A DNA stretch of 64,000 bases from contig NZ_BMGA01000004.1 in NCBI RefSeq assembly GCF_014639535.1, positions 1-64,000 of the forward strand, read 5' to 3'. Positions within the stretch are counted from its first letter, which is position 1; every line of letters begins with the position of its first letter. The notes under the pieces were generated by a model. It did not search any database, was not told where the DNA came from, and worked only from the letters and a program-made list of their open reading frames with translations. The stretch is from Flavobacterium palustre. GTDB taxonomy: Bacteria > Bacteroidota > Bacteroidia > Flavobacteriales > Flavobacteriaceae. The translations under genes were made by a program, and so were the position numbers. Below, piece after piece: positions 1 through 64,000 of the stretch.

Positions 1-66
1 ATTAAATTTCGAATTTGATTTATTAGTCTGTCAGTATTTTAAATAACGTCTGCGCTGTTGCGGGTG

Positions 67-96
67 CAAAAGTAGAACCTTTATTCGTTTTGACAA
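67..96 (-). promoter_or_regulatory. Promoter firing out of the left edge
   Basis: On the minus strand a TACTTTTG -7 box (67-74) lies 19 bp from a TTG (94-96), the Bacteroidota promoter pattern. It points leftwards, so it must serve a gene outside the window; positions 1-66 would be its untranslated leader, in which I see no start codon context I trust. The stretch 97-293 holds no gene, only a degraded run (about 222-262) of the AAGAAAACACAGAGATTCACGAAG kind of intergenic filler. Confidence 0.6.
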
Positions 97-293
97 TAGA
101 TTTTCGAAACTATTTTTTATTTATTTTTTAATACTCTGAAAACGTGAAACTTATTTTTTGGGTTTTTTAGCCTTTGTAGGAGTTTAGATGAACGAAGGCT
201 GCGTTTCGAGGCTTTTCCACAAAGGTTCACTAAGAAAACACAGAGATTCACGAAGGGTTTTTCTAAAATTTAGAGAACAAAAAGTTGTTTCAA

Positions 294-382
294 CCCCAAT
301 CACCTAGCCCTGATAGCAGCGAAAATCCTTTCCTGACGACTTTTAGTCAGGAAAGATTGTAGTGGATAGCAGGAATAGCTAC
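294..382. repeat. Structured intergenic repeat with central hairpin
   Basis: A 10-bp perfect stem (328-337 with 346-355, CTTTCCTGAC/GTCAGGAAAG) is flanked by two related arms, CCTGATAGCAGCG on the left and AGTGGATAGCAGGAATAGC on the right. The GATAGCAG/GGATAGCAG arms flank the hairpin symmetrically. From memory this resembles a hairpin element that recurs between genes in Flavobacterium genomes; I cannot verify copy number here. It could be a REP-like repeat or a small structured RNA. Confidence 0.5.
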
Positions 383-391
383 ATAAAAAAA

Positions 392-425
392 AGACTAAAA
401 TAGCGACAAAACACTATTTTAGTCT
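392..425 (-). terminator. Terminator of the ABC permease gene
   Basis: A 12-bp perfect stem (AGACTAAAATAG at 392-403, its complement at 414-425) with a 10-base loop is followed on the minus strand by eight Ts (384-391). It ends the permease transcript 26 bp after its stop codon. Confidence 0.8.
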
Positions 426-450
426 ATTTATATGAATAAATTAAGCTTAA

Positions 451-1701
451 CTAATCGAATCGAATTGCTTTTACCGGAGTAATTTTAGTAATAATATAAG
501 ACGGAATAAGCAAAACCAAGAAACAAACCCCAATCGTCAGCACATTCAACAATATAATATAAACAACATTTATATCTACCGGCGCCTGGTTAACATAGTA
601 ATTCTCTGGATTAAGCTCGACAATGCCAAAATACTTTTGAACCAAGAGAACACTAACACCTATTAGATTCCCCCAAAACAAACCGCGAAATATTAAATAA
701 GAAGCATTATACAAAAAGGTTTTTCGGATTGACCAGTTACTTGCCCCTACTGCTTTTAAAATCCCAATCATTTGCGTTCGCTCCAAAATTAAAACCAATA
801 ACGCCACTACCATATTTATAGTAGCCACCAATATCATTACAATAAGAATAACCACAATATTAAAATCAAACAATTGAAGCCATTCAAAAATATAATTGTA
901 TTTCTCAACTATAGTCTGTGAATCCAAAGTTGAACCCGTATGTTCATAAACCTGCTCTCCAATAGCACTGATATTATCAAAATCATTTACAAAAACCTCA
1001 AAAGCACCTACCTGATCCGGCTTCCATTTGTTGATTCGTTGAATATGTCGAATATCACCCAACACATAAGTCGCATCAAATTCCTGAAAACCCGAATTAA
1101 AAATCCCAACAATTTTAAATCTCCTTATATTAGGTAATTTATTTTGCCCTTCTTTCATAAAGAAAGTATTAAACTCATCACCCACTTTAAGTTTTAACCT
1201 ATTGGCTAAAAACTGAGAAATCAAAACTTCCGGATTCAAACTTGCAGATAAATTAGGCAATCTGCCCGAAATAAGATACTCCTTTATATTATCCCATTTA
1301 TAATCGGTACCGACTCCTTTAAAAACGATTCCCTCAAAAGCTTCAGCCGTCCTGATAATACCAGCCTTACTAGCAACAGCCTGAATGTGACTCACTTCGG
1401 ACACCGAACTAAATTTAGGATAAAACTTTTGGTTTTTTGGAACCGGAACCAAAGTAGCATCCGATTGATTATTATCGAAATTAGCAATAATAATATGACC
1501 GTTGAATGCCGAAATTTTTTCCCTAATCTTTTGTTGGAGTCCAATTCCCGTTGCCACAGACACAATCATCATAACCATTCCGATAGCAATAGCCGAAATT
1601 GCAATTTTTATGATAGGTGCAGAAATACTGCTTTTATTATCTTTAGCAGTAATGAGTCTTTTAGCGATGAAATATTCTAAATTCAATGGATATGATTTCA
1701 A
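451..1701 (-). CDS. FtsX/LolC-type ABC transporter permease
   Basis: This is an inner-membrane ABC permease of the FtsX/MacB/LolCE type, most like subunits that release lipoproteins from the inner membrane. The 416-residue protein has one N-terminal membrane segment (about 25-50), a large soluble MacB-like periplasmic domain, and three C-terminal segments (about 280-307, 330-352, 378-402), the standard four-helix layout. No ATPase gene is adjacent, so the ATP-binding partner must be elsewhere, as is common for LolE-like genes in Bacteroidota. A TATTTTTG -7 box (1712-1719, minus) sits just before the start, predicting a very short leader. The family assignment is firm; the lipoprotein role is inferred. 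Confidence 0.85.
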   Translation of the reverse strand: MKSYPLNLEYFIAKRLITAKDNKSSISAPIIKIAISAIAIGMVMMIVSVATGIGLQQKIREKISAFNGHIIIANFDNNQSDATLVPVPKNQKFYPKFSSVSEVSHIQAVASKAGIIRTAEAFEGIVFKGVGTDYKWDNIKEYLISGRLPNLSASLNPEVLISQFLANRLKLKVGDEFNTFFMKEGQNKLPNIRRFKIVGIFNSGFQEFDATYVLGDIRHIQRINKWKPDQVGAFEVFVNDFDNISAIGEQVYEHTGSTLDSQTIVEKYNYIFEWLQLFDFNIVVILIVMILVATINMVVALLVLILERTQMIGILKAVGASNWSIRKTFLYNASYLIFRGLFWGNLIGVSVLLVQKYFGIVELNPENYYVNQAPVDINVVYIILLNVLTIGVCFLVLLIPSYIITKITPVKAIRFD

Positions 1702-1711
1702 ATTTGGTGTT

Positions 1712-1719
1712 CAAAAATA
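1712..1719 (-). promoter_or_regulatory. -7 box of the permease gene
   Basis: TATTTTTG on the minus strand, 11 bp upstream of the permease ATG. No convincing -33 box at the usual spacing. Confidence 0.45.
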
Positions 1720-1777
1720 CAGTTTTATTCTTAGCCGTTCGCAAATCCCAACATATTAAATAAAACGAAATCTATAA

Positions 1778-2275
1778 TTAAAGAGGCATTTTCTTTTTCA
1801 TCTCCTCTACAATATTATAGACCGCCGGACAAATAGGAATATTTTTCAATGTGATATCTGTAATTTGCTGAAACTTCTTTCTATCAGTATGCGGAAATTC
1901 CCGGCAGGCTTTTGGACGGACATCATAAATAAAGCAGGTATTATCCGAATCCAAAAAACTACAAGGAACAGTTTGCAAAACATAATCTTTATCTTCATCA
2001 ATGCGAAGATATTGCTCAATAAACTGCTGCGGTTTTTGTCTGAGATGTTTCGAAATTCGCTCGATATCGGCAGAAGTAAACAACGGCCCTGTTGTTTTAC
2101 AACAATTAGCACACTCTAAACAATCTGTTTTTTTAAATTCAGCATCATGTAAATCCTGCATTACATAATCTAAATTCTTTGGCGTTTTCTTTTTAAGCTT
2201 ATCAAAATACTTTTTATTTTCAAGTTGCTTATCTTTGGCCAGTTTTCCGAGATCGTTTAAAGATGGTTTGAGCAT
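1778..2275 (-). CDS. YkgJ-family cysteine cluster protein
   Basis: A 165-residue soluble protein with the Zn/Fe-binding cysteine signature of the YkgJ (UPF0153) family: C52, C55 and the pair C58-C59 (CLECANCC), followed by C105, C114 and C124 in the pattern CSFL...TCFIY..RPKACREFP. These are thought to ligate a metal or Fe-S cluster; the biological role of the family is not established. A TAATTTTG -7 box (2313-2320, minus) lies upstream. It is transcribed towards the permease with a 76-bp gap and could be its own unit. Confidence 0.8.
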   Translation of the reverse strand: MLKPSLNDLGKLAKDKQLENKKYFDKLKKKTPKNLDYVMQDLHDAEFKKTDCLECANCCKTTGPLFTSADIERISKHLRQKPQQFIEQYLRIDEDKDYVLQTVPCSFLDSDNTCFIYDVRPKACREFPHTDRKKFQQITDITLKNIPICPAVYNIVEEMKKKMPL

Positions 2276-2312
2276 TTGTGTTTAATTATTCGTTTATTCG
2301 AAAATAACGCAG

Positions 2313-2320
2313 CAAAATTA
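2313..2320 (-). promoter_or_regulatory. -7 box of the YkgJ-family gene
   Basis: TAATTTTG on the minus strand, 37 bp upstream of the start codon. Confidence 0.4.
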
Positions 2321-2364
2321 CTCAAATCCAATAAACAAATTAGCACTTTACTCAACAAACTATT

Positions 2365-3069
2365 ATGAAAGACCTATTTGGCAAAGCCATTCTTGACTAC
2401 CAAACCAATAATTCCCCAGAAGATATAATTACCGAAACTACTATTTCAGAAGAAGACGAAATGAGTGTTACTTATTTATTTCGAAATTTTGAATCAATGC
2501 CTTCCATCGAACAAAAAGCTCTAGAGCTAGCCAAGGGAAAAGTTCTAGATATAGGCTGTGGAGCAGGAAGTCATAGTTTGTATTTACAAAACGAAAGAAA
2601 TTTAGAAACCACCGCAATTGACATTTCTCCAAATGCCATACAAGCATGCCAACTTCGTGGTCTAAAAAACGCTTTTATCCAAGATATTTTGACTTTGGAA
2701 AACGAAAAATTCGACACTATCTTACTTTTAATGAACGGAACCGGGATTTTTGGTACTCTAAAAAACACTCCTAAATTTCTTCAAAAATTAAAATCTCTAT
2801 TAAATCCAGGAGGACAAATTTTAATTGACAGTTCCGATATCATTTATATGTTTGACGAAGACGAAGATGGCGCATACGAAATTCCTGCCAATGGCTATTA
2901 CGGAGAATTAGAATTCACTATTAGCTATAAAGGAGAAAAAGAAGATTCTTTTCCTTGGCTTTATCTGGATTACAACACACTTCAAAATGCCGCTAACGAT
3001 AATGGATTAAAATGCGAATTGATTTCAGAAGGCGAACATTATGATTATTTAGCCAGACTTTCAATCTAA
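2365..3069 (+). CDS. Class I SAM-dependent methyltransferase
   Basis: A 234-residue cytosolic protein with a Rossmann-fold methyltransferase core. Motif I is VLDIGCGAG at 60-68, followed by an acidic strand end (TTAIDIS) and a late motif resembling LNPGGQILIDSSD. The first 50 residues are variable and probably form a substrate cap. The substrate cannot be read from the sequence. It is divergent from the YkgJ-family gene, with 89 bp between the starts, and converges on the TonB-domain gene with only 16 bp between stops. Confidence 0.8.
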   Translation: MKDLFGKAILDYQTNNSPEDIITETTISEEDEMSVTYLFRNFESMPSIEQKALELAKGKVLDIGCGAGSHSLYLQNERNLETTAIDISPNAIQACQLRGLKNAFIQDILTLENEKFDTILLLMNGTGIFGTLKNTPKFLQKLKSLLNPGGQILIDSSDIIYMFDEDEDGAYEIPANGYYGELEFTISYKGEKEDSFPWLYLDYNTLQNAANDNGLKCELISEGEHYDYLARLSI

Positions 3070-3085
3070 AAAAATTCCCAAAACA

Positions 3086-3520
3086 TTACTTTTTAGGAAC
3101 ATCAATACTTAATGGAATCGTATATTTCACTTTAACAGGATTACCATCTTTAAATGTTGGCTTCCACTTTCCTTGAGTTCTCTTTAAAACCCTAATCAAC
3201 TCTTCTGCCGTTCCGTACCCTAAATCATCTACAATTTTAAAATCACCTATATCCCCCTTTTCATCAATAACAAAATCAACCACCACCTTACCTTTTAATC
3301 CCGAAACATCTGGCATACGATAATTATATGCAATATATTGGTATAATTTTGTTTTCTTTGAAGGTTCCATTTCCTCCGAGCTAATACTTTTTCCACCAAG
3401 AGAAGATGGAGCAACAGTTTCAGATTTAGTAATCGTCGAACTATTTTCTGCATTTGTATTTTGCGCAAAATTAATTTGCACTAAAAAGCTAAAAAACACT
3501 AAAAATAAAGCTTTTTTCAT
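3086..3520 (-). CDS. Secreted protein with TonB C-terminal domain
   Basis: The likely product is 144 residues, starting at the ATG at 3520, which gives a clean signal peptide (MKKALFLVFFSFLVQINFAQ). A longer frame back to 3568 would overlap queE and push the signal peptide inside the protein. After a short linker, the last 80 residues form a TonB C-terminal domain (GLKGKVVVDFVIDEKGDIG, then a KWKP.. segment). There is no N-terminal transmembrane anchor of TonB type, so it is probably periplasmic rather than a full energy transducer. It starts two bases after the queE stop, so the two are very likely co-transcribed. A paralogous domain ends the TonB protein at 7225-8037. Confidence 0.75.
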   Translation of the reverse strand: MKKALFLVFFSFLVQINFAQNTNAENSSTITKSETVAPSSLGGKSISSEEMEPSKKTKLYQYIAYNYRMPDVSGLKGKVVVDFVIDEKGDIGDFKIVDDLGYGTAEELIRVLKRTQGKWKPTFKDGNPVKVKYTIPLSIDVPKK

Positions 3521-3522
3521 AT

Positions 3523-4155
3523 CTAAGGAATATTCAAATACTTGTGTGTTTGCAACGAAACCCTCCATTTTGGATTATTCATCACATAATCTACAATTAA
3601 CGGAGTCATTTCTTCTTTTTTACTCCATTCCGGCTGTAAAAACAAAATAGCATTGTCATTTACCAATTCTGCTTGTTCTTCAGCAAAACTAAAATCATGC
3701 TTGTTATGAATAATTACTTTCAATTCATTAGCAGCGTTGTAAACAGTTTCTGTTGGTAATTTATTTTTCTTTGGAGAAAGACAAATCCAATCCCAAGTTC
3801 CCGAAAGCGGATAAGCACCGGAAGTTTCTATATGTACTTTCAAATTTTTATCTTTCAATCTTGAAGTCAGCAAAGTCATATCCCAGCTCAAAGGTTCACC
3901 TCCCGTTACTACAACAGTATCTGCATATTTACTGGCATTATCAACTATTTGACTGATACTTGTAGGAGGATGTAATTCGGCATTCCAACTTTCTTTAACA
4001 TCACACCAGTGACAACCTACATCGCATCCGCCAATTCTAACAAAATAAGCTGCAGTCCCAGTATGAAATCCTTCTCCCTGAATAGTATAAAACTCCTCCA
4101 TCAAAGGCAACATCGCCCCTTTGTTCACTTCTAATTGAATTTCTTTTGATAGCAT
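3523..4155 (-). CDS. queE: 7-carboxy-7-deazaguanine synthase (QueE)
   Basis: A radical SAM enzyme that converts 6-carboxytetrahydropterin to 7-carboxy-7-deazaguanine in the queuosine (preQ0) pathway. The 210-residue protein has the CX3CX2C cluster motif at C44, C48 and C51 (GGCDVGCHWCDVK), preceded by FYTIQGEGFHTG, a substrate-binding signature of QueE, and VVTGGEPL. A TATCTTTG -7 box (4173-4180, minus) lies 17 bp upstream of the ATG. No other queuosine gene is in the window. The downstream TonB-domain gene follows after two bases. Confidence 0.92.
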   Translation of the reverse strand: MLSKEIQLEVNKGAMLPLMEEFYTIQGEGFHTGTAAYFVRIGGCDVGCHWCDVKESWNAELHPPTSISQIVDNASKYADTVVVTGGEPLSWDMTLLTSRLKDKNLKVHIETSGAYPLSGTWDWICLSPKKNKLPTETVYNAANELKVIIHNKHDFSFAEEQAELVNDNAILFLQPEWSKKEEMTPLIVDYVMNNPKWRVSLQTHKYLNIP

Positions 4156-4172
4156 TTTTATAATTTAGGGTG

Positions 4173-4180
4173 CAAAGATA
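4173..4180 (-). promoter_or_regulatory. -7 box of queE
   Basis: TATCTTTG on the minus strand, 17 bp upstream of the queE ATG. The -33 box is not obvious. Confidence 0.5.
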
Positions 4181-4240
4181 ACTAATTTACAAAAGACATT
4201 ATTCAATTATGTGATATGCTTAACAAAACGACATAAAAAA

Positions 4241-4260
4241 AGCCAGTATCTCTACTGGCT
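4241..4260 (-). terminator. Terminator of the Ton/TPR operon
   Basis: An 8-bp stem AGCCAGTA/TACTGGCT with loop TCTC, followed on the minus strand by seven Ts. It lies 21 bp past the stop of the TPR gene, the last gene of the exbB-tonB operon. Confidence 0.85.
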
Positions 4261-4281
4261 TAATTAACTTTATCAAATCAA

Positions 4282-5952
4282 TTATTGAAGTGACTTCAAT
4301 GATTGAAGTGAATATTTATTTGTAGGATCTATAGCAAGTGTTTTATTGAAATGCTCGATTGCCTTAGCCTTATCAAAGTTTGCATATCCTGCACCCATTG
4401 TATTATAAGCTTCAATCAACTTCGTTTTAACAGCTGGTTTAGCCAATTCCTCAGCTCCTTTAGCTGTAATACGATCTATATACTCCTGATAATATTTAAT
4501 CATTGCCTGATCATCCTCTAACAAACTATTTGTTCTTGCACGAGAAATATACGCATCAACCGTATCAGGCGAAGCCTCTAAAACATTTGCATAAGCTGCA
4601 TCTGCTTTCTTCAACGATTCCATATCTCTTTCTGCTACCGGCTTACCAGCATTAGCAAAATAAATGGCGTTTCCTAAATAAAAATTATCTAACAGGAATG
4701 ATTTACTTTCTTTGTAAGAAGTGGCAATCTCTAAAATTGCAGCAGCCTCTTTAAACATTTTCTTCTCATAGTATTTTTTTCCTAACTCTCCTAATCCATC
4801 AGCTACAGATGGTTCAAGCTCAACTCCTTTTTTTATAAAAGAGATACCCTCAGCATAAAGAGCAGGATCTACAGCAGTATCTTCTGCATTTGTTCCTTTT
4901 TTAATTTTTGCCTGACCTAAATACACATAATCTAACGAAATAATCTTATTAGCCGGATTATTAATATATTGCTCTAACGAAGAAATAGCTTCATCAATAT
5001 GACCATTTTCGTAAGCAGCATATCCTAAATATCTAAAAATTCTTGGATTTACATTATCCAATTCTTTCATCTTATTAGCTTCAATTTCTAAAGCCTTGTA
5101 ATCTTTAGCCAAGATTAAGAAGTCAGCATGACGCATACGGGAAGCCAATGAATAATCAGTAAGCGACATATATTTTTCATAAAAAGTCAAAGCTTGTTTA
5201 ATGTATTGATCATAACGCCCCGGAGCATTAAGCGCCCAATAGTAATAAGTTTGCGCTAACTCTCTGTAAACCGGACCATAATTAGGACTCAAAGCAATTA
5301 CTTCGTTATAGGCAGCTACAGCTTCCTGATACGCTTTTGCACCTTTTAACAAAACACCTAATTGCATTTTAGCTCTAATCAAAGTATTATCAGCCTGAAA
5401 AGCACTACGGTATGCAGAAAAAGCTTCATTTTGGTTTTTATCTCCATAAAAAGCATCTCCTAAGGCTAAAAGAACCTGTGGTTCAGTTGGATTTTTCTCT
5501 TTTGCCTGAGCTAAAACAGCCAAAGCTGCTTTGTAATCAGGATAAGAATTATCCATATATGCCTTAGCAATATAAATGTATTCTTCAAAATCCTTTTTAC
5601 GCATTTGAGCTTTAGCAGCATCAAATTTTGCTTTTGCAGCAGCCAAATCTTTCTTTTCTAGATCAATCTGACCTAATCCAATAGAGTTAAAATGAGCATT
5701 ATCTTTAGCCTTTAAACCTTCATCATAAGAAATCTTAGCCGAATCAATTACACTTTGATTCAAATAAATATTTCCTAAAAGAAAAAAAGCTTTACCTTCA
5801 GAAGGATTTGATTTTATAATCGATTTTAAAGATGTTTTTGCTTTTTGAAATTGCTCTGCATCTATCTGTTTTTTCACTTCATTAATATCCTGCGCATGTA
5901 ACACAGAAGCCGAAGCAAAAAGTGCAACACTTAAAAATTTAAACTTGTTCAT
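4282..5952 (-). CDS. Periplasmic tetratricopeptide-repeat protein
   Basis: A 556-residue secreted TPR protein, if it starts at the ATG at 5952 that opens a good signal peptide (MNKFKFLSVALFASASVLHAQ). An in-frame ATG 24 bp upstream (5976) is possible but places eight polar residues before it. The rest is a near-continuous array of TPR-like helical pairs with Ala/Tyr/Leu periodicity (for example KAFFLLGNIYLNQS and AIEHFNKTLAIDPTNKYSL). TPR arrays bind proteins, so it is probably a scaffold for the Ton machinery or for the PstS-like protein encoded 46 bp upstream. It is the last gene of the operon that begins with exbB. Confidence 0.8.
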   Translation of the reverse strand: MNKFKFLSVALFASASVLHAQDINEVKKQIDAEQFQKAKTSLKSIIKSNPSEGKAFFLLGNIYLNQSVIDSAKISYDEGLKAKDNAHFNSIGLGQIDLEKKDLAAAKAKFDAAKAQMRKKDFEEYIYIAKAYMDNSYPDYKAALAVLAQAKEKNPTEPQVLLALGDAFYGDKNQNEAFSAYRSAFQADNTLIRAKMQLGVLLKGAKAYQEAVAAYNEVIALSPNYGPVYRELAQTYYYWALNAPGRYDQYIKQALTFYEKYMSLTDYSLASRMRHADFLILAKDYKALEIEANKMKELDNVNPRIFRYLGYAAYENGHIDEAISSLEQYINNPANKIISLDYVYLGQAKIKKGTNAEDTAVDPALYAEGISFIKKGVELEPSVADGLGELGKKYYEKKMFKEAAAILEIATSYKESKSFLLDNFYLGNAIYFANAGKPVAERDMESLKKADAAYANVLEASPDTVDAYISRARTNSLLEDDQAMIKYYQEYIDRITAKGAEELAKPAVKTKLIEAYNTMGAGYANFDKAKAIEHFNKTLAIDPTNKYSLQSLKSLQ

Positions 5953-5998
5953 TGTAATGGTATTTAATTTATTCATTTTCTAAATTTATTTCCCTCAA

Positions 5999-6904
5999 TT
6001 ATTTTATTCTGCTTTTGATTAAGAGCTTTCTACCTGGCATTGTAGTTGGCAACATACCTGATTTCAGCACTATCCTTTGACCAATTTCTCCGGCTAAAAA
6101 TGAAGCAAAACCCATCCCTAAACCTGAATATCCCTGACAATTGATAATAAACAAATCACGTGCCAAAGGGTAAGTTCCTTCTGCCAGATTATTTTGAGTT
6201 GGTGCAAAATAAGAATTTTTATTCAATCCCTGCACGCTTAAAACGTTAATATTAGTTAAATAATCTTTAATATTTGCTGTAGGCTGCAACAACCAGTTCA
6301 AGCCTATAACACCGATCATCCCATCGTTCTCAGCAACAAACTTAACCACTTCTTCATTTGATTTAAAAGAATAAACTCCGTTTTGAGGAACATCTTTTAC
6401 TCCGGCTAGCGTTGTCATATAACGTACAGTACTTGAATTTGGATTATCAAAAACCAAACCTTTAATCTTTGTTTGACTATCACCTTTTAAAAAAGCAACT
6501 ACATCTTTTATTGCAATTAAGGTGTCTGCATCTTTTTTATTCGAAATCAAAGCAATGGCATCAGTTGCAATTTTTGTTGTTCGGGGCTTTATATTTAATT
6601 GTTCGAAAAACTTTGCTTCATCCGCATTTAATTGTCTGGACAAAACAACTATTCGAGAAGTATCTTTAAGGAAAGCCTGCATTGCTTCTTTTTCTGATTT
6701 AGCTTCAAGTACAATTTCAGCTTTATAAGTACCTTCAAAAACCGCAATTTGATCTTCAATCAATGGCTTAACAGTCTCATCAACCAATAAAGTTGTCTTC
6801 CCCTTAATGATAGTTTCCTTGTTTTTTTTAGCATCTGATTGTTTACACGTAACAAACAATACAGCAACAAAAAAGAAACACGCTAACAATTTTATTTTTT
6901 TCAT
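5999..6904 (-). CDS. PstS-like substrate-binding lipoprotein
   Basis: A 301-residue lipoprotein with lipobox LFVTC (C20) and a periplasmic-binding-protein fold of the PstS type (TLLVDETVKPLIEDQIAVFEGTY at the start; a GLGMGFASFLAGEIGQRIVLKSG-like end, given here only as landmarks). There are no PstA/PstB/PstC genes nearby. The gene instead sits inside a tonB operon, between a small membrane protein and a TPR protein. It may be an anchored binding protein acting with the Ton complex rather than with a phosphate ABC importer. The ligand is not deducible. Confidence 0.75.
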   Translation of the reverse strand: MKKIKLLACFFFVAVLFVTCKQSDAKKNKETIIKGKTTLLVDETVKPLIEDQIAVFEGTYKAEIVLEAKSEKEAMQAFLKDTSRIVVLSRQLNADEAKFFEQLNIKPRTTKIATDAIALISNKKDADTLIAIKDVVAFLKGDSQTKIKGLVFDNPNSSTVRYMTTLAGVKDVPQNGVYSFKSNEEVVKFVAENDGMIGVIGLNWLLQPTANIKDYLTNINVLSVQGLNKNSYFAPTQNNLAEGTYPLARDLFIINCQGYSGLGMGFASFLAGEIGQRIVLKSGMLPTTMPGRKLLIKSRIK

Positions 6905-6991
6905 ACACCAATTTTTTCAAGACAGATTCTTATTCGAACTAACGACATAACACAAATTCTACATCCATAGCAAAATAACAATAATTTTAAA

Positions 6992-7225
6992 CTAATCTTC
7001 CTTATTATCTTTGATAATCCTTACACAACGTATAACAGCATAAACTATCAAAAGGACTCCAAAAGCTATTCTGTAATTCCTTGGCATATTCAGAGGCAGG
7101 CTAGTCATAAACAAAACCATCAAACCTAAAATCAAATAAATCAGGAAAAACAAAATGGCTATAACGAGAAGAAATCGCTCTTTAAGCGATTTCTTCTTAA
7201 TATTTGTAATAATACTTTTCAACAT
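6992..7225 (-). CDS. Small two-TM membrane protein
   Basis: A 77-residue protein starting at the ATG at 7223-7225, which overlaps the tonB stop by one base (TAATG), a sign of translational coupling. A longer frame into tonB is possible but would encode a tonB shadow. It has a basic N-terminus (SIITNIKKKSLKER), two hydrophobic segments (about 18-42 and 52-70) and a charged tail. I do not recognise a family. Its place directly after tonB suggests an accessory of the Ton complex. Confidence 0.65.
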   Translation of the reverse strand: MLKSIITNIKKKSLKERFLLVIAILFFLIYLILGLMVLFMTSLPLNMPRNYRIAFGVLLIVYAVIRCVRIIKDNKED

Positions 7226-8037
7226 TATTCTTGTTGTACAAGTGAAATTGGTAATGAATATTGAACCCTTACCGGTTTTCCATTTTGAATACCAGGATTC
7301 CATTTAGGAGATTTTTGTAAAACTCGTATCGCTTCTTTTCCAGTTCCATAACCAATATCTCTTAACACTTTGATATCTGTTAGTGAACCATCTTTTTCAA
7401 CTACAAAAGAAACATAAACCTTTCCTTTTAAACCTTCTTCTTCTGGCATGCGGTAAGTTTTACCAACAAATGCATAAAACTTCTCCATACCTCCTGGGAA
7501 ATCAGGTTTAACCTCAATACCAGCTGTACTGTAAACCTGATCATCAGATTCTTCAACAACTTGACTTGTTTTAGGTCCAGTACCAGCCGGAGCAACAGTT
7601 AATACTGCATCCGGATCTCCTTTAATAGTCTCAGCACCAGTTTTTTTATCTTTGATTTCTTCAATCTTTGGTGGCTCCTCAACAACTTCTTCCGCTTTTG
7701 CCACAACTGGTTTAACAAACTTCACCTGATCTACTGCCGGTGGTGGTGGTGGTGGTGGTGGAGCGTTTAATTTAGGTGGTTCCACTTTTTTTGGAGGCAA
7801 CTTAACATTTGTAAGTTTAATATCCTTAATTGAATTATCTTCTTCGTCTGTCGATTTAGGAATCAAACTAATGATAAGAGGCGCACTAACTGCTAAACTA
7901 AAAAAGAAAGCCCCTATAAGCAGTGCTTTAGTAGTAGTTTTACGGTTAGATTTTCTCAAATCATAAGCTCCATAAAGCTTATTACGACCTTCGAAAACAA
8001 TTTCAACCCATTGGTTTTTTAATATATCTAATTTCAT
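7225..8037 (-). CDS. tonB: Energy transducer TonB
   Basis: TonB links the inner-membrane proton-driven ExbB/ExbD motor to TonB-dependent outer-membrane receptors. The 270-residue protein has a cytoplasmic N-terminus of the long Bacteroidota type, one membrane anchor (about 37-60), a Pro/Lys/Glu-rich periplasmic linker including eight consecutive prolines (93-100), and a C-terminal TonB domain (about 185-270: PDFPGGMEKFYAFV, then GLKGKVYVSFVVEKDGSL). It follows exbD by 40 bp. The proline run is encoded by a pure GGT-type triplet run on the plus strand (about 7739-7762), a potential slippage site. Confidence 0.9.
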   Translation of the reverse strand: MKLDILKNQWVEIVFEGRNKLYGAYDLRKSNRKTTTKALLIGAFFFSLAVSAPLIISLIPKSTDEEDNSIKDIKLTNVKLPPKKVEPPKLNAPPPPPPPPAVDQVKFVKPVVAKAEEVVEEPPKIEEIKDKKTGAETIKGDPDAVLTVAPAGTGPKTSQVVEESDDQVYSTAGIEVKPDFPGGMEKFYAFVGKTYRMPEEEGLKGKVYVSFVVEKDGSLTDIKVLRDIGYGTGKEAIRVLQKSPKWNPGIQNGKPVRVQYSLPISLVQQE

Positions 8038-8077
8038 TTTTCTTAATTATTAGGTTATTAAGAAAACAAGATAACTC

Positions 8078-8626
8078 TTATTTTCCTTCTAACAATTTTT
8101 GTTCCTCAGGTAAAAAATCATTAACGATTGTATAGGTAGGAATTGAAGAAATAGCCATTTCATCTAAAATATCAACTACGTTTTTATATGTTGATTTTTT
8201 ACCTGGTTTGATAATTACAATCATCCCTTGATCAGGTCTTCCTTTTGCAGCCGTATAAGCAGCAACTTCTTTTTTCCTTTTTAACAATTCCTTGCGAATA
8301 CCATCTTTACCATAAGGAATACCTTTAGGAGCCATAGGACTATTAATAATCCCCATATAAAAGTACATTTTATCACCATCTCCCAATAATACGGTCATGG
8401 TACGATTTTCATCAACTTTTATATCTGCTGTCTTATCCTTTGGATCTTTATCTGGCAAGCCTAAACTCATTGCTTGAGGTTTTGACAACGAAGTAGTAAG
8501 CATAAAGAATGTAATAAGTAAGAACGCCAAATCCACCATGGCAGTTAAATCTACCTTCGAATTCTGTTTTTTACTTCTTACCTTGCCGCCTTTATCACCA
8601 CCACTGTCGGTATTTAATTCAGCCAT
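8078..8626 (-). CDS. exbD: ExbD/TolR biopolymer transport protein (second copy)
   Basis: A 182-residue ExbD-type stator protein of the Ton system: a basic cytosolic start (KVRSKKQNSKVDLTAMVDLA), a single membrane segment (about 27-48) containing the proton-path aspartate in the DLTAMVDLAFLLITFFMLTT motif, and a periplasmic domain. It lies 19 bp after the other exbD. Two distinct ExbD copies next to one MotA/ExbB channel gene and one TonB is the usual arrangement in Flavobacteriia. Confidence 0.88.
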   Translation of the reverse strand: MAELNTDSGGDKGGKVRSKKQNSKVDLTAMVDLAFLLITFFMLTTSLSKPQAMSLGLPDKDPKDKTADIKVDENRTMTVLLGDGDKMYFYMGIINSPMAPKGIPYGKDGIRKELLKRKKEVAAYTAAKGRPDQGMIVIIKPGKKSTYKNVVDILDEMAISSIPTYTIVNDFLPEEQKLLEGK

Positions 8627-8645
8627 TTTAGTATATTTTTTTTAA

Positions 8646-9284
8646 TTAAAAATCTTTTCCTCTCAGTCCTGTTACTAAACTAAAAGAATTGATATGTTGA
8701 TCTTGCAAAATATCCATTACTTTTTTAATAACCGGATACTCCTCTTTAGCATCTCCTTTAATGGCAATTTGTAATTCTTGCTTGCTACCAATAGAATTGT
8801 TATATTCATTATTAGCAATACGAGCATTATAAATCCACTCTTTTAATTGATTATCCAGTGAATCCATCGGAACACCCGGCTGATTCGCTTTTACACGATC
8901 AGAAGCCTTCATATCAATTATTTGCTTAAGACTTGTAATTGGCACACCAAAATCAGTCATCAAAGCAAATTTCTCTTTGTCTTCATCAGAAAAAGCCACT
9001 CCGTATTTTTCTGACATCAACTCCAACGTTCTCTTACGAATATCCTTTCCTTTCAAATCAAAGAATACTTTATCCTTACCATCAACATTACCAATTGTAA
9101 TAGTAGCCAAATCAGAATCAGGCAACTTTACTTGTACAGTTGAGGCAGGGGTATCAACAGGCATTGCCTCTGGTACTTTAGCTGTAGCTGTCAAAATAAA
9201 GAAGGTAAGCAAAAGGAACGCAACATCACACATGGCAGTCATATCTGTCGATGTTGACTTCTTTTTCATTTTTATTTTAGCCAT
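8646..9284 (-). CDS. exbD: ExbD/TolR biopolymer transport protein (first copy)
   Basis: A 212-residue ExbD-type protein with the same topology as its neighbour: a lysine-rich start, a membrane segment at about 20-39 with the DMTAMCDVAFLLLTFFILT motif holding the conserved aspartate, then a periplasmic domain longer than in the second copy. It is encoded 42 bp after the MotA/TolQ/ExbB channel gene and is presumed to form the proton channel with it. Confidence 0.88.
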   Translation of the reverse strand: MAKIKMKKKSTSTDMTAMCDVAFLLLTFFILTATAKVPEAMPVDTPASTVQVKLPDSDLATITIGNVDGKDKVFFDLKGKDIRKRTLELMSEKYGVAFSDEDKEKFALMTDFGVPITSLKQIIDMKASDRVKANQPGVPMDSLDNQLKEWIYNARIANNEYNNSIGSKQELQIAIKGDAKEEYPVIKKVMDILQDQHINSFSLVTGLRGKDF

Positions 9285-9326
9285 TCTTTTTGTTTTTTTA
9301 TTTTGATATTATAATATCAAAAATGA

Positions 9327-10145
9327 TTATTGTTTCAAACTTCCTCTGAATTTTCTGTAAGTATTAACGATTGTAGTACCTGCCTCATCAATAGAGTAAG
9401 TCAAATCGTCAATTTTTGCAGTAAAGAAGTTGTAAGCAACAATAGCTAAGATAGATGTAGAGATACCTGTTGCAGTATTGATAAGTGCCTCAGAGATACC
9501 TGTTGCAAGAGCAGCCTGATCAGGAGTACCAGCAGAAGCTAACGCACCAAACGCTTTAATCATCCCCGATACTGTCCCTAACAAACCTCCAAGAGTTCCT
9601 AAAGATACTAAAGAAGAAATGATAGTCATGTTTTTCTCTAACATTGGCATTTCAAGAGAAGTAACCTCTTCGATTTCTTTGTGAATAGTTTCAGAAGCTT
9701 CTTCACTGTTGAATCCTTCTTTCTTAACATCTTGGTATTTTACTAACGCTGATTTAATTGCATTCGCAACTGAACCTTGTTGTTTGTCACAAGCAGAGAT
9801 AGCTTCTTCAATGTGACCACCTTTGATACTAGATTGTACTTTTGTCATGAAAACATCTAAGTTTCCTTTTCCTGCAGCTTTAGTGATTACGAAGAATCTC
9901 TCAATAGAAAACACAATAACCATTAATAACATACCTAACAAAATAGGTACTATAAATCCTCCTTTATAAACTTGTCCTAAAGTATTAATTGGGTGACCTG
10001 TTTCTGGATTTCCACCCTCGAAGTTAGCAGGAGACCCCATGATGAATTTCCAAATTACAGCTCCTACCGCCACACATAATAAAATGATGATTCCTGAAAT
10101 CATTCCTCCTCCTTTTGAACTGCTTTCTTTTTTAACGTTTGCCAT
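9327..10145 (-). CDS. exbB: MotA/TolQ/ExbB proton channel family protein
   Basis: A 272-residue inner-membrane proton channel subunit that powers TonB. Membrane segments lie at about 15-34, 63-84, 172-195 and 215-238. The conserved segment with LGTLGGLLGTVSGMI followed by a TGISEALINTATGI motif is diagnostic of MotA/TolQ/ExbB channels. It is the first gene of a seven-gene minus-strand run ending at the TPR gene. A TAAATTTG -7 box (10209-10216, minus) lies 63 bp upstream. Confidence 0.92.
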   Translation of the reverse strand: MANVKKESSSKGGGMISGIIILLCVAVGAVIWKFIMGSPANFEGGNPETGHPINTLGQVYKGGFIVPILLGMLLMVIVFSIERFFVITKAAGKGNLDVFMTKVQSSIKGGHIEEAISACDKQQGSVANAIKSALVKYQDVKKEGFNSEEASETIHKEIEEVTSLEMPMLEKNMTIISSLVSLGTLGGLLGTVSGMIKAFGALASAGTPDQAALATGISEALINTATGISTSILAIVAYNFFTAKIDDLTYSIDEAGTTIVNTYRKFRGSLKQ

Positions 10146-10525
10146 TTTTTTTAAATTTTAATAGTTTTAAATAATTTTATTTGAGTTATAAATTAACTTG
10201 TAGTCCCGCAAATTTATACGTTTCGTTCAAATAAAAAAATTTTTTTTCGTTATATTCAAATTAATCATTTGTAAATTGAAGTTTAAAAAATATAATTATT
10301 GTTTTATTGTCAATTTCACCATTAAAATTCAAAGATTTTGATAAAATAATTTATTAATTTGCTATTTTACAAGGCAATATTTCAACATCTAATTCTAAAA
10401 CCGAAAAATCATTTTTTTTCAATATTTAACAAAAAAAAAGGCTTAAAATTACAGTAAACACTAAATAAATACAACTTAAAAACATTTACAGTATAATTAG
10501 AAAATTAAAAAACAACTCTATTTCC
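10146..10525. promoter_or_regulatory. Divergent AT-rich intergenic region, exbB / HerA-like
   Basis: 380 bp between two divergent starts, nearly all A and T. A TAAATTTG -7 box at 10209-10216 on the minus strand fits the exbB operon. I see no clear TAnnTTTG box for the plus-strand ATPase gene and no open frame, RNA gene or repeat. Confidence 0.5.
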
Positions 10526-12052
10526 ATGGATAAAAGCAAACTATTTACCGAGCAAATCAATTTGGGATATCAATCCAAAGGAGAAAGCATTCTACTGGGA
10601 GGAGCAATTTTAGAAGGAGAAACCTTAGAAAACGCTCATGTAAAAATCCCTTTAAAAACATTAAACAGACACGGACTTATTGCCGGAGCAACCGGAACGG
10701 GTAAAACAAAGACGATTCAGGTACTTTCTGAGCAGTTATCTTCTTTTGGAATCCCTGTATTAATGATGGATATCAAAGGAGATTTTAGCGGTATTGCCAA
10801 AGAAGGCGAAGGAAAATCTTTTATCACCGAAAGACATACTAAAATCAACATTCCATATCAAACCGCAAGCTTTCCTGTAGAACTATTAAGTTTATCCGAA
10901 CAAAGCGGAGTCCGTTTACGTGCCACTGTATCCGAATTTGGTCCGGTCTTATTTTCACGTATATTAGACTTGAACGATACCCAGGCCGGAGTGGTTGCCA
11001 TTATATTCAAATATTGTGACGACAATAAAATGCCATTACTGGATTTAAAAGATTTTAAGAAAATAATCAATTACATTACCGAAGAGGGAAAAGACGAAAT
11101 TACCGAGAGCTACGGTAAGATATCAACTTCAACAACAGGAATTATCCTCAGAAAAATTATCGAATTAGAACAACAAGGCGGAGAACTGTTTTTTGGAGAA
11201 ATGTCTTTTGATATTGATGATTTAATGCGAATTGACGAAAACGGAAAAGGATACGTCAACATCCTTCGTTTAACCGACATCCAGGACAAACCCAAATTAT
11301 TTTCTACTTTCATGTTGAGTTTATTAGCAGAAATCTATCAGCAAATGCCTGAAAAGGGAGATGCCGATCAACCGGAATTAGTCATTTTTATTGATGAAGC
11401 ACACTTAATTTTCAAAGAAGCCAGCAAAGCTCTTTTAGAACAAATTGAAACTATCGTAAAATTAATTCGCTCTAAAGGAATTGGAATTTACTTTATCACT
11501 CAAAATCCAATGGATGTTCCAAGCGGAATATTAGCTCAATTAGGTTTAAAAATCCAACATGCCCTGAGAGCTTTTACAGCTAATGACAGGCAAGCCATAA
11601 AACAAACCGCTGATAATTACCCAACTTCAGAGTTTTACAACACCAGCGAACTATTAACGAGCCTCGGAATTGGAGAAGCTCTGGTAACCGCCTTAAGCGA
11701 AAAAGGAACTCCAACTCCATTAGCCGCTACTATGCTTAGAGCACCAATGAGCAGAATGGATATCCTGACCGAAACTGAAATTCAGGAAATCAACAGCAAA
11801 TCGAAGCTGGTGAAAAAATACAGCGAAAATATCGACCGCGAGAGTGCCTACGAAATGCTGAACAAAAAAATCACTACTATCGAAGAGGAAAATGCTAAAA
11901 AAGAAGAAGAACAAAACGAAATGAAACAAACCAGAACTTCTAATCAGCCGAGTACTTCAGAAGTTGTTGGAAAATCGGTTTTAAAAGTACTTACAAGTGC
12001 TACTTTTATTCGTGGTGCTTTTGGAATTCTTTCTAAATTCCTGAAAAAATAA
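10526..12052 (+). CDS. HerA-like / DUF853 ATPase
   Basis: A 508-residue cytosolic P-loop ATPase of the HerA/FtsK superfamily, DUF853 type. Walker A is GATGTGK at 54-60, Walker B is LVIFIDEAHLIF near 285-296, and a sensor-like stretch IGIYFITQNP follows. Residues around 440-480 are a Lys/Glu-rich low-complexity linker, probably coiled coil, before a hydrophobic C-terminus. No NurA nuclease gene is adjacent, so it is not the classical HerA-NurA end-resection pair. The role of DUF853 proteins is not known. It stands alone, convergent with kmo. Confidence 0.82.
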   Translation: MDKSKLFTEQINLGYQSKGESILLGGAILEGETLENAHVKIPLKTLNRHGLIAGATGTGKTKTIQVLSEQLSSFGIPVLMMDIKGDFSGIAKEGEGKSFITERHTKINIPYQTASFPVELLSLSEQSGVRLRATVSEFGPVLFSRILDLNDTQAGVVAIIFKYCDDNKMPLLDLKDFKKIINYITEEGKDEITESYGKISTSTTGIILRKIIELEQQGGELFFGEMSFDIDDLMRIDENGKGYVNILRLTDIQDKPKLFSTFMLSLLAEIYQQMPEKGDADQPELVIFIDEAHLIFKEASKALLEQIETIVKLIRSKGIGIYFITQNPMDVPSGILAQLGLKIQHALRAFTANDRQAIKQTADNYPTSEFYNTSELLTSLGIGEALVTALSEKGTPTPLAATMLRAPMSRMDILTETEIQEINSKSKLVKKYSENIDRESAYEMLNKKITTIEEENAKKEEEQNEMKQTRTSNQPSTSEVVGKSVLKVLTSATFIRGAFGILSKFLKK

Positions 12053-12067
12053 ATCAACAGCAATAAT

Positions 12068-12112
12068 CAATGGCAATTTCAAAAATCAATCTCAAATTTG
12101 AAATTGCCATTG
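12068..12112. terminator. Perfect 16-bp hairpin between convergent genes
   Basis: CAATGGCAATTTCAAA (12068-12083) is perfectly complementary to 12097-12112 around a 13-base loop. It separates the convergent ATPase and kmo genes and starts 16 bp after the ATPase stop. There is no long T-run on either side, so termination is plausible but not certain. Confidence 0.55.
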
Positions 12113-12115
12113 AAA

Positions 12116-13459
12116 TTATCCCTGCAACAATTCTAAAATTTTATTTTCGACTTCTGGAAAATTCCAAATATTGTCGATATTGCCCATCCTTAAAACTTCT
12201 TCCATAATTGCATTTTGAAAATCGCCAATTGCCAGAGCTTCCACATACGGACGGTCACTAAAAGTTACTCTACTATATAAAGGTATCCATTTATCCGGAT
12301 GCTTTTCTGAAAACCATTTCTCGATTTTCTTTTGCAATAAAAATTTATCGTCAGCAGTTTTGGAACTCATTTCCATAAAATTGCGATACGAAAGTTCAGC
12401 AATGGCATCAGCATTAGGTTTTCGTGATTCCTGATATTCCGAAAAAATACGTTCCCAATCTTCGCCATATTCTAAAATCATTTCATAAAGCACTGTGATA
12501 TCTTCAAAACCGGCATTCATTCCCTGCCCATAAAAAGGCACAATAGCGTGACAGGCATCACCAATTAAAGCCACCTTATCAGTATAAGCCCAGGGAAAAC
12601 ATTTCATAGTAACTAAGGTACTGGTAGGATTTTTAAAGAAATCTTCGGCTAAATTCGGAATAACCTCAATAGAATCAGGGAAATTCTTTTCAAAAAAAAC
12701 TTCTACCTCTTTTCTATCGGTTAATGAACCAAATGAGTTTTCGCCTTCAAAAGGCATGAATAAAGTACAGGTAAAACTACCATCAATATTAGGCAAAGCA
12801 ATCAACATATACTCCCCACGAGGCCAGATATGAAATGAATTTTTATCTAATTTATGAGAACCATCCTCATTTGCCGGGATATTTAATTCTTTATAACCAA
12901 TATTTAAAAACTCCTGCGAATAATTAAACATACTCTGACGCTGCATACGATGACGAATTCTCGAAAATGCACCATCAGCTCCGAAAACCATATCGTATTT
13001 TCGTTCCTCCCACTCCCCTCTTTCAGTTTCTCCTATATGTAAAGTAGCTGTTGCCAAAGTCACATCCCAAACTTTATGCTCAAAGAAAAATTCGGCACCC
13101 GCTTCATCGGCAAGGTCAATCATTTTCCGATTCAAAGTTCCGCGAGAAATAGAATAAATTGATTCTCCTTCCTGACCGTAATTTTGAAACTTAAGATTAT
13201 CTACCAAATGAATCGCGCGCTTATCCATGGGAATCGCAATTTCACGCACGGCATCGCCAACTCCTACTCCGTCTAAAGCCTTCCATCCACGGGTTGACAT
13301 TGCTAAATTAATCGAACGCCCCGAAAATTGTATTTTTCTAATATCCGGACTCCTATCGTAAATATGAACAATGTGTCCGGCTTTCTTCAAATAAATAGCT
13401 AATAGTGAACCCACTAAACCTGAACCTACAATCGCTATTTTTTTAGGAGTTTGCATCAT
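12116..13459 (-). CDS. kmo: Kynurenine 3-monooxygenase
   Basis: An FAD/NADPH monooxygenase that hydroxylates kynurenine to 3-hydroxykynurenine. It has the N-terminal dinucleotide motif VGSGLVGS, the GADGAFSRIRH motif of flavin hydroxylases, and GDACHAIVPFYGQGMNAGFED near the C-terminus, which is characteristic of KMO. I place the start at 13459 (MMQTPKK), giving 447 residues. A longer frame to 13480 exists, but a TAATTTTG -7 box (13478-13485, minus) covers that position, so those codons should not be transcribed. kynU lies 2.2 kb upstream in the same orientation, separated by an opposite-strand unknown gene. Confidence 0.92.
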   Translation of the reverse strand: MMQTPKKIAIVGSGLVGSLLAIYLKKAGHIVHIYDRSPDIRKIQFSGRSINLAMSTRGWKALDGVGVGDAVREIAIPMDKRAIHLVDNLKFQNYGQEGESIYSISRGTLNRKMIDLADEAGAEFFFEHKVWDVTLATATLHIGETERGEWEERKYDMVFGADGAFSRIRHRMQRQSMFNYSQEFLNIGYKELNIPANEDGSHKLDKNSFHIWPRGEYMLIALPNIDGSFTCTLFMPFEGENSFGSLTDRKEVEVFFEKNFPDSIEVIPNLAEDFFKNPTSTLVTMKCFPWAYTDKVALIGDACHAIVPFYGQGMNAGFEDITVLYEMILEYGEDWERIFSEYQESRKPNADAIAELSYRNFMEMSSKTADDKFLLQKKIEKWFSEKHPDKWIPLYSRVTFSDRPYVEALAIGDFQNAIMEEVLRMGNIDNIWNFPEVENKILELLQG

Positions 13460-13477
13460 TACCCTATAAGATTTAAA

Positions 13478-13485
13478 CAAAATTA
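13478..13485 (-). promoter_or_regulatory. -7 box of kmo
   Basis: TAATTTTG on the minus strand. Its position decides the kmo start: transcription should begin near 13472, excluding the upstream in-frame codon at 13480. Confidence 0.5.
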
Positions 13486-13684
13486 CTGATTTATTGTTTG
13501 AACCGTATTCAAAAACACTCTTTTATCACTTGCCCAAATATTGCAAACCACTGATTTTCAATAAGAATGTTTTTTAATTATCATAGCTAAACAATACCCT
13601 CTATCAGAGCATACATGATAATTATCAGTTTTTAAGCCAATGATTTTCACAAACTTTGCACAAACTATTAATGAAGGTATGAAC

Positions 13685-15502
13685 ATGACAAAAAATCAAA
13701 AACCATTACATAGCTTCCATATTCCGGTTATGGGGCTTGCTTATACAATAGACAGCCCCATAAGAGTGGCACATTATGGAATTTCTTCGGTAATTTCGAT
13801 AGCAGATGACGAACTGATAGAGAAAATGAGTGCTTTTTATCACCAAAAATTCAATCTTCCCTACCAGGAAATATCTCAAAAAGTAGCCGACTACAGGGCA
13901 AAACGCATTACTTCTTATTTGAATTTAGTTGACAAAATTGTAAAAGAAAAATTTGAGAATTTTAAAAACGAATTAGCCGAAAGCAAAGAAGCCTTAGAAG
14001 ATTACATTAACCTTTTACCTAACAAATCTGAAATTAAAAAAGGACTTCAAAACCTGGTTGAAGAAGGATTCCATTGGAAAGAAAACATCAAAAACTATAT
14101 CGAAAAACATTTATCAGCCGGTGAAATCGATGTCAACATCATGACAAAATTAGACAAAGACAATTTTGTCAAAAACGAACAACTTCCTATCATCTACAAT
14201 GATGCGCATGCTGCACTGAGAGGTTTTGCCAATAGTACCGTAAACTCGTCGATTGTTCTTTCGGCCGGAATGAATCCGAGATTGTACAGTTATTTTGAAA
14301 ACTTCGAAGACTTCTACCCAGACAAAAACAACCAACTGAAAAAGAAAATCACTTTAAAAGTTAGCGACTTTAGATCGGCAATGATTCAGGGTAATTTTTT
14401 AGCAAAAAAAGGGCTTTGGGTTTCTGAATACCGTATCGAATCAGGATTAAATTGCGGAGGACATGCCTTTGCTACCGAAGGTCTTCTACTAGGTCCAATC
14501 ATGGATGAATTCAAACAGAAAAAAGAACAACTTGTTCAATCGGCTCATGATTTAATGGTAAAAGCTTTGGAACAAAAAGGAATGGCAATTCCTGAAACTC
14601 CTCTGGATTTAAAAATTACAGTTCAGGGCGGAGTAGGAAATTCGGAAGAACATGAGTTTTTATTAGACCATTACCAAGTAGATTCTGTTGGCTGGGGTTC
14701 ACCTTTTTTATTAGTTCCCGAAGCAACTTCGGTAGATCAGGCTACCCGCAACTTATTGATTAATGCCAAAGAAGAAGATTTGTATTTAAGCCATATTTCG
14801 CCTTTGGGAGTTCCTTTCAACACCCTGAGAGGGACTACAAACGAAAAATTGAAACAAAAACGCATTCAGGAAAATAAAGCAGGAAGTTCTTGTCCGAAAA
14901 AATTCCTGGCACTCAACAAAGATACCGAAGGAAAAGGAATTTGTACGGCATCTAAAAAATACCAGGATGCTAAACTAGAAGAATTAGAAGAAAAAAGAAA
15001 TACGATTTCTACTGAAAACTACGAAAAAGCAAAACAACAAATCACTGAGAAATCCTGTCTTTGTGTAGGCTTAGCCAATGCTTCTTACTTAGAAAACAAC
15101 ATTAAAATAAAAGGACAAGACCAAGGCGTGGTAATTTGTCCCGGACCTAATATTGCTTATTTTGATCAGGAAGTTTCGCTTTCAAAAATGATTCAGCATA
15201 TTTACGGAAACGCAACAGTTCTAAGAAATACCAACAGACCGAATCTGTTTATAAAAGAACTGAAAATGTATATTGATTATTTAAAAAATGACATTCAGGC
15301 CATTACAGAAGAAATCAATACTGCCAAAACCAAAAAACTGGAATCATTTAAAAACAATCTTTTGGAAGGAATTGAATATTACCAAAATTTATTTTCGACT
15401 AGCTCTAATTTTGAAAACATCAAGAATGACGTTTTAAATCAGCTCAACAGTTATAAAAACGAATTATTCGGTATTGAAATTCCGAGATTAGCGGTTGCTT
15501 AA
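13685..15502 (+). CDS. Large conserved-looking protein of unknown function, Cys-rich
   Basis: I do not recognise a characterised family. The start at 13685 gives 605 residues and follows a GAAGG ribosome-binding sequence (13673-13677). An AAACTTTG -7-like box at 13651-13658 would place the longer start (13640) outside the transcript. The protein is soluble and opens with HSFHIPVMGLAYTIDSP. The middle has GLNCGGHAF (C257) and VQGGVGNSEEHEFLL, which recalls phosphate-binding glycine loops of TIM-barrel flavoproteins. The C-terminal third carries C403, C420, C458, C460 and C485, a plausible Fe-S site. It lies between kmo and kynU on the opposite strand. Redox enzyme activity is an inference only. 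Confidence 0.7.
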   Translation: MTKNQKPLHSFHIPVMGLAYTIDSPIRVAHYGISSVISIADDELIEKMSAFYHQKFNLPYQEISQKVADYRAKRITSYLNLVDKIVKEKFENFKNELAESKEALEDYINLLPNKSEIKKGLQNLVEEGFHWKENIKNYIEKHLSAGEIDVNIMTKLDKDNFVKNEQLPIIYNDAHAALRGFANSTVNSSIVLSAGMNPRLYSYFENFEDFYPDKNNQLKKKITLKVSDFRSAMIQGNFLAKKGLWVSEYRIESGLNCGGHAFATEGLLLGPIMDEFKQKKEQLVQSAHDLMVKALEQKGMAIPETPLDLKITVQGGVGNSEEHEFLLDHYQVDSVGWGSPFLLVPEATSVDQATRNLLINAKEEDLYLSHISPLGVPFNTLRGTTNEKLKQKRIQENKAGSSCPKKFLALNKDTEGKGICTASKKYQDAKLEELEEKRNTISTENYEKAKQQITEKSCLCVGLANASYLENNIKIKGQDQGVVICPGPNIAYFDQEVSLSKMIQHIYGNATVLRNTNRPNLFIKELKMYIDYLKNDIQAITEEINTAKTKKLESFKNNLLEGIEYYQNLFSTSSNFENIKNDVLNQLNSYKNELFGIEIPRLAVA

Positions 15503-15514
15503 TTAAAAACAATA

Positions 15515-15527
15515 GCCACGAATTCAC
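15515..15527. repeat. Dispersed 13-mer GCCACGAATTCAC
   Basis: The same 13 bases occur at 63821-63833 and, inverted, at 63923-63935. All three lie just after the end of a gene. It appears to be part of a short intergenic repeat family. Confidence 0.4.
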
Positions 15528-15587
15528 GAAAACGAATTTTCATAATCCAAAGAATTATACAAATCTGTCTGGTTAAAACATAAAAAG

Positions 15588-15639
15588 ACCGCAAATTCGC
15601 AAATTATTTATGATTTTAAGTAATTTGCGAATTTGCGGT
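15588..15639 (-). terminator. Terminator of kynU
   Basis: A perfect 19-bp stem (15588-15606 with 15621-15639) followed on the minus strand by CTTTTT. It ends kynU four bases past its stop codon and may also stop plus-strand transcripts of the preceding unknown gene. Confidence 0.8.
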
Positions 15640-15642
15640 AAA

Positions 15643-16920
15643 CTATTTTCCCAAAATTCCTCTTTTTAAAATTTGCCCAAAATTGTACATATCTTCAAAA
15701 GAACAATACAACGGAACTGGTGCTAATCGGATAACATTGGGTTCTCTCCAATCGATAACCACACCATTTTTCATCAAATAATCAAACAAACTGCGCCCTT
15801 CCCCATGAAGAAAAACAGATAACTGACAGGCTCTTTCCGAAGGATTTGAAGGTGTAATAATTTCGAAATTACCTTTTACTTCCTTATCAATTTCGCGAAG
15901 AATGAATTCTAAATAAGCAGTAATTCGATCTCTTTTTTCAATCAGGGCATCCATCCCTATCTCGGCAAACATTTCTACCGAAGCCAAATAAGGTGCTAAA
16001 GACAAAACCGGTAAATTACTAATTTGCCATCCATCGGCACCTTGAATGGGATCAAAAGTGGGTTCCATTTTAAATCGCCGCTCTTTATTGTGTCCCCACC
16101 AACCTGCAAATCTTGGCAGATCCGGATTAGTATGATGCTTTTCGTGTACAAAACAACCAGAGGCATTTCCCGGTCCTGAGTTCATGTATTTATAACTGCA
16201 CCAGGCAGCGAAATCCACATTCCAATCGTGCAATTCTAATTTAACATTACCTGCTGCATGCGCTAAATCCCAACCTACATAAGCCCCTGCTTCATGTCCA
16301 GCCGCAGTGATGGTTTTCATATCAAAAACCTGTCCGGTGTAATAATTCACTCCCCCTATTAAAACTAAAGCTAACTCATCACCTACTTCTTTGATTTTTG
16401 CCAAAACATCTTCGGTTCGAATGTTATGTTCGCCTTCACGACGTTTCACTTCCACGATAGCTTCTTCCGATTTAAAACCATGAAAATGCACCTGACTTTG
16501 AAACATATATTGATCGGAAGGAAATGCTTTTTTTTCACAAATAATTTTAAATCTGTTTTTTGTTGGTCGATAGAATGAAACCATCAACAAATGAAGGTTT
16601 ACTGTTAAGGTATTCATCACAGTAACTTCAGACGGTTTTGCGCCTACTATTTTACTCAACGGATTTGCAAAACGTTCCTGATAATCCCACCAGGGTTTCC
16701 CGGCATAAAAATGACCTTCGACAGCAAGATTAGCCCAATCATTCATTATTTCATCAACATAAGCCTTAGTTCGTTTTGGCTGTAACCCCAATGAATTTCC
16801 GGTAAAATAAATCACCTCTTTGTCATTCACTTTCGGAAAATGAAATTCGTTTCGGTATTTATTTAAACTATCCCGGGAGTCGAGCTGTTGGGCAAATGCT
16901 TTAGTATTTTCGAAAATCAT
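15643..16920 (-). CDS. kynU: Kynureninase
   Basis: A PLP enzyme that cleaves kynurenine or 3-hydroxykynurenine to anthranilate or 3-hydroxyanthranilate plus alanine. The 425-residue protein is full length for the family, with YFTGNSLGLQPK near the N-terminus, GWDLAHAAGNV as the cofactor aspartate region, WCSYKYMNSGPG carrying the PLP-binding lysine, and GWWGHNKERRFKM, a kynureninase signature. With kmo it covers two consecutive steps of tryptophan breakdown or de novo NAD synthesis. Tryptophan dioxygenase and 3-hydroxyanthranilate dioxygenase genes are not in the window. Confidence 0.95.
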   Translation of the reverse strand: MIFENTKAFAQQLDSRDSLNKYRNEFHFPKVNDKEVIYFTGNSLGLQPKRTKAYVDEIMNDWANLAVEGHFYAGKPWWDYQERFANPLSKIVGAKPSEVTVMNTLTVNLHLLMVSFYRPTKNRFKIICEKKAFPSDQYMFQSQVHFHGFKSEEAIVEVKRREGEHNIRTEDVLAKIKEVGDELALVLIGGVNYYTGQVFDMKTITAAGHEAGAYVGWDLAHAAGNVKLELHDWNVDFAAWCSYKYMNSGPGNASGCFVHEKHHTNPDLPRFAGWWGHNKERRFKMEPTFDPIQGADGWQISNLPVLSLAPYLASVEMFAEIGMDALIEKRDRITAYLEFILREIDKEVKGNFEIITPSNPSERACQLSVFLHGEGRSLFDYLMKNGVVIDWREPNVIRLAPVPLYCSFEDMYNFGQILKRGILGK

Positions 16921-17055
16921 AATTTGAATTTTGTTTAGTAAAAATAATTAAAAACCTCAATTCAATAATTCATTACTTCGGGTTTCTTTTAAAAATGAAA
17001 CAAAATATTAATCCAATATTATCTTAGAACATTTTTCTCATTCAATTGTATTGTC

Positions 17056-17070
17056 TCAAGGAAACTTGGG
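17056..17070. repeat. 15-bp direct repeat, left copy
   Basis: TCAAGGAAACTTGGG recurs at 17770-17784, the two copies bracketing the outer-membrane protein gene. Each contains the mini-hairpin CAAG-GAAA-CTTG with a GNRA-type tetraloop, and a T-rich run follows. Confidence 0.55.
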
Positions 17071-17134
17071 GCATTTTTGCATCATTAACCCAAAATTTAT
17101 AGTTATTTATTTACATATTTATTATGATTAATTC

Positions 17135-17142
17135 TATTTTTG
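17135..17142 (+). promoter_or_regulatory. -7 box of the outer-membrane protein gene
   Basis: TATTTTTG, 27 bp upstream of the ATG at 17170. Confidence 0.5.
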
Positions 17143-17169
17143 CAATCGTAATTTTATAACTATTTTTTT

Positions 17170-17745
17170 ATGTCAATATCATTTCGTTCAGTAATAATCA
17201 TAATACTAGTTTCAACATTTTATTCAAATTCTTTAAAAGCGCAACCTAAAAAAGGAGAATACATTAATGCTTCTATCGGCTTAGGACTAAGTACTTCCTA
17301 TTATGAAGAAGACGGTGGAGGAACTGGCTTTTATGCTCAGGCTGAATATGCAAATGGAATAACAAAATGGATTGGACTAAGAACTTACGCAGGAGTTATA
17401 CTTACTAACGGAGACAAAACGAATGAAAATGGAGATCCAACCGAATACAGAATAAGCTCTAAAGCATTTTCATTGGGTGGAAAAATTCGTGTTGCAGCAC
17501 CTATTCCTTATGTTGCTCCTTTTATCGAATCAGGAATTGGAGCGTCTATTGGTTCTTTTCATACTTATACACCATCTACTAATCTCAAAAAAAATGGTGT
17601 TTTGATGCATATTCCATTTTCGTTAGGATTAGCGGTTGGGCGTAAACATAGTGTAGATATCGCATTAAGTTATTATTTCTATCCATCCATGAAACAAATT
17701 TCAGGTGCTTTTGCCGCAGGGGTTTCAATTCCTATAAACAATTAA
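17170..17745 (+). CDS. Small outer-membrane beta-barrel-like protein
   Basis: A 191-residue exported protein with a signal peptide (hydrophobic SVIIIILVSTFYSNSLKAQ) followed by alternating-residue strands rich in Gly/Tyr/Ala and ending in a strand-like GAFAAGVSIPINN. This suggests an eight-strand barrel of the OmpA/porin-like kind with no further domain. No specific family was recognised. It is a single-gene unit with its own -7 box and a terminator-like hairpin, flanked on both sides by the same 15-bp sequence. Confidence 0.6.
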   Translation: MSISFRSVIIIILVSTFYSNSLKAQPKKGEYINASIGLGLSTSYYEEDGGGTGFYAQAEYANGITKWIGLRTYAGVILTNGDKTNENGDPTEYRISSKAFSLGGKIRVAAPIPYVAPFIESGIGASIGSFHTYTPSTNLKKNGVLMHIPFSLGLAVGRKHSVDIALSYYFYPSMKQISGAFAAGVSIPINN

Positions 17746-17769
17746 TTTTTTAAAATAACTGAAAATGCA

Positions 17770-17792
17770 TCAAGGAAACTTGGGCCTTTTTT
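17770..17792 (+). terminator. Terminator-like hairpin, right copy of 15-bp repeat
   Basis: CAAG-GAAA-CTTG followed by GGGCC and six Ts (17787-17792). The stem is short, but the T-run is good for a plus-strand terminator of the outer-membrane protein gene. Confidence 0.55.
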
Positions 17793-17824
17793 ATGGAAAT
17801 ATTTAAGCTACTTCCACTAAGTTT

Positions 17825-18589
17825 TTACTCTTCTGATTCACAAAGAATTACCTCATTGTATTCCTTTGCCAATTTCACCATCGTAAACTCAATACTCGTT
17901 TTATTTTTAGATTTAAAAACAATACGATTTTTTTCATCTTCTACACAATAATATTGAAATCCTTTAATATATTCTTTAGGAATATGAAGCTTATTTGTAT
18001 AATACTCTTCTTCAAAAAGAAATTCCAGATGATTTAATATAGCTGTTTTTTTCTCCGCTTCTATTCCTTTTTTTATCATTTTAGTCCTGCCATTTATAGC
18101 ATTTAAAATAGGATCAATTTCCAGTGAGCCACCTAAAAGCCCTAACAAATGTATCGGTTTAAAATCTCCGGCAGTATATAATTGTCTTTCCATTTGTGTA
18201 AGATGTTTTACCTTTTTAGGGATAATTCCCATGGAAACAGCGTTTATTTCCGGATGTTTATTCACAACCACCTCATCCAGTTGTGTAATTTTGTCAAACA
18301 TTTTTATCGTCAAAATTGGCAATTTCAAATCCTCTTCTTCAATAAGTTTTCTGTAAATTTCTAAATTTACAGAAGAAAAAACCAATAAATCTTCTGGTTT
18401 GGCTAAAATATAAAATTCGCCTTTACTGTCACTTACTGTAGATTTTTCATTAACCAAATTAACAATCGTAACCCCTTCAAAATTACCAGAAGCCACCACT
18501 ATTTTTCCATAAATTACTTTTCCGTCAACAGATTGTCCAAAACACAATTGAGATAAAAAAAACAGTAGTAGTGGTAAAATTACTTTCAT
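17825..18589 (-). CDS. Exported carboxypeptidase-like regulatory domain protein
   Basis: A 254-residue exported protein with signal peptide MKVILPLLLFFLSQLCFGQ, then a CarboxypepD_reg-like beta-sandwich (about 25-110: IYGKIVVASGNFEGVTIVNL, STVSDSKGEFYILAKPEDLL). The remainder has no recognised domain. Such domains usually precede TonB-dependent receptor barrels; here there is no receptor, which is typical of a free-standing periplasmic family in Flavobacteriia. Its role is unknown. Confidence 0.7.
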   Translation of the reverse strand: MKVILPLLLFFLSQLCFGQSVDGKVIYGKIVVASGNFEGVTIVNLVNEKSTVSDSKGEFYILAKPEDLLVFSSVNLEIYRKLIEEEDLKLPILTIKMFDKITQLDEVVVNKHPEINAVSMGIIPKKVKHLTQMERQLYTAGDFKPIHLLGLLGGSLEIDPILNAINGRTKMIKKGIEAEKKTAILNHLEFLFEEEYYTNKLHIPKEYIKGFQYYCVEDEKNRIVFKSKNKTSIEFTMVKLAKEYNEVILCESEE

Positions 18590-18918
18590 ATGTAAACAAA
18601 TTATTTCTTACATTTAAAAGTACTACAAAAGCTACACAACTTATTGTTAAAGACTTGATAAAATTTTAATTAAAATAAAAACAAACATTTATGATAACCA
18701 TTCAGCATCTCGACAAGCATAATACTGTTTAACCTTTCAATAATAAAATAAGCTCTTGGTTTATAGACAAAATTAGTATATTTGAAAAAACACTGTTTTT
18801 TTGTTAAACAACAAATAAAAGTCTTCCTGAATTCTAAGGAAAAAATCTACCTGAAAAATGAGAGTAACTACATTTCGATAGTGAAAAATCCAGTGGAATT
18901 GCATTAATAGCATGCACA
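18590..18918 (+). promoter_or_regulatory. nhaA upstream region with promoter and displaced N-terminus
   Basis: This 329-bp gap contains a good plus-strand promoter: TTG (18756-18758) and TATATTTG (18777-18784), 18 bp apart. Downstream, ATG at 18858 opens a frame (MRVTTF) that stops at 18879-18881. The adjacent frame from 18868 reads FDSEKSSGIALIACTLLSL, the expected start of NhaA helix 1. The true nhaA N-terminus therefore lies here, one base out of frame. Confidence 0.65.
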
Positions 18919-19977
18919 TTGTTGTCATTAATAATGACTAATTCAAATTTTGGAGAAAGTTACCTCGATTTATTTCAAACTAAAATAGGCTCACACAGTA
19001 TAGGACATTGGATTAACGATGGACTCATGAGTATTTTTTTCTTACTCATTGGTTTAGAACTGGAAAGAGAAATTTACAAAGGAGAACTTTCGAGCATTAA
19101 AAATGCCATGCTGCCTATTTTTGCCGCACTGGGTGGAATTGTATTTCCGGCAGGACTGTATATGCTATTTAATTACGGAACTCCCACACAATCCGGAGCC
19201 GGAATTCCTATGGCAACCGATATTGCTTTTGCCTTAGGAATCTTGTCTCTTTTAGGCAAACGAGTTCCTGTAACTCTAAAAATATTTCTGACAGCACTGG
19301 CAGTTATTGATGATTTAGGAGCTATTATTATCATTGCTATATTCTATACCAAAACCCTTCATCTGAACAATTTATTTATTGCTTTAGGAATATTTGCTTT
19401 GCTATTAGTTTTCAACCGTTTAAAAGTGAGAAACCTCATCCCTTATTTAATTGGCGGTGTAGCTATGTGGTATTTTATGCTTAATTCGGGGATTCATGCT
19501 ACAATTAGCGGCGTTTTATTAGCTTTTGCGATTCCTTTTGGAAATGGCGACAAAAACTCAACTTCTTATATTTTACAGGATTTTTTACACAAACCGATGG
19601 CTTTTATCATTTTACACGTTTTTGCATTAGCCAATACAGCCATTCTTCTTAGCGGAAATATTCAGGAAACTTTAACTCAAAATTACAGCATAGGAATTCT
19701 GCTTGGTCTTATTGCAGGGAAACCATTGGGAATTTTTATTTTATCCTATGCTACAGTCAAACTGGGATTTTGTAAACTCCCATCAGGACTTAGCTGGAAA
19801 ACTATTTTTGGAGTTGGTCTTTTGGCGGGAATCGGTTTTACCATGTCCATTTTCATTACTTTATTGGCATTCGAAAATGAAACAATCATTAACAACGCTA
19901 AACTGGTCATTTTAATTTCTTCCCTAATTGCAGGATTACTTGGATTTTTCACTCTAAAACAAACTTTAAAAAACTAA
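18919..19977 (+). CDS. nhaA: Na+/H+ antiporter NhaA, 5' end frameshifted
   Basis: An inner-membrane sodium/proton antiporter for pH and Na+ homeostasis. It has the hallmark LIGLELEREIYKGEL segment, GIPMATDIAFALGILSLLG, and the paired aspartates in ALAVIDDLGAIIIIAIFYT that bind Na+/H+. The open frame begins only at a TTG (18919), in the middle of transmembrane helix 1. In-frame codons before it (18868-18918) encode the missing half helix but have no start codon, and the nearby ATG at 18858 is in the other frame. A one-base indel around 18870-18880 would restore a protein of about 372 residues. It is either a real frameshift, making this a pseudogene, or an assembly error. The end overlaps the AraC gene by 4 bp, tail to tail. 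Confidence 0.85.
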   Translation: MLSLIMTNSNFGESYLDLFQTKIGSHSIGHWINDGLMSIFFLLIGLELEREIYKGELSSIKNAMLPIFAALGGIVFPAGLYMLFNYGTPTQSGAGIPMATDIAFALGILSLLGKRVPVTLKIFLTALAVIDDLGAIIIIAIFYTKTLHLNNLFIALGIFALLLVFNRLKVRNLIPYLIGGVAMWYFMLNSGIHATISGVLLAFAIPFGNGDKNSTSYILQDFLHKPMAFIILHVFALANTAILLSGNIQETLTQNYSIGILLGLIAGKPLGIFILSYATVKLGFCKLPSGLSWKTIFGVGLLAGIGFTMSIFITLLAFENETIINNAKLVILISSLIAGLLGFFTLKQTLKN

Positions 19978-20825
19978 ATATCCCGATACATTTTTCGGTA
20001 CTTAGAAGGTGGCATTTGCACAAATTTCTGAAACTGTCTGTTAAAAAAACTCAAGTTATTATAACCTACCTTATAACCTATTTCAGAAGCCGTTAAGTCA
20101 GTATTGATAAGCATTTTAGTCGCCATACTTATTTTGTATTCGTTGATGAATTCGAAAAAAGATTTACGGAAAGTCTTTTTAAAAAACCGGCAGAAAGACT
20201 CCTTATTCATTGCTACTTTTTCAGCAACGGCATCCAGACTAATCTGTTGGTTATGATGTTCTTTTACATAATTGTAAATTAAATTGACACGCTCGCTTTC
20301 TTTCACAGTCAAATTAGAAGTAAACCCTTGTCCCGCCAGATATTTATAATTAGCATTTACAGCCAATTCCTGTAATATTTGCAAAAAAGACAGCAGCCTT
20401 TCAAAAGGCGGCAATGCAATCAAATCCAACATTTTTGATTCTACTTTCTTTGCCTTTTCTTTATCAAAATGGATTCCTCTCGATGCCAACTGCATTAGCT
20501 GTTTGATATGCTGAAACTCTTCTTTTTCCAGCCAATCGCTAAGCAAGTCTTCATCCCATTGGATAATGATACAGCGTACATCTTCTTTTTGTTCACCAAC
20601 AGTTTTCCAACAATGCGGCAAATTTGAACCTACCAAAACCAAATCACCATATTCAAAATTAGCCATATTGTCGCCCACATACCGAATACCGCTGCTGCCC
20701 AAAATATAAGTCAGCTCATATTGAGGATGAAAATGCCAGGAAGCAATAAATTCTTTACCTTCAAAAATACTGGTTCTAAACGAACTCCCCGGCGACGGAC
20801 TGATACTTCTATATTCTGCCTTCAT
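19974..20825 (-). CDS. AraC-family transcriptional regulator with cupin sensor
   Basis: A 283-residue DNA-binding regulator: an N-terminal cupin-like AraC sensor domain (FIASWHFHPQYELTYIL at about 28-44) and two C-terminal helix-turn-helix motifs (about 180-280: ISLDAVAEKVAMNKESFCRFFKKTF and a second with TASEIGYKVGYNNLSFFNRQFQK; motifs given as landmarks). It is divergent from the enolase-superfamily gene at 20966, with 140 bp between starts, which holds an AraC-style pair of direct repeats. It is probably the regulator of that gene, responding to a sugar acid or its breakdown product. Confidence 0.88.
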   Translation of the reverse strand: MKAEYRSISPSPGSSFRTSIFEGKEFIASWHFHPQYELTYILGSSGIRYVGDNMANFEYGDLVLVGSNLPHCWKTVGEQKEDVRCIIIQWDEDLLSDWLEKEEFQHIKQLMQLASRGIHFDKEKAKKVESKMLDLIALPPFERLLSFLQILQELAVNANYKYLAGQGFTSNLTVKESERVNLIYNYVKEHHNQQISLDAVAEKVAMNKESFCRFFKKTFRKSFFEFINEYKISMATKMLINTDLTASEIGYKVGYNNLSFFNRQFQKFVQMPPSKYRKMYRDI

Positions 20826-20889
20826 AAATAGCTTTCATACATTAAAACATCAAAAATAACACAAATACACACTACTCTTAATCAATATC

Positions 20890-20937
20890 GTGTTAGTTTT
20901 TGCTTTTATGGTGCAAATAGTGTTGGTTTTAGATTTG
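20890..20937 (+). promoter_or_regulatory. Candidate AraC operator and promoter of the racemase-like gene
   Basis: GTGTTAGTTTT (20890-20900) and GTGTTGGTTTT (20920-20930) are direct repeats 30 bp apart, about three helical turns, the geometry AraC-type activators use. The second repeat runs straight into a TAGATTTG -7 box (20930-20937). The ATG follows 28 bp later. Confidence 0.55.
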
Positions 20938-20965
20938 TAATATTGTATTCCTAAACAATACTACA

Positions 20966-22054
20966 ATGACATCAGCTACTTCCATCCGAGACGTAAAATT
21001 ATACAAAGCCTCCACTACGCTTAAAAAACCTATTTCGGATGCTACGCATACGCTAACCGAAATCTCATTTATCGTGATGCGAATTCAATTAGAAAATGGA
21101 GTGATTGGTGAATCCTATTTGTTGTCTTTTCAATATTCTCCTAATGCAATTGTAGGCGCATTAAAAGATATTATCCCTGTAGTGAAAGGTTACAAAGCCA
21201 ATGAAACAGCAGCGGTTTATCAAAAACTGGACGATTTAGCCGAATATTTCGGAAATCAGGGCGTATTGCGTTGGGCACAAGCCGCTATCAATATCGCGAT
21301 GTGGGATGCCTGGGGAAAAACTTTAGGACAGCCTATTCATAAAATTCTGGGAACCCACAAAGAAAAAGTATCGATTTACGGAAGCGGCGGCTGGATTTCT
21401 TATTCTATTGACGAATTGATTGAAGAAGTAACTAATTATGCCAATCGCGGATTTAAAGCCGTAAAAATAAAAGTAGGTTCGCCAAAAGTCAGCACTGATG
21501 TTGAGCGTTTGAGATTGGTGCGTGAAGCTGTGGGCGACAAAGTCGATATTATGATGGATGCCAATCAGGGAATGGATTTGCCATCGGCAATGAAATTAGC
21601 CAGGGAAGCACGCGATTTAAACATCAACTGGTTTGAAGAACCTATCCATCACCAAAATTTTCAGGGTTACGAAATCCTAAAAAACCAAACCGGAATTTCA
21701 TTAGCGATGGGAGAAAGAGAATTTGATACTTTGCCATTAAGAGAATTAGCCACCCGAAATGCTTTGGATATCTGGCAACCGGATATTTTACGTATTGGTG
21801 GTGTAGAAGCCTGGAGAGAAAGTGCCGCTTTGGCTAAAAGCTTCAACCTGCCGGTGCTGCCTCATTATTACAAAGATTACGATGTGCCGTTGTTGTGTAC
21901 CATTTCTAACGGCGTGGGTGTGGAATCTTTTGACTGGGTCGATCCATTAATTGACAACCCAATGGTTATTCAGGATGGTTTTGCAAAACCACACGATTTA
22001 CCGGGTTGGGGATTCAGTTTTATCGATGATAGAATGACTGAAATTAAATTATAA
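20966..22054 (+). CDS. Mandelate racemase/muconate lactonizing enzyme family protein
   Basis: An enolase-superfamily enzyme of 362 residues. The mandelate-racemase subgroup residues are all visible: KxK base at K167/K169, metal ligands D198, E224 and E250, and a His-Asp dyad H300/D273, nearly matching mandelate racemase numbering (K166, D270, H297). Dehydration of a sugar acid or a racemisation is the expected chemistry; the substrate is not decided by these residues. The divergent AraC gene suggests an inducible catabolic role. The gene ends 5 bp before a REP-like element. Confidence 0.88.
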   Translation: MTSATSIRDVKLYKASTTLKKPISDATHTLTEISFIVMRIQLENGVIGESYLLSFQYSPNAIVGALKDIIPVVKGYKANETAAVYQKLDDLAEYFGNQGVLRWAQAAINIAMWDAWGKTLGQPIHKILGTHKEKVSIYGSGGWISYSIDELIEEVTNYANRGFKAVKIKVGSPKVSTDVERLRLVREAVGDKVDIMMDANQGMDLPSAMKLAREARDLNINWFEEPIHHQNFQGYEILKNQTGISLAMGEREFDTLPLRELATRNALDIWQPDILRIGGVEAWRESAALAKSFNLPVLPHYYKDYDVPLLCTISNGVGVESFDWVDPLIDNPMVIQDGFAKPHDLPGWGFSFIDDRMTEIKL

Positions 22055-22058
22055 AACA

Positions 22059-22113
22059 GTTCTCGATACTTTTTTTGTTTCGTTACACTGCACAAAAAAC
22101 ACTCGAACAGACG
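22059..22113 (+). repeat. REP-like element, copy A
   Basis: It has the ends GTTCTCGATAC and CACTCGAACAGACG around a T-rich/A-rich stem. Copies B (inverted, 22232-22294) and C (22312-22375) share these ends. The 463-bp gap 22055-22517 is mostly made of these elements and one terminator hairpin. Confidence 0.55.
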
Positions 22114-22128
22114 TTTTCATTAAATATA

Positions 22129-22173
22129 AATAGTTTAAAATTTGGAGTATTGTATTTCAAATTTTAAACTATT
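22129..22173 (+). terminator. Terminator of the racemase-like gene, left bracket of the island
   Basis: A 16-bp perfect stem AATAGTTTAAAATTTG (22129-22144) with 22158-22173 and a loop of 13 bases, then a run of Ts to 22180. Reverse-complementing the hairpin at 24776-24821 gives almost the same sequence, including GAGTATTG of the loop. Confidence 0.75.
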
Positions 22174-22231
22174 TTTTTTTATGTGGTTCCCTCCGGTCGG
22201 GCTCAACCTCATCAACTTAAGACTTTTCAAT

Positions 22232-22294
22232 CGTCACTTCGAGTGATTTTTAATCATAATGCCATAGCTTTTTGATTAAAAATAGTATCGAGAA
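22232..22294 (-). repeat. REP-like element, copy B (inverted)
   Basis: CGTCACTTCGAGTG at one end, GTATCGAGAA at the other, with the stem ATTTTTAATCA/TGATTAAAAAT inside. It is in opposite orientation to copies A and C. Confidence 0.55.
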
Positions 22295-22311
22295 GCTTTC
22301 TTACTCTAAAG

Positions 22312-22375
22312 GTTCTCGATACATTTTCTTTTAAAAAAGCTGTCGCATTTTTTAAAGAAAACACTCGAACTGACG
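22312..22375 (+). repeat. REP-like element, copy C
   Basis: GTTCTCGATAC and CACTCGAACTGACG ends around a stem TTTTCTTT.AAAAAA / TTTTTTAAAGAAAA. It is the best preserved of the three copies. Confidence 0.55.
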
Positions 22376-22517
22376 GTAATAAAACATCTAAAAAAACCCT
22401 ACAACCTATTTTGTAGGATATTTTTATATATTTGAAGGATGCTTAATAAGCATAGACAATAGCGAGTATATACAAGTTGTACGTTATTTTATCAGAACTA
22501 AACGAGTAAAAAAATAA

Positions 22518-23453
22518 ATGGAAGAAAGATTTCCTAAATTAAGTAAAATAATAACATTTTTAGCCGATAATTGGCATTGGCTTCTTGGAATTCTTGGAGC
22601 AATATTAATAGCTTGGTCAGGTTATATGCTTGAATCTGCTAGTCCAGATGAAAGCTTATTAATTAAAATGAAAACTAATTGTCAAGATTTATATAGTATT
22701 CTTAATGAAAAACAATATAAAAATGGTAAATGGGTGTTAATTTTAGGAATTTTACTCGATATAATATCCATTGTTTTTGTTAAAATATCTGAAGTTTCAA
22801 AATCTAAAATTTTAATTCAATACAACTCAGATATAGAAACACTAAAAGATAGAATTAATTCATTATCACAAGACAAGAATACACTTGAAGATACTCTAGC
22901 AAAAACTTCAAAAGATTATTATGATTTATTAAATTTTAAATTAGCCAAAATCGCGACAAAAAGACTATCTCTATCTGAAAATGAAAGGATTACTGTTTAC
23001 AGACATAATAAAGATGAAAAATCTTTTGAATTAATTTCTCGATTTTCTAAATCACCTATTTATTGTGAACCAGATCGTAAAATATACAAAGATGACCAAG
23101 GTTTTATAGCAATTGGTTGGCAAAACGGAAAATACACAAGAGATGGCTTTCCAAGATTTGAAAAAAATGAAGCAGCCTACATAACTGCTATTCGAAACGA
23201 GTGTAAGATACCAAAAGATGTTTTAAATAATATTAATATGAAAAGTAGCAGCTTCTATATTAATACAATTAAAGATACTTCGAACGTTTATCCGATTGCT
23301 ATAATAGTAATTGAAAGTAAAAACCCAAAAGGTTTAGATTTTAATGCGATTAATAATTCCTACAAAGAAATCTCAATTGAAATTCAACATGATTTAGAAG
23401 CTCTAAAAAGATTAGAACCAAGTTTAACAATCGCTAAAAATAAAGGGCTATGA
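22518..23453 (+). CDS. Membrane-anchored protein coupled to a Panacea-domain gene
   Basis: A 311-residue protein without a recognised family. It has two N-terminal membrane segments (about 18-38 and 67-88), a coiled coil (about 92-135) and a soluble C-terminal domain (about 150-300) whose alternation of strands and the phrase RITVYRHNKDEKSFELISR weakly recall GAF sensor domains. It overlaps the following Panacea gene by ATGA, so the two are made together. Coding sequence here is visibly more A/T-rich than the flanking purT and racemase-like genes, hinting at acquisition. In Panacea systems the partner of the antitoxin is usually the toxin, so a membrane-acting toxin or effector is a reasonable but unproven guess. 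Confidence 0.65.
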   Translation: MEERFPKLSKIITFLADNWHWLLGILGAILIAWSGYMLESASPDESLLIKMKTNCQDLYSILNEKQYKNGKWVLILGILLDIISIVFVKISEVSKSKILIQYNSDIETLKDRINSLSQDKNTLEDTLAKTSKDYYDLLNFKLAKIATKRLSLSENERITVYRHNKDEKSFELISRFSKSPIYCEPDRKIYKDDQGFIAIGWQNGKYTRDGFPRFEKNEAAYITAIRNECKIPKDVLNNINMKSSSFYINTIKDTSNVYPIAIIVIESKNPKGLDFNAINNSYKEISIEIQHDLEALKRLEPSLTIAKNKGL

Positions 23454-23920
23454 CTAAATTAGAATCTATAGTTACATACATTTATCAAAACTACCCTTTT
23501 CCTTTAGAATTATCCAAAGCTAGGCTAGTAAAAATGATATATTTAGCTGATTGGAAAAATGTTTTATTAACACAACAACAAATTTCTGAAACTAAATGGT
23601 ATTACAATCATTATGGACCATTTGTTAAGACTATAATTGATGATATTAAAAAAAGTGAGTATTTCGAAATATTTTCATCTCAAAATTCATACGGAGAAGA
23701 TAAAGAAATTATTAAATTAAAAGAAAACACACATCCTAATGAATTGAATTTATCTTCTAGTGAAAAGGAAACTATTGATTTCGTGATAAACATTTGTTCT
23801 AAATTAAATTGGAGTGATTTTATAACTTTAGTTTACTCTACATATCCAATTATGAATAGCCCAAAAATGAGTGAATTAAATTTAATAAAATCTGCAAAAG
23901 AATATTTAAAAACAAAATAA
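23450..23920 (+). CDS. Panacea (SocA-like, DUF4065) domain protein
   Basis: A 156-residue protein matching the Panacea/SocA antitoxin domain: LVKMIYLADWK at about 27-37, then TKWYYNHYGPFVKTIIDDI at 48-66, the KLiYfaDw...W.YGPv signature of the family. In known panAT loci the Panacea protein neutralises unrelated toxins encoded beside it. Here the upstream partner is a two-TM protein with a soluble C-terminus, and the ATG lies inside its stop (ATGA). No third gene is coupled. An alternative role is phage-encoded adaptor, as in SocA. Confidence 0.78.
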   Translation: MTKLESIVTYIYQNYPFPLELSKARLVKMIYLADWKNVLLTQQQISETKWYYNHYGPFVKTIIDDIKKSEYFEIFSSQNSYGEDKEIIKLKENTHPNELNLSSSEKETIDFVINICSKLNWSDFITLVYSTYPIMNSPKMSELNLIKSAKEYLKTK

Positions 23921-23933
23921 CTCCCCACTAGTG

Positions 23934-23991
23934 CTCGTTTACAACGAGTACCTACTTACTATAAAAACATAAAACTAAGCGTTTGCAACGC
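23934..23991. repeat. Two tandem mini-palindromes with 3-base loops
   Basis: CTCGTT-TAC-AACGAG (23934-23948) and GCGTT-TGC-AACGC (23979-23991) are 30 bp apart. Paired short hairpins of this kind are what RAYT (TnpA-REP) transposases act on, but no such gene is present. They separate the Panacea pair from the HigB/HigA pair. Confidence 0.45.
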
Positions 23992-24113
23992 GACTCATTA
24001 TACTTAAAATTACTAGTAACCAAAACCTTATAAGTTTTTTTTTCGAAAATTAGAATGACAGACAAGAAACGTTTCAGACAAAAAAACAATTTCACTTTAA
24101 GACAACTTTTTCA

Positions 24114-24121
24114 TATATTTG
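24114..24121 (+). promoter_or_regulatory. -7 box abutting the HigB-like start codon
   Basis: TATATTTG ends only 4 bases before the ATG at 24126. The transcript should begin at or inside the start codon, so the toxin mRNA is probably leaderless. The same 4-base spacing is seen at the HigB gene at 60606. Confidence 0.55.
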
Positions 24122-24125
24122 TGCA

Positions 24126-24470
24126 ATGGATAAACAAAAGATACGCACAATTGTTTTTTACAAAGATTACTTTGAAGAATTCTTTGTAAAGCAGCGTGAT
24201 AAAGTTAAAGACAAAATTATCTGGACCTTAGAGTTAATTCAGGAATTAGAAAGAGTACCGGAAACGTATCTCAAACACATTGAAAATACTGATGGACTTT
24301 ATGAAATTAGAGTGCAACAAGGAAGTGATATTTTTAGAATCTTTTGTTTTTTCGATGAAGGTAAATTAATAATATTAGCAAACGGATTTCAGAAGAAAAC
24401 ACAAAAGGCGCCAAAAAAAGAAATTGAAAAAGCTATTAAAATCAAAAATGAATATGAAAGCGAAAAATAA
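24126..24470 (+). CDS. HigB-like RelE-superfamily toxin
   Basis: A 114-residue protein of the phage-derived Gp49-like/HigB group (DUF891), a RelE-fold ribosome-dependent mRNA endonuclease. Landmarks are KIIWTLELIQELERVPETYLKHIENTDGLYEIRV, given in brief, and the strand-rich SDIFRIFCFFDEGKLIILANGFQKKTQK, which includes the family's FQKK basic patch. It is toxin-first, overlapping its antitoxin gene by 17 bp. A -7 box lies immediately before the ATG. Confidence 0.82.
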   Translation: MDKQKIRTIVFYKDYFEEFFVKQRDKVKDKIIWTLELIQELERVPETYLKHIENTDGLYEIRVQQGSDIFRIFCFFDEGKLIILANGFQKKTQKAPKKEIEKAIKIKNEYESEK

Positions 24471-24756
24471 TATTAAGACACTGGATCAATTCAAGGATAA
24501 ACATTTTGGAAAAACCGGAACAGCTAAACGTGATGAACTGGATGCAGGTTATGAAAACTTCAAAATTGGAGCAATGATTCACGACGCAAGAATTGAAAAA
24601 GGTTTAACACAAGAAGAGCTAGCCGAGAAAGCAGGAACAACAAAATCTTATATTTCTAAAATCGAAAACAATGTAAAAGAAGCAAGATTTTCAACATTAC
24701 AAAAAATTGTTGAACTTGGTTTGGGTGGACATTTAGAATTGTCAATTAAATTATAA
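24454..24756 (+). CDS. HigA-like XRE-family antitoxin
   Basis: A 100-residue antitoxin with an XRE helix-turn-helix in the C-terminal half (IGAMIHDARIEKGLTQEELA and GTTKSYISKIENN). I chose the ATG at 24454 (MKAKNNIKTL); ATGs at 24448 and 24424 are also in frame, all within the toxin gene. The N-terminal 40 residues (FGKTGTAKRDELD) would cap the toxin. It should neutralise the HigB-like toxin and repress the operon. A hairpin terminator starts 20 bp after the stop. Confidence 0.82.
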   Translation: MKAKNNIKTLDQFKDKHFGKTGTAKRDELDAGYENFKIGAMIHDARIEKGLTQEELAEKAGTTKSYISKIENNVKEARFSTLQKIVELGLGGHLELSIKL

Positions 24757-24775
24757 ACCCCCTCCTATTCCTAAA

Positions 24776-24821
24776 AATAGTTTAAAATTTGAAGTGGCAA
24801 TACTCCAAATTTTAAACTATT
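24776..24821. terminator. Terminator of higA, right bracket of the island
   Basis: A 16-bp perfect stem (24776-24791 with 24806-24821) with a 14-base loop, then TTTG. It is essentially the hairpin of 22129-22173 in inverted orientation, so the 2.6-kb accessory segment sits between inverted copies. Confidence 0.72.
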
Positions 24822-24836
24822 TTTGTTTTCGAAATA

Positions 24837-24907
24837 GTCATTGCGAGGAACGGGCGCCATCACATTATTAATTCTCGCTGTGAGATTGCTTCGTTCCTCG
24901 CAATGAC
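24837..24907. repeat. Long imperfect palindrome before purT
   Basis: GTCATTGCGAGGAACG (24837-24852) is perfectly complementary to 24892-24907. The outer arms match the GTCATTGCGAGGAACG-type intergenic repeat known from many bacteria. It lies directly upstream of purT, ending 14 bp before the ATG, so it forms part of the leader or promoter. Confidence 0.6.
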
Positions 24908-24921
24908 AGAAAATCATAAAA

Positions 24922-26082
24922 ATGGCAAAAATCCTTCTTCTCGGCTCAGGCGAACTTGGTAAAGAATTTGTAATCGCTGCGCAACGCATCGGGCAAACCT
25001 TAATTGCGGTTGACAGTTACGAAAATGCTCCTGCTATGCAAGTGGCTCATAATTTTGAAGTGATTAATATGCTAGACGGCGACGCTTTAGATAAGATTGT
25101 AGCCAAACACAATCCCGATTTCATCGTTCCCGAAATAGAAGCCATTAGAACCGAGCGTTTTTACGATTACGAAAAACAGGGAATTACCGTAGTTCCATCG
25201 GCAAAGGCTGCCAACTTTACAATGAACCGAAAAGCCATTCGTGATTTAGCCTCAAAAGAATTAGGATTAAAAACTGCCGAATACCGTTATGCCACCACTG
25301 CCGAAGAGTTGCGAAAAGGCGTACTCGAAGTGGGGATTCCCTGCGTGGTAAAACCATTAATGTCATCGTCAGGAAAAGGACAATCAACTATAAAAACCGA
25401 AGCCGATATTGATAAAGCCTGGGAATATGCCGTAGCCGGTTCCCGTGGTGATGTGGTAGAAGTAATTGTTGAAGCTTTTGTGAAATTCAATTCGGAGATT
25501 ACATTATTGACTGTAACCCAAAATAATAATCATACTTTATTCTGTGCGCCTATTGGGCATCGTCAGGAACGCGGCGATTATCAGGAAAGCTGGCAGCCTG
25601 CACGAATTTCCGATAAAGATTTATACGAAGCACAGGACATGGCTGAAAAAGTAACTGAAGCTTTGGGTGGTGCAGGACTTTTTGGGGTAGAATTTTTCAT
25701 AACTGATGACGGTGTTTATTTTTCGGAATTATCCCCTCGCCCACACGATACCGGAATGGTAACGCTGGCAGGAACACAAAATTTCAACGAATTTGAATTG
25801 CATCTCAGAGCGATTTTGAGTTTGCCTATTTTCGAAATTACACTAGAAAAAGCCGGAGCAAGTGCCGTAATTCTGGCTTTTGAAAACAGTTCGAACCCAA
25901 GTTATAGCGGAATCGAACAAATTGCTGCTTTACCAAAAACTGATTTCAGGATTTTTGGCAAACCCAGCACCAGAGCGTATCGAAGAATGGGAGTGGCATT
26001 AGTAAATGATACTTTAGAAACGCCTATTGAAGAAATAGTAGAACGCGCTAAAAAAGCGGCGAGTTTAGTTACTGTAAACTAA
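24922..26082 (+). CDS. purT: Formate-dependent GAR transformylase PurT
   Basis: An ATP-grasp enzyme that formylates 5-phosphoribosylglycinamide with formate and ATP in purine synthesis. The 386-residue protein is full length. It starts [20 protein letters not shown] (preATP-grasp loop), then has [14 protein letters not shown] as the ATP loop and [22 protein letters not shown] as the Mg/ATP-binding end, all diagnostic of PurT. It needs no folate, unlike PurN. No other purine genes are nearby. Its upstream region is occupied by a REP-like palindrome and the end of the accessory island. Confidence 0.95.
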
Positions 26083-26372
26083 TTTTTCTTTTTTGCTTGA
26101 TCAAAAAAGAAACAAAAAATTACTCCAAGATTTTATTTTAATTGGATTCCGTGAATCTTCGATTTCAAGTCTTACGCTTCCTCGTCGGTCAAATTAGTTT
26201 TCGAATGCTAAAAGAAAAGAACTCGCCCCGAAAGCTTTCGGGACTCAAACAGCTTTTCTTTTTACGCATTCTTCAAACATTTGACTCTCGACTGCGAAAG
26301 CTAAGGACAAAGTAATCTGCGGAAATTTGCGTAATCTGCGGTTAAAAAGCAATTTTGCAAAAGAAATAAGTC
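26083..26372. repeat. Intergenic repeat debris after purT
   Basis: 290 bp without a gene. It holds a perfect palindrome CCCGAAAGCTTTCGGG (26227-26242) and the doublet ATCTGCGGAAATTTGCGTAATCTGCGG-like run near 26313-26342 (described, not quoted in full), plus T-rich/A-rich complementary stretches around 26083-26122. These look like worn copies of Flavobacterium intergenic repeats; no promoter was identified. Confidence 0.4.
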
Positions 26373-27239
26373 TTAGTCTTTTTTCAATAATCTAAAATTT
26401 GTAGGTGTCATTGCGGTGTGTTTTTTAAACATACGCGTAAAATAAGAGTAATCTTCATAGCCTAAAGCAAAAGCGATTTCGTTAACCGTCCAGTTTTTAT
26501 CGAGCAACATTCGCTTGGCTTCGAGAATAATTCTGTCAACAATCACTTCGGTGGTTGTTTTTTTTAGGATTTCGTTGCAAATTCTGTTTAAGTGCTTCAA
26601 AGTGATATTCAATTCTGAGGCGTAAAAGGCTGCGGATTTTTCTTCTTTGTATTTTTTCTCTAAAAGCTGTTCCAAATTTTTAATTTTCACATTATACGAA
26701 TGGGTTTCGTGAATATGAATTTTGTTGTATTTACGAGCCAATTCAATATGAATAATGTCCAACAGGTTCATTATTTTGTCCCGTTGCAATAGTTTGTGTG
26801 TTTGCGTTTCCGCTATCAAACTTTCGAAATAAGGTAAAACCGATTTTATTTCCTGCTCATCCAATACAATTTCGGGACTATTTTGAATTGAAAAATAAAA
26901 GGGATAATCTTCAATCCTCTTATTTCCAAAATACAAATTGTACATTTCGGCAGAATAAAAAACAATAAATCCTTCAATATCTTCCGATAAAACCCAATGG
27001 TGCATTTGACCGGGTTGTAAAACGAAAGCACTTCCCGAATGAATAGCAAAACGATCAAAATCGACCTCATGTACGCCTGAACCATTGGTAAACAAAACCA
27101 ATAAGTAAAAATTATGACGATGGGGTTTTTCTACAAAACTGTGATTCAGTAAGTGATTTTTAAACGTATTGACATACAAATCACTATTGACCGAATTGCA
27201 ATTAAATTGTTCGATACTGTAAACAGGATACTTTTTCAT
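26373..27239 (-). CDS. AraC-family transcriptional regulator
   Basis: A 288-residue regulator with an N-terminal AraC_binding cupin-like domain (PHRHNFYLLVLFTNGSGVHEV, here only partly quoted as a landmark) and a C-terminal pair of helix-turn-helix motifs (about 190-285), ending with NEIAFALGYEDYSYFTRMFK and the usual TPTNFR. It is divergent from the DUF983 gene at 27331. Its target is not evident. It is a different subfamily from the AraC gene at 19974. Confidence 0.87.
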   Translation of the reverse strand: MKKYPVYSIEQFNCNSVNSDLYVNTFKNHLLNHSFVEKPHRHNFYLLVLFTNGSGVHEVDFDRFAIHSGSAFVLQPGQMHHWVLSEDIEGFIVFYSAEMYNLYFGNKRIEDYPFYFSIQNSPEIVLDEQEIKSVLPYFESLIAETQTHKLLQRDKIMNLLDIIHIELARKYNKIHIHETHSYNVKIKNLEQLLEKKYKEEKSAAFYASELNITLKHLNRICNEILKKTTTEVIVDRIILEAKRMLLDKNWTVNEIAFALGYEDYSYFTRMFKKHTAMTPTNFRLLKKD

Positions 27240-27305
27240 TCGAAAAATGTCTTTTTTGTCCTATAATAAGCGAATATACAAAATAGCCAACACATGGATA
27301 ATAAA

Positions 27306-27313
27306 TACCTTTG
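27306..27313 (+). promoter_or_regulatory. -7 box of the DUF983 gene
   Basis: TACCTTTG, 17 bp upstream of the ATG at 27331. Confidence 0.5.
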
Positions 27314-27330
27314 AATAAAAAATAAGAGTT

Positions 27331-27693
27331 ATGTCAAATTCACTTCTTCACATACTAAACAACGATTGTCCTCATTGTCATCAGGGAAAAGTTTTTAATG
27401 AAAAATCTATCTTTTTCAAATTCAGTTTTCCTAAAATGAACGAATATTGTCCGCATTGTCATTATAAATTCAAAAAAGAGCCGGGTTATTTTTTTGGTGC
27501 TATGTATGTTAGTTATGGATTAACCGTAGCACAGGGAATTGCGACTTATGTTATTGCCCGTTTTTTCTTCGAAGAAACCTTCGACCTGAGGATCATCCCA
27601 ATTATTATGACCGTAATTATTCTTCTGGCTACATTCAACATCCGATTGTCGAGACTTCTATGGATTTATATGTTTAAGAATTATTCGAGTTAA
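27331..27693 (+). CDS. DUF983 membrane protein
   Basis: A 120-residue protein with two zinc-ribbon CxxC pairs in the N-terminal half (CPHCHQGKVF near residue 13 and CPHCHYKFKKEPGYFFGA near 38) and two membrane helices (about 57-75 and 83-103). This matches DUF983, of unknown function. It is a single gene with its own -7 box, followed by a GC-rich repeat. Confidence 0.82.
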   Translation: MSNSLLHILNNDCPHCHQGKVFNEKSIFFKFSFPKMNEYCPHCHYKFKKEPGYFFGAMYVSYGLTVAQGIATYVIARFFFEETFDLRIIPIIMTVIILLATFNIRLSRLLWIYMFKNYSS

Positions 27694-27740
27694 CAAAGAA
27701 CAAACTGTTCAGAATGCGATTATTGTTTTAGAAAAAAACC

Positions 27741-27774
27741 ACCCCGCCCGTTGGGCACCCCTCCAAAGGAGGGG
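27741..27774. repeat. GC-rich double hairpin repeat
   Basis: Two small hairpins in tandem: GCCC-GTT-GGGC (27746-27756) and CCCCTCC-AAA-GGAGGGG (27758-27774). Strikingly GC-rich against the surrounding sequence; this CACCCCTCCAAAGGAGGGG pattern recurs between genes in related genomes as far as I recall. Confidence 0.5.
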
Positions 27775-27811
27775 AAGTCGCGTAGTTTTACCTCTTTTGG
27801 AGAAAAAAAAG

Positions 27812-27852
27812 AAAGACCGCTTACCCGTCTATTCGACAGGCAAGCAGTCTTT
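27812..27852 (-). terminator. Terminator of the susCD operon
   Basis: An imperfect hairpin (AAAGACYGCTTR arms) ends 37 bp past the susD stop; on the minus strand it is followed by TTCTTTTTTTT. Confidence 0.7.
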
Positions 27853-27888
27853 ACTACTAACCAAACTAACACTAAAAAAAACTAACTT

Positions 27889-29298
27889 CTATTTATAAGC
27901 TTCATTTTGAGTAATCACATCCGGATTTTGGTTAATTACTAAAAATGGAATTGGTAATAATAACTCTTCCTCAGTAATAGTGATATTCTTACTGCTGTTT
28001 TTAATCACCTGAATAGCTCTTCCGGTTCTGATTAAATCAAACCAACGATGGAATTCAGAAGCAAATTCTACCTGAGCTTCATGTTCCAAAGCAAGAGCTA
28101 CCGTATTATACTGAGCCGGATAACCTACAGCTTGATAAGCCGGTAAACCCACACGGGCACGAACTTCGTTCAGGTATTTTGGATCTGAAGTTGCTTCTGT
28201 CAACATCAAAAGAACATCGGCATAACGAAGAATGATAAAATTATTATTGGCAGCTTCTCTTAATCCGGCAACCGGAGCAGCCGCATCTTTCCATTTAATT
28301 GGAAATTTCACATCGACAAATGAGTTATTGGCCGTTGTATAACCATTTTGAATGGAAATCGATCTCCTTGGATCTCCTGTTTCATAAGCATTCCATAAAT
28401 CATCCGTAATCTGATTGAATCCTCCACCCCAGGCGGTAACCACTCTGTTATCAACCGGTGTAAACATAGCCCAATACAAACTGTAAGGACTAGACACACC
28501 ACCTTTGTACTGAATTTCAAAAATAGAAGATGCACCATTTTTCTTAGTTAAATTCCATAAATCAGCATAAGGTACCAAGCTGAACTTGCCATATACTTTT
28601 AACAAAGTTTCAGCTGCTTTTGGTTTATTCCCCATAGTCAGATAAACCTTTCCAAGTAAAGTATTAGCTGCTTCCTGACTGGCCGCACCTACAAAACGCT
28701 GACTTGTTTTTACCGGTAATTTCGCTGCTGCAAAATCAAGATCTTCAACAATTTGAGCATAAACCTGCTCTTTTGGCGTGCGTCCCTGAGCATAAGAACC
28801 TGCTACACTTAACGGAGTTGTAACCAATGGCACATCGCCCCAGGCACGAACCATATCAAAATAATACAAAGCACGTAAAAACTTAGCTTCACCAATTAAA
28901 GCATCTCTACTGGCAAAATCCAATTTTTCGGCACTGACAATAATATTATTTACAATATAAATTGCCTTATAATAATTGTTCCAAAAATTATATACTAATT
29001 CATTGTCAACACTCATTGTGTGCAATTCAAAACTTTCATAGTCCTGAATTCTTCCGGCCGCATTATCGCTATAGGCATTGTCGGACATTAACTCACCATA
29101 AAACGAAGGTAAACTTTCAGGACCATACAAGGTATAAAGCGAATTATAAGCCGACCACAAAGCGGTTTCAATATCTTTTTGAGATTTATAAAACTCTACT
29201 TCATTAGCATTTGAAATAGGTGCTTTATCTAAAAAATCTCCACTGCATCCTATTAAGAATAAGTTGCAAAAAATCATGATATATATTATTTTTTTCAT
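27889..29298 (-). CDS. SusD/RagB-family outer-membrane lipoprotein
   Basis: A surface lipoprotein that captures a nutrient for its SusC partner. The 469-residue protein has a lipobox LFLIGC (C18), the conserved GDFLDKAP start, TPR-like helices with AKFLRALYYFDMVRAWGDVP, and the C-terminal RWFDLIRTG motif of the family. It lies 32 bp downstream of susC. There is no glycoside hydrolase, protease or sulfatase beside it, so the ligand is unknown. Confidence 0.93.
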   Translation of the reverse strand: MKKIIYIMIFCNLFLIGCSGDFLDKAPISNANEVEFYKSQKDIETALWSAYNSLYTLYGPESLPSFYGELMSDNAYSDNAAGRIQDYESFELHTMSVDNELVYNFWNNYYKAIYIVNNIIVSAEKLDFASRDALIGEAKFLRALYYFDMVRAWGDVPLVTTPLSVAGSYAQGRTPKEQVYAQIVEDLDFAAAKLPVKTSQRFVGAASQEAANTLLGKVYLTMGNKPKAAETLLKVYGKFSLVPYADLWNLTKKNGASSIFEIQYKGGVSSPYSLYWAMFTPVDNRVVTAWGGGFNQITDDLWNAYETGDPRRSISIQNGYTTANNSFVDVKFPIKWKDAAAPVAGLREAANNNFIILRYADVLLMLTEATSDPKYLNEVRARVGLPAYQAVGYPAQYNTVALALEHEAQVEFASEFHRWFDLIRTGRAIQVIKNSSKNITITEEELLLPIPFLVINQNPDVITQNEAYK

Positions 29299-29330
29299 TT
29301 TCTTACATTTTAAATGATTGGTCTAATTCT

Positions 29331-32300
29331 TTAGAAACTAATATTTATTCCGGCAGTAGCCGTGAAAGGATTTGGATAAGCACCATAATCAAAACCTACC
29401 AAAACTCCAGACTGATAAGTACTTCCCTCCGGATCATAGCCTAAATAATCCGAGAACACATGTACATTTTCCATATTCAGATACAATTTCACATTGCTTA
29501 CCTTTATTTTTTCAGCAAATGTTTTTGGCAAATTATATCCTAAACGAATATTTTGAATACGAACAAATGATCCGTCTTCAACCCAAAAACTAGAGCCAAA
29601 ATCACGAACAGTAGTTGGCAACATACGTGGTTTAGGAATCATTCCGTTACCTGGCTCAGATTCTGATTTCCAGTAATTATTTACCACCGAATACATATTA
29701 CGGTTACCTCCTCCTACACCTGATTTTAGGTATCGGGCATTATGATTTAAAATTTCTCCACCTTGTGAACCGCGTAACAAAACAGAAAGTTCAAATCCTG
29801 CATAAGAAAAATTGTTTGTCAAGCCCCATTGGAAATCAGGCTGGTAATTTCCTAAATAAGTACGGTCGTTAGAATCAATTTTCCCATCTTTATTAACATC
29901 TTTTACCTTTGGGTCACCTGCTTCACTGCCCGGCCATACCGGATAAGCATTACTATTCAATTCTGCCTGTGACATGATTACTCCATCAACAACATAGCCA
30001 TAATACATCCCTATTGGTTGTCCTACAGCAGTGCGCGATGTCATACTGCTCACATTAATATCTATCGGAGCGTTATTTGCACCCAGTTTTAAGACTTTGT
30101 TTCGGTTAGCCGAAATATTAAAGTCAGTACTCCATTTGAATTTTCCATCGAAATTTTGCGTGCTTAGATTGACTTCAATTCCTCTGTTTTCAAGTTCTCC
30201 GATATTTGTCAAAGTAGAAGTAAAACCGGAAAGAATTGGAATAGGAACATTCAACAATAAATCTTTGGTTTTAGAATAATAAATATCACCTGTAAACTTC
30301 ACACGTCCGTTGAACACACTGAAGTCAACACCAAAGTTAGTCTGACCTGTTTTTTCCCATTTCAAATTTTTATCTGCAAAATTGGATGTATAAATCCCCT
30401 GATTTACAGTTCCTGAATTTACATAAGGGCTGTAAGCCAATACCCCGATCGAACCGTAGTTTGGAATCTGATTGTTCCCTGTAGCTCCATAACTCAACCT
30501 CACTTTCAGGTTGTTTATCCAGGAAACATCTTTTAAGAAAGATTCCTCAGAAATACGCCATGCCAGCGATCCTGACGGGAAATATCCCCATTTATTATTA
30601 GCTCCAAAACGGGAAGAACCATCAGCACGAATTGCCGCAGAAGCCAGGTATTTGCCTTTATAAGAATAATTAGCACGAGCCAAATAAGAAACCAATGACC
30701 ACTCTTCAGAAAAAGTATTTCCGGCATTCACAACTCCCGCATTCAAAGTATGTACTAAATCATTTGGAAAACTACCCGCAGTCATACTACTCAAATCAGT
30801 AGCCTGTTCCTGAGCAGAATAACCCGCCAATAAATTTAACGTATGCGCTTCATTGAATGTCTTATTATAAGTCAATGTATTTTCTAAAATCCAGTTATTG
30901 GATTGCAGTGTTTTGAAATCAGCCTGTGCCGGCACCCATCCTGAGTAACCCCAATTCTGACCTGCATTCCAATAGAAATTATGAACCGTATTCTCAATAT
31001 TAGAACTTCCGGAAGTTTTAAAAGTCAAATCTTTAATAATATCCCATTCTAAGAAAGAAGTAATCGTAGATACATTTGATGTTTTTTTAGCAGTTGCTTC
31101 TCTGGTTAACGAATATGGATGCCAAAGCTGGAAACCATATTTAGCAAATGTATTCCAAATAGAAGCAGGATCTTTAAAACCTAGACTTCCTGTTTCAACA
31201 TAAAGCGGAAAAAAAGGATCACTTTGCAAAGCCAAACTCACCACGTCACTTTTTCCACCTGTACCGTAAGGCGCTTCATTGGCACGACTTAGACCAATGT
31301 TCATTCCCATACGAACTTTATCATTAAACTTATGTTTGATATTTGATCTTAGATTAATTCGCTCATAGGTATTTCTGTCAACAACACCTTCTGAATCCAA
31401 ATAACCCAACGACACCATAAATTGTGTTTTCTCGCTTCCGCCCGAAGCTGACAATTGAATATTTCGGGTATGTGCTGTTCTAAAGGTAACATCCTGCCAA
31501 TCTGTTCCGTTTCCGATACGGGCAAGCCACGCCGGATCAGAGAATTCTGCAGGAACAAGAGTATTATTTCCTCTTGTTGCCGATGGATTAGCTGCCACAA
31601 TTGTAGCCCAGGAATTATTTCTTGCTGCGGTATTGAAAGCTATAAATTCAGAAGCGTTCATCATATCCGTCTTACGGTTAACATGAGAAAAACTGGTTTC
31701 AAAAGTGGCATCTATTTTAGTTTTTCCTGCTTTTCCCTGCTTAGTGGTTATAATAACAACTCCGTTTGCTCCTCTGGAACCATAAATCGCCGCCGAAGAT
31801 GCATCTTTCAAAATATCAATCGACTCAATATCATTAGGATTAATAAAATTCAGCGGATTTCGGTTAAAACTTAAATTACTCGCTGTAGTAACCCCTGTAT
31901 CTGTTGAGTTTGTAGAATTGTCTTCCAGCGGAATCCCATCGATAACATAAAGCGGAGTAGTTCCTGCATTTATCGAAGAAGCACCACGAACTTTTACTGT
32001 TGGAGCAAGACCCGGAGCACCCTGAGACTGTGTAATTTGCACTCCCGTAGCCTGTCCTGCAAGGGATTGAAGTACGTTACTATTAGACCTGCCTTCTATT
32101 TTTTCTGCACCAACAGAAACGATTGCTCCGGTCAAATCTTTTTTCTTCACAGAACCGTAACCTACAACAACTACTTCCTCCAGCTTAGCTGCATCTTCCT
32201 GTAATTTAATTACAAGATTATCCTGTCCACTTAACGGAATTTCTTTTGTTGTAAAACCAATAAAAGAAACCACCAATATCGATTTTTCATTTCTTAGTTT

Positions 32301-32810
32301 TAATGAAAACTTACCGTCAAAATCGGTTTGAACTCCATTTGTAGTTCCTTTTTCAACAACGTTTACTCCCGGAATTGGTTGTCCTGAAGCATCGGTAATT
32401 TTTCCATTTACTGTTTTTTGCTGCACTACGTTTTGCACAACTACAGGCTTTTCTTTAATTAAAATGGTATTATCGCCCGTAAGCTCAAAATTGAGATTGT
32501 TTTTTGAGAGGCATTGTCCTAATAATTTGGTTACTGCAATTGTACCTTTTTTTAATTCAATATCCGGAATGTCTTTAAATACTTTTCTGGGATAAACAAA
32601 ATTCAAATCAGTCTGCTGTTTTATAATTTTAAACACCTCATAAATGGTGACCGATTGATCCTTTTCGATAGTAACATTCGCTTGTGCAAATGTTTTACCT
32701 ACATTGAGACAAAAAACATTGGTACACCATAAAAAGATAAACGCTCTCATAGCAGTTTTAATTAGTCTTTCTCTAACAAGAACAAAGACATTACGTACTT
32801 TAATTTCCAT
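29331..32810 (-). CDS. SusC/RagA-family TonB-linked outer-membrane receptor with STN domain
   Basis: A TonB-dependent importer. I take the ATG at 32810 (MEIKVRNVFVLVRERLIKTA), 1159 residues; a longer frame to 32915 would run into fecR. Domains: signal/anchor region (1-45), STN domain (about 50-120, which contacts FecR), CarboxypepD_reg domain (about 130-210), SusC signature around EEVVVVGYGSVKKKDLTGAI, plug (about 220-340) and a 22-strand barrel to the C-terminus. Together with fecR and the sigma gene upstream it forms a signal-transducing receptor locus. The leader holds four AACC-type repeats. Confidence 0.93.
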   Translation of the reverse strand: MEIKVRNVFVLVRERLIKTAMRAFIFLWCTNVFCLNVGKTFAQANVTIEKDQSVTIYEVFKIIKQQTDLNFVYPRKVFKDIPDIELKKGTIAVTKLLGQCLSKNNLNFELTGDNTILIKEKPVVVQNVVQQKTVNGKITDASGQPIPGVNVVEKGTTNGVQTDFDGKFSLKLRNEKSILVVSFIGFTTKEIPLSGQDNLVIKLQEDAAKLEEVVVVGYGSVKKKDLTGAIVSVGAEKIEGRSNSNVLQSLAGQATGVQITQSQGAPGLAPTVKVRGASSINAGTTPLYVIDGIPLEDNSTNSTDTGVTTASNLSFNRNPLNFINPNDIESIDILKDASSAAIYGSRGANGVVIITTKQGKAGKTKIDATFETSFSHVNRKTDMMNASEFIAFNTAARNNSWATIVAANPSATRGNNTLVPAEFSDPAWLARIGNGTDWQDVTFRTAHTRNIQLSASGGSEKTQFMVSLGYLDSEGVVDRNTYERINLRSNIKHKFNDKVRMGMNIGLSRANEAPYGTGGKSDVVSLALQSDPFFPLYVETGSLGFKDPASIWNTFAKYGFQLWHPYSLTREATAKKTSNVSTITSFLEWDIIKDLTFKTSGSSNIENTVHNFYWNAGQNWGYSGWVPAQADFKTLQSNNWILENTLTYNKTFNEAHTLNLLAGYSAQEQATDLSSMTAGSFPNDLVHTLNAGVVNAGNTFSEEWSLVSYLARANYSYKGKYLASAAIRADGSSRFGANNKWGYFPSGSLAWRISEESFLKDVSWINNLKVRLSYGATGNNQIPNYGSIGVLAYSPYVNSGTVNQGIYTSNFADKNLKWEKTGQTNFGVDFSVFNGRVKFTGDIYYSKTKDLLLNVPIPILSGFTSTLTNIGELENRGIEVNLSTQNFDGKFKWSTDFNISANRNKVLKLGANNAPIDINVSSMTSRTAVGQPIGMYYGYVVDGVIMSQAELNSNAYPVWPGSEAGDPKVKDVNKDGKIDSNDRTYLGNYQPDFQWGLTNNFSYAGFELSVLLRGSQGGEILNHNARYLKSGVGGGNRNMYSVVNNYWKSESEPGNGMIPKPRMLPTTVRDFGSSFWVEDGSFVRIQNIRLGYNLPKTFAEKIKVSNVKLYLNMENVHVFSDYLGYDPEGSTYQSGVLVGFDYGAYPNPFTATAGINISF

Positions 32811-32907
32811 AATTTTTGGTTTGGTTGGTTGGTTATACAATAGCTTAATCGATTTAAACAGTCGGGATGCGTAATCACTGAGGGATGTGATACTCCTGTC
32901 CCGTTTT

Positions 32908-34092
32908 TTATTCAAGAGTTACTTCTTTGTCTTTTATTTCATAGTTCTTTATAATTTTAAAATTCTTAATACTTTTCAAAATCTCATCCAGACTTTGGGT
33001 TTTCCTGATAACCCCGTCAAAAATTTCATTTTCAATTGCTTTATTTTTAAATACCACATCGAAATCATACCAGCGGGAAAGCACTTTCATCATGTCCCTG
33101 AGTGTTATTTTTTCGAAACTAAACACTCCTTCTTTCCAGGCTATCTCATTATAAACATCTATATTTTTTATTACCGAACCACTTGTTGCAATATTTAAAC
33201 TCAATTGCTGATTTGGTGTTAATCGTTGTTTTTTGTTTTTAATACTCACATCAACTTTACCTTCAACCAAAGTGGTATAAATATTTGCTTCGTCTTTGTA
33301 AGCTTTGATATTAAATTCAGTCCCAATAACATCTACTTTTTGTTTATTAGTAATCACCTCAAAATGAACCTCTTTATGTTTTGCAGCAGGTGATACATCA
33401 AAATAGGCTTCTCCGTAAACCAATTCTACTTTTCTGGTTTGTCCTTCAATAAAAGCGATCGGGAATTTTAATTGAGTTTCAGAATTCAACCAAACCTGCG
33501 TGCCATCAGACAATTTGATACTGAATTTACCTCCTCTGGGAATGGTCAGATAATTATAAACCAACTTATTATTTCCGTCTTTGGATTCATAAACAATTTC
33601 CTCCCCGTTACTTTTGGCATTTTGTGTTTTTACCAAAGCCCCATTGACTAAAACAACTTGCGAACCATTTGCCAGCGTAAGTACCGCCTTATCAGTACCC
33701 GGCTCCGGAACTTTTTTAGTATCTCTGTTAACTAATACCGGAATAGCTGGGTTTTGTTGTTTAAAAAGAACATCCTTAAAAAAATAAGCTGTAGTTAAAA
33801 CTCCCACCAAAACAGCGGCAGCCGCATATCTCATAAAATGGAATTTTCTTTTTACTGGAAGCTTTTGTTCTTTTTGGGGAGTAGCTAATATTTTATCCCG
33901 AATACGGATAGCATCCGGATCGGTCAACATTGGTTTTTCATCTAAAATTGCCAACACTTCTTCTACCGTTGGCAGTTCGCTGGATTCAGTTAACGTTTGA
34001 ATGTACTGAACCACTTCATCAACCTCCTGTTTGGAACATTGATTCAGGATGAACTTTTTTAATAAATTTTGAATATGACTATCGTGTTGCAT
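32908..34092 (-). CDS. FecR-family anti-sigma factor
   Basis: A 394-residue transmembrane anti-sigma factor that holds its ECF sigma factor until the STN domain of the cognate receptor signals. It has an N-terminal cytoplasmic helix bundle (about 1-80), one membrane segment (about 88-106), a FecR periplasmic domain (about 160-270, with IPRGGKFSIKLSDGTQVWLNS) and a C-terminal STN-interacting DUF4974 domain (RDMMKVLSRWYDFDVVFKNK). It lies between the sigma gene and susC, all on the minus strand, as expected for a cell-surface signalling system. Confidence 0.9.
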   Translation of the reverse strand: MQHDSHIQNLLKKFILNQCSKQEVDEVVQYIQTLTESSELPTVEEVLAILDEKPMLTDPDAIRIRDKILATPQKEQKLPVKRKFHFMRYAAAAVLVGVLTTAYFFKDVLFKQQNPAIPVLVNRDTKKVPEPGTDKAVLTLANGSQVVLVNGALVKTQNAKSNGEEIVYESKDGNNKLVYNYLTIPRGGKFSIKLSDGTQVWLNSETQLKFPIAFIEGQTRKVELVYGEAYFDVSPAAKHKEVHFEVITNKQKVDVIGTEFNIKAYKDEANIYTTLVEGKVDVSIKNKKQRLTPNQQLSLNIATSGSVIKNIDVYNEIAWKEGVFSFEKITLRDMMKVLSRWYDFDVVFKNKAIENEIFDGVIRKTQSLDEILKSIKNFKIIKNYEIKDKEVTLE

Positions 34093-34260
34093 AATATACG
34101 TTCTTATATATAATACAGATAAGAAAAGAAAAAGTACTATCGAGTATTATTATTTTTTTTGAAAAATAAAAAAATAATACTCAAATAAAAAATAAAAAGA
34201 AAATTATAGAAAGAAATAAAAAGAAAAAAGAAAACAATAGTAACAATAATTAGCTGATTA
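34093..34260. other. AT-only spacer with long hairpin between sigma and fecR genes
   Basis: 168 bp, almost all A/T. 34142-34182 can fold on itself (GAGTATTATTATTT against AAAATAATACTC, differing by one ATA unit). It may attenuate read-through from the sigma gene into fecR. Confidence 0.35.
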
Positions 34261-34860
34261 TTATTCCAGCCAACGGGACGAAAGAAGCGTAATTAGAAGC
34301 GTGACATCTCCGTGAGTTTCTAAAAAATGTCTGATATCGGCCAGAGCTTTACTCATTTGACCTTTTACTGTACTTACCGAAATATTTAATTTTTGACTTA
34401 TTTCCTCGTAACTCATTTCTTCATTACGGGACATCTCAAAAATCATTCTACGTTTGGGAGGCAATTGTTCAATAGCTTTTTGCTTTAAGACATCATAATC
34501 TGCTTCGTCAATAATATCCTCAATAGGGCTATAGGATTTTTGACTTACGTAAAACACTTCTTCTTTTAGCTTATGACCATTGGCTACTTTACTAATAAGA
34601 TTGAATGTTAGGTTTCGGGTAATAGTAAACACATAGGACTTAAAAGATAAATCAGCATTCAGCCGATCCCTGTGCAACCAGATATTTAAAAACACATCCT
34701 GAACTATTTCTTCTGCAAGAGCCTGATTTTTAAGCATACTTACACTATAAGCATATACATCATTACAATAGGTATTAAAAAGCGCACTAAAAGCTTTTTC
34801 ACTACCCAACATAAGTTCAGTAACCAATAGTTTATTATTAATTGCTTTTGTTTCAGTCAT
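34261..34860 (-). CDS. ECF RNA polymerase sigma-70 factor
   Basis: A 199-residue ECF sigma factor of the FecI-like, Bacteroidetes type. Region 2 is about 25-95 (EEIVQDVFLNIWLHRDRL near 50) and region 4 about 130-185 (LPPKRRMIFEMSRNEEMSYEEISQKLNIS, partly quoted). The ATG at 34860 (MTETKAINN) is preferred over a TTG two codons upstream. It precedes fecR and the susCD locus, which it presumably turns on when the SusC receptor signals. Confidence 0.9.
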   Translation of the reverse strand: MTETKAINNKLLVTELMLGSEKAFSALFNTYCNDVYAYSVSMLKNQALAEEIVQDVFLNIWLHRDRLNADLSFKSYVFTITRNLTFNLISKVANGHKLKEEVFYVSQKSYSPIEDIIDEADYDVLKQKAIEQLPPKRRMIFEMSRNEEMSYEEISQKLNISVSTVKGQMSKALADIRHFLETHGDVTLLITLLSSRWLE

Positions 34861-35061
34861 TATCAATAGTCCCGGGACAGCTATAAATTATTAATTTACT
34901 ACAAACACCTTTGTTTTTGTATAAAAATTCTCATTTGAACCCCTGTTCAGTACGAATATAGCAATTTGAATGACAATATATAATTAAATGTAGAAAAAAC
35001 ACACTTCAAACATTAGAACTAAAATAACTATATTGCAAGATAAAACTTCAAAAAAAATACC

Positions 35062-35637
35062 ATGCCCTTAATTATTGATAATATACAAAAACATGTCCAA
35101 CTTACCGATGAAGAAAAAGAGCTTTTTTTAAGCAAAACTGAAATTCATCATTACAAAGCCAAAACTATTCTACTCAATTCGGGAGAAGTTTGCAAGCATT
35201 CTTATTTTGTAAACTCAGGGATTTTAAGAAGTTTTAATATTAATGACAATATTGTTGAACACGTTTTAAACTTTGCCTGCGAAGGCTGGTGGATGGGCGA
35301 CATGTACAGTTTAATATCTCAAAAACCCGGAAATCTTTTTATCGAAGTAATAGAAGATGCTGAAGTGGTTTTACTTTCAAAAGAAAATCAGGAACAGCTT
35401 TATAGCGAAATCCCTAAACTGGAACGCTTCTTTAGAATCCTTACCGAAAATTCATTAGTTGCTAACCAGGAACGAATAATGGATAATTTAAGTTTATCTG
35501 CTGAAGTTCGCTATGACAAATTTTTAAAAAGATATGCCGGTCTGAATCATAAAATACCACAAAAACAAATCGCATCCTATATAGGTGTAACGCCAGAGTT
35601 TTTTAGCAAGATGAAAGCAAAATTATTGAGAAAATAG
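35062..35637 (+). CDS. Crp/Fnr-family transcriptional regulator
   Basis: A 191-residue regulator: a cyclic-nucleotide-binding-like beta-roll (about 25-115) and a C-terminal helix-turn-helix (about 165-188, QKQIASYIGVTPEFFSKMKA). There is no cysteine cluster for an Fe-S sensor, and the arginine-glutamate phosphate cassette of true cAMP-binding proteins is not evident, so the effector is unknown. It lies 166 bp upstream of the pirin operon, with a candidate palindromic site between them that reappears before yceI. Confidence 0.88.
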   Translation: MPLIIDNIQKHVQLTDEEKELFLSKTEIHHYKAKTILLNSGEVCKHSYFVNSGILRSFNINDNIVEHVLNFACEGWWMGDMYSLISQKPGNLFIEVIEDAEVVLLSKENQEQLYSEIPKLERFFRILTENSLVANQERIMDNLSLSAEVRYDKFLKRYAGLNHKIPQKQIASYIGVTPEFFSKMKAKLLRK

Positions 35638-35727
35638 TGGTCAGTGGTCCGTTTTAAGCAATCAGAACAGCATTGTAAACATTCAGAGAAAAAGACTGAA
35701 CACTAAAAACTGCACACTGAATACTTT

Positions 35728-35773
35728 CTTAATCTAGGTTAAGTGCTAAACACTAACTGCGGATGTACATTTG
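35728..35773 (+). promoter_or_regulatory. Palindromic operator and promoter of the pirin operon
   Basis: CTTAATCTAGGTTAAG (35728-35743) is one mismatch from a perfect palindrome. Its centre is 30.5 bp before a TACATTTG -7 box (35766-35773), so it occupies the missing -33 position, like a class II Crp/Fnr activator site. yceI has the same layout at the same distance. Confidence 0.65.
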
Positions 35774-35803
35774 TAATGTAATAATCAACAAACATAAAAT
35801 ATC

Positions 35804-36520
35804 ATGGCAAATACAGTTTTTCACAAAGCAGACACAAGAGGACACGCAGATCACGGATGGTTAAACGCTTACCACAGCTTTAGTTTCGCCAGCTGGTACA
35901 ATCCGGACAGAGTAAATTTTGGCGCACTTAGAGTATTGAATGACGACACTATTGCAGCCGGAATGGGTTTTGGAACACATCCTCACGATAATATGGAAAT
36001 CATCACCATTCCGTTAGAAGGCGATTTAGCTCACAAAGACAGCATGGGAAATGAGTCAACCATAAAAAATGGCGATGTTCAGGTAATGAGTGCCGGAACC
36101 GGAATCAGACATAGTGAATTTAACCCAAATGCAGATCAAAGAACTAAACTTTTCCAAATATGGTTATTTCCTAAAAAACGTGATGTAGCACCTCGTTACC
36201 AACAAATCACTCTGGACAAATCATTAGAGAAAAATGATTTTGCGCAAATACTATCTCCAAATGCTGACGATGCCGGAGTTTGGATCCATCAGGATGCCTG
36301 GTTTTATTTAAGCGATTTCGACAAAGATTTCTCTAAAAAACTGGCTCTGCAAAAAGAAGGAAATGGTTTTTACATTTTCAACATTGAAGGAGAGATTGAA
36401 GTGAATGGTCAAAAATTAGCAACCAAAGACGGATTTGGAATTTGGAATACTGCCGAAATTGAAGTGAAAGCCTCTACTGCTGCTAAATTTTTAATTATGG
36501 AAGTCCCAATGAACTACTAA
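35804..36520 (+). CDS. Pirin family protein
   Basis: A 238-residue bicupin of the pirin/quercetin dioxygenase-like family. The metal-binding cupin motif is visible in GFGTHPHDNMEIITIPLEGDL (about 50-70, partly quoted), with further histidine HSE near 104. The C-terminal cupin is the pirin_C type. Some pirins are quercetin 2,3-dioxygenases; others act as redox-sensing cofactors. It is the first gene of an operon with an acetyltransferase, OsmC, a 4Fe-4S protein and an FMN reductase, which points to electrophile or oxidative stress rather than flavonol use. Confidence 0.88.
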   Translation: MANTVFHKADTRGHADHGWLNAYHSFSFASWYNPDRVNFGALRVLNDDTIAAGMGFGTHPHDNMEIITIPLEGDLAHKDSMGNESTIKNGDVQVMSAGTGIRHSEFNPNADQRTKLFQIWLFPKKRDVAPRYQQITLDKSLEKNDFAQILSPNADDAGVWIHQDAWFYLSDFDKDFSKKLALQKEGNGFYIFNIEGEIEVNGQKLATKDGFGIWNTAEIEVKASTAAKFLIMEVPMNY

Positions 36521-36532
36521 TACAAGGAAATA

Positions 36533-36817
36533 ATGGAAGAAACTATAGGTTTAGAATACAACGAAAGGAAAGGTTATTTTTACGTCAAAGTCAACGACAA
36601 AACAGAGGCAAAAATGACCTTTGTTTTTGCCGGACCGCATAAAATAATTATCGATCACACCGAGGTAAATCCTGGAAACACCGGCAAGAACTTTGGAAAA
36701 AAAATGGTAGAAAAAGCAGTTGCATTTGCCAGAGAAATGAATTTAAAAATCCTTCCTCTTTGCCCATTTGCCAAAAAAGTTTTTGACAAAACTCCTGAAT
36801 ACGGAGATGTTTTATAA
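36533..36817 (+). CDS. YjdJ-like GNAT acetyltransferase
   Basis: A 94-residue compact GNAT-fold N-acetyltransferase. The acetyl-CoA loop region is NTGKNFGKKMVEKAVAFAR, and the end is LPLCPFAKKVFDKTPEY, characteristic of the YjdJ group. In Escherichia coli yjdJ lies beside yjdI, a 4Fe-4S protein; both kinds are in this operon here, two genes apart. Substrate unknown. It starts 12 bp after the pirin gene. Confidence 0.85.
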   Translation: MEETIGLEYNERKGYFYVKVNDKTEAKMTFVFAGPHKIIIDHTEVNPGNTGKNFGKKMVEKAVAFAREMNLKILPLCPFAKKVFDKTPEYGDVL

Positions 36818-36837
36818 TTGTTCTTAAAAATCAGTTT

Positions 36838-37245
36838 ATGAAAAATTTATTAGAAAAAGACATTGTTGGAACAATTGGTTCTCAAAAATATTTATGCACT
36901 ATTTCCTGGCGCAATGGTCAACTAATTATGGATGAACCCGAAAGCAATGGAGGAAAAGATTTAGGACCGGATCCATTTTCGACCCTTTTAGCTTCCTTAG
37001 CAAGTTGTACGCTGGCTACTCTACGAATGTACATTGACCGAAAAGGTTGGGACATTCCTGAAATCAACATTGCAATTAATGCAACTCAGGAGTTAGATGC
37101 TGAATTTGAAACTGTTTTTTCGAGAAAAATTTCTTTTTCTAATGCTATAACTCCGGAACAAAAAGAACGATTACTATTAATTGCTGACAAATGCCCCGTT
37201 TCTAAAATCTTAAAAGGAAAAATAACCATTAATACAGCATTATAA
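36838..37245 (+). CDS. OsmC/Ohr-family protein
   Basis: A 135-residue OsmC-like protein, a family that reduces organic hydroperoxides through two cysteines. One cysteine is in LASLASCTLATLRMYIDRKGW (partly quoted, near 60) and the second in ADKCPVSKILKG (near 122), the expected pair. It lies 20 bp after the acetyltransferase gene. Confidence 0.9.
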   Translation: MKNLLEKDIVGTIGSQKYLCTISWRNGQLIMDEPESNGGKDLGPDPFSTLLASLASCTLATLRMYIDRKGWDIPEINIAINATQELDAEFETVFSRKISFSNAITPEQKERLLLIADKCPVSKILKGKITINTAL

Positions 37246-37247
37246 TT

Positions 37248-37472
37248 ATGAATCCTAAAGACCTTACAAAAGAATACACCAATGGTGAAGTAACCATTGT
37301 ATGGCAATCAGCAAAATGTATCCATTCGGCTAATTGTGTTCGCAATAATCCTGATGTATTTCAGCCAAAAGAAAAACCCTGGATAAAACCGGAGGCTTCA
37401 ACAACAGAAAAAATTATCGATACAGTAAAGAAATGTCCTTCGGGAGCATTGACTTACTTTTTAAACGAATAA
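37248..37472 (+). CDS. YjdI-like 4Fe-4S mono-cluster protein
   Basis: A 74-residue protein of the divergent 4Fe-4S mono-cluster family (YjdI). C24, C30 and C63 are visible in SAKCIHSANCVRNN and KKCPSGALTY, with a histidine at 26 that may complete the cluster. It probably carries electrons for a partner in the same operon. It starts two bases after osmC, and the FMN reductase begins two bases after its stop. Confidence 0.87.
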   Translation: MNPKDLTKEYTNGEVTIVWQSAKCIHSANCVRNNPDVFQPKEKPWIKPEASTTEKIIDTVKKCPSGALTYFLNE

Positions 37473-37474
37473 AA

Positions 37475-38005
37475 ATGACTAAAAAAATTATCGCCTTTGG
37501 CGCATCATCAAGCACAAATTCTATCAATAAACAATTGGCTACTTATGCTGCATCACAATTTAAAAACACTGATGTAGAAGTGCTGGACTTAAACGATTAC
37601 GAAATGCCTATTTTTTCTTTGGATAGAGAATCTAAAAATGGCATTCCTGAATTAGCAAAAGACTTTTTCGATAAACTGGGAACTGCTGATTTAGTTATTG
37701 TTTCTCTGGCCGAACACAACGGAGCTTATTCAACGGCTTTTAAAAATATTTTTGACTGGACTTCCCGCGTGAATCCAAAATTTTTTCAGGAAAAACAAAC
37801 ACTAATCTTGGCGACTTCACCGGGACCCAGAGGCGGACTTTCTGTTTTAGAAATTGCAAAAAACCGTTTCCCATTTCAGGGAGCTGATGTAAAAGGAAGT
37901 TTTTCATTACCTAGTTTCAACGATAATTTTGACAGCAACAAAGGAATTACAAATGAAAAACTAAAGAACGATTTACTGGAAATTATCGAATCTATCGAAC
38001 TTTAA
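37475..38005 (+). CDS. NADPH-dependent FMN reductase
   Basis: A 176-residue flavodoxin-fold oxidoreductase (FMN_red). The phosphate loop is FGASSSTNSINKQL near residue 7, and the flavin stretch is EHNGAYSTAFKNIFDW near 83. I place the start at the ATG at 37475 (MTKKIIAFG); a longer frame begins inside the preceding gene. It is the last gene of the pirin operon and a likely electron source for the 4Fe-4S protein or OsmC-linked repair. Confidence 0.88.
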   Translation: MTKKIIAFGASSSTNSINKQLATYAASQFKNTDVEVLDLNDYEMPIFSLDRESKNGIPELAKDFFDKLGTADLVIVSLAEHNGAYSTAFKNIFDWTSRVNPKFFQEKQTLILATSPGPRGGLSVLEIAKNRFPFQGADVKGSFSLPSFNDNFDSNKGITNEKLKNDLLEIIESIEL

Positions 38006-38029
38006 AAAATAATTCAAACCCTACCAGAG

Positions 38030-38060
38030 AGCGTTGCATTTTGCAGCGCTTTCTTTTTTT
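38030..38060 (+). terminator. Terminator of the pirin operon
   Basis: A 9-bp stem AGCGTTGCA/TGCAGCGCT (one G-T pair) with loop TTT, then a T-run 38054-38060. Confidence 0.85.
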
Positions 38061-38119
38061 AAACCATGAAAAAACAAAAGATTAGTTATTATTTTGCACA
38101 ATTTTAAGAAGACAATATC

Positions 38120-38127
38120 TATTTTTG
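38120..38127 (+). promoter_or_regulatory. -7 box of the two-component operon
   Basis: TATTTTTG; transcription would start near 38133, which fixes the response-regulator start at 38152 rather than the TTG at 38125. Confidence 0.5.
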
Positions 38128-38151
38128 AAAAAGAATTCAAAAAATCATTTC

Positions 38152-38826
38152 ATGAAACTACTCATTGTTGAAGACGAACCCCATCTTTTATCGATTATTC
38201 GAAAAGGACTTTCTGAAAAAAACAACGAAGTAAGTGTAGCGCTCGATGGTACAACAGGGCTGGAAATGATTTTGAATCACAATTTTGATGTAGTCATTCT
38301 CGACATCATGCTGCCGGATATTAACGGAATCGAAATTTGCAGACGACTCAGAGACGCTAAAAATTTTGTTCCTATTCTACTGCTAACCGCTCTGGGAACC
38401 ACCGAAAACATTGTTACGGGATTGAATGCCGGTGCCGATGATTATCTGGCAAAACCTTTTAAATTTTCAGAATTAGAAGCACGAATAGCTGCCTTAGCCC
38501 GAAGATCCAATCAGGAACACAGACCTAATGATTTAATTCAAATTGATGATTTGGAAATTGACCGAAGAGCTAAATCAGTCAAACGAAACGGAGAACTCAT
38601 TCAACTAACTGCAAAAGAATTCAAATTATTATATTATCTGGCCAGCAATACCGGAACCATTCTTCCCAGAGAAAAGATTTTAGACAATGTATGGGACATT
38701 AATTTTGATATGAATACCAATGTAGTTGATGTTTACATCAATTATCTTCGAAACAAAATAGACAAACCCTATCAAAATAAATTAATCCATACCATCAAAG
38801 GTCTGGGCTACATTATAAAATCATAA
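38152..38826 (+). CDS. OmpR/PhoB-type response regulator
   Basis: A 224-residue response regulator: a receiver domain with phospho-acceptor D51 (VVILDIMLPD) and K102-like LAKPFKFSE, and a C-terminal winged-helix DNA-binding domain (about 125-222) ending with LIHTIKGLGYIIKS. The ATG at 38152 (MKLLIVEDEPHLL) is the true start; the earlier TTG precedes the transcription start. It overlaps no gene and is followed by its kinase after three bases. Confidence 0.93.
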   Translation: MKLLIVEDEPHLLSIIRKGLSEKNNEVSVALDGTTGLEMILNHNFDVVILDIMLPDINGIEICRRLRDAKNFVPILLLTALGTTENIVTGLNAGADDYLAKPFKFSELEARIAALARRSNQEHRPNDLIQIDDLEIDRRAKSVKRNGELIQLTAKEFKLLYYLASNTGTILPREKILDNVWDINFDMNTNVVDVYINYLRNKIDKPYQNKLIHTIKGLGYIIKS

Positions 38827-38829
38827 TTT

Positions 38830-40197
38830 ATGCAGATTAGAAAAAAAATAACCATCACTTACATTGCACTATCCTGTTTTAGTACCTCACTTTTGTGCAT
38901 TGTGATTTTTTCTCTATTCAAGCAAAACAATGAATATTATTTTATAAAAAGGCTTCAGGACAGAGCCAAAATTGCTTCATCAGCTCATTCTCAAAAAAAC
39001 CTGGAGAAAAAGAATTATTTCAAAGAATTCAAAAAAAGCGGTCTGGAAGAACTTATCGAAGAAAAGGAATACATACTGCCTGTAAAAGGAAAAAACACCT
39101 TTGAATACAACACCGATTTGCATCTTCCTCCTGAATTCTACAAAGAAATCATGAAAAAAGGATCGAGTTGGTTTGAAGAAGATTACCGTTATTATTATGG
39201 ACAAATTTTTGGTGAAGAAGGACAAAAACACATTGTAATTGTAACGGCTAAAGACCGCAGAGGCAACACCAGCGCCATTTATATTTTGCAAATTCTAATT
39301 TTTGGAGGCATGGGTTTTATTGTTCTGGCCTATTTTTTCGGTCAGTTTTTGGCCCGAAGAGTAATCAACCCTATTGCTTTAATTACCAAAGAAGTACACC
39401 GAATCAGCGCATCGAATCTTCATAACCGATTAGCCGATACTGACGGAAAAGATGAAATTACAGATCTTACAAAAACCTTTAACGACATGCTGGATCGATT
39501 AGAAACTTCTTTTGAAATTCAGGCTAATTTTATCAATAATGCTTCGCATGAACTAAAAACCCCAATCACCACCATTATTGCCGAAACCGAAATCATGCTC
39601 TTGAAAGAAAGAGCCACCGAAGAATATATTTATTCCTTAGAAAACATTAACAAGCAGGCTTCAAAATTAGGAAACCTTACCGAAAGTCTTTTGAAACTTA
39701 CTCAAACCGGCTATGACGGAACCAAACAGGTTTTAGACATTGCCCGAATTGACGAAATTCTTTTAGAAGTAAAAGCATCGATAGATACTCTTTTTCCTAA
39801 CAACCGTGTTAATATAAAAATCAAAGCCATTCCGGAAGACGAATCATTATTAACCATTCCTTGCAACAGACCTCTCCTCGAATTAGCATTGAATAATATT
39901 ATTTCGAATGCGGTAAAATATTCCGACAACGATGAAGTATTTGTTAATTTATCCGTAGATAAAGCTATTATTAAAATTGCCATTACCGATATTGGAATCG
40001 GAATTCCCCCGGAAGATATCCCTTATCTTTACGAACCTTTCTTTAGAGGTAAAATTGCTTCTAAATACAACGGTTACGGACTTGGATTACCATTAGCCAT
40101 GAAAATAATCCGAATGCACAATGGTGAACTTCAAATTCAGTCGGAAACCGGAAAAGGAACTGTGGTGAATATTACTTTTGAAAAGAAGCAACATTAA
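38830..40197 (+). CDS. Sensor histidine kinase
   Basis: A 455-residue membrane kinase paired with the preceding regulator: membrane segments at about 9-29 and 155-177 bracket a periplasmic sensor; a HAMP domain follows (about 178-230), then HisKA with phospho-acceptor H240 (NNASHELKTPITT) and a C-terminal HATPase_c with N-box and GLGLPLAMKII-like G2 motif. The stimulus is unknown. Confidence 0.93.
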   Translation: MQIRKKITITYIALSCFSTSLLCIVIFSLFKQNNEYYFIKRLQDRAKIASSAHSQKNLEKKNYFKEFKKSGLEELIEEKEYILPVKGKNTFEYNTDLHLPPEFYKEIMKKGSSWFEEDYRYYYGQIFGEEGQKHIVIVTAKDRRGNTSAIYILQILIFGGMGFIVLAYFFGQFLARRVINPIALITKEVHRISASNLHNRLADTDGKDEITDLTKTFNDMLDRLETSFEIQANFINNASHELKTPITTIIAETEIMLLKERATEEYIYSLENINKQASKLGNLTESLLKLTQTGYDGTKQVLDIARIDEILLEVKASIDTLFPNNRVNIKIKAIPEDESLLTIPCNRPLLELALNNIISNAVKYSDNDEVFVNLSVDKAIIKIAITDIGIGIPPEDIPYLYEPFFRGKIASKYNGYGLGLPLAMKIIRMHNGELQIQSETGKGTVVNITFEKKQH

Positions 40198-40262
40198 AAA
40201 TTCTAATTTAAAATCTAAGGAAAATCTAATTTTAATCCAATCCGATTTTAATTTTCGATAGC

Positions 40263-40270
40263 TTCTTTTG
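40263..40270 (+). promoter_or_regulatory. -7-like box of the UspA-like gene
   Basis: TTCTTTTG, one mismatch from TAnnTTTG; with it the ATG at 40272 falls too close and 40296 becomes the natural start. Confidence 0.35.
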
Positions 40271-40295
40271 TATGTATCATCAAAACAATACATAC

Positions 40296-41018
40296 ATGAA
40301 AAACATATTAATACCTTCAACATTAGAACCTGATACCATAAATGCTGTCAAAATTGCCATTCAACAATCTAAAGGGAAAAAGTGCACGCTCTTTTTAGTT
40401 TTAGCAGAAGAAATCCCGGATACTCATTCTTCGGCTACATTTTTAAGAAGCATGAAAAGCGAAATGACCGTTTCTCAAAAAAAAGTACTGGAATACTGCC
40501 GAGAATTAATTACTATTTCTCAAAACTGTACTCTTAAAATCCATTATCAATACGGAATTTCAGCACCTTTAATGCGAAATCTAATCCAACATCTTGAAAT
40601 TGAATTGGCCATCCTGACTCCTTCATACCGAAAAACAGAAAGAAAAATTCACAATCAGTTTGTCCAAATTCTGAACAACTGTAAATGCCCTATTTTGCAT
40701 CTGTCTTCCAATTGCGAAGAATACGATTTGACCAAAGCAATGTATCTGAAACAAAGTAAATCCAAACTACAGCCGGAAGATTTACAGGAACTAATCCCTA
40801 ATCATTTTGATTTCAAAATTGTAAGTCTGGCTACAGATTTTAACGATCAAAATCCCGAAGACCTGAAATCTTCATTAAATGAAGCCATAGTAAAAAACAA
40901 AATAGATCTTTTAATCGAGACCAGAAAACCGAAAAAAATCAAACTCAAAAATAAAAACACCAATACTAACGAAAATTTTGACTTGCCTATTTTATCTTTA
41001 TATGAAAGAGTGCTGTAA
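40296..41018 (+). CDS. Universal stress protein-like
   Basis: A 240-residue protein opening MKNILIPSTLEPDTINAVKIA, a UspA-like start with alternating strands. The region around 95-140 (KIHYQYGISAPLMRNLIQHLEIELAILTPSY, partly quoted) matches the second half of a Usp domain. The nucleotide-binding GxxGxnG tail is absent, so it is a diverged, perhaps non-ATP-binding member. It lies between the kinase and yceI and is probably part of a stress block. Confidence 0.6.
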   Translation: MKNILIPSTLEPDTINAVKIAIQQSKGKKCTLFLVLAEEIPDTHSSATFLRSMKSEMTVSQKKVLEYCRELITISQNCTLKIHYQYGISAPLMRNLIQHLEIELAILTPSYRKTERKIHNQFVQILNNCKCPILHLSSNCEEYDLTKAMYLKQSKSKLQPEDLQELIPNHFDFKIVSLATDFNDQNPEDLKSSLNEAIVKNKIDLLIETRKPKKIKLKNKNTNTNENFDLPILSLYERVL

Positions 41019-41047
41019 TTTTTAAAAATCAGTATCCCATTTTATTT

Positions 41048-41093
41048 CTTAACCTAGGTTAAGTGAGACGCCGGGATTGTTACCATAAATTTG
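41048..41093 (+). promoter_or_regulatory. Palindromic operator and promoter of yceI
   Basis: CTTAACCTAGGTTAAG (41048-41063) is a perfect palindrome with its centre 30.5 bp before TAAATTTG (41086-41093). Spacing and sequence match the pirin promoter, 5.3 kb away. Confidence 0.68.
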
Positions 41094-41132
41094 CCTTATC
41101 AAAATGAAATAACAATTAAAAAAAATAAAATT

Positions 41133-41660
41133 ATGGCAACTACAAAATGGGCAATTGACGCAACACACTCAGAAATTGGTTTTAAAGTAAAACACATGAT
41201 GTTTACTAATGTTTCAGGAAATTTCAGCGATTATGAAGCAACTATTGCTACTGAAGATGACAATTTTGAAAACGCTAACATCGAATTTTCGGCAAACATC
41301 GATTCAATCAGCACCAATAATACTGACAGAGACAATCACCTTAAAAGTGGCGACTTTTTTGATGCCGAAAATCATCCAAAACTGACTTTCAAAGCTACTT
41401 CTTTTACTAAAAACGGTGATGACTACGAATTAACAGGTGATTTGAGTTTGAGAGGCGTAACAAAATCGGTTACACTTCCTGCCGAATTCAGCGGATTAAT
41501 GAAAGATCCTTGGGGAAATACCAAAGCCGGATTAAACATTTCAGGCAAAATCAACCGTAAAGACTGGGGATTGAACTGGAACTCGGCCTTAGAAACAGGA
41601 GGTGTTTTAGTAGGCGAAGACGTTCGTTTAAACATCGAATTACAATTAATAAAACTATAA
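41133..41660 (+). CDS. YceI-family lipid-binding protein
   Basis: A 175-residue YceI-family beta-barrel that binds polyisoprenoid-type lipids. It has TKWAIDATHSEIGFKVKHMMF near the start (partly quoted), then DLSLRGVTKSVTLP and GLNISGKINRKDWGLNW, all family hallmarks. There is no signal peptide from the ATG at 41133, so a cytoplasmic form is likely. A longer frame from 41091 starts inside the -7 box and can be excluded. It shares its operator with the pirin operon. Confidence 0.9.
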   Translation: MATTKWAIDATHSEIGFKVKHMMFTNVSGNFSDYEATIATEDDNFENANIEFSANIDSISTNNTDRDNHLKSGDFFDAENHPKLTFKATSFTKNGDDYELTGDLSLRGVTKSVTLPAEFSGLMKDPWGNTKAGLNISGKINRKDWGLNWNSALETGGVLVGEDVRLNIELQLIKL

Positions 41661-41692
41661 GAATCCCGCAAAACTGATTTTTCTTTATATAC

Positions 41693-41735
41693 AAACCTCC
41701 TGTCTTCATTAGCAAGTAAGGAGGTTTTGTTTTTA
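41693..41735 (+). terminator. Terminator of yceI
   Basis: AAACCTCC (41693-41700) pairs with GGAGGTTT (41720-41727) around a 19-base loop, with TTTTGTTTTT after it. Confidence 0.65.
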
Positions 41736-41773
41736 CCCATTTTTATCTTTCCTAATTAATCCTAAAAAAATAC

Positions 41774-41781
41774 TACTTTTG
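41774..41781 (+). promoter_or_regulatory. -7 box of fabD
   Basis: TACTTTTG about 80 bp before the fabD ATG. Between them, 41818-41842 is a GTCACCCTGAGCGCAATCGA-type intergenic repeat fragment. Confidence 0.5.
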
Positions 41782-41862
41782 CATCCCGATTGACTAATTT
41801 TTCAATCTTTAAATAATGTCACCCTGAGCGCAATCGAAGGGCAAATCTTTAAATTAAAAAAC

Positions 41863-42735
41863 ATGAAAGCATACGTATTTCCGGGTCAGGGAGCTCAATT
41901 CACAGGAATGGGTAAAGACTTATATGAAAACTCTCCATTAGCAAAAGAACTGTTTGAAAAAGCAAACGAAATATTAGGTTTCCGCATTACAGACATCATG
42001 TTTGAAGGAACAGCAGAAGAATTAAAAGAAACTAAAGTTACCCAACCGGCAGTGTTTTTACACTCGGTAATTTTAGCAAAAACTTTAGAAGATTTCAAAC
42101 CAGAAATGGTGGCAGGACACTCTTTAGGTGAATTTTCAGCTTTGGTTGCCAATGGTGCTTTGTCTTTTGAAGACGGATTAAAATTAGTTTCTCAAAGAGC
42201 TTTAGCCATGCAAAAAGCCTGCGAAATAACACCTTCAACAATGGCTGCCGTTTTAGGACTGGCTGATAACATTGTGGAAGAAGTTTGTGCTTCTATCGAC
42301 GGAGTTGTAGTAGCGGCTAACTATAACTGCCCCGGACAATTAGTAATCTCAGGAGAGTTTAAAGCAGTGGAATTAGCCTGCGAAAAAATGAAAGAAGCTG
42401 GCGCAAAACGTGCATTATTATTACCTGTTGGTGGAGCTTTCCACTCACCAATGATGGAACCGGCAAGAGAAGAACTGGCAGCTGCAATTGAAGCTACTAC
42501 TTTCTCTGCTCCAATTTGCCCGGTATATCAAAACGTAACTGCAAATGCAGTTTCGGATGCAAACGAAATTAAGAAGAACCTAATTATTCAGTTAACTGCT
42601 CCTGTAAAATGGACACAATCGGTACAACAAATGATTGCTGACGGCGCAACTTTATTTACCGAAGTTGGTCCCGGAAAAGTATTGACCGGATTGATTGGAA
42701 AAATCAATAAAGAAGCTGTTACAGCGAATGCTTAA
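41863..42735 (+). CDS. fabD: Malonyl-CoA:ACP transacylase (FabD)
   Basis: Transfers malonyl from CoA to acyl carrier protein for fatty-acid synthesis. The 290-residue protein has FPGQGAQ near the N-terminus, the nucleophile S87 in GHSLGEFSAL, and the catalytic histidine in GGAFHSPMM (about 197). Full length. It is a single gene with its own -7 box and terminator. Confidence 0.94.
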   Translation: MKAYVFPGQGAQFTGMGKDLYENSPLAKELFEKANEILGFRITDIMFEGTAEELKETKVTQPAVFLHSVILAKTLEDFKPEMVAGHSLGEFSALVANGALSFEDGLKLVSQRALAMQKACEITPSTMAAVLGLADNIVEEVCASIDGVVVAANYNCPGQLVISGEFKAVELACEKMKEAGAKRALLLPVGGAFHSPMMEPAREELAAAIEATTFSAPICPVYQNVTANAVSDANEIKKNLIIQLTAPVKWTQSVQQMIADGATLFTEVGPGKVLTGLIGKINKEAVTANA

Positions 42736-42767
42736 TTAGCAAACTGTTTTAAATTTTTCATAAATAG

Positions 42768-42801
42768 ATCCTCGTAAACAAAAGTTTACGGGGATTTTTT
42801 T
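42768..42801 (+). terminator. Terminator of fabD
   Basis: ATCCTCGTAAAC (42768-42779) pairs with 42784-42795 and is followed by seven Ts. Confidence 0.85.
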
Positions 42802-42808
42802 ATATTTG
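42801..42808 (+). promoter_or_regulatory. -7 box of the small lipoprotein gene
   Basis: TATATTTG, overlapping the end of the fabD terminator T-run, 41 bp before the ATG. Confidence 0.5.
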
Positions 42809-42849
42809 AAAGACATCGTTTTTAAATACAAATCTCAAATATCCTACAA

Positions 42850-43101
42850 ATGAAAAGAACAATTTTAGCAGCAGCTTTCATGCTGGTTGCAATGGCTTCC
42901 TGCCAGGACAAGACAAAAGACAAAATCGAAGATGCCAAAGAAGCTGTTGGAGCTGAAGTAGAACAAAAAATGGATACTGTAAATAAAAAAGTAGAAAAAG
43001 CCATAGATTCTACACAATCAAAAACAGGCAAAATCCTTGAAAAAGGAGCAGAAAAACTTAACGAAGCTGCCGATAAACTAAAAGAAGCAGCTAAAAAGTA
43101 A
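42850..43101 (+). CDS. Small Lys/Glu/Ala-rich lipoprotein
   Basis: An 83-residue predicted lipoprotein with lipobox VAMASC (C18). The mature part is a continuous amphipathic helix rich in Lys, Glu and Ala (KDKIEDAKEAVGAEVEQKMD), resembling late-embryogenesis-type or apolipoprotein-like repeats found in Bacteroidota small lipoproteins. Function unknown; probably an envelope structural or stress protein. It is a single gene with its own -7 box. Confidence 0.7.
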   Translation: MKRTILAAAFMLVAMASCQDKTKDKIEDAKEAVGAEVEQKMDTVNKKVEKAIDSTQSKTGKILEKGAEKLNEAADKLKEAAKK

Positions 43102-43104
43102 TCT

Positions 43105-43140
43105 AACAAAAAATCCCAAACTATCAATTTGGGATTTTTT
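43105..43140. terminator. Bidirectional terminator, left bracket of toxin-antitoxin pair 2
   Basis: AAATCCCAAA (43111-43120) pairs with TTTGGGATTT (43128-43137) around a 7-base loop, with T-runs in both directions. Its first 26 bases (43105-43130) recur exactly at 43686-43711. Confidence 0.85.
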
Positions 43141-43456
43141 ATAAATCTTTCGCTTCTTCACAATGATTATTTAAAATAGAAGTAATCAAATATTTATTAT
43201 GTTGTTTTTCAAAAAATACAAACCAGGTTGTTCTGTTATTTGCCTTATAAAAAACATAATTTGAACCTAAATATTTTATTTTCTGTGGAGTTCTTTTGTG
43301 AGGGAAACTTTTTATTTCCATGAAAATAAAATCTACAATCTTATCAACATAAAGTTGTGCATTTTCAGCATAACTGAAATATTCCTCTTTGAATAGCAAA
43401 AAAACTAATTCATCGAAATATTCTAAAACATTATTCTTAAAGATTATTTTTTCCAA
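43139..43456 (-). CDS. RelE/ParE-superfamily toxin (putative)
   Basis: A 105-residue protein that resembles RelE/ParE toxins in size, charge and layout: an N-terminal helix pair (about 8-50), then basic strands (PHKRTPQKIKYLGSNYVFYKA) and a final NKYLITSILNNH strand typical of the fold. A precise subfamily is not recognised. It overlaps the upstream small gene by 13 bp (antitoxin first), the common order for RelBE/ParDE. The pair lies between exact 26-bp direct repeats. Confidence 0.65.
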   Translation of the reverse strand: MEKIIFKNNVLEYFDELVFLLFKEEYFSYAENAQLYVDKIVDFIFMEIKSFPHKRTPQKIKYLGSNYVFYKANNRTTWFVFFEKQHNKYLITSILNNHCEEAKDL

Positions 43457-43641
43457 GGATATGCCTGTATACGTTTGTGCATTTCAGCCTTAAACTCTTC
43501 TAACGTGTATCCTTTTTCAAATTCGGCATCAAAATCAAAAGTTGCATGATCAACACCTTGTTGTTTCGTTTTAGAAATATCGTAAGCAGCAACAGTTTCT
43601 TCTACTTTATCTATTTTAGATTTTTTCCCTTTTGCATTCAT
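43444..43641 (-). CDS. Putative antitoxin partner
   Basis: A 65-residue protein, MNAKGKKSKIDKVEETVAAY at the start, with an acidic central stretch (DFDAEFEKGYTLEEFKAEMH). It has no recognised DNA-binding motif. Its size, overlap with the toxin gene and location support an antitoxin; the family is not known to me. Confidence 0.55.
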   Translation of the reverse strand: MNAKGKKSKIDKVEETVAAYDISKTKQQGVDHATFDFDAEFEKGYTLEEFKAEMHKRIQAYPWKK

Positions 43642-43685
43642 ATTCCTTAATTTTATCTCTAACGAATTTACAACTAATACTTTAA

Positions 43686-43733
43686 AACAAAAAATCCCAA
43701 ACTATCAATTTTGACAATTTGAGATTTTTACTT
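43686..43733 (-). terminator. Terminator of the NTF2-like gene, right bracket of toxin-antitoxin pair 2
   Basis: It contains the second copy of the 26-bp repeat (43686-43711). AAAATC.CAAA pairs imperfectly with TTTG.GATTTT, and on the minus strand a T-run follows. Confidence 0.7.
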
Positions 43734-43745
43734 TTATAGCTTTTT

Positions 43746-44189
43746 TTACTGAGGTAATTTAAAAGCCTGTCTAGCTATCAGCAACCACTTGTTTTTTTGC
43801 TTTTGCCAAACTAATACGTTACCGATTTTAATATCTTTTTCAACACCGCTGTCTTTAGTATGTGCTGCCAGATTATGTCTTACTATCGCAACGTCTCCGG
43901 TGATTTGAATACTTTGATTTTGAAATTCTATCGTCACAAAATCCGATTCTCCATTAAGCAATTTTTCAATAAAAACTTTTTGATCCTGAAGTACACCGCT
44001 GGAATGTCCGTAACTTAAATCAGCTGAAGTCAAAGCTTTCAAATTACTATCTGTTGGATCAATTAATGCTTTTCGGAAAGCTTCCACACTATTGGCAACC
44101 ACAGTTTCTTCTTTAGAAATTGGTTTTGTTTGTGCCCAATTTGAAAATGAAATCAAAAATAACGCAAAAACTAACAAGGATTTTTTCAT
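43746..44189 (-). CDS. Exported NTF2-like (DUF4440) protein
   Basis: A 147-residue exported protein with signal peptide MKKSLLVFALFLISFSNWAQ and a cystatin-like NTF2/DUF4440 fold in the remainder (AVIRHNLAAHT-like strand, GNVLVWQKQKNKWLLIARQ). Members are diverse and no activity can be assigned. It starts two bases after the aminotransferase stop, on the same strand, so it is probably co-transcribed with it. Confidence 0.8.
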   Translation of the reverse strand: MKKSLLVFALFLISFSNWAQTKPISKEETVVANSVEAFRKALIDPTDSNLKALTSADLSYGHSSGVLQDQKVFIEKLLNGESDFVTIEFQNQSIQITGDVAIVRHNLAAHTKDSGVEKDIKIGNVLVWQKQKNKWLLIARQAFKLPQ

Positions 44190-44191
44190 CT

Positions 44192-45325
44192 TTATTTATT
44201 TAAAAATTCTAAAACAGAATCAGTTATAAATTGGATTTGTTCATCGTCTAATTCAGTGTGCATTGGCAACGAAATCACTTCCTGAACCAATTGATTGGTC
44301 ACCGGAAAATCTTCTTCTTTGTAACGCACATCAACATAAGCTTTTTGCAAATGCAACGGAATTGGGTAATAAATAGCACAAGGAATCCCCTTGTCTAACA
44401 AATGTTGCATCAATCCGTTTCTGTCTGCATCAATAATTCGCAATGTATACTGATGAAAAACATGGTTGTTTCCATTTGCATCAAATGAAGGTGTTATAAT
44501 GTTTGCATGAGCTGATAAAGCAGCATTGTATTTTGCAGCTGTCGCACGACGAGCAGTATTGTAATCGTTCAACAAAGGCAATTTGGCATTCAAGACAGCA
44601 GCCTGAATACTGTCTAAACGCGAATTCACTCCTACTACATCATGATGGTAACGCTCGTACATTCCGTGATTTACAATTCCGCGAATAATGTGCGCCAAAG
44701 CATCATCATTGGTAAAAATCGCACCACCATCGCCATAACAACCTAAATTTTTAGACGGAAAAAATGAAGTTGCACCTACATGGCCAATCGTTCCTACCTT
44801 AGTTTTTGCACCTGAAGCCGAAACAAAATCAGCTCCGATAGCTTGTGCATTATCTTCAATAACATATAGATTATGTTCGTTTGCCAAAGCCATAATCGCA
44901 TCCATATTAGCCGCACGACCAAACAAATGCACCGGAACAATCGCCTTAGTTTTTGGAGTAATAGCCGCTTTGATTCTTTCTAATGAAATATTCATATTGT
45001 CTAAATCAACATCGACTAATACCGGAGTCAATTGCAACAAAGCAATCACCTCAACAGTTGCCGCAAAAGTAAAATCGGCTGTGATTACCTCATCACCCGG
45101 TTTTAAATCCAATCCCATCATTGCAATTTGCAAGGCGTCGGTTCCGTTTGCACAGGGAATTACGTGTTTTACACCCAAATAACTTTCTAAAGCTTTTTGG
45201 AATTGATGTACCTGAGGTCCATTGATATAAGTATTAGTATCCAAAACTTCCTGAATAGAAGTGTTTACTGTAGTAGCAATTTTATCGTATTGACTTTTTA
45301 AGTCAACCATTTGAATTTTCTTCAT
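44192..45325 (-). CDS. DegT/DnrJ/EryC1/StrS-family aminotransferase
   Basis: A PLP-dependent sugar aminotransferase, 377 residues from the ATG at 45325 (MKKIQMVDLKSQYD). It has ANGTDALQIAMMGLDLKPGD (partly quoted), VEDNAQAIGA as the cofactor aspartate region, and SFFPSKNLGCYGDGGA with the PLP lysine. Such enzymes make amino sugars for surface polysaccharides, here plausibly for LPS since waaA is divergent. A TATTTTTG -7 box (45402-45409, minus) gives a 70-nt leader and excludes an extended N-terminus reaching 45391. Confidence 0.92.
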   Translation of the reverse strand: MKKIQMVDLKSQYDKIATTVNTSIQEVLDTNTYINGPQVHQFQKALESYLGVKHVIPCANGTDALQIAMMGLDLKPGDEVITADFTFAATVEVIALLQLTPVLVDVDLDNMNISLERIKAAITPKTKAIVPVHLFGRAANMDAIMALANEHNLYVIEDNAQAIGADFVSASGAKTKVGTIGHVGATSFFPSKNLGCYGDGGAIFTNDDALAHIIRGIVNHGMYERYHHDVVGVNSRLDSIQAAVLNAKLPLLNDYNTARRATAAKYNAALSAHANIITPSFDANGNNHVFHQYTLRIIDADRNGLMQHLLDKGIPCAIYYPIPLHLQKAYVDVRYKEEDFPVTNQLVQEVISLPMHTELDDEQIQFITDSVLEFLNK

Positions 45326-45401
45326 TTCAACTTTATTAATAGTTAGAAAGCTGTTGTTTTTACACTTCTTAGGTAACGGCAAAACTTTCATAAAACGGAA
45401 A

Positions 45402-45409
45402 CAAAAATA
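45402..45409 (-). promoter_or_regulatory. -7 box of the aminotransferase gene
   Basis: TATTTTTG on the minus strand, in the 153-bp gap before the divergent waaA gene. Confidence 0.5.
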
Positions 45410-45478
45410 GGTATTATTGATTTCAAACCAATGATTTTAAACTAAAGAAAATGTATTTTAGCCGCAAAAAATATCCGA

Positions 45479-46705
45479 ATGCTTTTTCTGTACAATATCA
45501 TCATTACATTAGCCGATTTTTTATTGAAAATTATCGCATTGTTTAATCCTAAAATGAAACTTTTTGTTGCCGGAAGAAAAACAGTTTTTGAAACGCTTTC
45601 GCAAAAAATAAAATCTTCCAACAAAACTATTTGGTTTCATGCAGCATCACTTGGCGAATATGAGCAGGGACTTCCAGTGATTGAAAAAATAAAAGAAAAA
45701 TTTCCTTCGCATAAAATTGTTCTAACTTTCTTCTCTCCTTCCGGTTACGAAGTTCGAAAAAACAATACGGTTGCAGATGCCACAGTCTATTTACCAATGG
45801 ACACCAAAAGAAATGCTCAAAAATTCCTAAAACTCGTTCATCCGGAAATGGCTTTCTTTATCAAATATGAATATTGGCCAAACTACCTAAACCAACTAAA
45901 AAAAGAAAACACTCCAACTTATCTAATTTCGGGCATTTTCAGAGACAATCAGATGTTTTTTAAATGGTATGGTCAATTTTACAGAAACGCTCTAAACTCC
46001 TTTAGTTATTTCTTCGTGCAAAACGAAGCCTCAAAAAAACTATTAGTACAATTAGGAAAAACTAACGTTGCTGTTTCCGGAGATACTCGCTTTGACCGGG
46101 TTGCCACAATTTTAGAAAAAGACAATACTTTAGATTTTATTTCCGAATTCAAAAATGACAAACTAACAATCGTCATTGGGAGTTCCTGGCCAAAAGACGA
46201 AGATTTATTAATTGAATATATCAATTCAACTTCCCAGAATGTAAAATTCATCATTGCACCTCACAATATAAAAGCGGAACAAATACAACAACTAAAAAGC
46301 AGAATAACTAAAAAAACAGTTCTGTTTTCGGAAAAGGAAAATAAAAACCTTGCTGAATTTGATGTATTTATCATTGACACTATTGGGATTTTGACTAAAA
46401 TATACAGCTATGCCGACATTGCTTATGTGGGTGGCGGATTTGGAAATCCGGGAGTACACAACATTTTAGAACCTGCTACTTTTGGCGTTCCAATCGTCAT
46501 TGGACCTAACTTTTCTCATTTTGCAGAAGCTATGGCATTAGTAAATTTAGAAGGCTGTATCAGTATCACTAAACCAAATGAATTAAAAACCATTTTCAAC
46601 ACATTAATTTCTGACAAAACAATAAGAACTGAAAAAGGAACTATTTGTAAAGATTTTGTCAGTAAAAACAAAGGAGCTACAATGGCAATACTGGAAAATA
46701 TTTAG
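45479..46705 (+). CDS. waaA: 3-deoxy-D-manno-octulosonic acid transferase (WaaA/KdtA)
   Basis: An inner-membrane GT30 glycosyltransferase that adds Kdo to lipid A precursors. The 408-residue protein has an N-terminal hydrophobic anchor (about 2-22), HAASLGEYEQGLPVIEKI, the acceptor-site FIKYEYWPNYL, and YVGGGFGNPGVHNILEPATFG at the CMP-Kdo site (partly quoted), all Kdo-transferase signatures. It is divergent from the aminotransferase. Confidence 0.93.
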   Translation: MLFLYNIIITLADFLLKIIALFNPKMKLFVAGRKTVFETLSQKIKSSNKTIWFHAASLGEYEQGLPVIEKIKEKFPSHKIVLTFFSPSGYEVRKNNTVADATVYLPMDTKRNAQKFLKLVHPEMAFFIKYEYWPNYLNQLKKENTPTYLISGIFRDNQMFFKWYGQFYRNALNSFSYFFVQNEASKKLLVQLGKTNVAVSGDTRFDRVATILEKDNTLDFISEFKNDKLTIVIGSSWPKDEDLLIEYINSTSQNVKFIIAPHNIKAEQIQQLKSRITKKTVLFSEKENKNLAEFDVFIIDTIGILTKIYSYADIAYVGGGFGNPGVHNILEPATFGVPIVIGPNFSHFAEAMALVNLEGCISITKPNELKTIFNTLISDKTIRTEKGTICKDFVSKNKGATMAILENI

Positions 46706-47087
46706 AAAAGCATTTGAGAATCAAACCTTTTCTCAAAGTGTTGAACCGTAAAAAGTCAAACCAAAATATTTAAACAAATCTTAAAAATCAAACCTCAAAA
46801 CACCTTAATCCTCAAAAAAGAAAGTCTAAAATTCCATAATTCACAAATGCTGAATCAAAAAAACAATTACAAGTATTTAATATTCAGTTATTTACAAACA
46901 AAAAAGCAAAAACCACCAAAAATTAGTACTACTATTAAATTATTTCTTTCACTACAAATTCCAATTTTATCCAGGTGAGAAAAATAATCGAAGAATATTT
47001 TAAAAAAAAAATGAAAAAATATTTTACATATTAAAAATTTTATATCTTTGCCTCGAATTAATAATTAACCTTTTATAATAAAGTAAG
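46706..47087 (+). promoter_or_regulatory. AT-rich intergenic region with promoter
   Basis: 382 bp without a gene. A weak hairpin (TTTGAGAA at 46713-46720 with 46730-46737) follows waaA. A TATCTTTG -7 box at 47043-47050 precedes the small lipoprotein gene by 37 bp. I see nothing else. Confidence 0.5.
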
Positions 47088-47288
47088 ATGAAAAAAGTAT
47101 TTTTAAGTTTAGCTGTAGTTGCTGTATTATCTGTTGTATCTTGTAAAAAAGCTGAAGAGGCTCCTGCTGAAGAAGCTGTAGATACTACTGCTGTAGAAGC
47201 TGTTGACACTGCTGCTGTTGCTGCTGATACTGCTGCTGTTGCTGTTGACACTGCTGCTGCTGCTACTGAAGCTCCTGCTGCTGAGTAA
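47088..47288 (+). CDS. Small Ala-rich repeat lipoprotein
   Basis: A 66-residue predicted lipoprotein: lipobox LSVVSC (C19) and a mature part built from imperfect repeats of DTAAVA (AVDTTAVEAVDTAAVAADTA). It is strongly acidic and low in complexity; the DNA is a GCTGCT/GTTGCT run. It is a single gene with its own -7 box and a strong terminator, so it is likely highly expressed. Function unknown. Confidence 0.65.
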   Translation: MKKVFLSLAVVAVLSVVSCKKAEEAPAEEAVDTTAVEAVDTAAVAADTAAVAVDTAAAATEAPAAE

Positions 47289-47310
47289 TTTTAAATTACA
47301 GTAAAAAAAC

Positions 47311-47339
47311 AAGCCGTTCACATTGTGACGGCTTTTTTT
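47311..47339 (+). terminator. Terminator of the Ala-rich lipoprotein gene
   Basis: AAGCCG/CGGCTT arms with a TTCAC..GTGA extension and one bulge, then seven Ts. Confidence 0.85.
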
Positions 47340-47377
47340 ATGCCCAATATTTTCAAACACAAAACAACTAAAACAAG

Positions 47378-47725
47378 CTAATCCTCAAACACAAAATCAT
47401 TATTAGCAAAATCCAATATCTCAGCTTTTGAACCATACTTCACAATCTCATTGATACCTTTTTGAACCATCAACTCAGTACTGTATTTTCTACTTACAGC
47501 CACAACCTTATCATCAATCACCACTCTAAAAAAAAACTTTCCTTTAGACGTTTTAAACTTCACATAAGAACAGTTCTCCAACACAGAACGCAAATACTCC
47601 GCATCTGCCTCGCAATCCATCCTTAACTCATAAGCACTGCTCGTAAAAATAGTTTTCCCTTTCCTGGAAGTAAATTCAAACTTATAATCTCCACTAAATC
47701 TTTTACTAATAACAAAAGTCCCCAT
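47378..47725 (-). CDS. DUF1508 / YegP-family protein
   Basis: A 115-residue protein made of two DUF1508 repeats (GDYKFEFTSRKGKTIFTS and GKFFFRVVIDDKVVAVSRKY). Function unknown. It is monocistronic, convergent with the Ala-rich lipoprotein gene. Confidence 0.82.
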   Translation of the reverse strand: MGTFVISKRFSGDYKFEFTSRKGKTIFTSSAYELRMDCEADAEYLRSVLENCSYVKFKTSKGKFFFRVVIDDKVVAVSRKYSTELMVQKGINEIVKYGSKAEILDFANNDFVFED

Positions 47726-47743
47726 TTCTATTTTTTATTTTAA

Positions 47744-47775
47744 CAAAAAAAGGCTGCTCAAAGAACAACCTTTTT
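47744..47775 (-). terminator. Terminator of the Bor-like gene
   Basis: AAAAAAGGCTGCT pairs imperfectly with AGAACAACCTTTTTT; on the minus strand the T-run follows. It lies 23 bp past the Bor-like stop. Confidence 0.6.
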
Positions 47776-47797
47776 TCTCAACTAAATCTATTTTTTC

Positions 47798-48091
47798 TTA
47801 TTTAGTAACAGTAGTTGTTGTTGGTGTATAAAGACCAAAAGTAATAGACGAAATCAATCCATTCACAAAAGACTGTCTTGTATGCACCGTATAATCTTTA
47901 GCGTCTCCAGCCATAGCTTTAGAATCAGAAACCCCTACAGGAGCCAAACCACCAATAACATAGTGATTCCATTTTGTTGTTTTTTGATTTCCAGTTCCCC
48001 CATTACCTACTACACTAGTGTAAGAATAACAAGAAGTCAACATAATTGCAGCTGAAAAAGCCACCGCCAAACGTGTAAATTTTTTCTTCAT
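47798..48091 (-). CDS. Bor-family lipoprotein
   Basis: A 97-residue lipoprotein with lipobox IMLTSC (C21) and the C-terminal TRQSFVNGLISSITFGLYTP, which matches the signature end of phage lambda Bor. Bor in lambda lysogens gives serum resistance; here no other phage gene is nearby, so it is a chromosomal homologue of uncertain role. A TAAATTTG -7 box lies upstream (48150-48157, minus). Confidence 0.78.
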   Translation of the reverse strand: MKKKFTRLAVAFSAAIMLTSCYSYTSVVGNGGTGNQKTTKWNHYVIGGLAPVGVSDSKAMAGDAKDYTVHTRQSFVNGLISSITFGLYTPTTTTVTK

Positions 48092-48149
48092 TTTTATGAA
48101 TTTTTCGATTTATAATTAACACGAAAATATATAAAAAAACAAACACTTG

Positions 48150-48157
48150 CAAATTTA
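48150..48157 (-). promoter_or_regulatory. -7 box of the Bor-like gene
   Basis: TAAATTTG on the minus strand, 58 bp before the ATG. Confidence 0.5.
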
Positions 48158-48200
48158 CTTACAAAATATATCAAACCCAGTAAAACCGATCCAAAAACAG

Positions 48201-48226
48201 AAAACCCCTTAAAAATAAGGGGTTTT
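48201..48226 (-). terminator. Terminator of the tRNA pair
   Basis: AAAACCCCTTA (48201-48211) pairs with 48216-48226 with a 4-base loop, five bases past the tRNA-Leu 3' end. Confidence 0.8.
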
Positions 48227-48231
48227 CTTTG

Positions 48232-48317
48232 TACTCAGAGCGGGACTTGAACCCGCACGAACATTGCTGTTCACTGGATTTTAAGTCCAGCGTGTCTACC
48301 AATTTCACCATCCGAGC
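48232..48317 (-). tRNA. tRNA-Leu(TAA)
   Basis: On the minus strand the acceptor GCTCGGA pairs with TCTGAGT (two wobble pairs), the anticodon loop reads ACTTAAAA (TAA), a long variable arm fits leucine, and the T loop is GGTTCAAGTCC. CCA is not encoded. Confidence 0.93.
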
Positions 48318-48330
48318 TGATGTAAAATCG

Positions 48331-48403
48331 AGCGAAAAACGGGGCTCGAACCCGCGACCTCGACCTTGGCAAGGTCGCGCTCTACCAACTGAGCTATTTT
48401 CGC
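48331..48403 (-). tRNA. tRNA-Gly(GCC)
   Basis: On the minus strand the acceptor GCGAAAA pairs with TTTTCGC, the D arm is AGCTCAGTTGGTAGAGC, the anticodon stem-loop GACCTTGCCAAGGTC carries GCC, and the T loop is GGTTCGAGCCC. CCA is not encoded. It precedes tRNA-Leu by 13 bases, so the two are co-transcribed. Confidence 0.95.
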
Positions 48404-48452
48404 ATTTTCAATTTCTAAAAAGAACCGCGATACTTGTTCTGTATTGCGGATG

Positions 48453-48482
48453 CAAATTTAAGAGCTTTTTTCGATTATACAA
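48453..48482 (-). promoter_or_regulatory. tRNA operon promoter
   Basis: On the minus strand TTG (48480-48482), 19 bp, TAAATTTG (48453-48460). This is the cleanest -33/-7 pair in the window. Confidence 0.75.
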
Positions 48483-48553
48483 GCGTTTTTTCAAAAAATA
48501 ATCAATCTTTTTTTTAAGCTTTTGATTTACTTTATTTTAAAAATCAAAAAAAA

Positions 48554-51160
48554 TTATTTCCTGGTTAACATTCTTTTGATTTCATTCAATTTCATCAAAG
48601 CCTCTACTGGTGTAACTGAATTAATGTCGATATTTAATATTTCTTCCTTGATTTCTTCCAACAAAGGATCATCTAAATTAAAGAAACTCATCTGCATTTC
48701 CTCCTTTTCCGATTTAATTCCGTTCAAAGCATCACTAGAATGATCTTTTTCCAACTTCTTTAAAATCTTTTGCGCTTTAGAAATCACAATTTGAGGCATT
48801 CCCGCCATTTTAGCCACATGAATCCCAAAACTATGTGCACTTCCTCCTTTGACTAATTTTCGAATAAAAAGCACATTATCTTTTAACTCTTTTACCGAAA
48901 CATTATAATTCTGAATTCGCTTCAGAGATTCACTCATCTCATTTAGCTCATGGTAATGCGTAGCAAATAATGTCTTCGGTTTAGATGGATGTTCGTGCAA
49001 ATATTCGGCAATAGCCCAGGCAATCGAAATTCCGTCATAAGTACTAGTTCCTCTTCCAATTTCGTCTAACAAAACCAAACTTCTGTCGGAGATATTGTTC
49101 AAGATAGAAGCTGTTTCGTTCATTTCGACCATGAAAGTAGATTCTCCCATCGAAATATTATCACTAGCACCTACTCTGGTAAATATTTTATCCACAAGAC
49201 CCATTTTCACACTGTCTGCCGGAACAAAACTTCCCATTTGAGCCAGAAGAACAATTAAAGCCGTTTGACGCAAAATAGCCGACTTACCCGACATATTGGG
49301 TCCGGTAATCATAATCAGCTGCTGGCTTTCTCTATCTAAATAAACATCATTAGCAATATAAGGTACACCCACCGGCAATTGTTTCTCAATAACCGGATGC
49401 CTTCCGTTTTTAATATCTAATTCGAATGTTTCATCCAGTTCAGGACAAACATAATTGTTCTCGATAGCCATCTGCGTAAAAGAGCACAAACAATCCAATT
49501 GTGCCACTAAATTGGCATTCATCTGAACAGGCTTGATATAAGTAGCAATCCAGACTACTAATTGTTCGAATAATTCCGATTCAATTTTGTGAATTTTTTC
49601 TTCAGCACCCAGAATTTTAGCTTCGTATTCTTTTAATTCTTCGGTAATATAACGCTCGGCATTTACTAAAGTTTGCTTTCTAATCCACTCAGCAGGAACT
49701 TTATCTTTATGGGTATTTCTAACTTCGATATAATAGCCAAAAACATTATTAAACGAAATCTTCAACGAAGAAATCCCCGTTCTTTCTGACTCTCTTGCTT
49801 CAATTCCTTCTAAAAACTCTTTTCCGGAAGTCGAAATAGCCCGTAATTCGTCCAGTTCTGCATTTACTCCTTTTGCAATGGCATTTCCTTTGGCAATAGC
49901 CACAGGTGCGTCCTGATTTAAAGTAGTCTTTATCTTTTCGCGCAATAAATCACAGCTATGCAAATTGTCTCCAATGACCTTTACTGCTTCCTGCGGACTT
50001 TCTAAAGACAAGTTTTTTATTGGGATAATAGCATCTAATGATTCTTTTAAATAAACCACTTCGCGTGGCGATACTTTTCCCGCTGCAATTTTTGAAATCA
50101 ATCTTTCTAAATCAGAAATCTGCTTGATTTGGTATTGTATTTTCTGCAACACCTCCTGATTTTCTTTCAAATAAGCCACCACCTGATGACGGCTTTGCAC
50201 TTTATTAGCATCTTTCAATGGTAATGCCAACCAGCGTTTTAACAAACGCCCACCCATTGGCGAAAGCGTTTTATCAATCACATCCAAAAGCGTAACCGCA
50301 TTAGGATTATAACTGTGATACAATTCGAGATTTCTAATTGTAAATCGGTCCATCCATACATAAGCATCTTCAGCAATTCGCTGAATAGCCGTAATATGCT
50401 GCACTTTGTTATGCTGTGTTTCTGACAAATAATACAAAACAGCCCCGGAAGCGATAATTCCTTCTTTCAAATCTTCAACCCCAAAACCTTTTAAAGAAAT
50501 GGTTTCAAAATGCTTAGTCAAAGTTTCAAAAGCATAATCTTCTTTGTAAACCCAGTCTTCGAGATAAAAACAATGATAATCTTCACCAAAATGATTCTTA
50601 AAATCATTCTTATGATTCTTTTGAATCAAAACCTCAGACGGACTAAAATTCTGCAATAACTTATCAATATATTCCACATTTCCCTGAGCCGTTAAAAATT
50701 CTCCTGTAGAAACATCCAAAAAAGAAATTCCAATTGATTTATTTGAGAAGTAAACCGAAGCCAAAAAATTATTAGTTTTAGCATGCAAAACCTCATCATT
50801 CATGGAAACTCCCGGAGTAACTAATTCGGTCACACCGCGTTTTACGATGGTTTTAGTCATTTTTGGATCTTCCAATTGATCGCAAATTGCAACACGAAGA
50901 CCTGCTTTGACTAATTTTGGCAAATAAGTATTAATGGAATGATGCGGAAAACCCGCCAAAGCAGTTTCGGTTTCTGAACCTGCCCCTCTTTTTGTTAATG
51001 TAATTCCTAAAATTTTTGCCGAGCGAATAGCATCCTCACCAAAAGTTTCATAAAAATCACCAACCCTAAACAACAAACAAGCATCAGGATACTTCCTTTT
51101 TATCTCATTATACTGCTTCATTAATGGGGTTTCCTTAACTACTTTCTCTTTAGATGCCAA
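48554..51160 (-). CDS. mutS: DNA mismatch repair protein MutS
   Basis: The mismatch-recognition ATPase, 868 residues, full length. The N-terminal mismatch motif is [14 protein letters not shown] (the Phe-x-Glu that stacks on the mispair), the Walker A is GPNMSGKS with K626, then [10 protein letters not shown] and [14 protein letters not shown] (Walker B) and ATHYHEL. No MutL is nearby. Confidence 0.97.
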
Positions 51161-51287
51161 TTTATTTGTGTTTTATTTATTAGAAAAATGTGGAAGCGAA
51201 TTTAAAAATTTTATAACGAATAACTACCACTTCAAAAATTAAAAGCATTTTTAAGGAAATTTTAAACCATTGGCATGATTTTTTCTT

Positions 51288-51295
51288 TAGTTTTG
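51288..51295 (+). promoter_or_regulatory. -7 box of the DUF1573 gene
   Basis: TAGTTTTG, 28 bp before the ATG. A TTG sits 15 bp upstream, closer than the usual 18-19. Confidence 0.5.
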
Positions 51296-51323
51296 TTCTA
51301 CAAATACTAAAAATATAATTAAG

Positions 51324-51764
51324 ATGAAAAAGATAATTTTACTTGCTGCACTAGTTGTTTTTGGAATTAACATTACTAAAGCCCAGGAAACATCTAAAAA
51401 ATTAAAAGCAACGACTAAAATGGCAAGAGTAAACGGTGCCGGAATGCTTTTTGAAAAAGAAACGATTGATTACGGAACAATTCCGCACAATGCAGACGGA
51501 AAACGTGAATTTGTTTTCACAAATAACGGAAACAAACCATTAATTATTACTAATGCAGTAGGTTCATGCGGATGTACCGTACCTACTTTCCCAAAAGAGC
51601 CTATTGCTCCGGGAGCAAAAGCAGTAATCAACGTAAAATATGCAACTGACAGAGTAGGTGCTTTTACCAAAACAGTTACTGTTACTTCTAATGCAGAAGG
51701 GCAACCATCTAAAACCTTAACTATCAAAGGAACAGTTCTGGCTGACGATGCTAAAAAGAGCTAA
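51324..51764 (+). CDS. Exported DUF1573 protein
   Basis: A 146-residue exported protein with signal peptide (MKKIILLAALVVFGINITKAQ, one run of 21, here only cited as residues 1-21) and a DUF1573 immunoglobulin-like domain (FEKETIDYGTIPHNADGKRE, then VGSCGCTVPTFPKEPIAPGA). Common in Bacteroidota; function unknown. Monocistronic with its own terminator. Confidence 0.87.
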   Translation: MKKIILLAALVVFGINITKAQETSKKLKATTKMARVNGAGMLFEKETIDYGTIPHNADGKREFVFTNNGNKPLIITNAVGSCGCTVPTFPKEPIAPGAKAVINVKYATDRVGAFTKTVTVTSNAEGQPSKTLTIKGTVLADDAKKS

Positions 51765-51783
51765 TTTTTAAATTATAAAACAC

Positions 51784-51820
51784 AAAAAAGCTTCCTTTTT
51801 CTAAATTGGAAGCTTTTTTT
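51784..51820 (+). terminator. Terminator of the DUF1573 gene
   Basis: AAAAAAGCTTCC (51784-51795) pairs with GGAAGCTTTTTT (51808-51819); T-run at the end. Confidence 0.85.
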
Positions 51821-51845
51821 ATTCAAATTAATTTCATTATTAAAA

Positions 51846-52382
51846 ATGAGAAAACTCGAAAACAGCGAATTGGAAAGAAAATCAATTGAAGATTTCAAAA
51901 AATCCCAAAAAACACCTCTTATCTTAGTCTTAGACGATGTACGCAGTTTGCACAATATTGGATCGGTTTTTAGAACCGCCGATGCTTTTTTGATTGAAAA
52001 AATATATTTGTGTGGTATTACCGCAACTCCTCCTAACAAAGAAATTCACAAAACAGCCTTAGGCGCAACCGAAACCGTAAGTTGGGAACATAACGAAAAT
52101 GTTTTAGACACCATCACTGCTTTAAAACAAGATGGTGTAATCACACTGGCTATTGAACAGGTTGAAAGCGCTATTTTTCTACAGGATTTTAAAATCGAAA
52201 AAAATCAAAAATACGCTTTGGTTTTTGGTAACGAAGTTCATGGAGTAGCTCAGGAAGCCGTAGCACTATGTGATGGTTGTATCGAAATTCCTCAATTAGG
52301 AACCAAACATTCTTTGAACATTTCGGTCAGTGCAGGAATTGTAGTTTGGGATTTGTTTCAGAAAATGAATTGGGAAAAATAA
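51846..52382 (+). CDS. TrmH/SpoU-type RNA methyltransferase
   Basis: A 178-residue SPOUT-fold RNA ribose 2'-O-methyltransferase. Motif 1 is LDDVRSLHNIGSVFRTADAF, motif 2 VFGNEVHGV, motif 3 IEIPQLGTKHSLNISVSAGI (knotted SAM site). It lacks the N-terminal substrate-binding domain of TrmB-type paralogues, so it is a short SpoU protein; tRNA or rRNA is the likely substrate. Confidence 0.9.
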   Translation: MRKLENSELERKSIEDFKKSQKTPLILVLDDVRSLHNIGSVFRTADAFLIEKIYLCGITATPPNKEIHKTALGATETVSWEHNENVLDTITALKQDGVITLAIEQVESAIFLQDFKIEKNQKYALVFGNEVHGVAQEAVALCDGCIEIPQLGTKHSLNISVSAGIVVWDLFQKMNWEK

Positions 52383-52423
52383 TTTTTTTTTTGTTTATTC
52401 CTAAAAAATTATACTTTTACTAA

Positions 52424-54595
52424 ATGCAAAAGTGTAATTTTTTATTTTTTTTTACAGTACCAATAATTTTATTCACAATTAATTCTTTTTCTTCTACAAG
52501 TAAAAAGAAAATTATATTTACACATTCCATAAACAATAATTTCTCCTTAATTGACCCGCCAAGCATTACCGCTGTTGGAAACCAAACGTATTGTTCTCAA
52601 ACCAATGTAAAAATTGTAACTGATGTTAACATCACTTATGATGCTACCGAAAGTACAACCAGTTCCGTTTCTATACAAATTTCCTCAGGATACATTCAGG
52701 GTCAGGATATTTTAAAATTAAGCAACAACTATTTAAGCAGCAATACTACAATAACAGAAAGTTTCAATGCTACTGAAGGCAAATTAACACTAACCGCCAC
52801 AACTGGCAATTTGCCTTATGAAGATTTCGTAACCGCCATTAAAGAAGTCGAATTCTACAATTCATCCGCTTCTCCATCCGGGACAAGGAACTTTTCTATC
52901 AGCATAGGAAAAGGACAGCTCAGTTATTTACCCAGAAACGGACATTATTACGAATATGTTCCAGATTTAGGAATTAATTGGACGGCAGCAAAAAATGCTG
53001 CGGCAACCAGAACCTATTACTTTTTACAAGGCTATCTAGCCACTTTAACTGCTGCTGACGAAGCACAATTAGCAGGAGCACAAGCACCTGGTGCGGGATG
53101 GATAGGCGGAAGTGATATCGAAACAGAAGGTGTCTGGAAATGGGTTACCGGACCAGAAGCAGGAACTATTTTTTGGAGAGGCGAAGGCAATGGAACAGCA
53201 ACAGCTCCTTTTAATTATGCCAATTGGAATGCGCCAAACGAACCTAATGACTCTGGAGACAATGAAGATTATGCACACATAACCTCTCCAGCAGTAGGAA
53301 ATCCGGGAACATGGAATGATTTGCCATTAGGAGGCAACCCTATAACTACAGCCAATGGTAATTACTATCCCAGAGGCTACATCGTAGAATACGGCGGAAT
53401 GCCGGGTGATCCTGAATTACAACTTTCTGCCAGTACGAGCCTTACTATGCTTGAAATTAAAACCACTACAGCTGCTACAGCATGCGAAAACAGTAGTGTT
53501 ACTTTAAAAGCTACAGCCTCAGCCGGAACAATTAATTGGTACGATACTGCCACCGGAGGAAATCTTTTAGCAACAGGCAATAGTTTCACAACACCATCGC
53601 TATCATCGACAACTTCTTATTATGTTCAGGCTGACGACTGCGAATCTACCAGAGTAAGAGTTATAGCAACTATCTATAAACTCCCAACTCTAAACATAAC
53701 AAACACCACAATCCCAATATGCGAATCAGAAAAAGCTACCTTAACTGCAACAACTGATGTAGGCACCATTAACTGGTATGTTTCTTCAACTGACAACATT
53801 ATTTTAAGTTCCGGAAACCAATTTACCACTCCTGCCCTCACACAAAACACCACTTACTATGCTGAAGCAATTAACAATGGCTGCAGCACAAGTATTCGAA
53901 CTGCAGTAAATATCATAGTAAATCCTAAACCTAATGTTTCTGACCAGACCGTTATCTTATGCAAAGGATTTGACACAGAACTGGACGCAGGACTAAGCGG
54001 AATGACTTATTTATGGTCCACCGGAGCAACCTCTCAAAAAATCACCGTTAATACTGCCGGAACCTATACGGTAAACGTCACAAACGAATACAACTGCAGT
54101 AAAGAGAAAAAAATTATTGTTACCGAACACAATCTTCCCGAAATTGACCGTATCGATGTAAACGAAACAACCGTAGTAATTTATTTAAAAAAGGAAGAAA
54201 CTTATTTTGAATACTCCATTGACGGTATTAATTATCAATCTTCTAATGTATTTTTTAATGCTCCAAATGGTTTACAAACGGCTTATGTGAGAGAAATAAA
54301 TTCCTGTGGACAAGACAGTGAAAATTTCATTGTATTAATTGTTCCAAAATTTTTCACTCCTAATAACGACTCTTTCAATGACCTTTGGGAAATCAATGAA
54401 CTAATCTATTATCCAAAATCCTCATTGAGCGTTTTTGATCGTTTTGGAAAATTAATCGCTATTTTAAATGCTAAAAACACCAGTTGGGACGGGACTTATC
54501 ATAAACTTATGCTTCCCGCTTCTGATTATTGGTATATTCTAAAAATTGACGATTCGGGCACCGAAAAACGAGGTCATTTTTCATTAAAAAGATAA
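52424..54595 (+). CDS. Secreted C-type lectin-domain protein with T9SS type B sorting signal
   Basis: A 723-residue secreted protein: signal peptide (about 1-26), a C-type lectin-like domain (about 170-300, with GWIGGSDIETEGVWKWVTG and NWNAPNEPNDSGDNEDYAHI), Ig-like repeats with CSTSIRTAVNI-type ends (about 345-500), and a C-terminal gliding-associated type B domain (FFTPNNDSFNDLWEI, then YHKLMLPASDYWYILKI) that directs export by the type IX system. It is probably a surface adhesin binding glycans or solids. It ends two bases before the opposite-strand folK-dNK stop. Confidence 0.85.
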   Translation: MQKCNFLFFFTVPIILFTINSFSSTSKKKIIFTHSINNNFSLIDPPSITAVGNQTYCSQTNVKIVTDVNITYDATESTTSSVSIQISSGYIQGQDILKLSNNYLSSNTTITESFNATEGKLTLTATTGNLPYEDFVTAIKEVEFYNSSASPSGTRNFSISIGKGQLSYLPRNGHYYEYVPDLGINWTAAKNAAATRTYYFLQGYLATLTAADEAQLAGAQAPGAGWIGGSDIETEGVWKWVTGPEAGTIFWRGEGNGTATAPFNYANWNAPNEPNDSGDNEDYAHITSPAVGNPGTWNDLPLGGNPITTANGNYYPRGYIVEYGGMPGDPELQLSASTSLTMLEIKTTTAATACENSSVTLKATASAGTINWYDTATGGNLLATGNSFTTPSLSSTTSYYVQADDCESTRVRVIATIYKLPTLNITNTTIPICESEKATLTATTDVGTINWYVSSTDNIILSSGNQFTTPALTQNTTYYAEAINNGCSTSIRTAVNIIVNPKPNVSDQTVILCKGFDTELDAGLSGMTYLWSTGATSQKITVNTAGTYTVNVTNEYNCSKEKKIIVTEHNLPEIDRIDVNETTVVIYLKKEETYFEYSIDGINYQSSNVFFNAPNGLQTAYVREINSCGQDSENFIVLIVPKFFTPNNDSFNDLWEINELIYYPKSSLSVFDRFGKLIAILNAKNTSWDGTYHKLMLPASDYWYILKIDDSGTEKRGHFSLKR

Positions 54596-54596
54596 C

Positions 54597-55733
54597 TTAA
54601 CTATTGATTTTCTTCTGAATTTCCTCCAAAATAAAAAGATAATCCAACGGATTGTTTACAAAATCTCTATTGGTCACATCAATAATCAAAACATTCAAAT
54701 CGGTTTGTGAATTCAGGTAATCCAAATAAGCACTGTTGATTTTATCAAGATATTCGGCTGAAATTTCCTGTTCGTAATCTCTGCCACGTTTTTTAATATT
54801 TTCTAATAATCGATCCGGATGCTGTAACAAATACACGTACAAATCCGGTTTTGGGATTTCTTTATAAATAATATCAAATAGGTTTTTATACAATTGATAT
54901 TCTTCAGCCTCCAAAGTAACCTTAGCAAAAATCAACGATTTAAAAACATGATAATCGGCAACTAACCCGTCTTTTTCAAAATCCACCGAAGCTATATTCT
55001 CTGAAATTTGCTGATAGCGATCTACTAAAAAAGACAACTCCAGCGGAAAAGCATATCGTTCCTGATTTTTATAAAATTTTTCTAAAAAAGAATTCTCTGC
55101 AAAACGTTCAAAAAGAGTTTTAGCACCAAAATCCTGTGCTATTTTGGCTGCCAAAGTAGTTTTTCCGGCACCGATATTTCCTTCTAAAGCAATATAATTT
55201 GCCTTAGCAAAAGAAACTTTTTGCAACGGATTTTCTATATCAGCTACTGCTACACAAACGCCTTCATCGGAACAAATCTCAATTAATTCCGAAATATTTT
55301 TTTGTAAAACAGGATGTGTCCAATTTATTTTCAAATCCTGAAAAGGAAGCAACACAAACTTTCGATCCTGCATCAACGGATGCGGAATATTCAAATCATC
55401 CGTATCGATAATTTCCTCATCAAAAGCAATTAAGTCAATATCAATAATTCTCGACTGGTATCCTCCGGCATTTTGCCGAATACGTCCTAATTGCTTTTCG
55501 ATTGTTAAAGCCTTCAAAAGTACCATCTCAGCCTTATGGAAAGTATGCAAAACCAAAGCACAATTGTAAAAAGCATCACTGTCAAAACCCCAGGCGGCGG
55601 TTTCATAAACCTGAGAAACCTGAATTACCGTTCCAATTTCCTGATGTATCATTGCGATACATTCTTTTATTGCTTCAAGTCGGTCGCCTTGATTACTGCC
55701 AATAGATAAAATAACCTGATGTTGTGCTTTCAT
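54597..55733 (-). CDS. folK: FolK-deoxynucleoside kinase fusion
   Basis: A 378-residue two-domain enzyme. Residues 1-160 are 6-hydroxymethyl-dihydropterin pyrophosphokinase (FolK: ILSIGSNQGDRLEAI, then IDIDLIAFDE and IPHPLMQDRKFVLLPF), a folate-pathway step. Residues about 180-378 are a deoxynucleoside kinase (P-loop EGNIGAGKTT, then DRYQQISENI and an LID-type RGRDYEQEI). The start is the ATG at 55733; the GTG at 55742 is less likely. The fusion of folate and nucleotide-salvage domains recurs in Flavobacteriia as far as I recall. Confidence 0.9.
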   Translation of the reverse strand: MKAQHQVILSIGSNQGDRLEAIKECIAMIHQEIGTVIQVSQVYETAAWGFDSDAFYNCALVLHTFHKAEMVLLKALTIEKQLGRIRQNAGGYQSRIIDIDLIAFDEEIIDTDDLNIPHPLMQDRKFVLLPFQDLKINWTHPVLQKNISELIEICSDEGVCVAVADIENPLQKVSFAKANYIALEGNIGAGKTTLAAKIAQDFGAKTLFERFAENSFLEKFYKNQERYAFPLELSFLVDRYQQISENIASVDFEKDGLVADYHVFKSLIFAKVTLEAEEYQLYKNLFDIIYKEIPKPDLYVYLLQHPDRLLENIKKRGRDYEQEISAEYLDKINSAYLDYLNSQTDLNVLIIDVTNRDFVNNPLDYLFILEEIQKKINS

Positions 55734-55772
55734 ATTAAGCACAAATTAACTAAACAATTTTAGAAATAGCAA

Positions 55773-55780
55773 TATATTTG
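55773..55780 (+). promoter_or_regulatory. -7 box of sppA
   Basis: TATATTTG, 72 bp before the sppA ATG. Confidence 0.5.
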
Positions 55781-55852
55781 CACATAGCACCGAATTCTGG
55801 TACAATAAAACTATAATCCGGATGTTTTTTTTCTAAATCAAAGAATACTATT

Positions 55853-57613
55853 ATGAAGTTTTTAAGCAATGTTATCGCTACAGTTGTAGGTCTGTTTGTA
55901 TTTCTGATGCTGTTTTTTTTCGGAATTGTTTTCCTTGCTGCTATTTTTGGCGGTGAAACGGAAGGAGAAGCTCTTAAAGCCAATTCTGTCATCGAATTAA
56001 ATCTTGAAGATGTACGATATGATTATGCCGGCAAATATAAAGATCCGTGGATGAGTTTCTTTTCTGAAGAAAAAAACATCGGTCTTTCGGATGTTATCAA
56101 TGCCATTGATGTTGCTTCGATAGACGATAACATCAAAGGAATTTCGATTTTAAACAACAATTCCAATTTAGGAATGGCGCAAAGTAAAGAGCTGAGAAAC
56201 GCTTTGGAAAATTTCAAAAAATCGGGCAAGTTTGTCATGGCTTACGCCAATAGTTATTCGCAAAAAGAATATTATCTAAATTCAGTAGCCAATACCATTT
56301 ATTTGAATCCTGTAGGCGAATTGGACTTTAAAGGGCTTTCTTCAGAAATTATGTTTTTTAAAGATTTACAGGAAAAAACAGGTGTGAAAATGGAAGTTAT
56401 TCGACATGGAAAATACAAAAGCGCCGTTGAACCTTTCTTAGAAAATAAAATGAGTGATGCTAACAGAGAACAAACTACAGCATTACTGCAATCCATTTGG
56501 AATTCTGTTTGTACGGACATTTCGAAAAGTCGAAAAATTACAACCGAAAAATTAAACGAAATTGCCAACGGTTTACTGGCCCGAACACCCCAAATGGCAA
56601 AACAACAAAAACTCATCGACTACATTGCTTATGAAGATATGTATCATAATGACATCAAAAAAGCTTTAAAAGTAAGTACTGACAAAGATTACAACAAAAT
56701 TTCTATTAGCGATTACACCCATAAAATGACCAGTACTTCGGTAATTTCTGAAACCGAAGACAAGATTGCCGTTATTTTTGCTCAGGGCGAAATCCAAAGT
56801 GGCGAAGGCGATGTCAATACTATTGGCGAAGGCTCCATGCGCCGTTCTTTACAGGAAGCAAGAAAAGACAAAAAAGTAAAAGCCATCGTTTTGAGAATTG
56901 ACAGTCCGGGAGGAAATGCATTGACTTCTGATTTGATTTGGAGAGAAGTCGAATTGACTAAAAGAGTAAAACCTGTGGTGGTTTCAATGGGGAATTATGC
57001 TGCTTCAGGAGGTTATTATATGGCTTGTAATGCCAATACTATTTTTGCAGAAAACAACACGATTACAGGTTCTATAGGTGTTTTTGGGATTTTGCCCAAT
57101 TTTAATCAGTTGACTAAAAAAATTGGCATTAATATCGAACAGGTGAAAACACATCAAAATTCGGCCGAATACAGTCCTTTTGTACCTATGGACGAAAACT
57201 TCAAAGCGGTTACACTGGAAAGCATTGAACACATTTATAAAACATTTGTAAGTCATGTGGCTCAAGGTCGAAAGATGAGTTTTGCAGAAGTAGATTCTAT
57301 CGCACAAGGAAGAGTTTGGTCGGGTTCGGAAGCACTAAAAATTGGTCTTGTCGATAAAATTGGCGGATTGAATGCAGCTATAACTGAAGCTGCCCGTTTA
57401 TCTAAAACACAACATTACGACATTACAAACTACCCTGAATACGAAAAAGATTTTGATGAAATATTTTCTAAATTACCTTTTGGAAGCTCAAAAGAAAACA
57501 TCATAAAGGAAGAAATTGGAAACGACAACTACCAACTTTTACAACAAGTAAAAAAGTTCCAATCCCGAAAAGGAGTTCAGGCCATGATGCCATTTGAGAT
57601 TTCAATTTATTAA
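55853..57613 (+). CDS. sppA: Signal peptide peptidase SppA, 67K type
   Basis: A membrane-bound serine protease that degrades cleaved signal peptides. The 586-residue protein has an N-terminal anchor (about 7-32) and tandem peptidase S49 domains. The second contains the nucleophile in SMGNYAASGGYYMACNANTIF and the first the lysine region RHGKYKSAVEPFLENKMSD (quoted in part), the Ser/Lys dyad of SppA. It is divergent from folK-dNK and carries its own terminator. Confidence 0.93.
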   Translation: MKFLSNVIATVVGLFVFLMLFFFGIVFLAAIFGGETEGEALKANSVIELNLEDVRYDYAGKYKDPWMSFFSEEKNIGLSDVINAIDVASIDDNIKGISILNNNSNLGMAQSKELRNALENFKKSGKFVMAYANSYSQKEYYLNSVANTIYLNPVGELDFKGLSSEIMFFKDLQEKTGVKMEVIRHGKYKSAVEPFLENKMSDANREQTTALLQSIWNSVCTDISKSRKITTEKLNEIANGLLARTPQMAKQQKLIDYIAYEDMYHNDIKKALKVSTDKDYNKISISDYTHKMTSTSVISETEDKIAVIFAQGEIQSGEGDVNTIGEGSMRRSLQEARKDKKVKAIVLRIDSPGGNALTSDLIWREVELTKRVKPVVVSMGNYAASGGYYMACNANTIFAENNTITGSIGVFGILPNFNQLTKKIGINIEQVKTHQNSAEYSPFVPMDENFKAVTLESIEHIYKTFVSHVAQGRKMSFAEVDSIAQGRVWSGSEALKIGLVDKIGGLNAAITEAARLSKTQHYDITNYPEYEKDFDEIFSKLPFGSSKENIIKEEIGNDNYQLLQQVKKFQSRKGVQAMMPFEISIY

Positions 57614-57623
57614 AAACATTTTG

Positions 57624-57655
57624 AACCGTTTAAGACCAACTTAAACGGTTTTTTT
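57624..57655 (+). terminator. Terminator of sppA
   Basis: AACCGTTTAAG (57624-57634) pairs with CTTAAACGGTT (57640-57650), then five Ts. Confidence 0.85.
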
Positions 57656-57770
57656 ATCTCTTAGCAGCAGCTAAAAATTGTAAGATATTGTGAAAATATT
57701 ATAAACTACTTAGCTGCTAATCTTTTATTTTTGTAATAGAATACCTTTTATAAAGACAAAATCCATCGCC

Positions 57771-60431
57771 ATGTTAAAAAAAACAATCATAATTACAGGA
57801 AGCATCATCCTTTTATTTGCAGGATCATTATTTGCAATTCCTTATTTTTTTAAGGATCAGATAAAAGCTAAAATCACTGATGCCATTAATCGAAAAGTGG
57901 ATGCCAAAGTAAGTTTTGCCGATGCCGATTTGAGTTTGTTTAAAAACTTTCCCAATGCGAATGTGACCATCGAAAAATTAGCTATCATTAACAAAGCACC
58001 TTTTGAAGGTGATACTTTAGTTGCATTAGGCGAACTGAATTTAAAAATGTCAATCAAAGAACTTTTTAAAGGCGATAATGAGCCCATAAATATTGACGGG
58101 ATCAGTTCTAAAGATGGTTTAATCAATATTATTTTCAACAAAGATGGAGTTGGAAATTATGATATTGCGATAAAAGACGATTCAGAAACCAAAGAGGATT
58201 CAAAAAGCAAACCGTTGGCTTTGAACATTCAGAATTACAAACTGGAAAATTTTCAATTCCGCTATTTTGACGAAAGTTCGAAAATAAAAATGCTAATTGA
58301 CAGTTTGAACCACGAAGGAACCGGAGATTTTGCAGCTTCCAAATTAGATTTAAACACCAAATCAACAGCCAAAATTAGCCTGGATATGGACAAGGTGAAT
58401 TATATGAACAATGTAGCCCTGACGCTGGATGCCATTCTGGGAATTGATTTAGAAAAAAGCAAATATACTTTCAAGGAAAACAAGGCTTTAATCAATCAAT
58501 TACCTTTGGAATTTGACGGATTTATTCAATTAGTTGATGCCGGTCAGGAATACGATTTGAAATTTAAAACACCAACATCTTCATTTAAAAATTTCCTTGG
58601 AGTGATTCCTGCCGCTTATGCAGCTAATCTGGACAATGTAAAAACTACAGGTGATTTCACCGTAGCCGGTTTCGCCAAAGGATTGTATTCGGATACAACG
58701 GTGCCAAAATTCAATATTGAAATTGCTTCTAACAACGCTTCTTTTCAGTATCCTAATTTGCCTAAATCGGTTCAAAACATTGTTATAGACACTAAAATCA
58801 TCAATCAAACCGGAATTTTAAATGATACTTATGTCAACTTAGACAAACTTTCTTTCCGCATTGATCAGGATGTTTTTAATGCCAAAGCCAATATTAAAAA
58901 TGTTACCCAAAATGCTCTTGTAGATGCCATGTTGAAAGGAACCATCAACTTAGGAAATTTATCGAAAGCCTATCCTGTTAAACTCGACAAACCTTTAAGC
59001 GGAATTTTAAAAGCCGATGTAACTACTCAATTCGACATGCAATCGGTAGAAAAAAGCCAGTATCAAAACATTAAAAACGCCGGAATAATGAGTCTGTCAG
59101 GATTTAAATACACCGACGAAAACGGCAAATCAATGAACATTAGCACAGCCGAAATTGCCTTTAATCCGTCAAGAGTAAACCTGAAACAATTTAAAGCCTA
59201 CACAGGAAAAAGCGATCTGAGTATTACCGGAGTTTTAGAAAATTTCTATGGCTTTGTATTTAAAAATCAAAACCTACAGGGAAATTTCAATCTGACTTCC
59301 AATCAATTAGCGGTCAATGATTTTGTTACTTCTGAAGAAAAACCAAAAACAGCAACAACAAATACAACAACTGAGAGCACTAAAGCTACCAAAACAGAAG
59401 CCATGAAAATCCCTGCTTATCTGGATTGCACGCTTACCGCAAAGGCCAATACGGTATTGTATGATAATTTAACATTGAAAAATGTTTCGGGTAAATTAAT
59501 CGTTAAAGACGAAAAACTAACGATGGAAAAGATTAAAACCAACATTTTTGGAGGTTCGATAGGTTTGTCCGGAGCGGTTTCTACCAAAGGAAAAACACCA
59601 ACATTTGATATGGATTTGGGATTAAACCAGGTGGATATTGCGCAATCATTCACTCAGTTAGACATGCTTAAAAAACTGGCTCCCATTGCCGGAATTGTGA
59701 ATGGAAAAATCAACTCCACTATCAAATTAAACGGAAACTTGGATGCACATGAACTTACTCCCGATTTAAAAACCATTACCGGAGATTTATTAGGTCAATT
59801 TCTATCTACCACTATCAATTCCAGTAATTCGACGCTGTTGACGGCTTTAACTTCGAATATTAAATTCTTAGACCTGAACAAAATCAATTTAAACGATTTG
59901 AAAGCTGCCATTACTTTCAAAGACGGAAAAGTAAACGTAAAACCTTTTAATATCAAATATCAGGATATTCAGGCAACTATTGGCGGAACACATGGTTTTG
60001 ATCAGAGTATGAATTACAATATCAAATTCAATGTTCCTGCTAAATATTTAGGTACAGAAGCCAATGCGTTAATTTCAAAATTATCTGCTGCCGATGCCGC
60101 CAAACTGGAAAATATTCCTGTCAATGCACTTTTAAGCGGTAGTTTTTCAAAACCTAAAATCACCACTGATTTAAAAGCTGCTGCAACCAATTTGACCAAT
60201 CAACTAATCCAACAACAAAAACAAAAATTAGTCAGCAAAGGAAACGCAGCCCTGACCGACATTATCAATAAAAACAAAAAAGCCGGAGATACTACAAAAA
60301 CAGTCATTCCTGCAACCAAAGCTGAAGCGCAAACGAAAGCTAAAGAAGAGGTAAAAGCAAAAGCAACCGATTTATTAAACAATCTCTTTAACAAAAAGAA
60401 AAAAGTAGCGGATACTACAAAAACGAATTAG
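57771..60431 (+). CDS. AsmA-family protein
   Basis: An 886-residue AsmA-like protein: an N-terminal membrane anchor (about 5-27) followed by a very long beta-strand-rich region and the C-terminal AsmA domain (about 560-790). Low-complexity Thr/Lys patches occur at about 525-545 and 820-886. AsmA proteins form bridges for phospholipid movement between the membranes. Length and domain order are normal for Flavobacteriia. The terminator after it is repeated after the HigBA pair. Confidence 0.88.
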   Translation: MLKKTIIITGSIILLFAGSLFAIPYFFKDQIKAKITDAINRKVDAKVSFADADLSLFKNFPNANVTIEKLAIINKAPFEGDTLVALGELNLKMSIKELFKGDNEPINIDGISSKDGLINIIFNKDGVGNYDIAIKDDSETKEDSKSKPLALNIQNYKLENFQFRYFDESSKIKMLIDSLNHEGTGDFAASKLDLNTKSTAKISLDMDKVNYMNNVALTLDAILGIDLEKSKYTFKENKALINQLPLEFDGFIQLVDAGQEYDLKFKTPTSSFKNFLGVIPAAYAANLDNVKTTGDFTVAGFAKGLYSDTTVPKFNIEIASNNASFQYPNLPKSVQNIVIDTKIINQTGILNDTYVNLDKLSFRIDQDVFNAKANIKNVTQNALVDAMLKGTINLGNLSKAYPVKLDKPLSGILKADVTTQFDMQSVEKSQYQNIKNAGIMSLSGFKYTDENGKSMNISTAEIAFNPSRVNLKQFKAYTGKSDLSITGVLENFYGFVFKNQNLQGNFNLTSNQLAVNDFVTSEEKPKTATTNTTTESTKATKTEAMKIPAYLDCTLTAKANTVLYDNLTLKNVSGKLIVKDEKLTMEKIKTNIFGGSIGLSGAVSTKGKTPTFDMDLGLNQVDIAQSFTQLDMLKKLAPIAGIVNGKINSTIKLNGNLDAHELTPDLKTITGDLLGQFLSTTINSSNSTLLTALTSNIKFLDLNKINLNDLKAAITFKDGKVNVKPFNIKYQDIQATIGGTHGFDQSMNYNIKFNVPAKYLGTEANALISKLSAADAAKLENIPVNALLSGSFSKPKITTDLKAAATNLTNQLIQQQKQKLVSKGNAALTDIINKNKKAGDTTKTVIPATKAEAQTKAKEEVKAKATDLLNNLFNKKKKVADTTKTN

Positions 60432-60444
60432 TTATACTCTTTTT

Positions 60445-60495
60445 AAACAAACAAGCCGTCTCAAATAGTATTTGAGACGGCTTGTTTGTTTTCTC
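60445..60495 (+). terminator. Terminator of the AsmA-like gene, left bracket of HigBA pair 3
   Basis: A 21-bp perfect stem (60445-60465 with 60471-60491) around loop TAGTA, then TTCTC. The core CAAACAAGCCGTCTCAAA and its complement recur at 61315-61357. Confidence 0.88.
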
Positions 60496-60570
60496 TGATA
60501 AAAAAGGCAAAATGATTACTATTAACTAAAAACATCAACAGTTTTAAAAAATTTCGACATTAAAACAAAG

Positions 60571-60601
60571 TTTGCAAATTGAAAACTTTTAATTACTTTT
60601 G
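60571..60601 (+). promoter_or_regulatory. HigB promoter abutting the start codon
   Basis: TTTG (60571-60574), 19 bp, TACTTTTG (60594-60601). The -7 box ends four bases before the ATG at 60606, predicting a leaderless toxin mRNA. Confidence 0.65.
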
Positions 60602-60605
60602 TTAA

Positions 60606-60935
60606 ATGAAAATCCTTGTAAAGAAAACGGTTTTATTTTACATCAAAAAGTATCCAATGGCAGCAACACAATTGCTAATTTGGTACAATGAATTTTCAAA
60701 ACTGGAACTTAACAACTTCAATGAACTCAAAAGAGTCTATGGAAATGCAAGTATTGTAAATAACAACCGTGTAGTTTTCAACATCAAAGGAAATGATTTT
60801 CGATTAGTCATCTCAGTTAATTTTCTACAAAGTGCGTGTTATGTAATTTGGTTTGGAACACACAAAGAATATGACAAAATAAATGTAGAAACTATTGCAT
60901 TTGACACCACAATTCTAACAGATAAAAAGATTTAA
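60606..60935 (+). CDS. higB: HigB-family toxin
   Basis: A 109-residue HigB-type mRNA interferase (the HigB_toxin family, distinct from the Gp49-like one at 24126): KKTVLFYIKKYPMAATQLLI near the start, KRVYGNASIVNNNRVVFNIK and YVIWFGTHKEYDKINVETIA, the conserved WFGTHxEYDKI signature. Toxin-first order, two bases before its antitoxin. Likely leaderless. Confidence 0.9.
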   Translation: MKILVKKTVLFYIKKYPMAATQLLIWYNEFSKLELNNFNELKRVYGNASIVNNNRVVFNIKGNDFRLVISVNFLQSACYVIWFGTHKEYDKINVETIAFDTTILTDKKI

Positions 60936-60937
60936 TT

Positions 60938-61297
60938 ATGAACTGGAAAGTATTAAAAACAGAAGACGATTACAATAAGGCTTCAATACGAATGATGGAA
61001 ATCTTTAATGCCGAACCCAACTCAGCTGAAAGTGATGAATTGGATTTATTGATTGTTTTGATAAAAGATTATGATGAAAAACATTATCAATTACCTGAGC
61101 TCGATGCCTTAGAAGTAATTAAATATAAAATGGAGGAAATGGGAATAAAAGCTAAAGATCTTGAACCAATTATAGGAAGTAAAGGTCATGTTTCGGCAAT
61201 TCTTTCAGGGAAAAGAGAAATTACTTTAAAAATGGCTCAAAAGCTAAAAAACTATTTTAGCATTCCTGCCGAAGTATTTCTGCATAACGCGAGTTAA
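60938..61297 (+). CDS. higA: HigA-family antitoxin
   Basis: A 119-residue HigA antitoxin with a long N-terminal acidic part (DDYNKASIRMMEIFNAEP) and an HTH at about 68-110 (GIKAKDLEPIIGSKGHVSAI, LSGKREITLKMAQKLKNYF). It binds HigB and autoregulates the operon. It starts two bases after higB. Confidence 0.9.
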   Translation: MNWKVLKTEDDYNKASIRMMEIFNAEPNSAESDELDLLIVLIKDYDEKHYQLPELDALEVIKYKMEEMGIKAKDLEPIIGSKGHVSAILSGKREITLKMAQKLKNYFSIPAEVFLHNAS

Positions 61298-61314
61298 AAA
61301 TTTTTCTTTTTATA

Positions 61315-61366
61315 CAAACAAGCCGTCTCAAAATAGAACTTTGAGACGGCTTGTTTGTTTTTTTTC
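61315..61366. terminator. Terminator of higA, right bracket of HigBA pair 3
   Basis: An 18-bp perfect stem (61315-61332 with 61340-61357), loop of seven, then eight Ts. It is nearly the same sequence as the terminator at 60445-60491, in the same orientation, and also faces the convergent DUF2797 gene. Confidence 0.88.
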
Positions 61367-61393
61367 AAAGAAGAATTTTCTAATGAATTTTTT

Positions 61394-62188
61394 TTACACC
61401 GCAATCCTCACCACATAACCCTCAGAACCACGAACATTAAAAACAGTTCCATCTTCAAACAATAAATACTGTCCTTTTATTCCGGTCAATTTCCCTTGAA
61501 AATTAGGGGTTTTATCTAAGCTCAGACTCTTCACCTTTGAAGGATATTGCAAAACGGGATATTCCATTTGGTACAAATCATTTTTCTCTGAATAAAAATA
61601 CTGCTGAACTTCTGTTGGAATTAAATTTTCTAACTTTAATCGTTCGGCAACCAAATCTACAGCTTCAATGTCATTAGTTAACATTTTACGCCAATTGGTT
61701 TTATCGGCATAATGGTCTTTCAAAGCCACCTCGGTAATTCCCGCCAAATAACGATTCGGAACTTCTACGATAGCAATCGCCTCATTAGCTCCCTGATCAA
61801 TCCATCGTGTAGGCACCTGGGTTTTACGCGTTACACCTACTTTTATTTCACTTGACAAAGCCAGATACACAATATGAGGTTGTAACTGCACTTTTTCTTC
61901 ATAAGCCAAATCACGATCTGGAATTCCTAAATGTGCGGTACTCAACTCAGGTTTCATAATCCAGTCGCCCACAGCAGCACTGGAATAAAAACATTCGTAA
62001 CAAAATCCCTGACGGAAAATTTTCTTTTTCTTATTGCAATTCAAGCATTGAAAACCTACAAAATCAATGGAAATATCTTTACCAATCAGCTGATTAACAT
62101 TCAAAAAACTAGTTTCAAAAACCAAATAATATTGAATAGGTTTTCCATATTCGGTTTCCATTTTAGTAAGTACGCCTTCGTATTGCAT
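61394..62188 (-). CDS. DUF2797 protein
   Basis: A 264-residue protein of the DUF2797 family. The four-cysteine zinc-binding region CLNCNKKKKIFRQGFCYECF is at about 49-68, and the conserved core includes HIVYLALSSEIKVGVTRKTQ and RWIDQGANEAIAIVEVPN. The DUF2797 fold is related to GIY-YIG-like nucleases by some accounts, but no activity is established. It is divergent from the GH3 gene. Confidence 0.85.
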   Translation of the reverse strand: MQYEGVLTKMETEYGKPIQYYLVFETSFLNVNQLIGKDISIDFVGFQCLNCNKKKKIFRQGFCYECFYSSAAVGDWIMKPELSTAHLGIPDRDLAYEEKVQLQPHIVYLALSSEIKVGVTRKTQVPTRWIDQGANEAIAIVEVPNRYLAGITEVALKDHYADKTNWRKMLTNDIEAVDLVAERLKLENLIPTEVQQYFYSEKNDLYQMEYPVLQYPSKVKSLSLDKTPNFQGKLTGIKGQYLLFEDGTVFNVRGSEGYVVRIAV

Positions 62189-62207
62189 TAAGATTGAATT
62201 TTTAAGG

Positions 62208-62237
62208 TTTGCTGTTTCGTAAATTTTGCTATTTTTG
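62208..62237 (+). promoter_or_regulatory. Promoter of the GH3-family gene
   Basis: TTTG (62208-62211), 18 bp, TATTTTTG (62230-62237); the ATG is at 62286. Confidence 0.65.
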
Positions 62238-62285
62238 GTAAAGTTATTATTCCTAAGCTAAATTTCATAACCCTATTTTTTAAAA

Positions 62286-63812
62286 ATGCCAACACAGCTT
62301 ATCAATTCATTTGCCTCTTGGGTTTTAAAACAACGAATCCATCAAATCGAACTTTTCCTGAAATACCCAAACGAGGTTCAGGAAGAGCTGCTTATGAATT
62401 TAATTTCGGCTGCAAAAAACACCGAATTGGGTAAAAAATACAATTATGCTTCGATTAATTCCTATGCTACTTTTGCAGAAAGAATTCCGATTTCGACCTA
62501 TGAAGAATTACAGCCTTTAATTGAAAGAACGCGTCAGGGAGAACAAAATGTTTTTTGGGAATCGCCTATCAAATGGTTTGCAAAATCCAGCGGAACTACC
62601 AATGCCAAAAGCAAATTTATCCCTGTAAGCTACGAAGCACTAGAGGATTGCCATTACAAAGGCAGTAAGGATTTACTGTGTATGTATTTGAATAATAATG
62701 AAAACTCGGAGCTATTTACAGGCAAAAGTTTACGTTTGGGAGGAAGTTCTCAAATTTACGAAGACAACAACAGTTTTTTCGGGGATTTATCGGCAATATT
62801 GATTGAAAACATGCCTATTTGGGCTGAATTCAGCAGTACGCCCAGCAATAGAATTTCGTTAATGAGCGAATGGGAATCCAAAATGGCAGCCATTATCAAC
62901 GAAACCAAAAGAGAAAATGTAACCAGCTTTGCAGGAGTTCCTTCGTGGATGCTGGTGTTAATGAACAAAATGCTTGAAGAAACCGGCAAAGGGAATTTAC
63001 TTGAAATTTGGCCAAACCTCGAAGTTTATTTTCACGGTGGCGTGAGTTTTAATCCGTATCGTGAACAATACCAAAACCTGCTACCTAAAAAAGATTTTAA
63101 ATATTACGAAATATACAATGCCTCCGAAGGTTTTTTTGCCATTCAGGACTTGAATCATTCCAGTGATTTATTATTAATGCTCGACTATGGAATTTTCTAT
63201 GAATTCATTCCAATGGATACTTTTGGAACACCCAATCAAAAAGTAATCCGTTTAGCCGATGTAGAATTGAATAAAAACTATGCTATTGTTATCACCACTA
63301 ATTCGGGATTGTTCCGCTATTTAGTGGGAGATACCGTGCGTTTTACTTCGCTAAATCCATTCAGAATCAGGGTTACCGGAAGAACCAAACACCACATCAA
63401 CGTTTTTGGAGAAGAATTAATGGTCGAAAATACCGATCAGGCACTTGCCAAAGCCTGTCATATCACCCATGCTGAAATAATAGACTATACCGTTGCACCA
63501 ATTTTTATGGATGGAAAAGAAAAAGGAGCACACGAATGGATGATTGAGTTTAAGAAAAAACCGGCTGACATGAATGTTTTTCAAAAAGCGTTGGACGAAA
63601 CTTTACAAACTTTGAATTCCGACTACGAGGCCAAACGCTACAACAACATGACGCTAAATCCTTTGGTAATTAATGTTGCCAGAGAGCACTTGTTTTATGA
63701 TTGGTTGAAAGACAATAACAAACTGGGGGGACAACACAAAATTCCAAGATTGTCCAATCAACGAGATTATCTGGAGCAATTGAAAAGTATGCAAGAGAAA
63801 GTGATAGTATAA
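62286..63812 (+). CDS. GH3-superfamily acyl-amino-acid synthetase-like protein
   Basis: A 508-residue adenylate-forming enzyme of the GH3 family, best known from plant auxin-responsive GH3 proteins that join amino acids to acyl acids. The ATP motif KWFAKSSGTTNAKSKFIPVS (motif 1) is near 95-115, YNASEGFFAIQ (motif 2) near 276, and LVGDTVRF (motif 3) near 345. The bacterial substrate is not known. It has its own promoter. Confidence 0.9.
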   Translation: MPTQLINSFASWVLKQRIHQIELFLKYPNEVQEELLMNLISAAKNTELGKKYNYASINSYATFAERIPISTYEELQPLIERTRQGEQNVFWESPIKWFAKSSGTTNAKSKFIPVSYEALEDCHYKGSKDLLCMYLNNNENSELFTGKSLRLGGSSQIYEDNNSFFGDLSAILIENMPIWAEFSSTPSNRISLMSEWESKMAAIINETKRENVTSFAGVPSWMLVLMNKMLEETGKGNLLEIWPNLEVYFHGGVSFNPYREQYQNLLPKKDFKYYEIYNASEGFFAIQDLNHSSDLLLMLDYGIFYEFIPMDTFGTPNQKVIRLADVELNKNYAIVITTNSGLFRYLVGDTVRFTSLNPFRIRVTGRTKHHINVFGEELMVENTDQALAKACHITHAEIIDYTVAPIFMDGKEKGAHEWMIEFKKKPADMNVFQKALDETLQTLNSDYEAKRYNNMTLNPLVINVAREHLFYDWLKDNNKLGGQHKIPRLSNQRDYLEQLKSMQEKVIV

Positions 63813-63820
63813 TTATTTTA

Positions 63821-63935
63821 GCCACGAATTCACTAATTTATATAATATCAAAATTCCACTAAGAAAAGTAATTTTAAAATTTAGTGGCATTGTAAAAAGA
63901 TAGTCTCTTTTGCATTTTATTCGTGAATTCGTGGC
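63821..63935. repeat. Inverted GCCACGAATTCAC repeat
   Basis: The 13-mer at 63821-63833 is exactly complementary to 63923-63935. A third copy is at 15515-15527. The 90-bp interval has an inner hairpin CCACTAA/TTAGTGG. Short intergenic repeat after the GH3 gene. Confidence 0.5.
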
Positions 63936-63947
63936 TTAAAAAACTTA

Positions 63948-64000
63948 TTATTTTTCCAAAATCTTCTTCAAATTAGCTAAATTTTGAGTTTGTGCATCGG
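63948..64000 (-). CDS. C-terminal end of a gene continuing off the window
   Basis: A minus-strand frame ends with DAQTQNLANLKKILEK and a TAA at 63948-63950. It is open to the window edge. Only 16 codons are visible, so the product cannot be named; the end is helical. Confidence 0.55.
   Translation of the reverse strand, partial: DAQTQNLANLKKILEK

Follow-up and report, generated by a model that had tools for sequence, protein, structure and literature searches.

Three loci with toxin-antitoxin or similar gene pairs in one stretch of the Flavobacterium palustre genome each lie between two copies of a hairpin sequence, and 22 of the 62 HigBA loci evaluated across the genus lie between locus-specific direct repeats. 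We propose, with confidence a little short of even, that these brackets are the footprints of insertion-duplication by homologous recombination. The window analysed is the whole 64,000-nt stretch (GCF_014639535.1, NZ_BMGA01000004.1, positions 1-64,000 of the forward strand), part of a 302.6-kb contig in a 3.97-Mb genome that we label G000, and its three bracketed loci are named S1, S2 and S3 from left to right. The initial annotation had read the brackets as toxin-antitoxin entry accompanied by a duplicated terminator, an overall reading that our analysis partly supports.

At S1 the left hairpin (22128..22174; hairpins are given without strand) stands 3' of a mandelate-racemase/enolase-like gene (20966-22054; Pfam PF13378/PF02746) and the right hairpin (24772..24825) 5' of a purT-like gene (24922-26082). 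Between them, all on the forward strand, lie a 311-aa ORF of no family with sub-threshold Pfam hits only (22518..23453), a SocA/Panacea-domain protein (23450..23920; PF13274, E 1.1e-16), a toxin-like Gp49 (RelE/HigB-type) protein (24126..24470; PF05973, E 6.9e-24, with TIGR02683 below its cut-off) and an HTH_3 antitoxin-like protein (24454..24756; PF01381). The two hairpins are strong and near-identical, and their inverted arrangement, described initially, agrees with a best alignment of 48.5 inverted versus 41.5 direct, although palindromes match either way. Alignment with G051 showed that the site without the insert keeps one hairpin there. The content of S1 differs by genome, being absent from G051, a DUF4365 gene that is not toxin-antitoxin in G005 and three other ORFs in G031 (for G320, part of S1 was compared). 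A forward-strand element at the left end of the island (22399..22434), promoter-like by eye, is common by blastn to S1 of the window and to the different S1 inserts of G031 and G005. The G005 insert also holds attC-like repeats, as judged by eye.

The S2 pair lies between 26-bp direct repeats on the forward strand (43105..43130 and 43686..43711), which are exact as first reported. That both copies are parts of terminators held for the left one, a copy of hairpin X that forms a clean terminator-like hairpin, whereas the right copy lies inside a longer imperfect hairpin X that is absent from the scan output. The pair, on the reverse strand, consists of a 105-aa toxin-like ORF (43139..43456), with sub-threshold hits only, and a 65-aa antitoxin-like ORF (43444..43641), neither assigned to a family. 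Its earlier label "RelE-like" was not confirmed: the pair matched nothing in Pfam or NCBIfam at E 0.001 or in PADLOC at 0.01, and a search of the toxin-like ORF for a RelE/ParE-family domain at E up to 1 returned unrelated weak hits only. To the left, the scan found a further hairpin, Y (42760..42803), and a small lipoprotein-like gene (42850..43101, forward strand), with weak NCBIfam lipoprotein hits below the cut-off, separates it from the pair. Of 150 genomes of the genus, 36, the window's own among them, contain a match to the antitoxin-like ORF; the two genes keep together in congeners, many of which have relatives of the pair in the same neighbourhood. By eye, 18 of 28 congener loci have a Y-type hairpin behind the toxin, 13 have an X-type hairpin on the side of the antitoxin and eight have both; hairpin X is found on both sides of the pair in G000 and G005. 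Across 30 loci of the S2 family, direct matching flanks were found at two (the window and G005) and a repeat in any orientation at three. Alignment with relatives also revealed sites without the pair, in G051, G031 and G320, that keep one hairpin. Because relatives of the pair share this neighbourhood in many congeners and the flanking hairpins there are mismatched, a deletion between the copies that removed the pair accounts for these empty sites as well as entry does.

At S3 the left hairpin (60445..60491) follows a gene that we label AsmA-like (57771-60431), and the near-identical right hairpin, the second copy (61314..61358), follows the HigB toxin (60606..60935; PF09907, E 6.3e-26) and HigA antitoxin (60938..61297; PF01381, with TIGR02607 below its cut-off), both on the forward strand. 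With PF09907 beside PF01381, both over cut-off, the pair is a predicted HigBA type II toxin-antitoxin system. Across the 3.97-Mb genome the exact stem pattern is confined to these two hairpins. The left hairpin and the preceding gene end are kept in G051, G180 and G320, and the second copy is present in G000 and G051; G320 has the HigBA pair with the left hairpin and without the right one. Among the relatives compared, none was established to have a single S3-type hairpin at S3 and to lack the pair. G180 was considered for this role and was not counted: its left hairpin is followed by other ORFs in the stretch compared, which does not reach DUF2797. In G074 and G342 other genes stand behind an unrelated hairpin.

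The HigBA survey of the genus returned 66 matches, of which G116, G069 and G026 were left out; 63 loci were examined and all except L133, which had no usable hit, were evaluated. The 22 bracketed loci came from two batches (12/29 and 10/33) and correspond to 19 of 49 when counted by independent site, while mismatched flank pairs, taken from different HigBA loci, matched in 4 of 3782 cases. Control genes had direct repeats at 0/29 loci for the acetyltransferase PF13673, 2/29 for PF05635 and 0/29 for DUF2797 (one locus having been dropped from each of these sets) and 0/17 for the S2 neighbour gene. Counted in either orientation, PF05635 reached 6/29, made up of two direct cases (one tandem-like array and one repetitive) and four inverted, repetitive-looking ones. 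Flank repeats accompany 13 of 961 single genes, two of these 13 belonging to the S2 and S3 pairs themselves, and three of 114 two-gene units, all three toxin-antitoxin. In the comparison with other genes that had been suggested at the outset, HigBA pairs had flank repeats far more often than control genes did. For Gp49, 37 loci were examined and 36 evaluated; eight of the 36 have repeats, two of the eight being one site, and nine of 1225 cross pairs reached threshold (max 95), which makes this count weaker. The ParE survey covered 20 of 34 matches and found repeats at three of the 20, one of which (L264) adjoins a second ParE copy. Between G000 and G051 there are 28 indels, 27 of which were tested, the one at gap 132575 being an alignment artefact around a toxin-antitoxin-like pair; flank repeats were found at both toxin-antitoxin-holding indels and at four of the 25 others.

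The statement that all three toxin-antitoxin loci are bracketed is correct within the window and does not extend to the genome, where three further loci (Gp49-type at C1:340180 and C1:797146, ParE at C5:145991) are without matching flanks. Matching hairpins also bracket genes that are not toxin-antitoxin, for example a gene of 95 aa at C1:248345 and one of 191 aa in G051. The bracket of a HigBA-like pair in G051 (2090043-2090725) was discarded, as it also encloses the gene next to the pair and did not pass the strict flank test. A bracket specific to toxin-antitoxin genes is weakened by the DUF4365 content of S1 in G005, by these other bracketed genes and by the four repeat-flanked non-toxin-antitoxin indels. 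The proposal that toxin-antitoxin cassettes enter at terminators likewise does not stand in that form, given the same S1 content, bracketed genes and indels, the equal likelihood of loss at S2, the single S3 hairpin of G320 and the many repeats of other HigBA loci that are not terminators.

The repeats at HigBA loci include terminators and attC-like sites; those of three loci, L345, L338 and L150, take in the 3' end of a host gene. At L345 the repeat is 282 bp long and contains the last 132 bp of the host gene, its stop and the terminator, the second copy being headless. Between the copies there are 7 differences in the 132 coding positions and 29 in the 151 noncoding ones. A comparison with 29 further ortholog loci, three of them without a match, found none that is as near to either copy as the copies are to one another. 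Six codons are changed, and each of the six changes is synonymous, where a synonymous share of about 0.19 is expected at random; this suggests that the second copy may have accumulated its changes as part of a complete gene elsewhere and be imported homologous DNA, not a fresh target duplication. At L338 eight of 11 changed codons are synonymous. The second copy at L150 has one synonymous and four nonsynonymous changes, three of them stops, which points to a copy that probably decays freely, like a plain local duplication. By eye, attC-like repeats were seen at the HigBA and Gp49 loci L127, L128, L337, L339, L347 and L163, and none was recognised at S2 or S3. Among 14 loci inspected, no ORF between the copies is long enough for an integrase.

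In insertion-duplication, DNA bearing the gene pair and a homologous flank piece (a terminator, in some cases together with a host gene's 3' end) would pass into a related genome, probably in circular form. A single crossover in the homologous piece would then give the host gene followed by the piece, the module and the piece again. A further recombination, from one copy of the piece to the other, would delete the module and leave one copy, as at the single-hairpin sites, and the excised circle might re-enter the same site in another genome. Terminators and gene 3' ends would be favoured because duplicating one breaks nothing. An addiction bias, by which inserts that kill on loss persist, may explain the frequent bracketing of toxin-antitoxin pairs; with two of two toxin-antitoxin indels against four of 25 others, this part rests on few cases. 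Insertion-duplication is supported by the single-copy empty sites of S1 and S2, the excess of repeats at HigBA loci, the synonymous bias at L345 and L338 and the variable content of S1. Against it count the free decay at L150, the closeness of the two L345 copies to one another relative to the ortholog loci, the matching hairpins around genes that are not toxin-antitoxin, the three unbracketed toxin-antitoxin loci, the single S3 hairpin of G320 and the length of the pieces at S1-S3, since 26-55 bp is short for RecA recombination. Neither a circle nor a donor was seen in the genomes compared, the first arrival of a module at a new locus is not explained by this model, and some repeats, which look like integron attC sites, seem to need a separate mechanism.

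That the terminators of the genus simply use common stems and that the three pairs match by chance is highly improbable. It is true that a query of the S3 gene end plus hairpin has matches in 122 of 399 genomes, most of those listed falling in its GCCGTCTC-type hairpin part. However, among the 66 intergenic strong hairpins of the window's contig, two of 74 pairs less than 6 kb apart (S1 and S3) score at least 30 versus none of 2071 distant pairs, and in 1.5 Mb of G000 and G051 ten of 347 adjacent pairs score at least 20 versus 13 of 10195 sampled distant pairs; these counts, like those of matched and mismatched HigBA flanks, speak against coincidence. The hairpin sequences of S1, S2 and S3 are mutually unrelated, as originally observed, and this difference between loci excludes one shared mobile-element end. 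Pfam and NCBIfam searches of the ORFs that the window's hairpin copies enclose recognised no transposase, the 311-aa S1 ORF having no family; a transposon's combination of one end sequence at different loci with a transposase is not what we found. Hairpins could also be copied without any gene movement, one hairpin overwriting its neighbour through template switching or gene conversion, with the gene between them then losable and the toxin-antitoxin pairs bystanders. The congener S2 neighbourhoods, with X and Y hairpins on opposite sides and X twice in G000 and G005, would fit this, as would the absence of the right S3 copy from G320 and the adjacent matching hairpins with no gene between them in G051 (2250066/2250224 and 2331272/2331447). 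We nevertheless find it rather unlikely, as the L345, L338 and L150 repeats reach into 3' coding ends and far exceed hairpin length, and the HigBA excess is strong.

We give similarly little credence to a true target-site duplication, in which an unknown enzyme or break repair would make a 25-280 bp stagger, the module being inserted, the target duplicated and one copy perhaps replaced later by recombination with other strains. The single copies at the S1 and S2 empty sites, the variation in repeat length from locus to locus and the resemblance of L150 to a decaying local copy all agree with it, whereas the synonymous changes at L345 (6/6) and L338 (8/11) misfit a drifting fragment unless the intact copy was itself replaced afterwards. 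Integrating elements can supply a functional gene 3' end, as e14 does for icd in E. coli, and repeats of a 3' end plus terminator with synonymous differences look alike. Site-specific integration of non-autonomous elements at such att sites, with an integrase acting in trans, is further suggested by the attC-like repeats at several HigBA and Gp49 loci. It would require many recombinases, the repeats being mostly unrelated between loci, and with no integrase-sized ORF enclosed at the 14 loci we judge it distinctly unlikely. Returning to insertion-duplication, a wider extension appears improbable to us at present: chromosomal toxin-antitoxin pairs as enzyme-free mobile modules that exit as circles through their flank repeats, keep one copy of the host terminator or 3' end as their sole address, re-enter elsewhere by single crossover and are selected by addiction to stay, with the same cycle serving restriction-modification genes.

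The spread of toxin-antitoxin pairs between chromosomes in the absence of mobility genes is a long-standing open question. If, within a genus, roughly one in three loci of a family bears an entry scar in the form of a duplicated flank, the route would be readable by sequence comparison and testable at the bench, with the caution that a single copy at an "empty" site may mark a loss; if true, a shared mode of movement would link toxin-antitoxin pairs to restriction-modification genes. In Helicobacter pylori, restriction-modification genes are reportedly flanked by long direct repeats. Our literature search, with most subscription papers beyond reach, found no account of duplicated terminators on either side of toxin-antitoxin pairs. 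The claim that nothing of the kind had been described was nonetheless too strong, since "insertion with long target duplication" is already named, in the title of a paper cited for restriction-modification genes, as a mechanism of gene mobility (Nobusato, Uchiyama, Ohashi, Kobayashi 2000, Gene 259:99-108). As far as that title tells, the likeness lies in a long duplicated target and in another kind of addiction gene; here the S2 and S3 inserts and the 22 HigBA loci lie between directly repeated stretches of host DNA that range from tens to hundreds of bp, and relatives without the insert have one copy at S1 and S2. In contrast to that mechanism, our cases concern toxin-antitoxin pairs in another phylum, the duplicated piece is in many cases a terminator, alone or joined to a gene 3' end, and one synonymous-only divergence points to imported DNA. 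The minimal mobile element of Neisseria, in which varied gene cassettes arrive by homologous recombination between two conserved genes (PMC3082526), fits S1, where different cassettes lie between the same conserved genes; its definition, in the part of the source available, names no repeats, whereas the inserts here are bracketed by copies of one flank piece. The dif modules of Acinetobacter plasmids, small movable modules between pdif sites that are often toxin-antitoxin (PMC13141974), use one shared kind of Xer site according to the accessible text, while the brackets described here are unrelated per locus and apparently chromosomal. Toxin-antitoxin pairs are also described, in the portion of the source consulted, as stabilising superintegrons and integrated elements through addiction that retains recombination-prone DNA (PMC7167474); unlike these stabilisers, the single modules found here appear to stabilise only themselves.

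The hairpins that the initial annotation placed around the three toxin-antitoxin (TA) sites S1 (22128-24825), S2 (43105-43711) and S3 (60445-61358) were all confirmed at their positions. S1 holds a family-less ORF, a SocA/Panacea protein, a Gp49-family toxin and an HTH protein, and S3 holds HigBA; the S2 pair had no family match, and its description as RelE-like was not confirmed. We scanned the whole contig (302,596 bp) and found 66 strong intergenic hairpins, of which 2 of the 74 pairs within 6 kb (those of S1 and S3) matched at a score of at least 30, versus 0 of 2071 distant pairs. The scan missed S2, whose right-hand hairpin is too imperfect, although the two copies of its 26-bp direct repeat are identical. 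A search of the whole genome found the exact S3 stem pattern nowhere else.

Comparison with relatives revealed empty sites with a single hairpin at S1 and S2 but not at S3. At S1, G051 has both flanking genes, one hairpin and no insert; in G005 a DUF4365 gene stands between the two hairpins in place of the window's insert; and G031 has three other ORFs with the right hairpin present and the left one broken. S2 is empty with one hairpin in G051, G031 and, by alignment, G320, and in G005 the pair is present with a full hairpin on either side. Among the 30 nearest S3 loci, HigBA occurs only in the window's genome (G000) and G051, flanked by two hairpins in each; G320, found later, has HigBA with the left hairpin only, and the empty sites of G031 and G139 have unrelated hairpins. 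Separately, S1 of G000, G031 and G005 and S3 of G342 and G074 have a left end in common (window 22180-22440; L082, L085, L407, L409). It includes a promoter-like run, TTTTGTAGGATATTTTTATATATTTG or a near version, and precedes unrelated genes, as if it were a cassette platform lacking an integrase. By eye, the G005 S1 insert (L085, about 3523-3680) carries an attC-like integron sequence, GGCGTTTGGC ... GCCAAGCGCC ... GTTAGC, behind the DUF4365 gene.

Flank repeats were surveyed under one strict scoring scheme (match +1, mismatch -2, gap -4/-1; threshold 24), with flanks of 400 bp in 1.5 Mb taken from G000 and G051 and of 500 bp across the genus. An excess was found at HigBA: direct repeats flank 22 of 62 loci of the genus (19 of 49 independent sites) versus 13 of 961 single genes in G000 and G051, two of these being genes of S2 and S3. 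Flank matches between different HigBA loci amounted to 4 of 3782 pairings. In G000 and G051, the 3 of 114 two-gene units with repeats are all TA pairs. Counts were 8/36 for the Gp49 family, 2/30 for S2 relatives and 3/20 for ParE loci, versus 0/29 for acetyltransferases, 2/29 for PF05635, 0/29 for DUF2797 and 0/17 for the S2 neighbour gene. The fairest control, which uses the indels that separate G000 from G051, is weaker: of the 27 that could be tested, repeats flank 2 of 2 with TA genes and 4 of 25 without. Of the further TA loci tested in the window's own genome, 0 of 3 have repeats, and some non-TA genes are also bracketed by matching hairpins.

One such gene, encoding 191 aa without a family (17057-17771), has near-identical short hairpins around it in G051 and similar short repeats in G000. 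Copies of AAAAAATCCATTTCTTATTTCTTAG surround a 521-aa gene at L097 (about 1174-2912; contig C4 205174-206912), a place occupied by other DNA in G051; a nested hairpin sits in the loop of the right copy. A 28-bp hairpin, TTTCTTTTTTGCTTGATCAAAAAAGAAA, occurs in identical copies after purT (26085-26112) and 104 kb away (contig C4 129869, L093), and is possibly a repeat family.

The duplicated piece is a terminator-like hairpin at S1-S3, L142, L148 and L357, and a host-gene 3' end plus terminator (94-282 bp) at L345, L338 and L150. By eye, the repeats of L127, L128, L337, L339 and L347 resemble integron attC sites; those of the remaining loci are plain intergenic sequence or of no clear type. The second copy at L345 is a fragment without the head of the gene, yet all 6 changed codons are synonymous, and noncoding differences occupy 29 of 151 positions. 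With a synonymous share of 0.19 expected, 6/6 has a probability of ~5e-5 should every change have arisen on the fragment, and of ~0.007 should half of them have done so. The pattern points to two intact alleles having been brought together, although the intact copy may instead have been replaced later. The two L345 copies are at least as close to each other as either is to any of 29 other loci with an ortholog of the gene (three gave no match). Synonymous changes make up 8 of 11 changed codons at L338, and L150 has decayed freely, with three stops.

The repeats, the empty sites, the excess and the one synonymous-only divergence are observations; as the origin of the bracketed modules we favour insertion-duplication. 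A module with a homologous piece of flank, presumably as a circle, would enter through one crossover, and the same repeats would permit its exit; terminators and gene ends would tolerate the duplicated piece. Addiction may act as a filter, non-TA inserts being let go and hence filtered out. Insertion-duplication leaves a module's first arrival at a new locus without explanation.

Loss must also be weighed at S2. Its antitoxin matches 36 of 150 genomes of the genus (G000 included), in many of which, judging from coordinates, a distance of about 18-27 kb separates it from the DUF2797 gene, like in the window. Among 28 congener loci (window and G005 loci apart), inspection by eye placed an X-type hairpin, the kind holding the 26-bp repeat, on the antitoxin side in 13, a Y-type hairpin on the toxin side in 18 and both in 8; matching direct flanks were found in none. 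In the window, Y (42760-42803) is found on the far side of a small lipoprotein-like gene, and an additional X at the lipoprotein/toxin junction. Given this arrangement, the empty S2 sites can have arisen by loss between two copies of X, or they can be places that lost the pair and later regained it. At 57 percent, the toxin of G005 is no nearer to the window's than are those of other congeners (up to 68 percent); this fits exchange at a fixed site, without proving it. At L196 (G138), the S2 toxin, antitoxin and lipoprotein gene each have two diverged matches on the single locus.

The initial annotation knew of no description of such an arrangement, and our literature search likewise found none for TA pairs between duplicated terminators. 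The closest precedent is insertion with long target duplication, named in the title of a paper by Nobusato et al. (2000) that is cited for restriction-modification genes; the present pattern agrees with that title, and restriction-modification genes are addiction genes, like the TA pairs here. Minimal mobile elements (PMC3082526) and dif modules (PMC13141974) each bear a partial likeness to the TA brackets described here.
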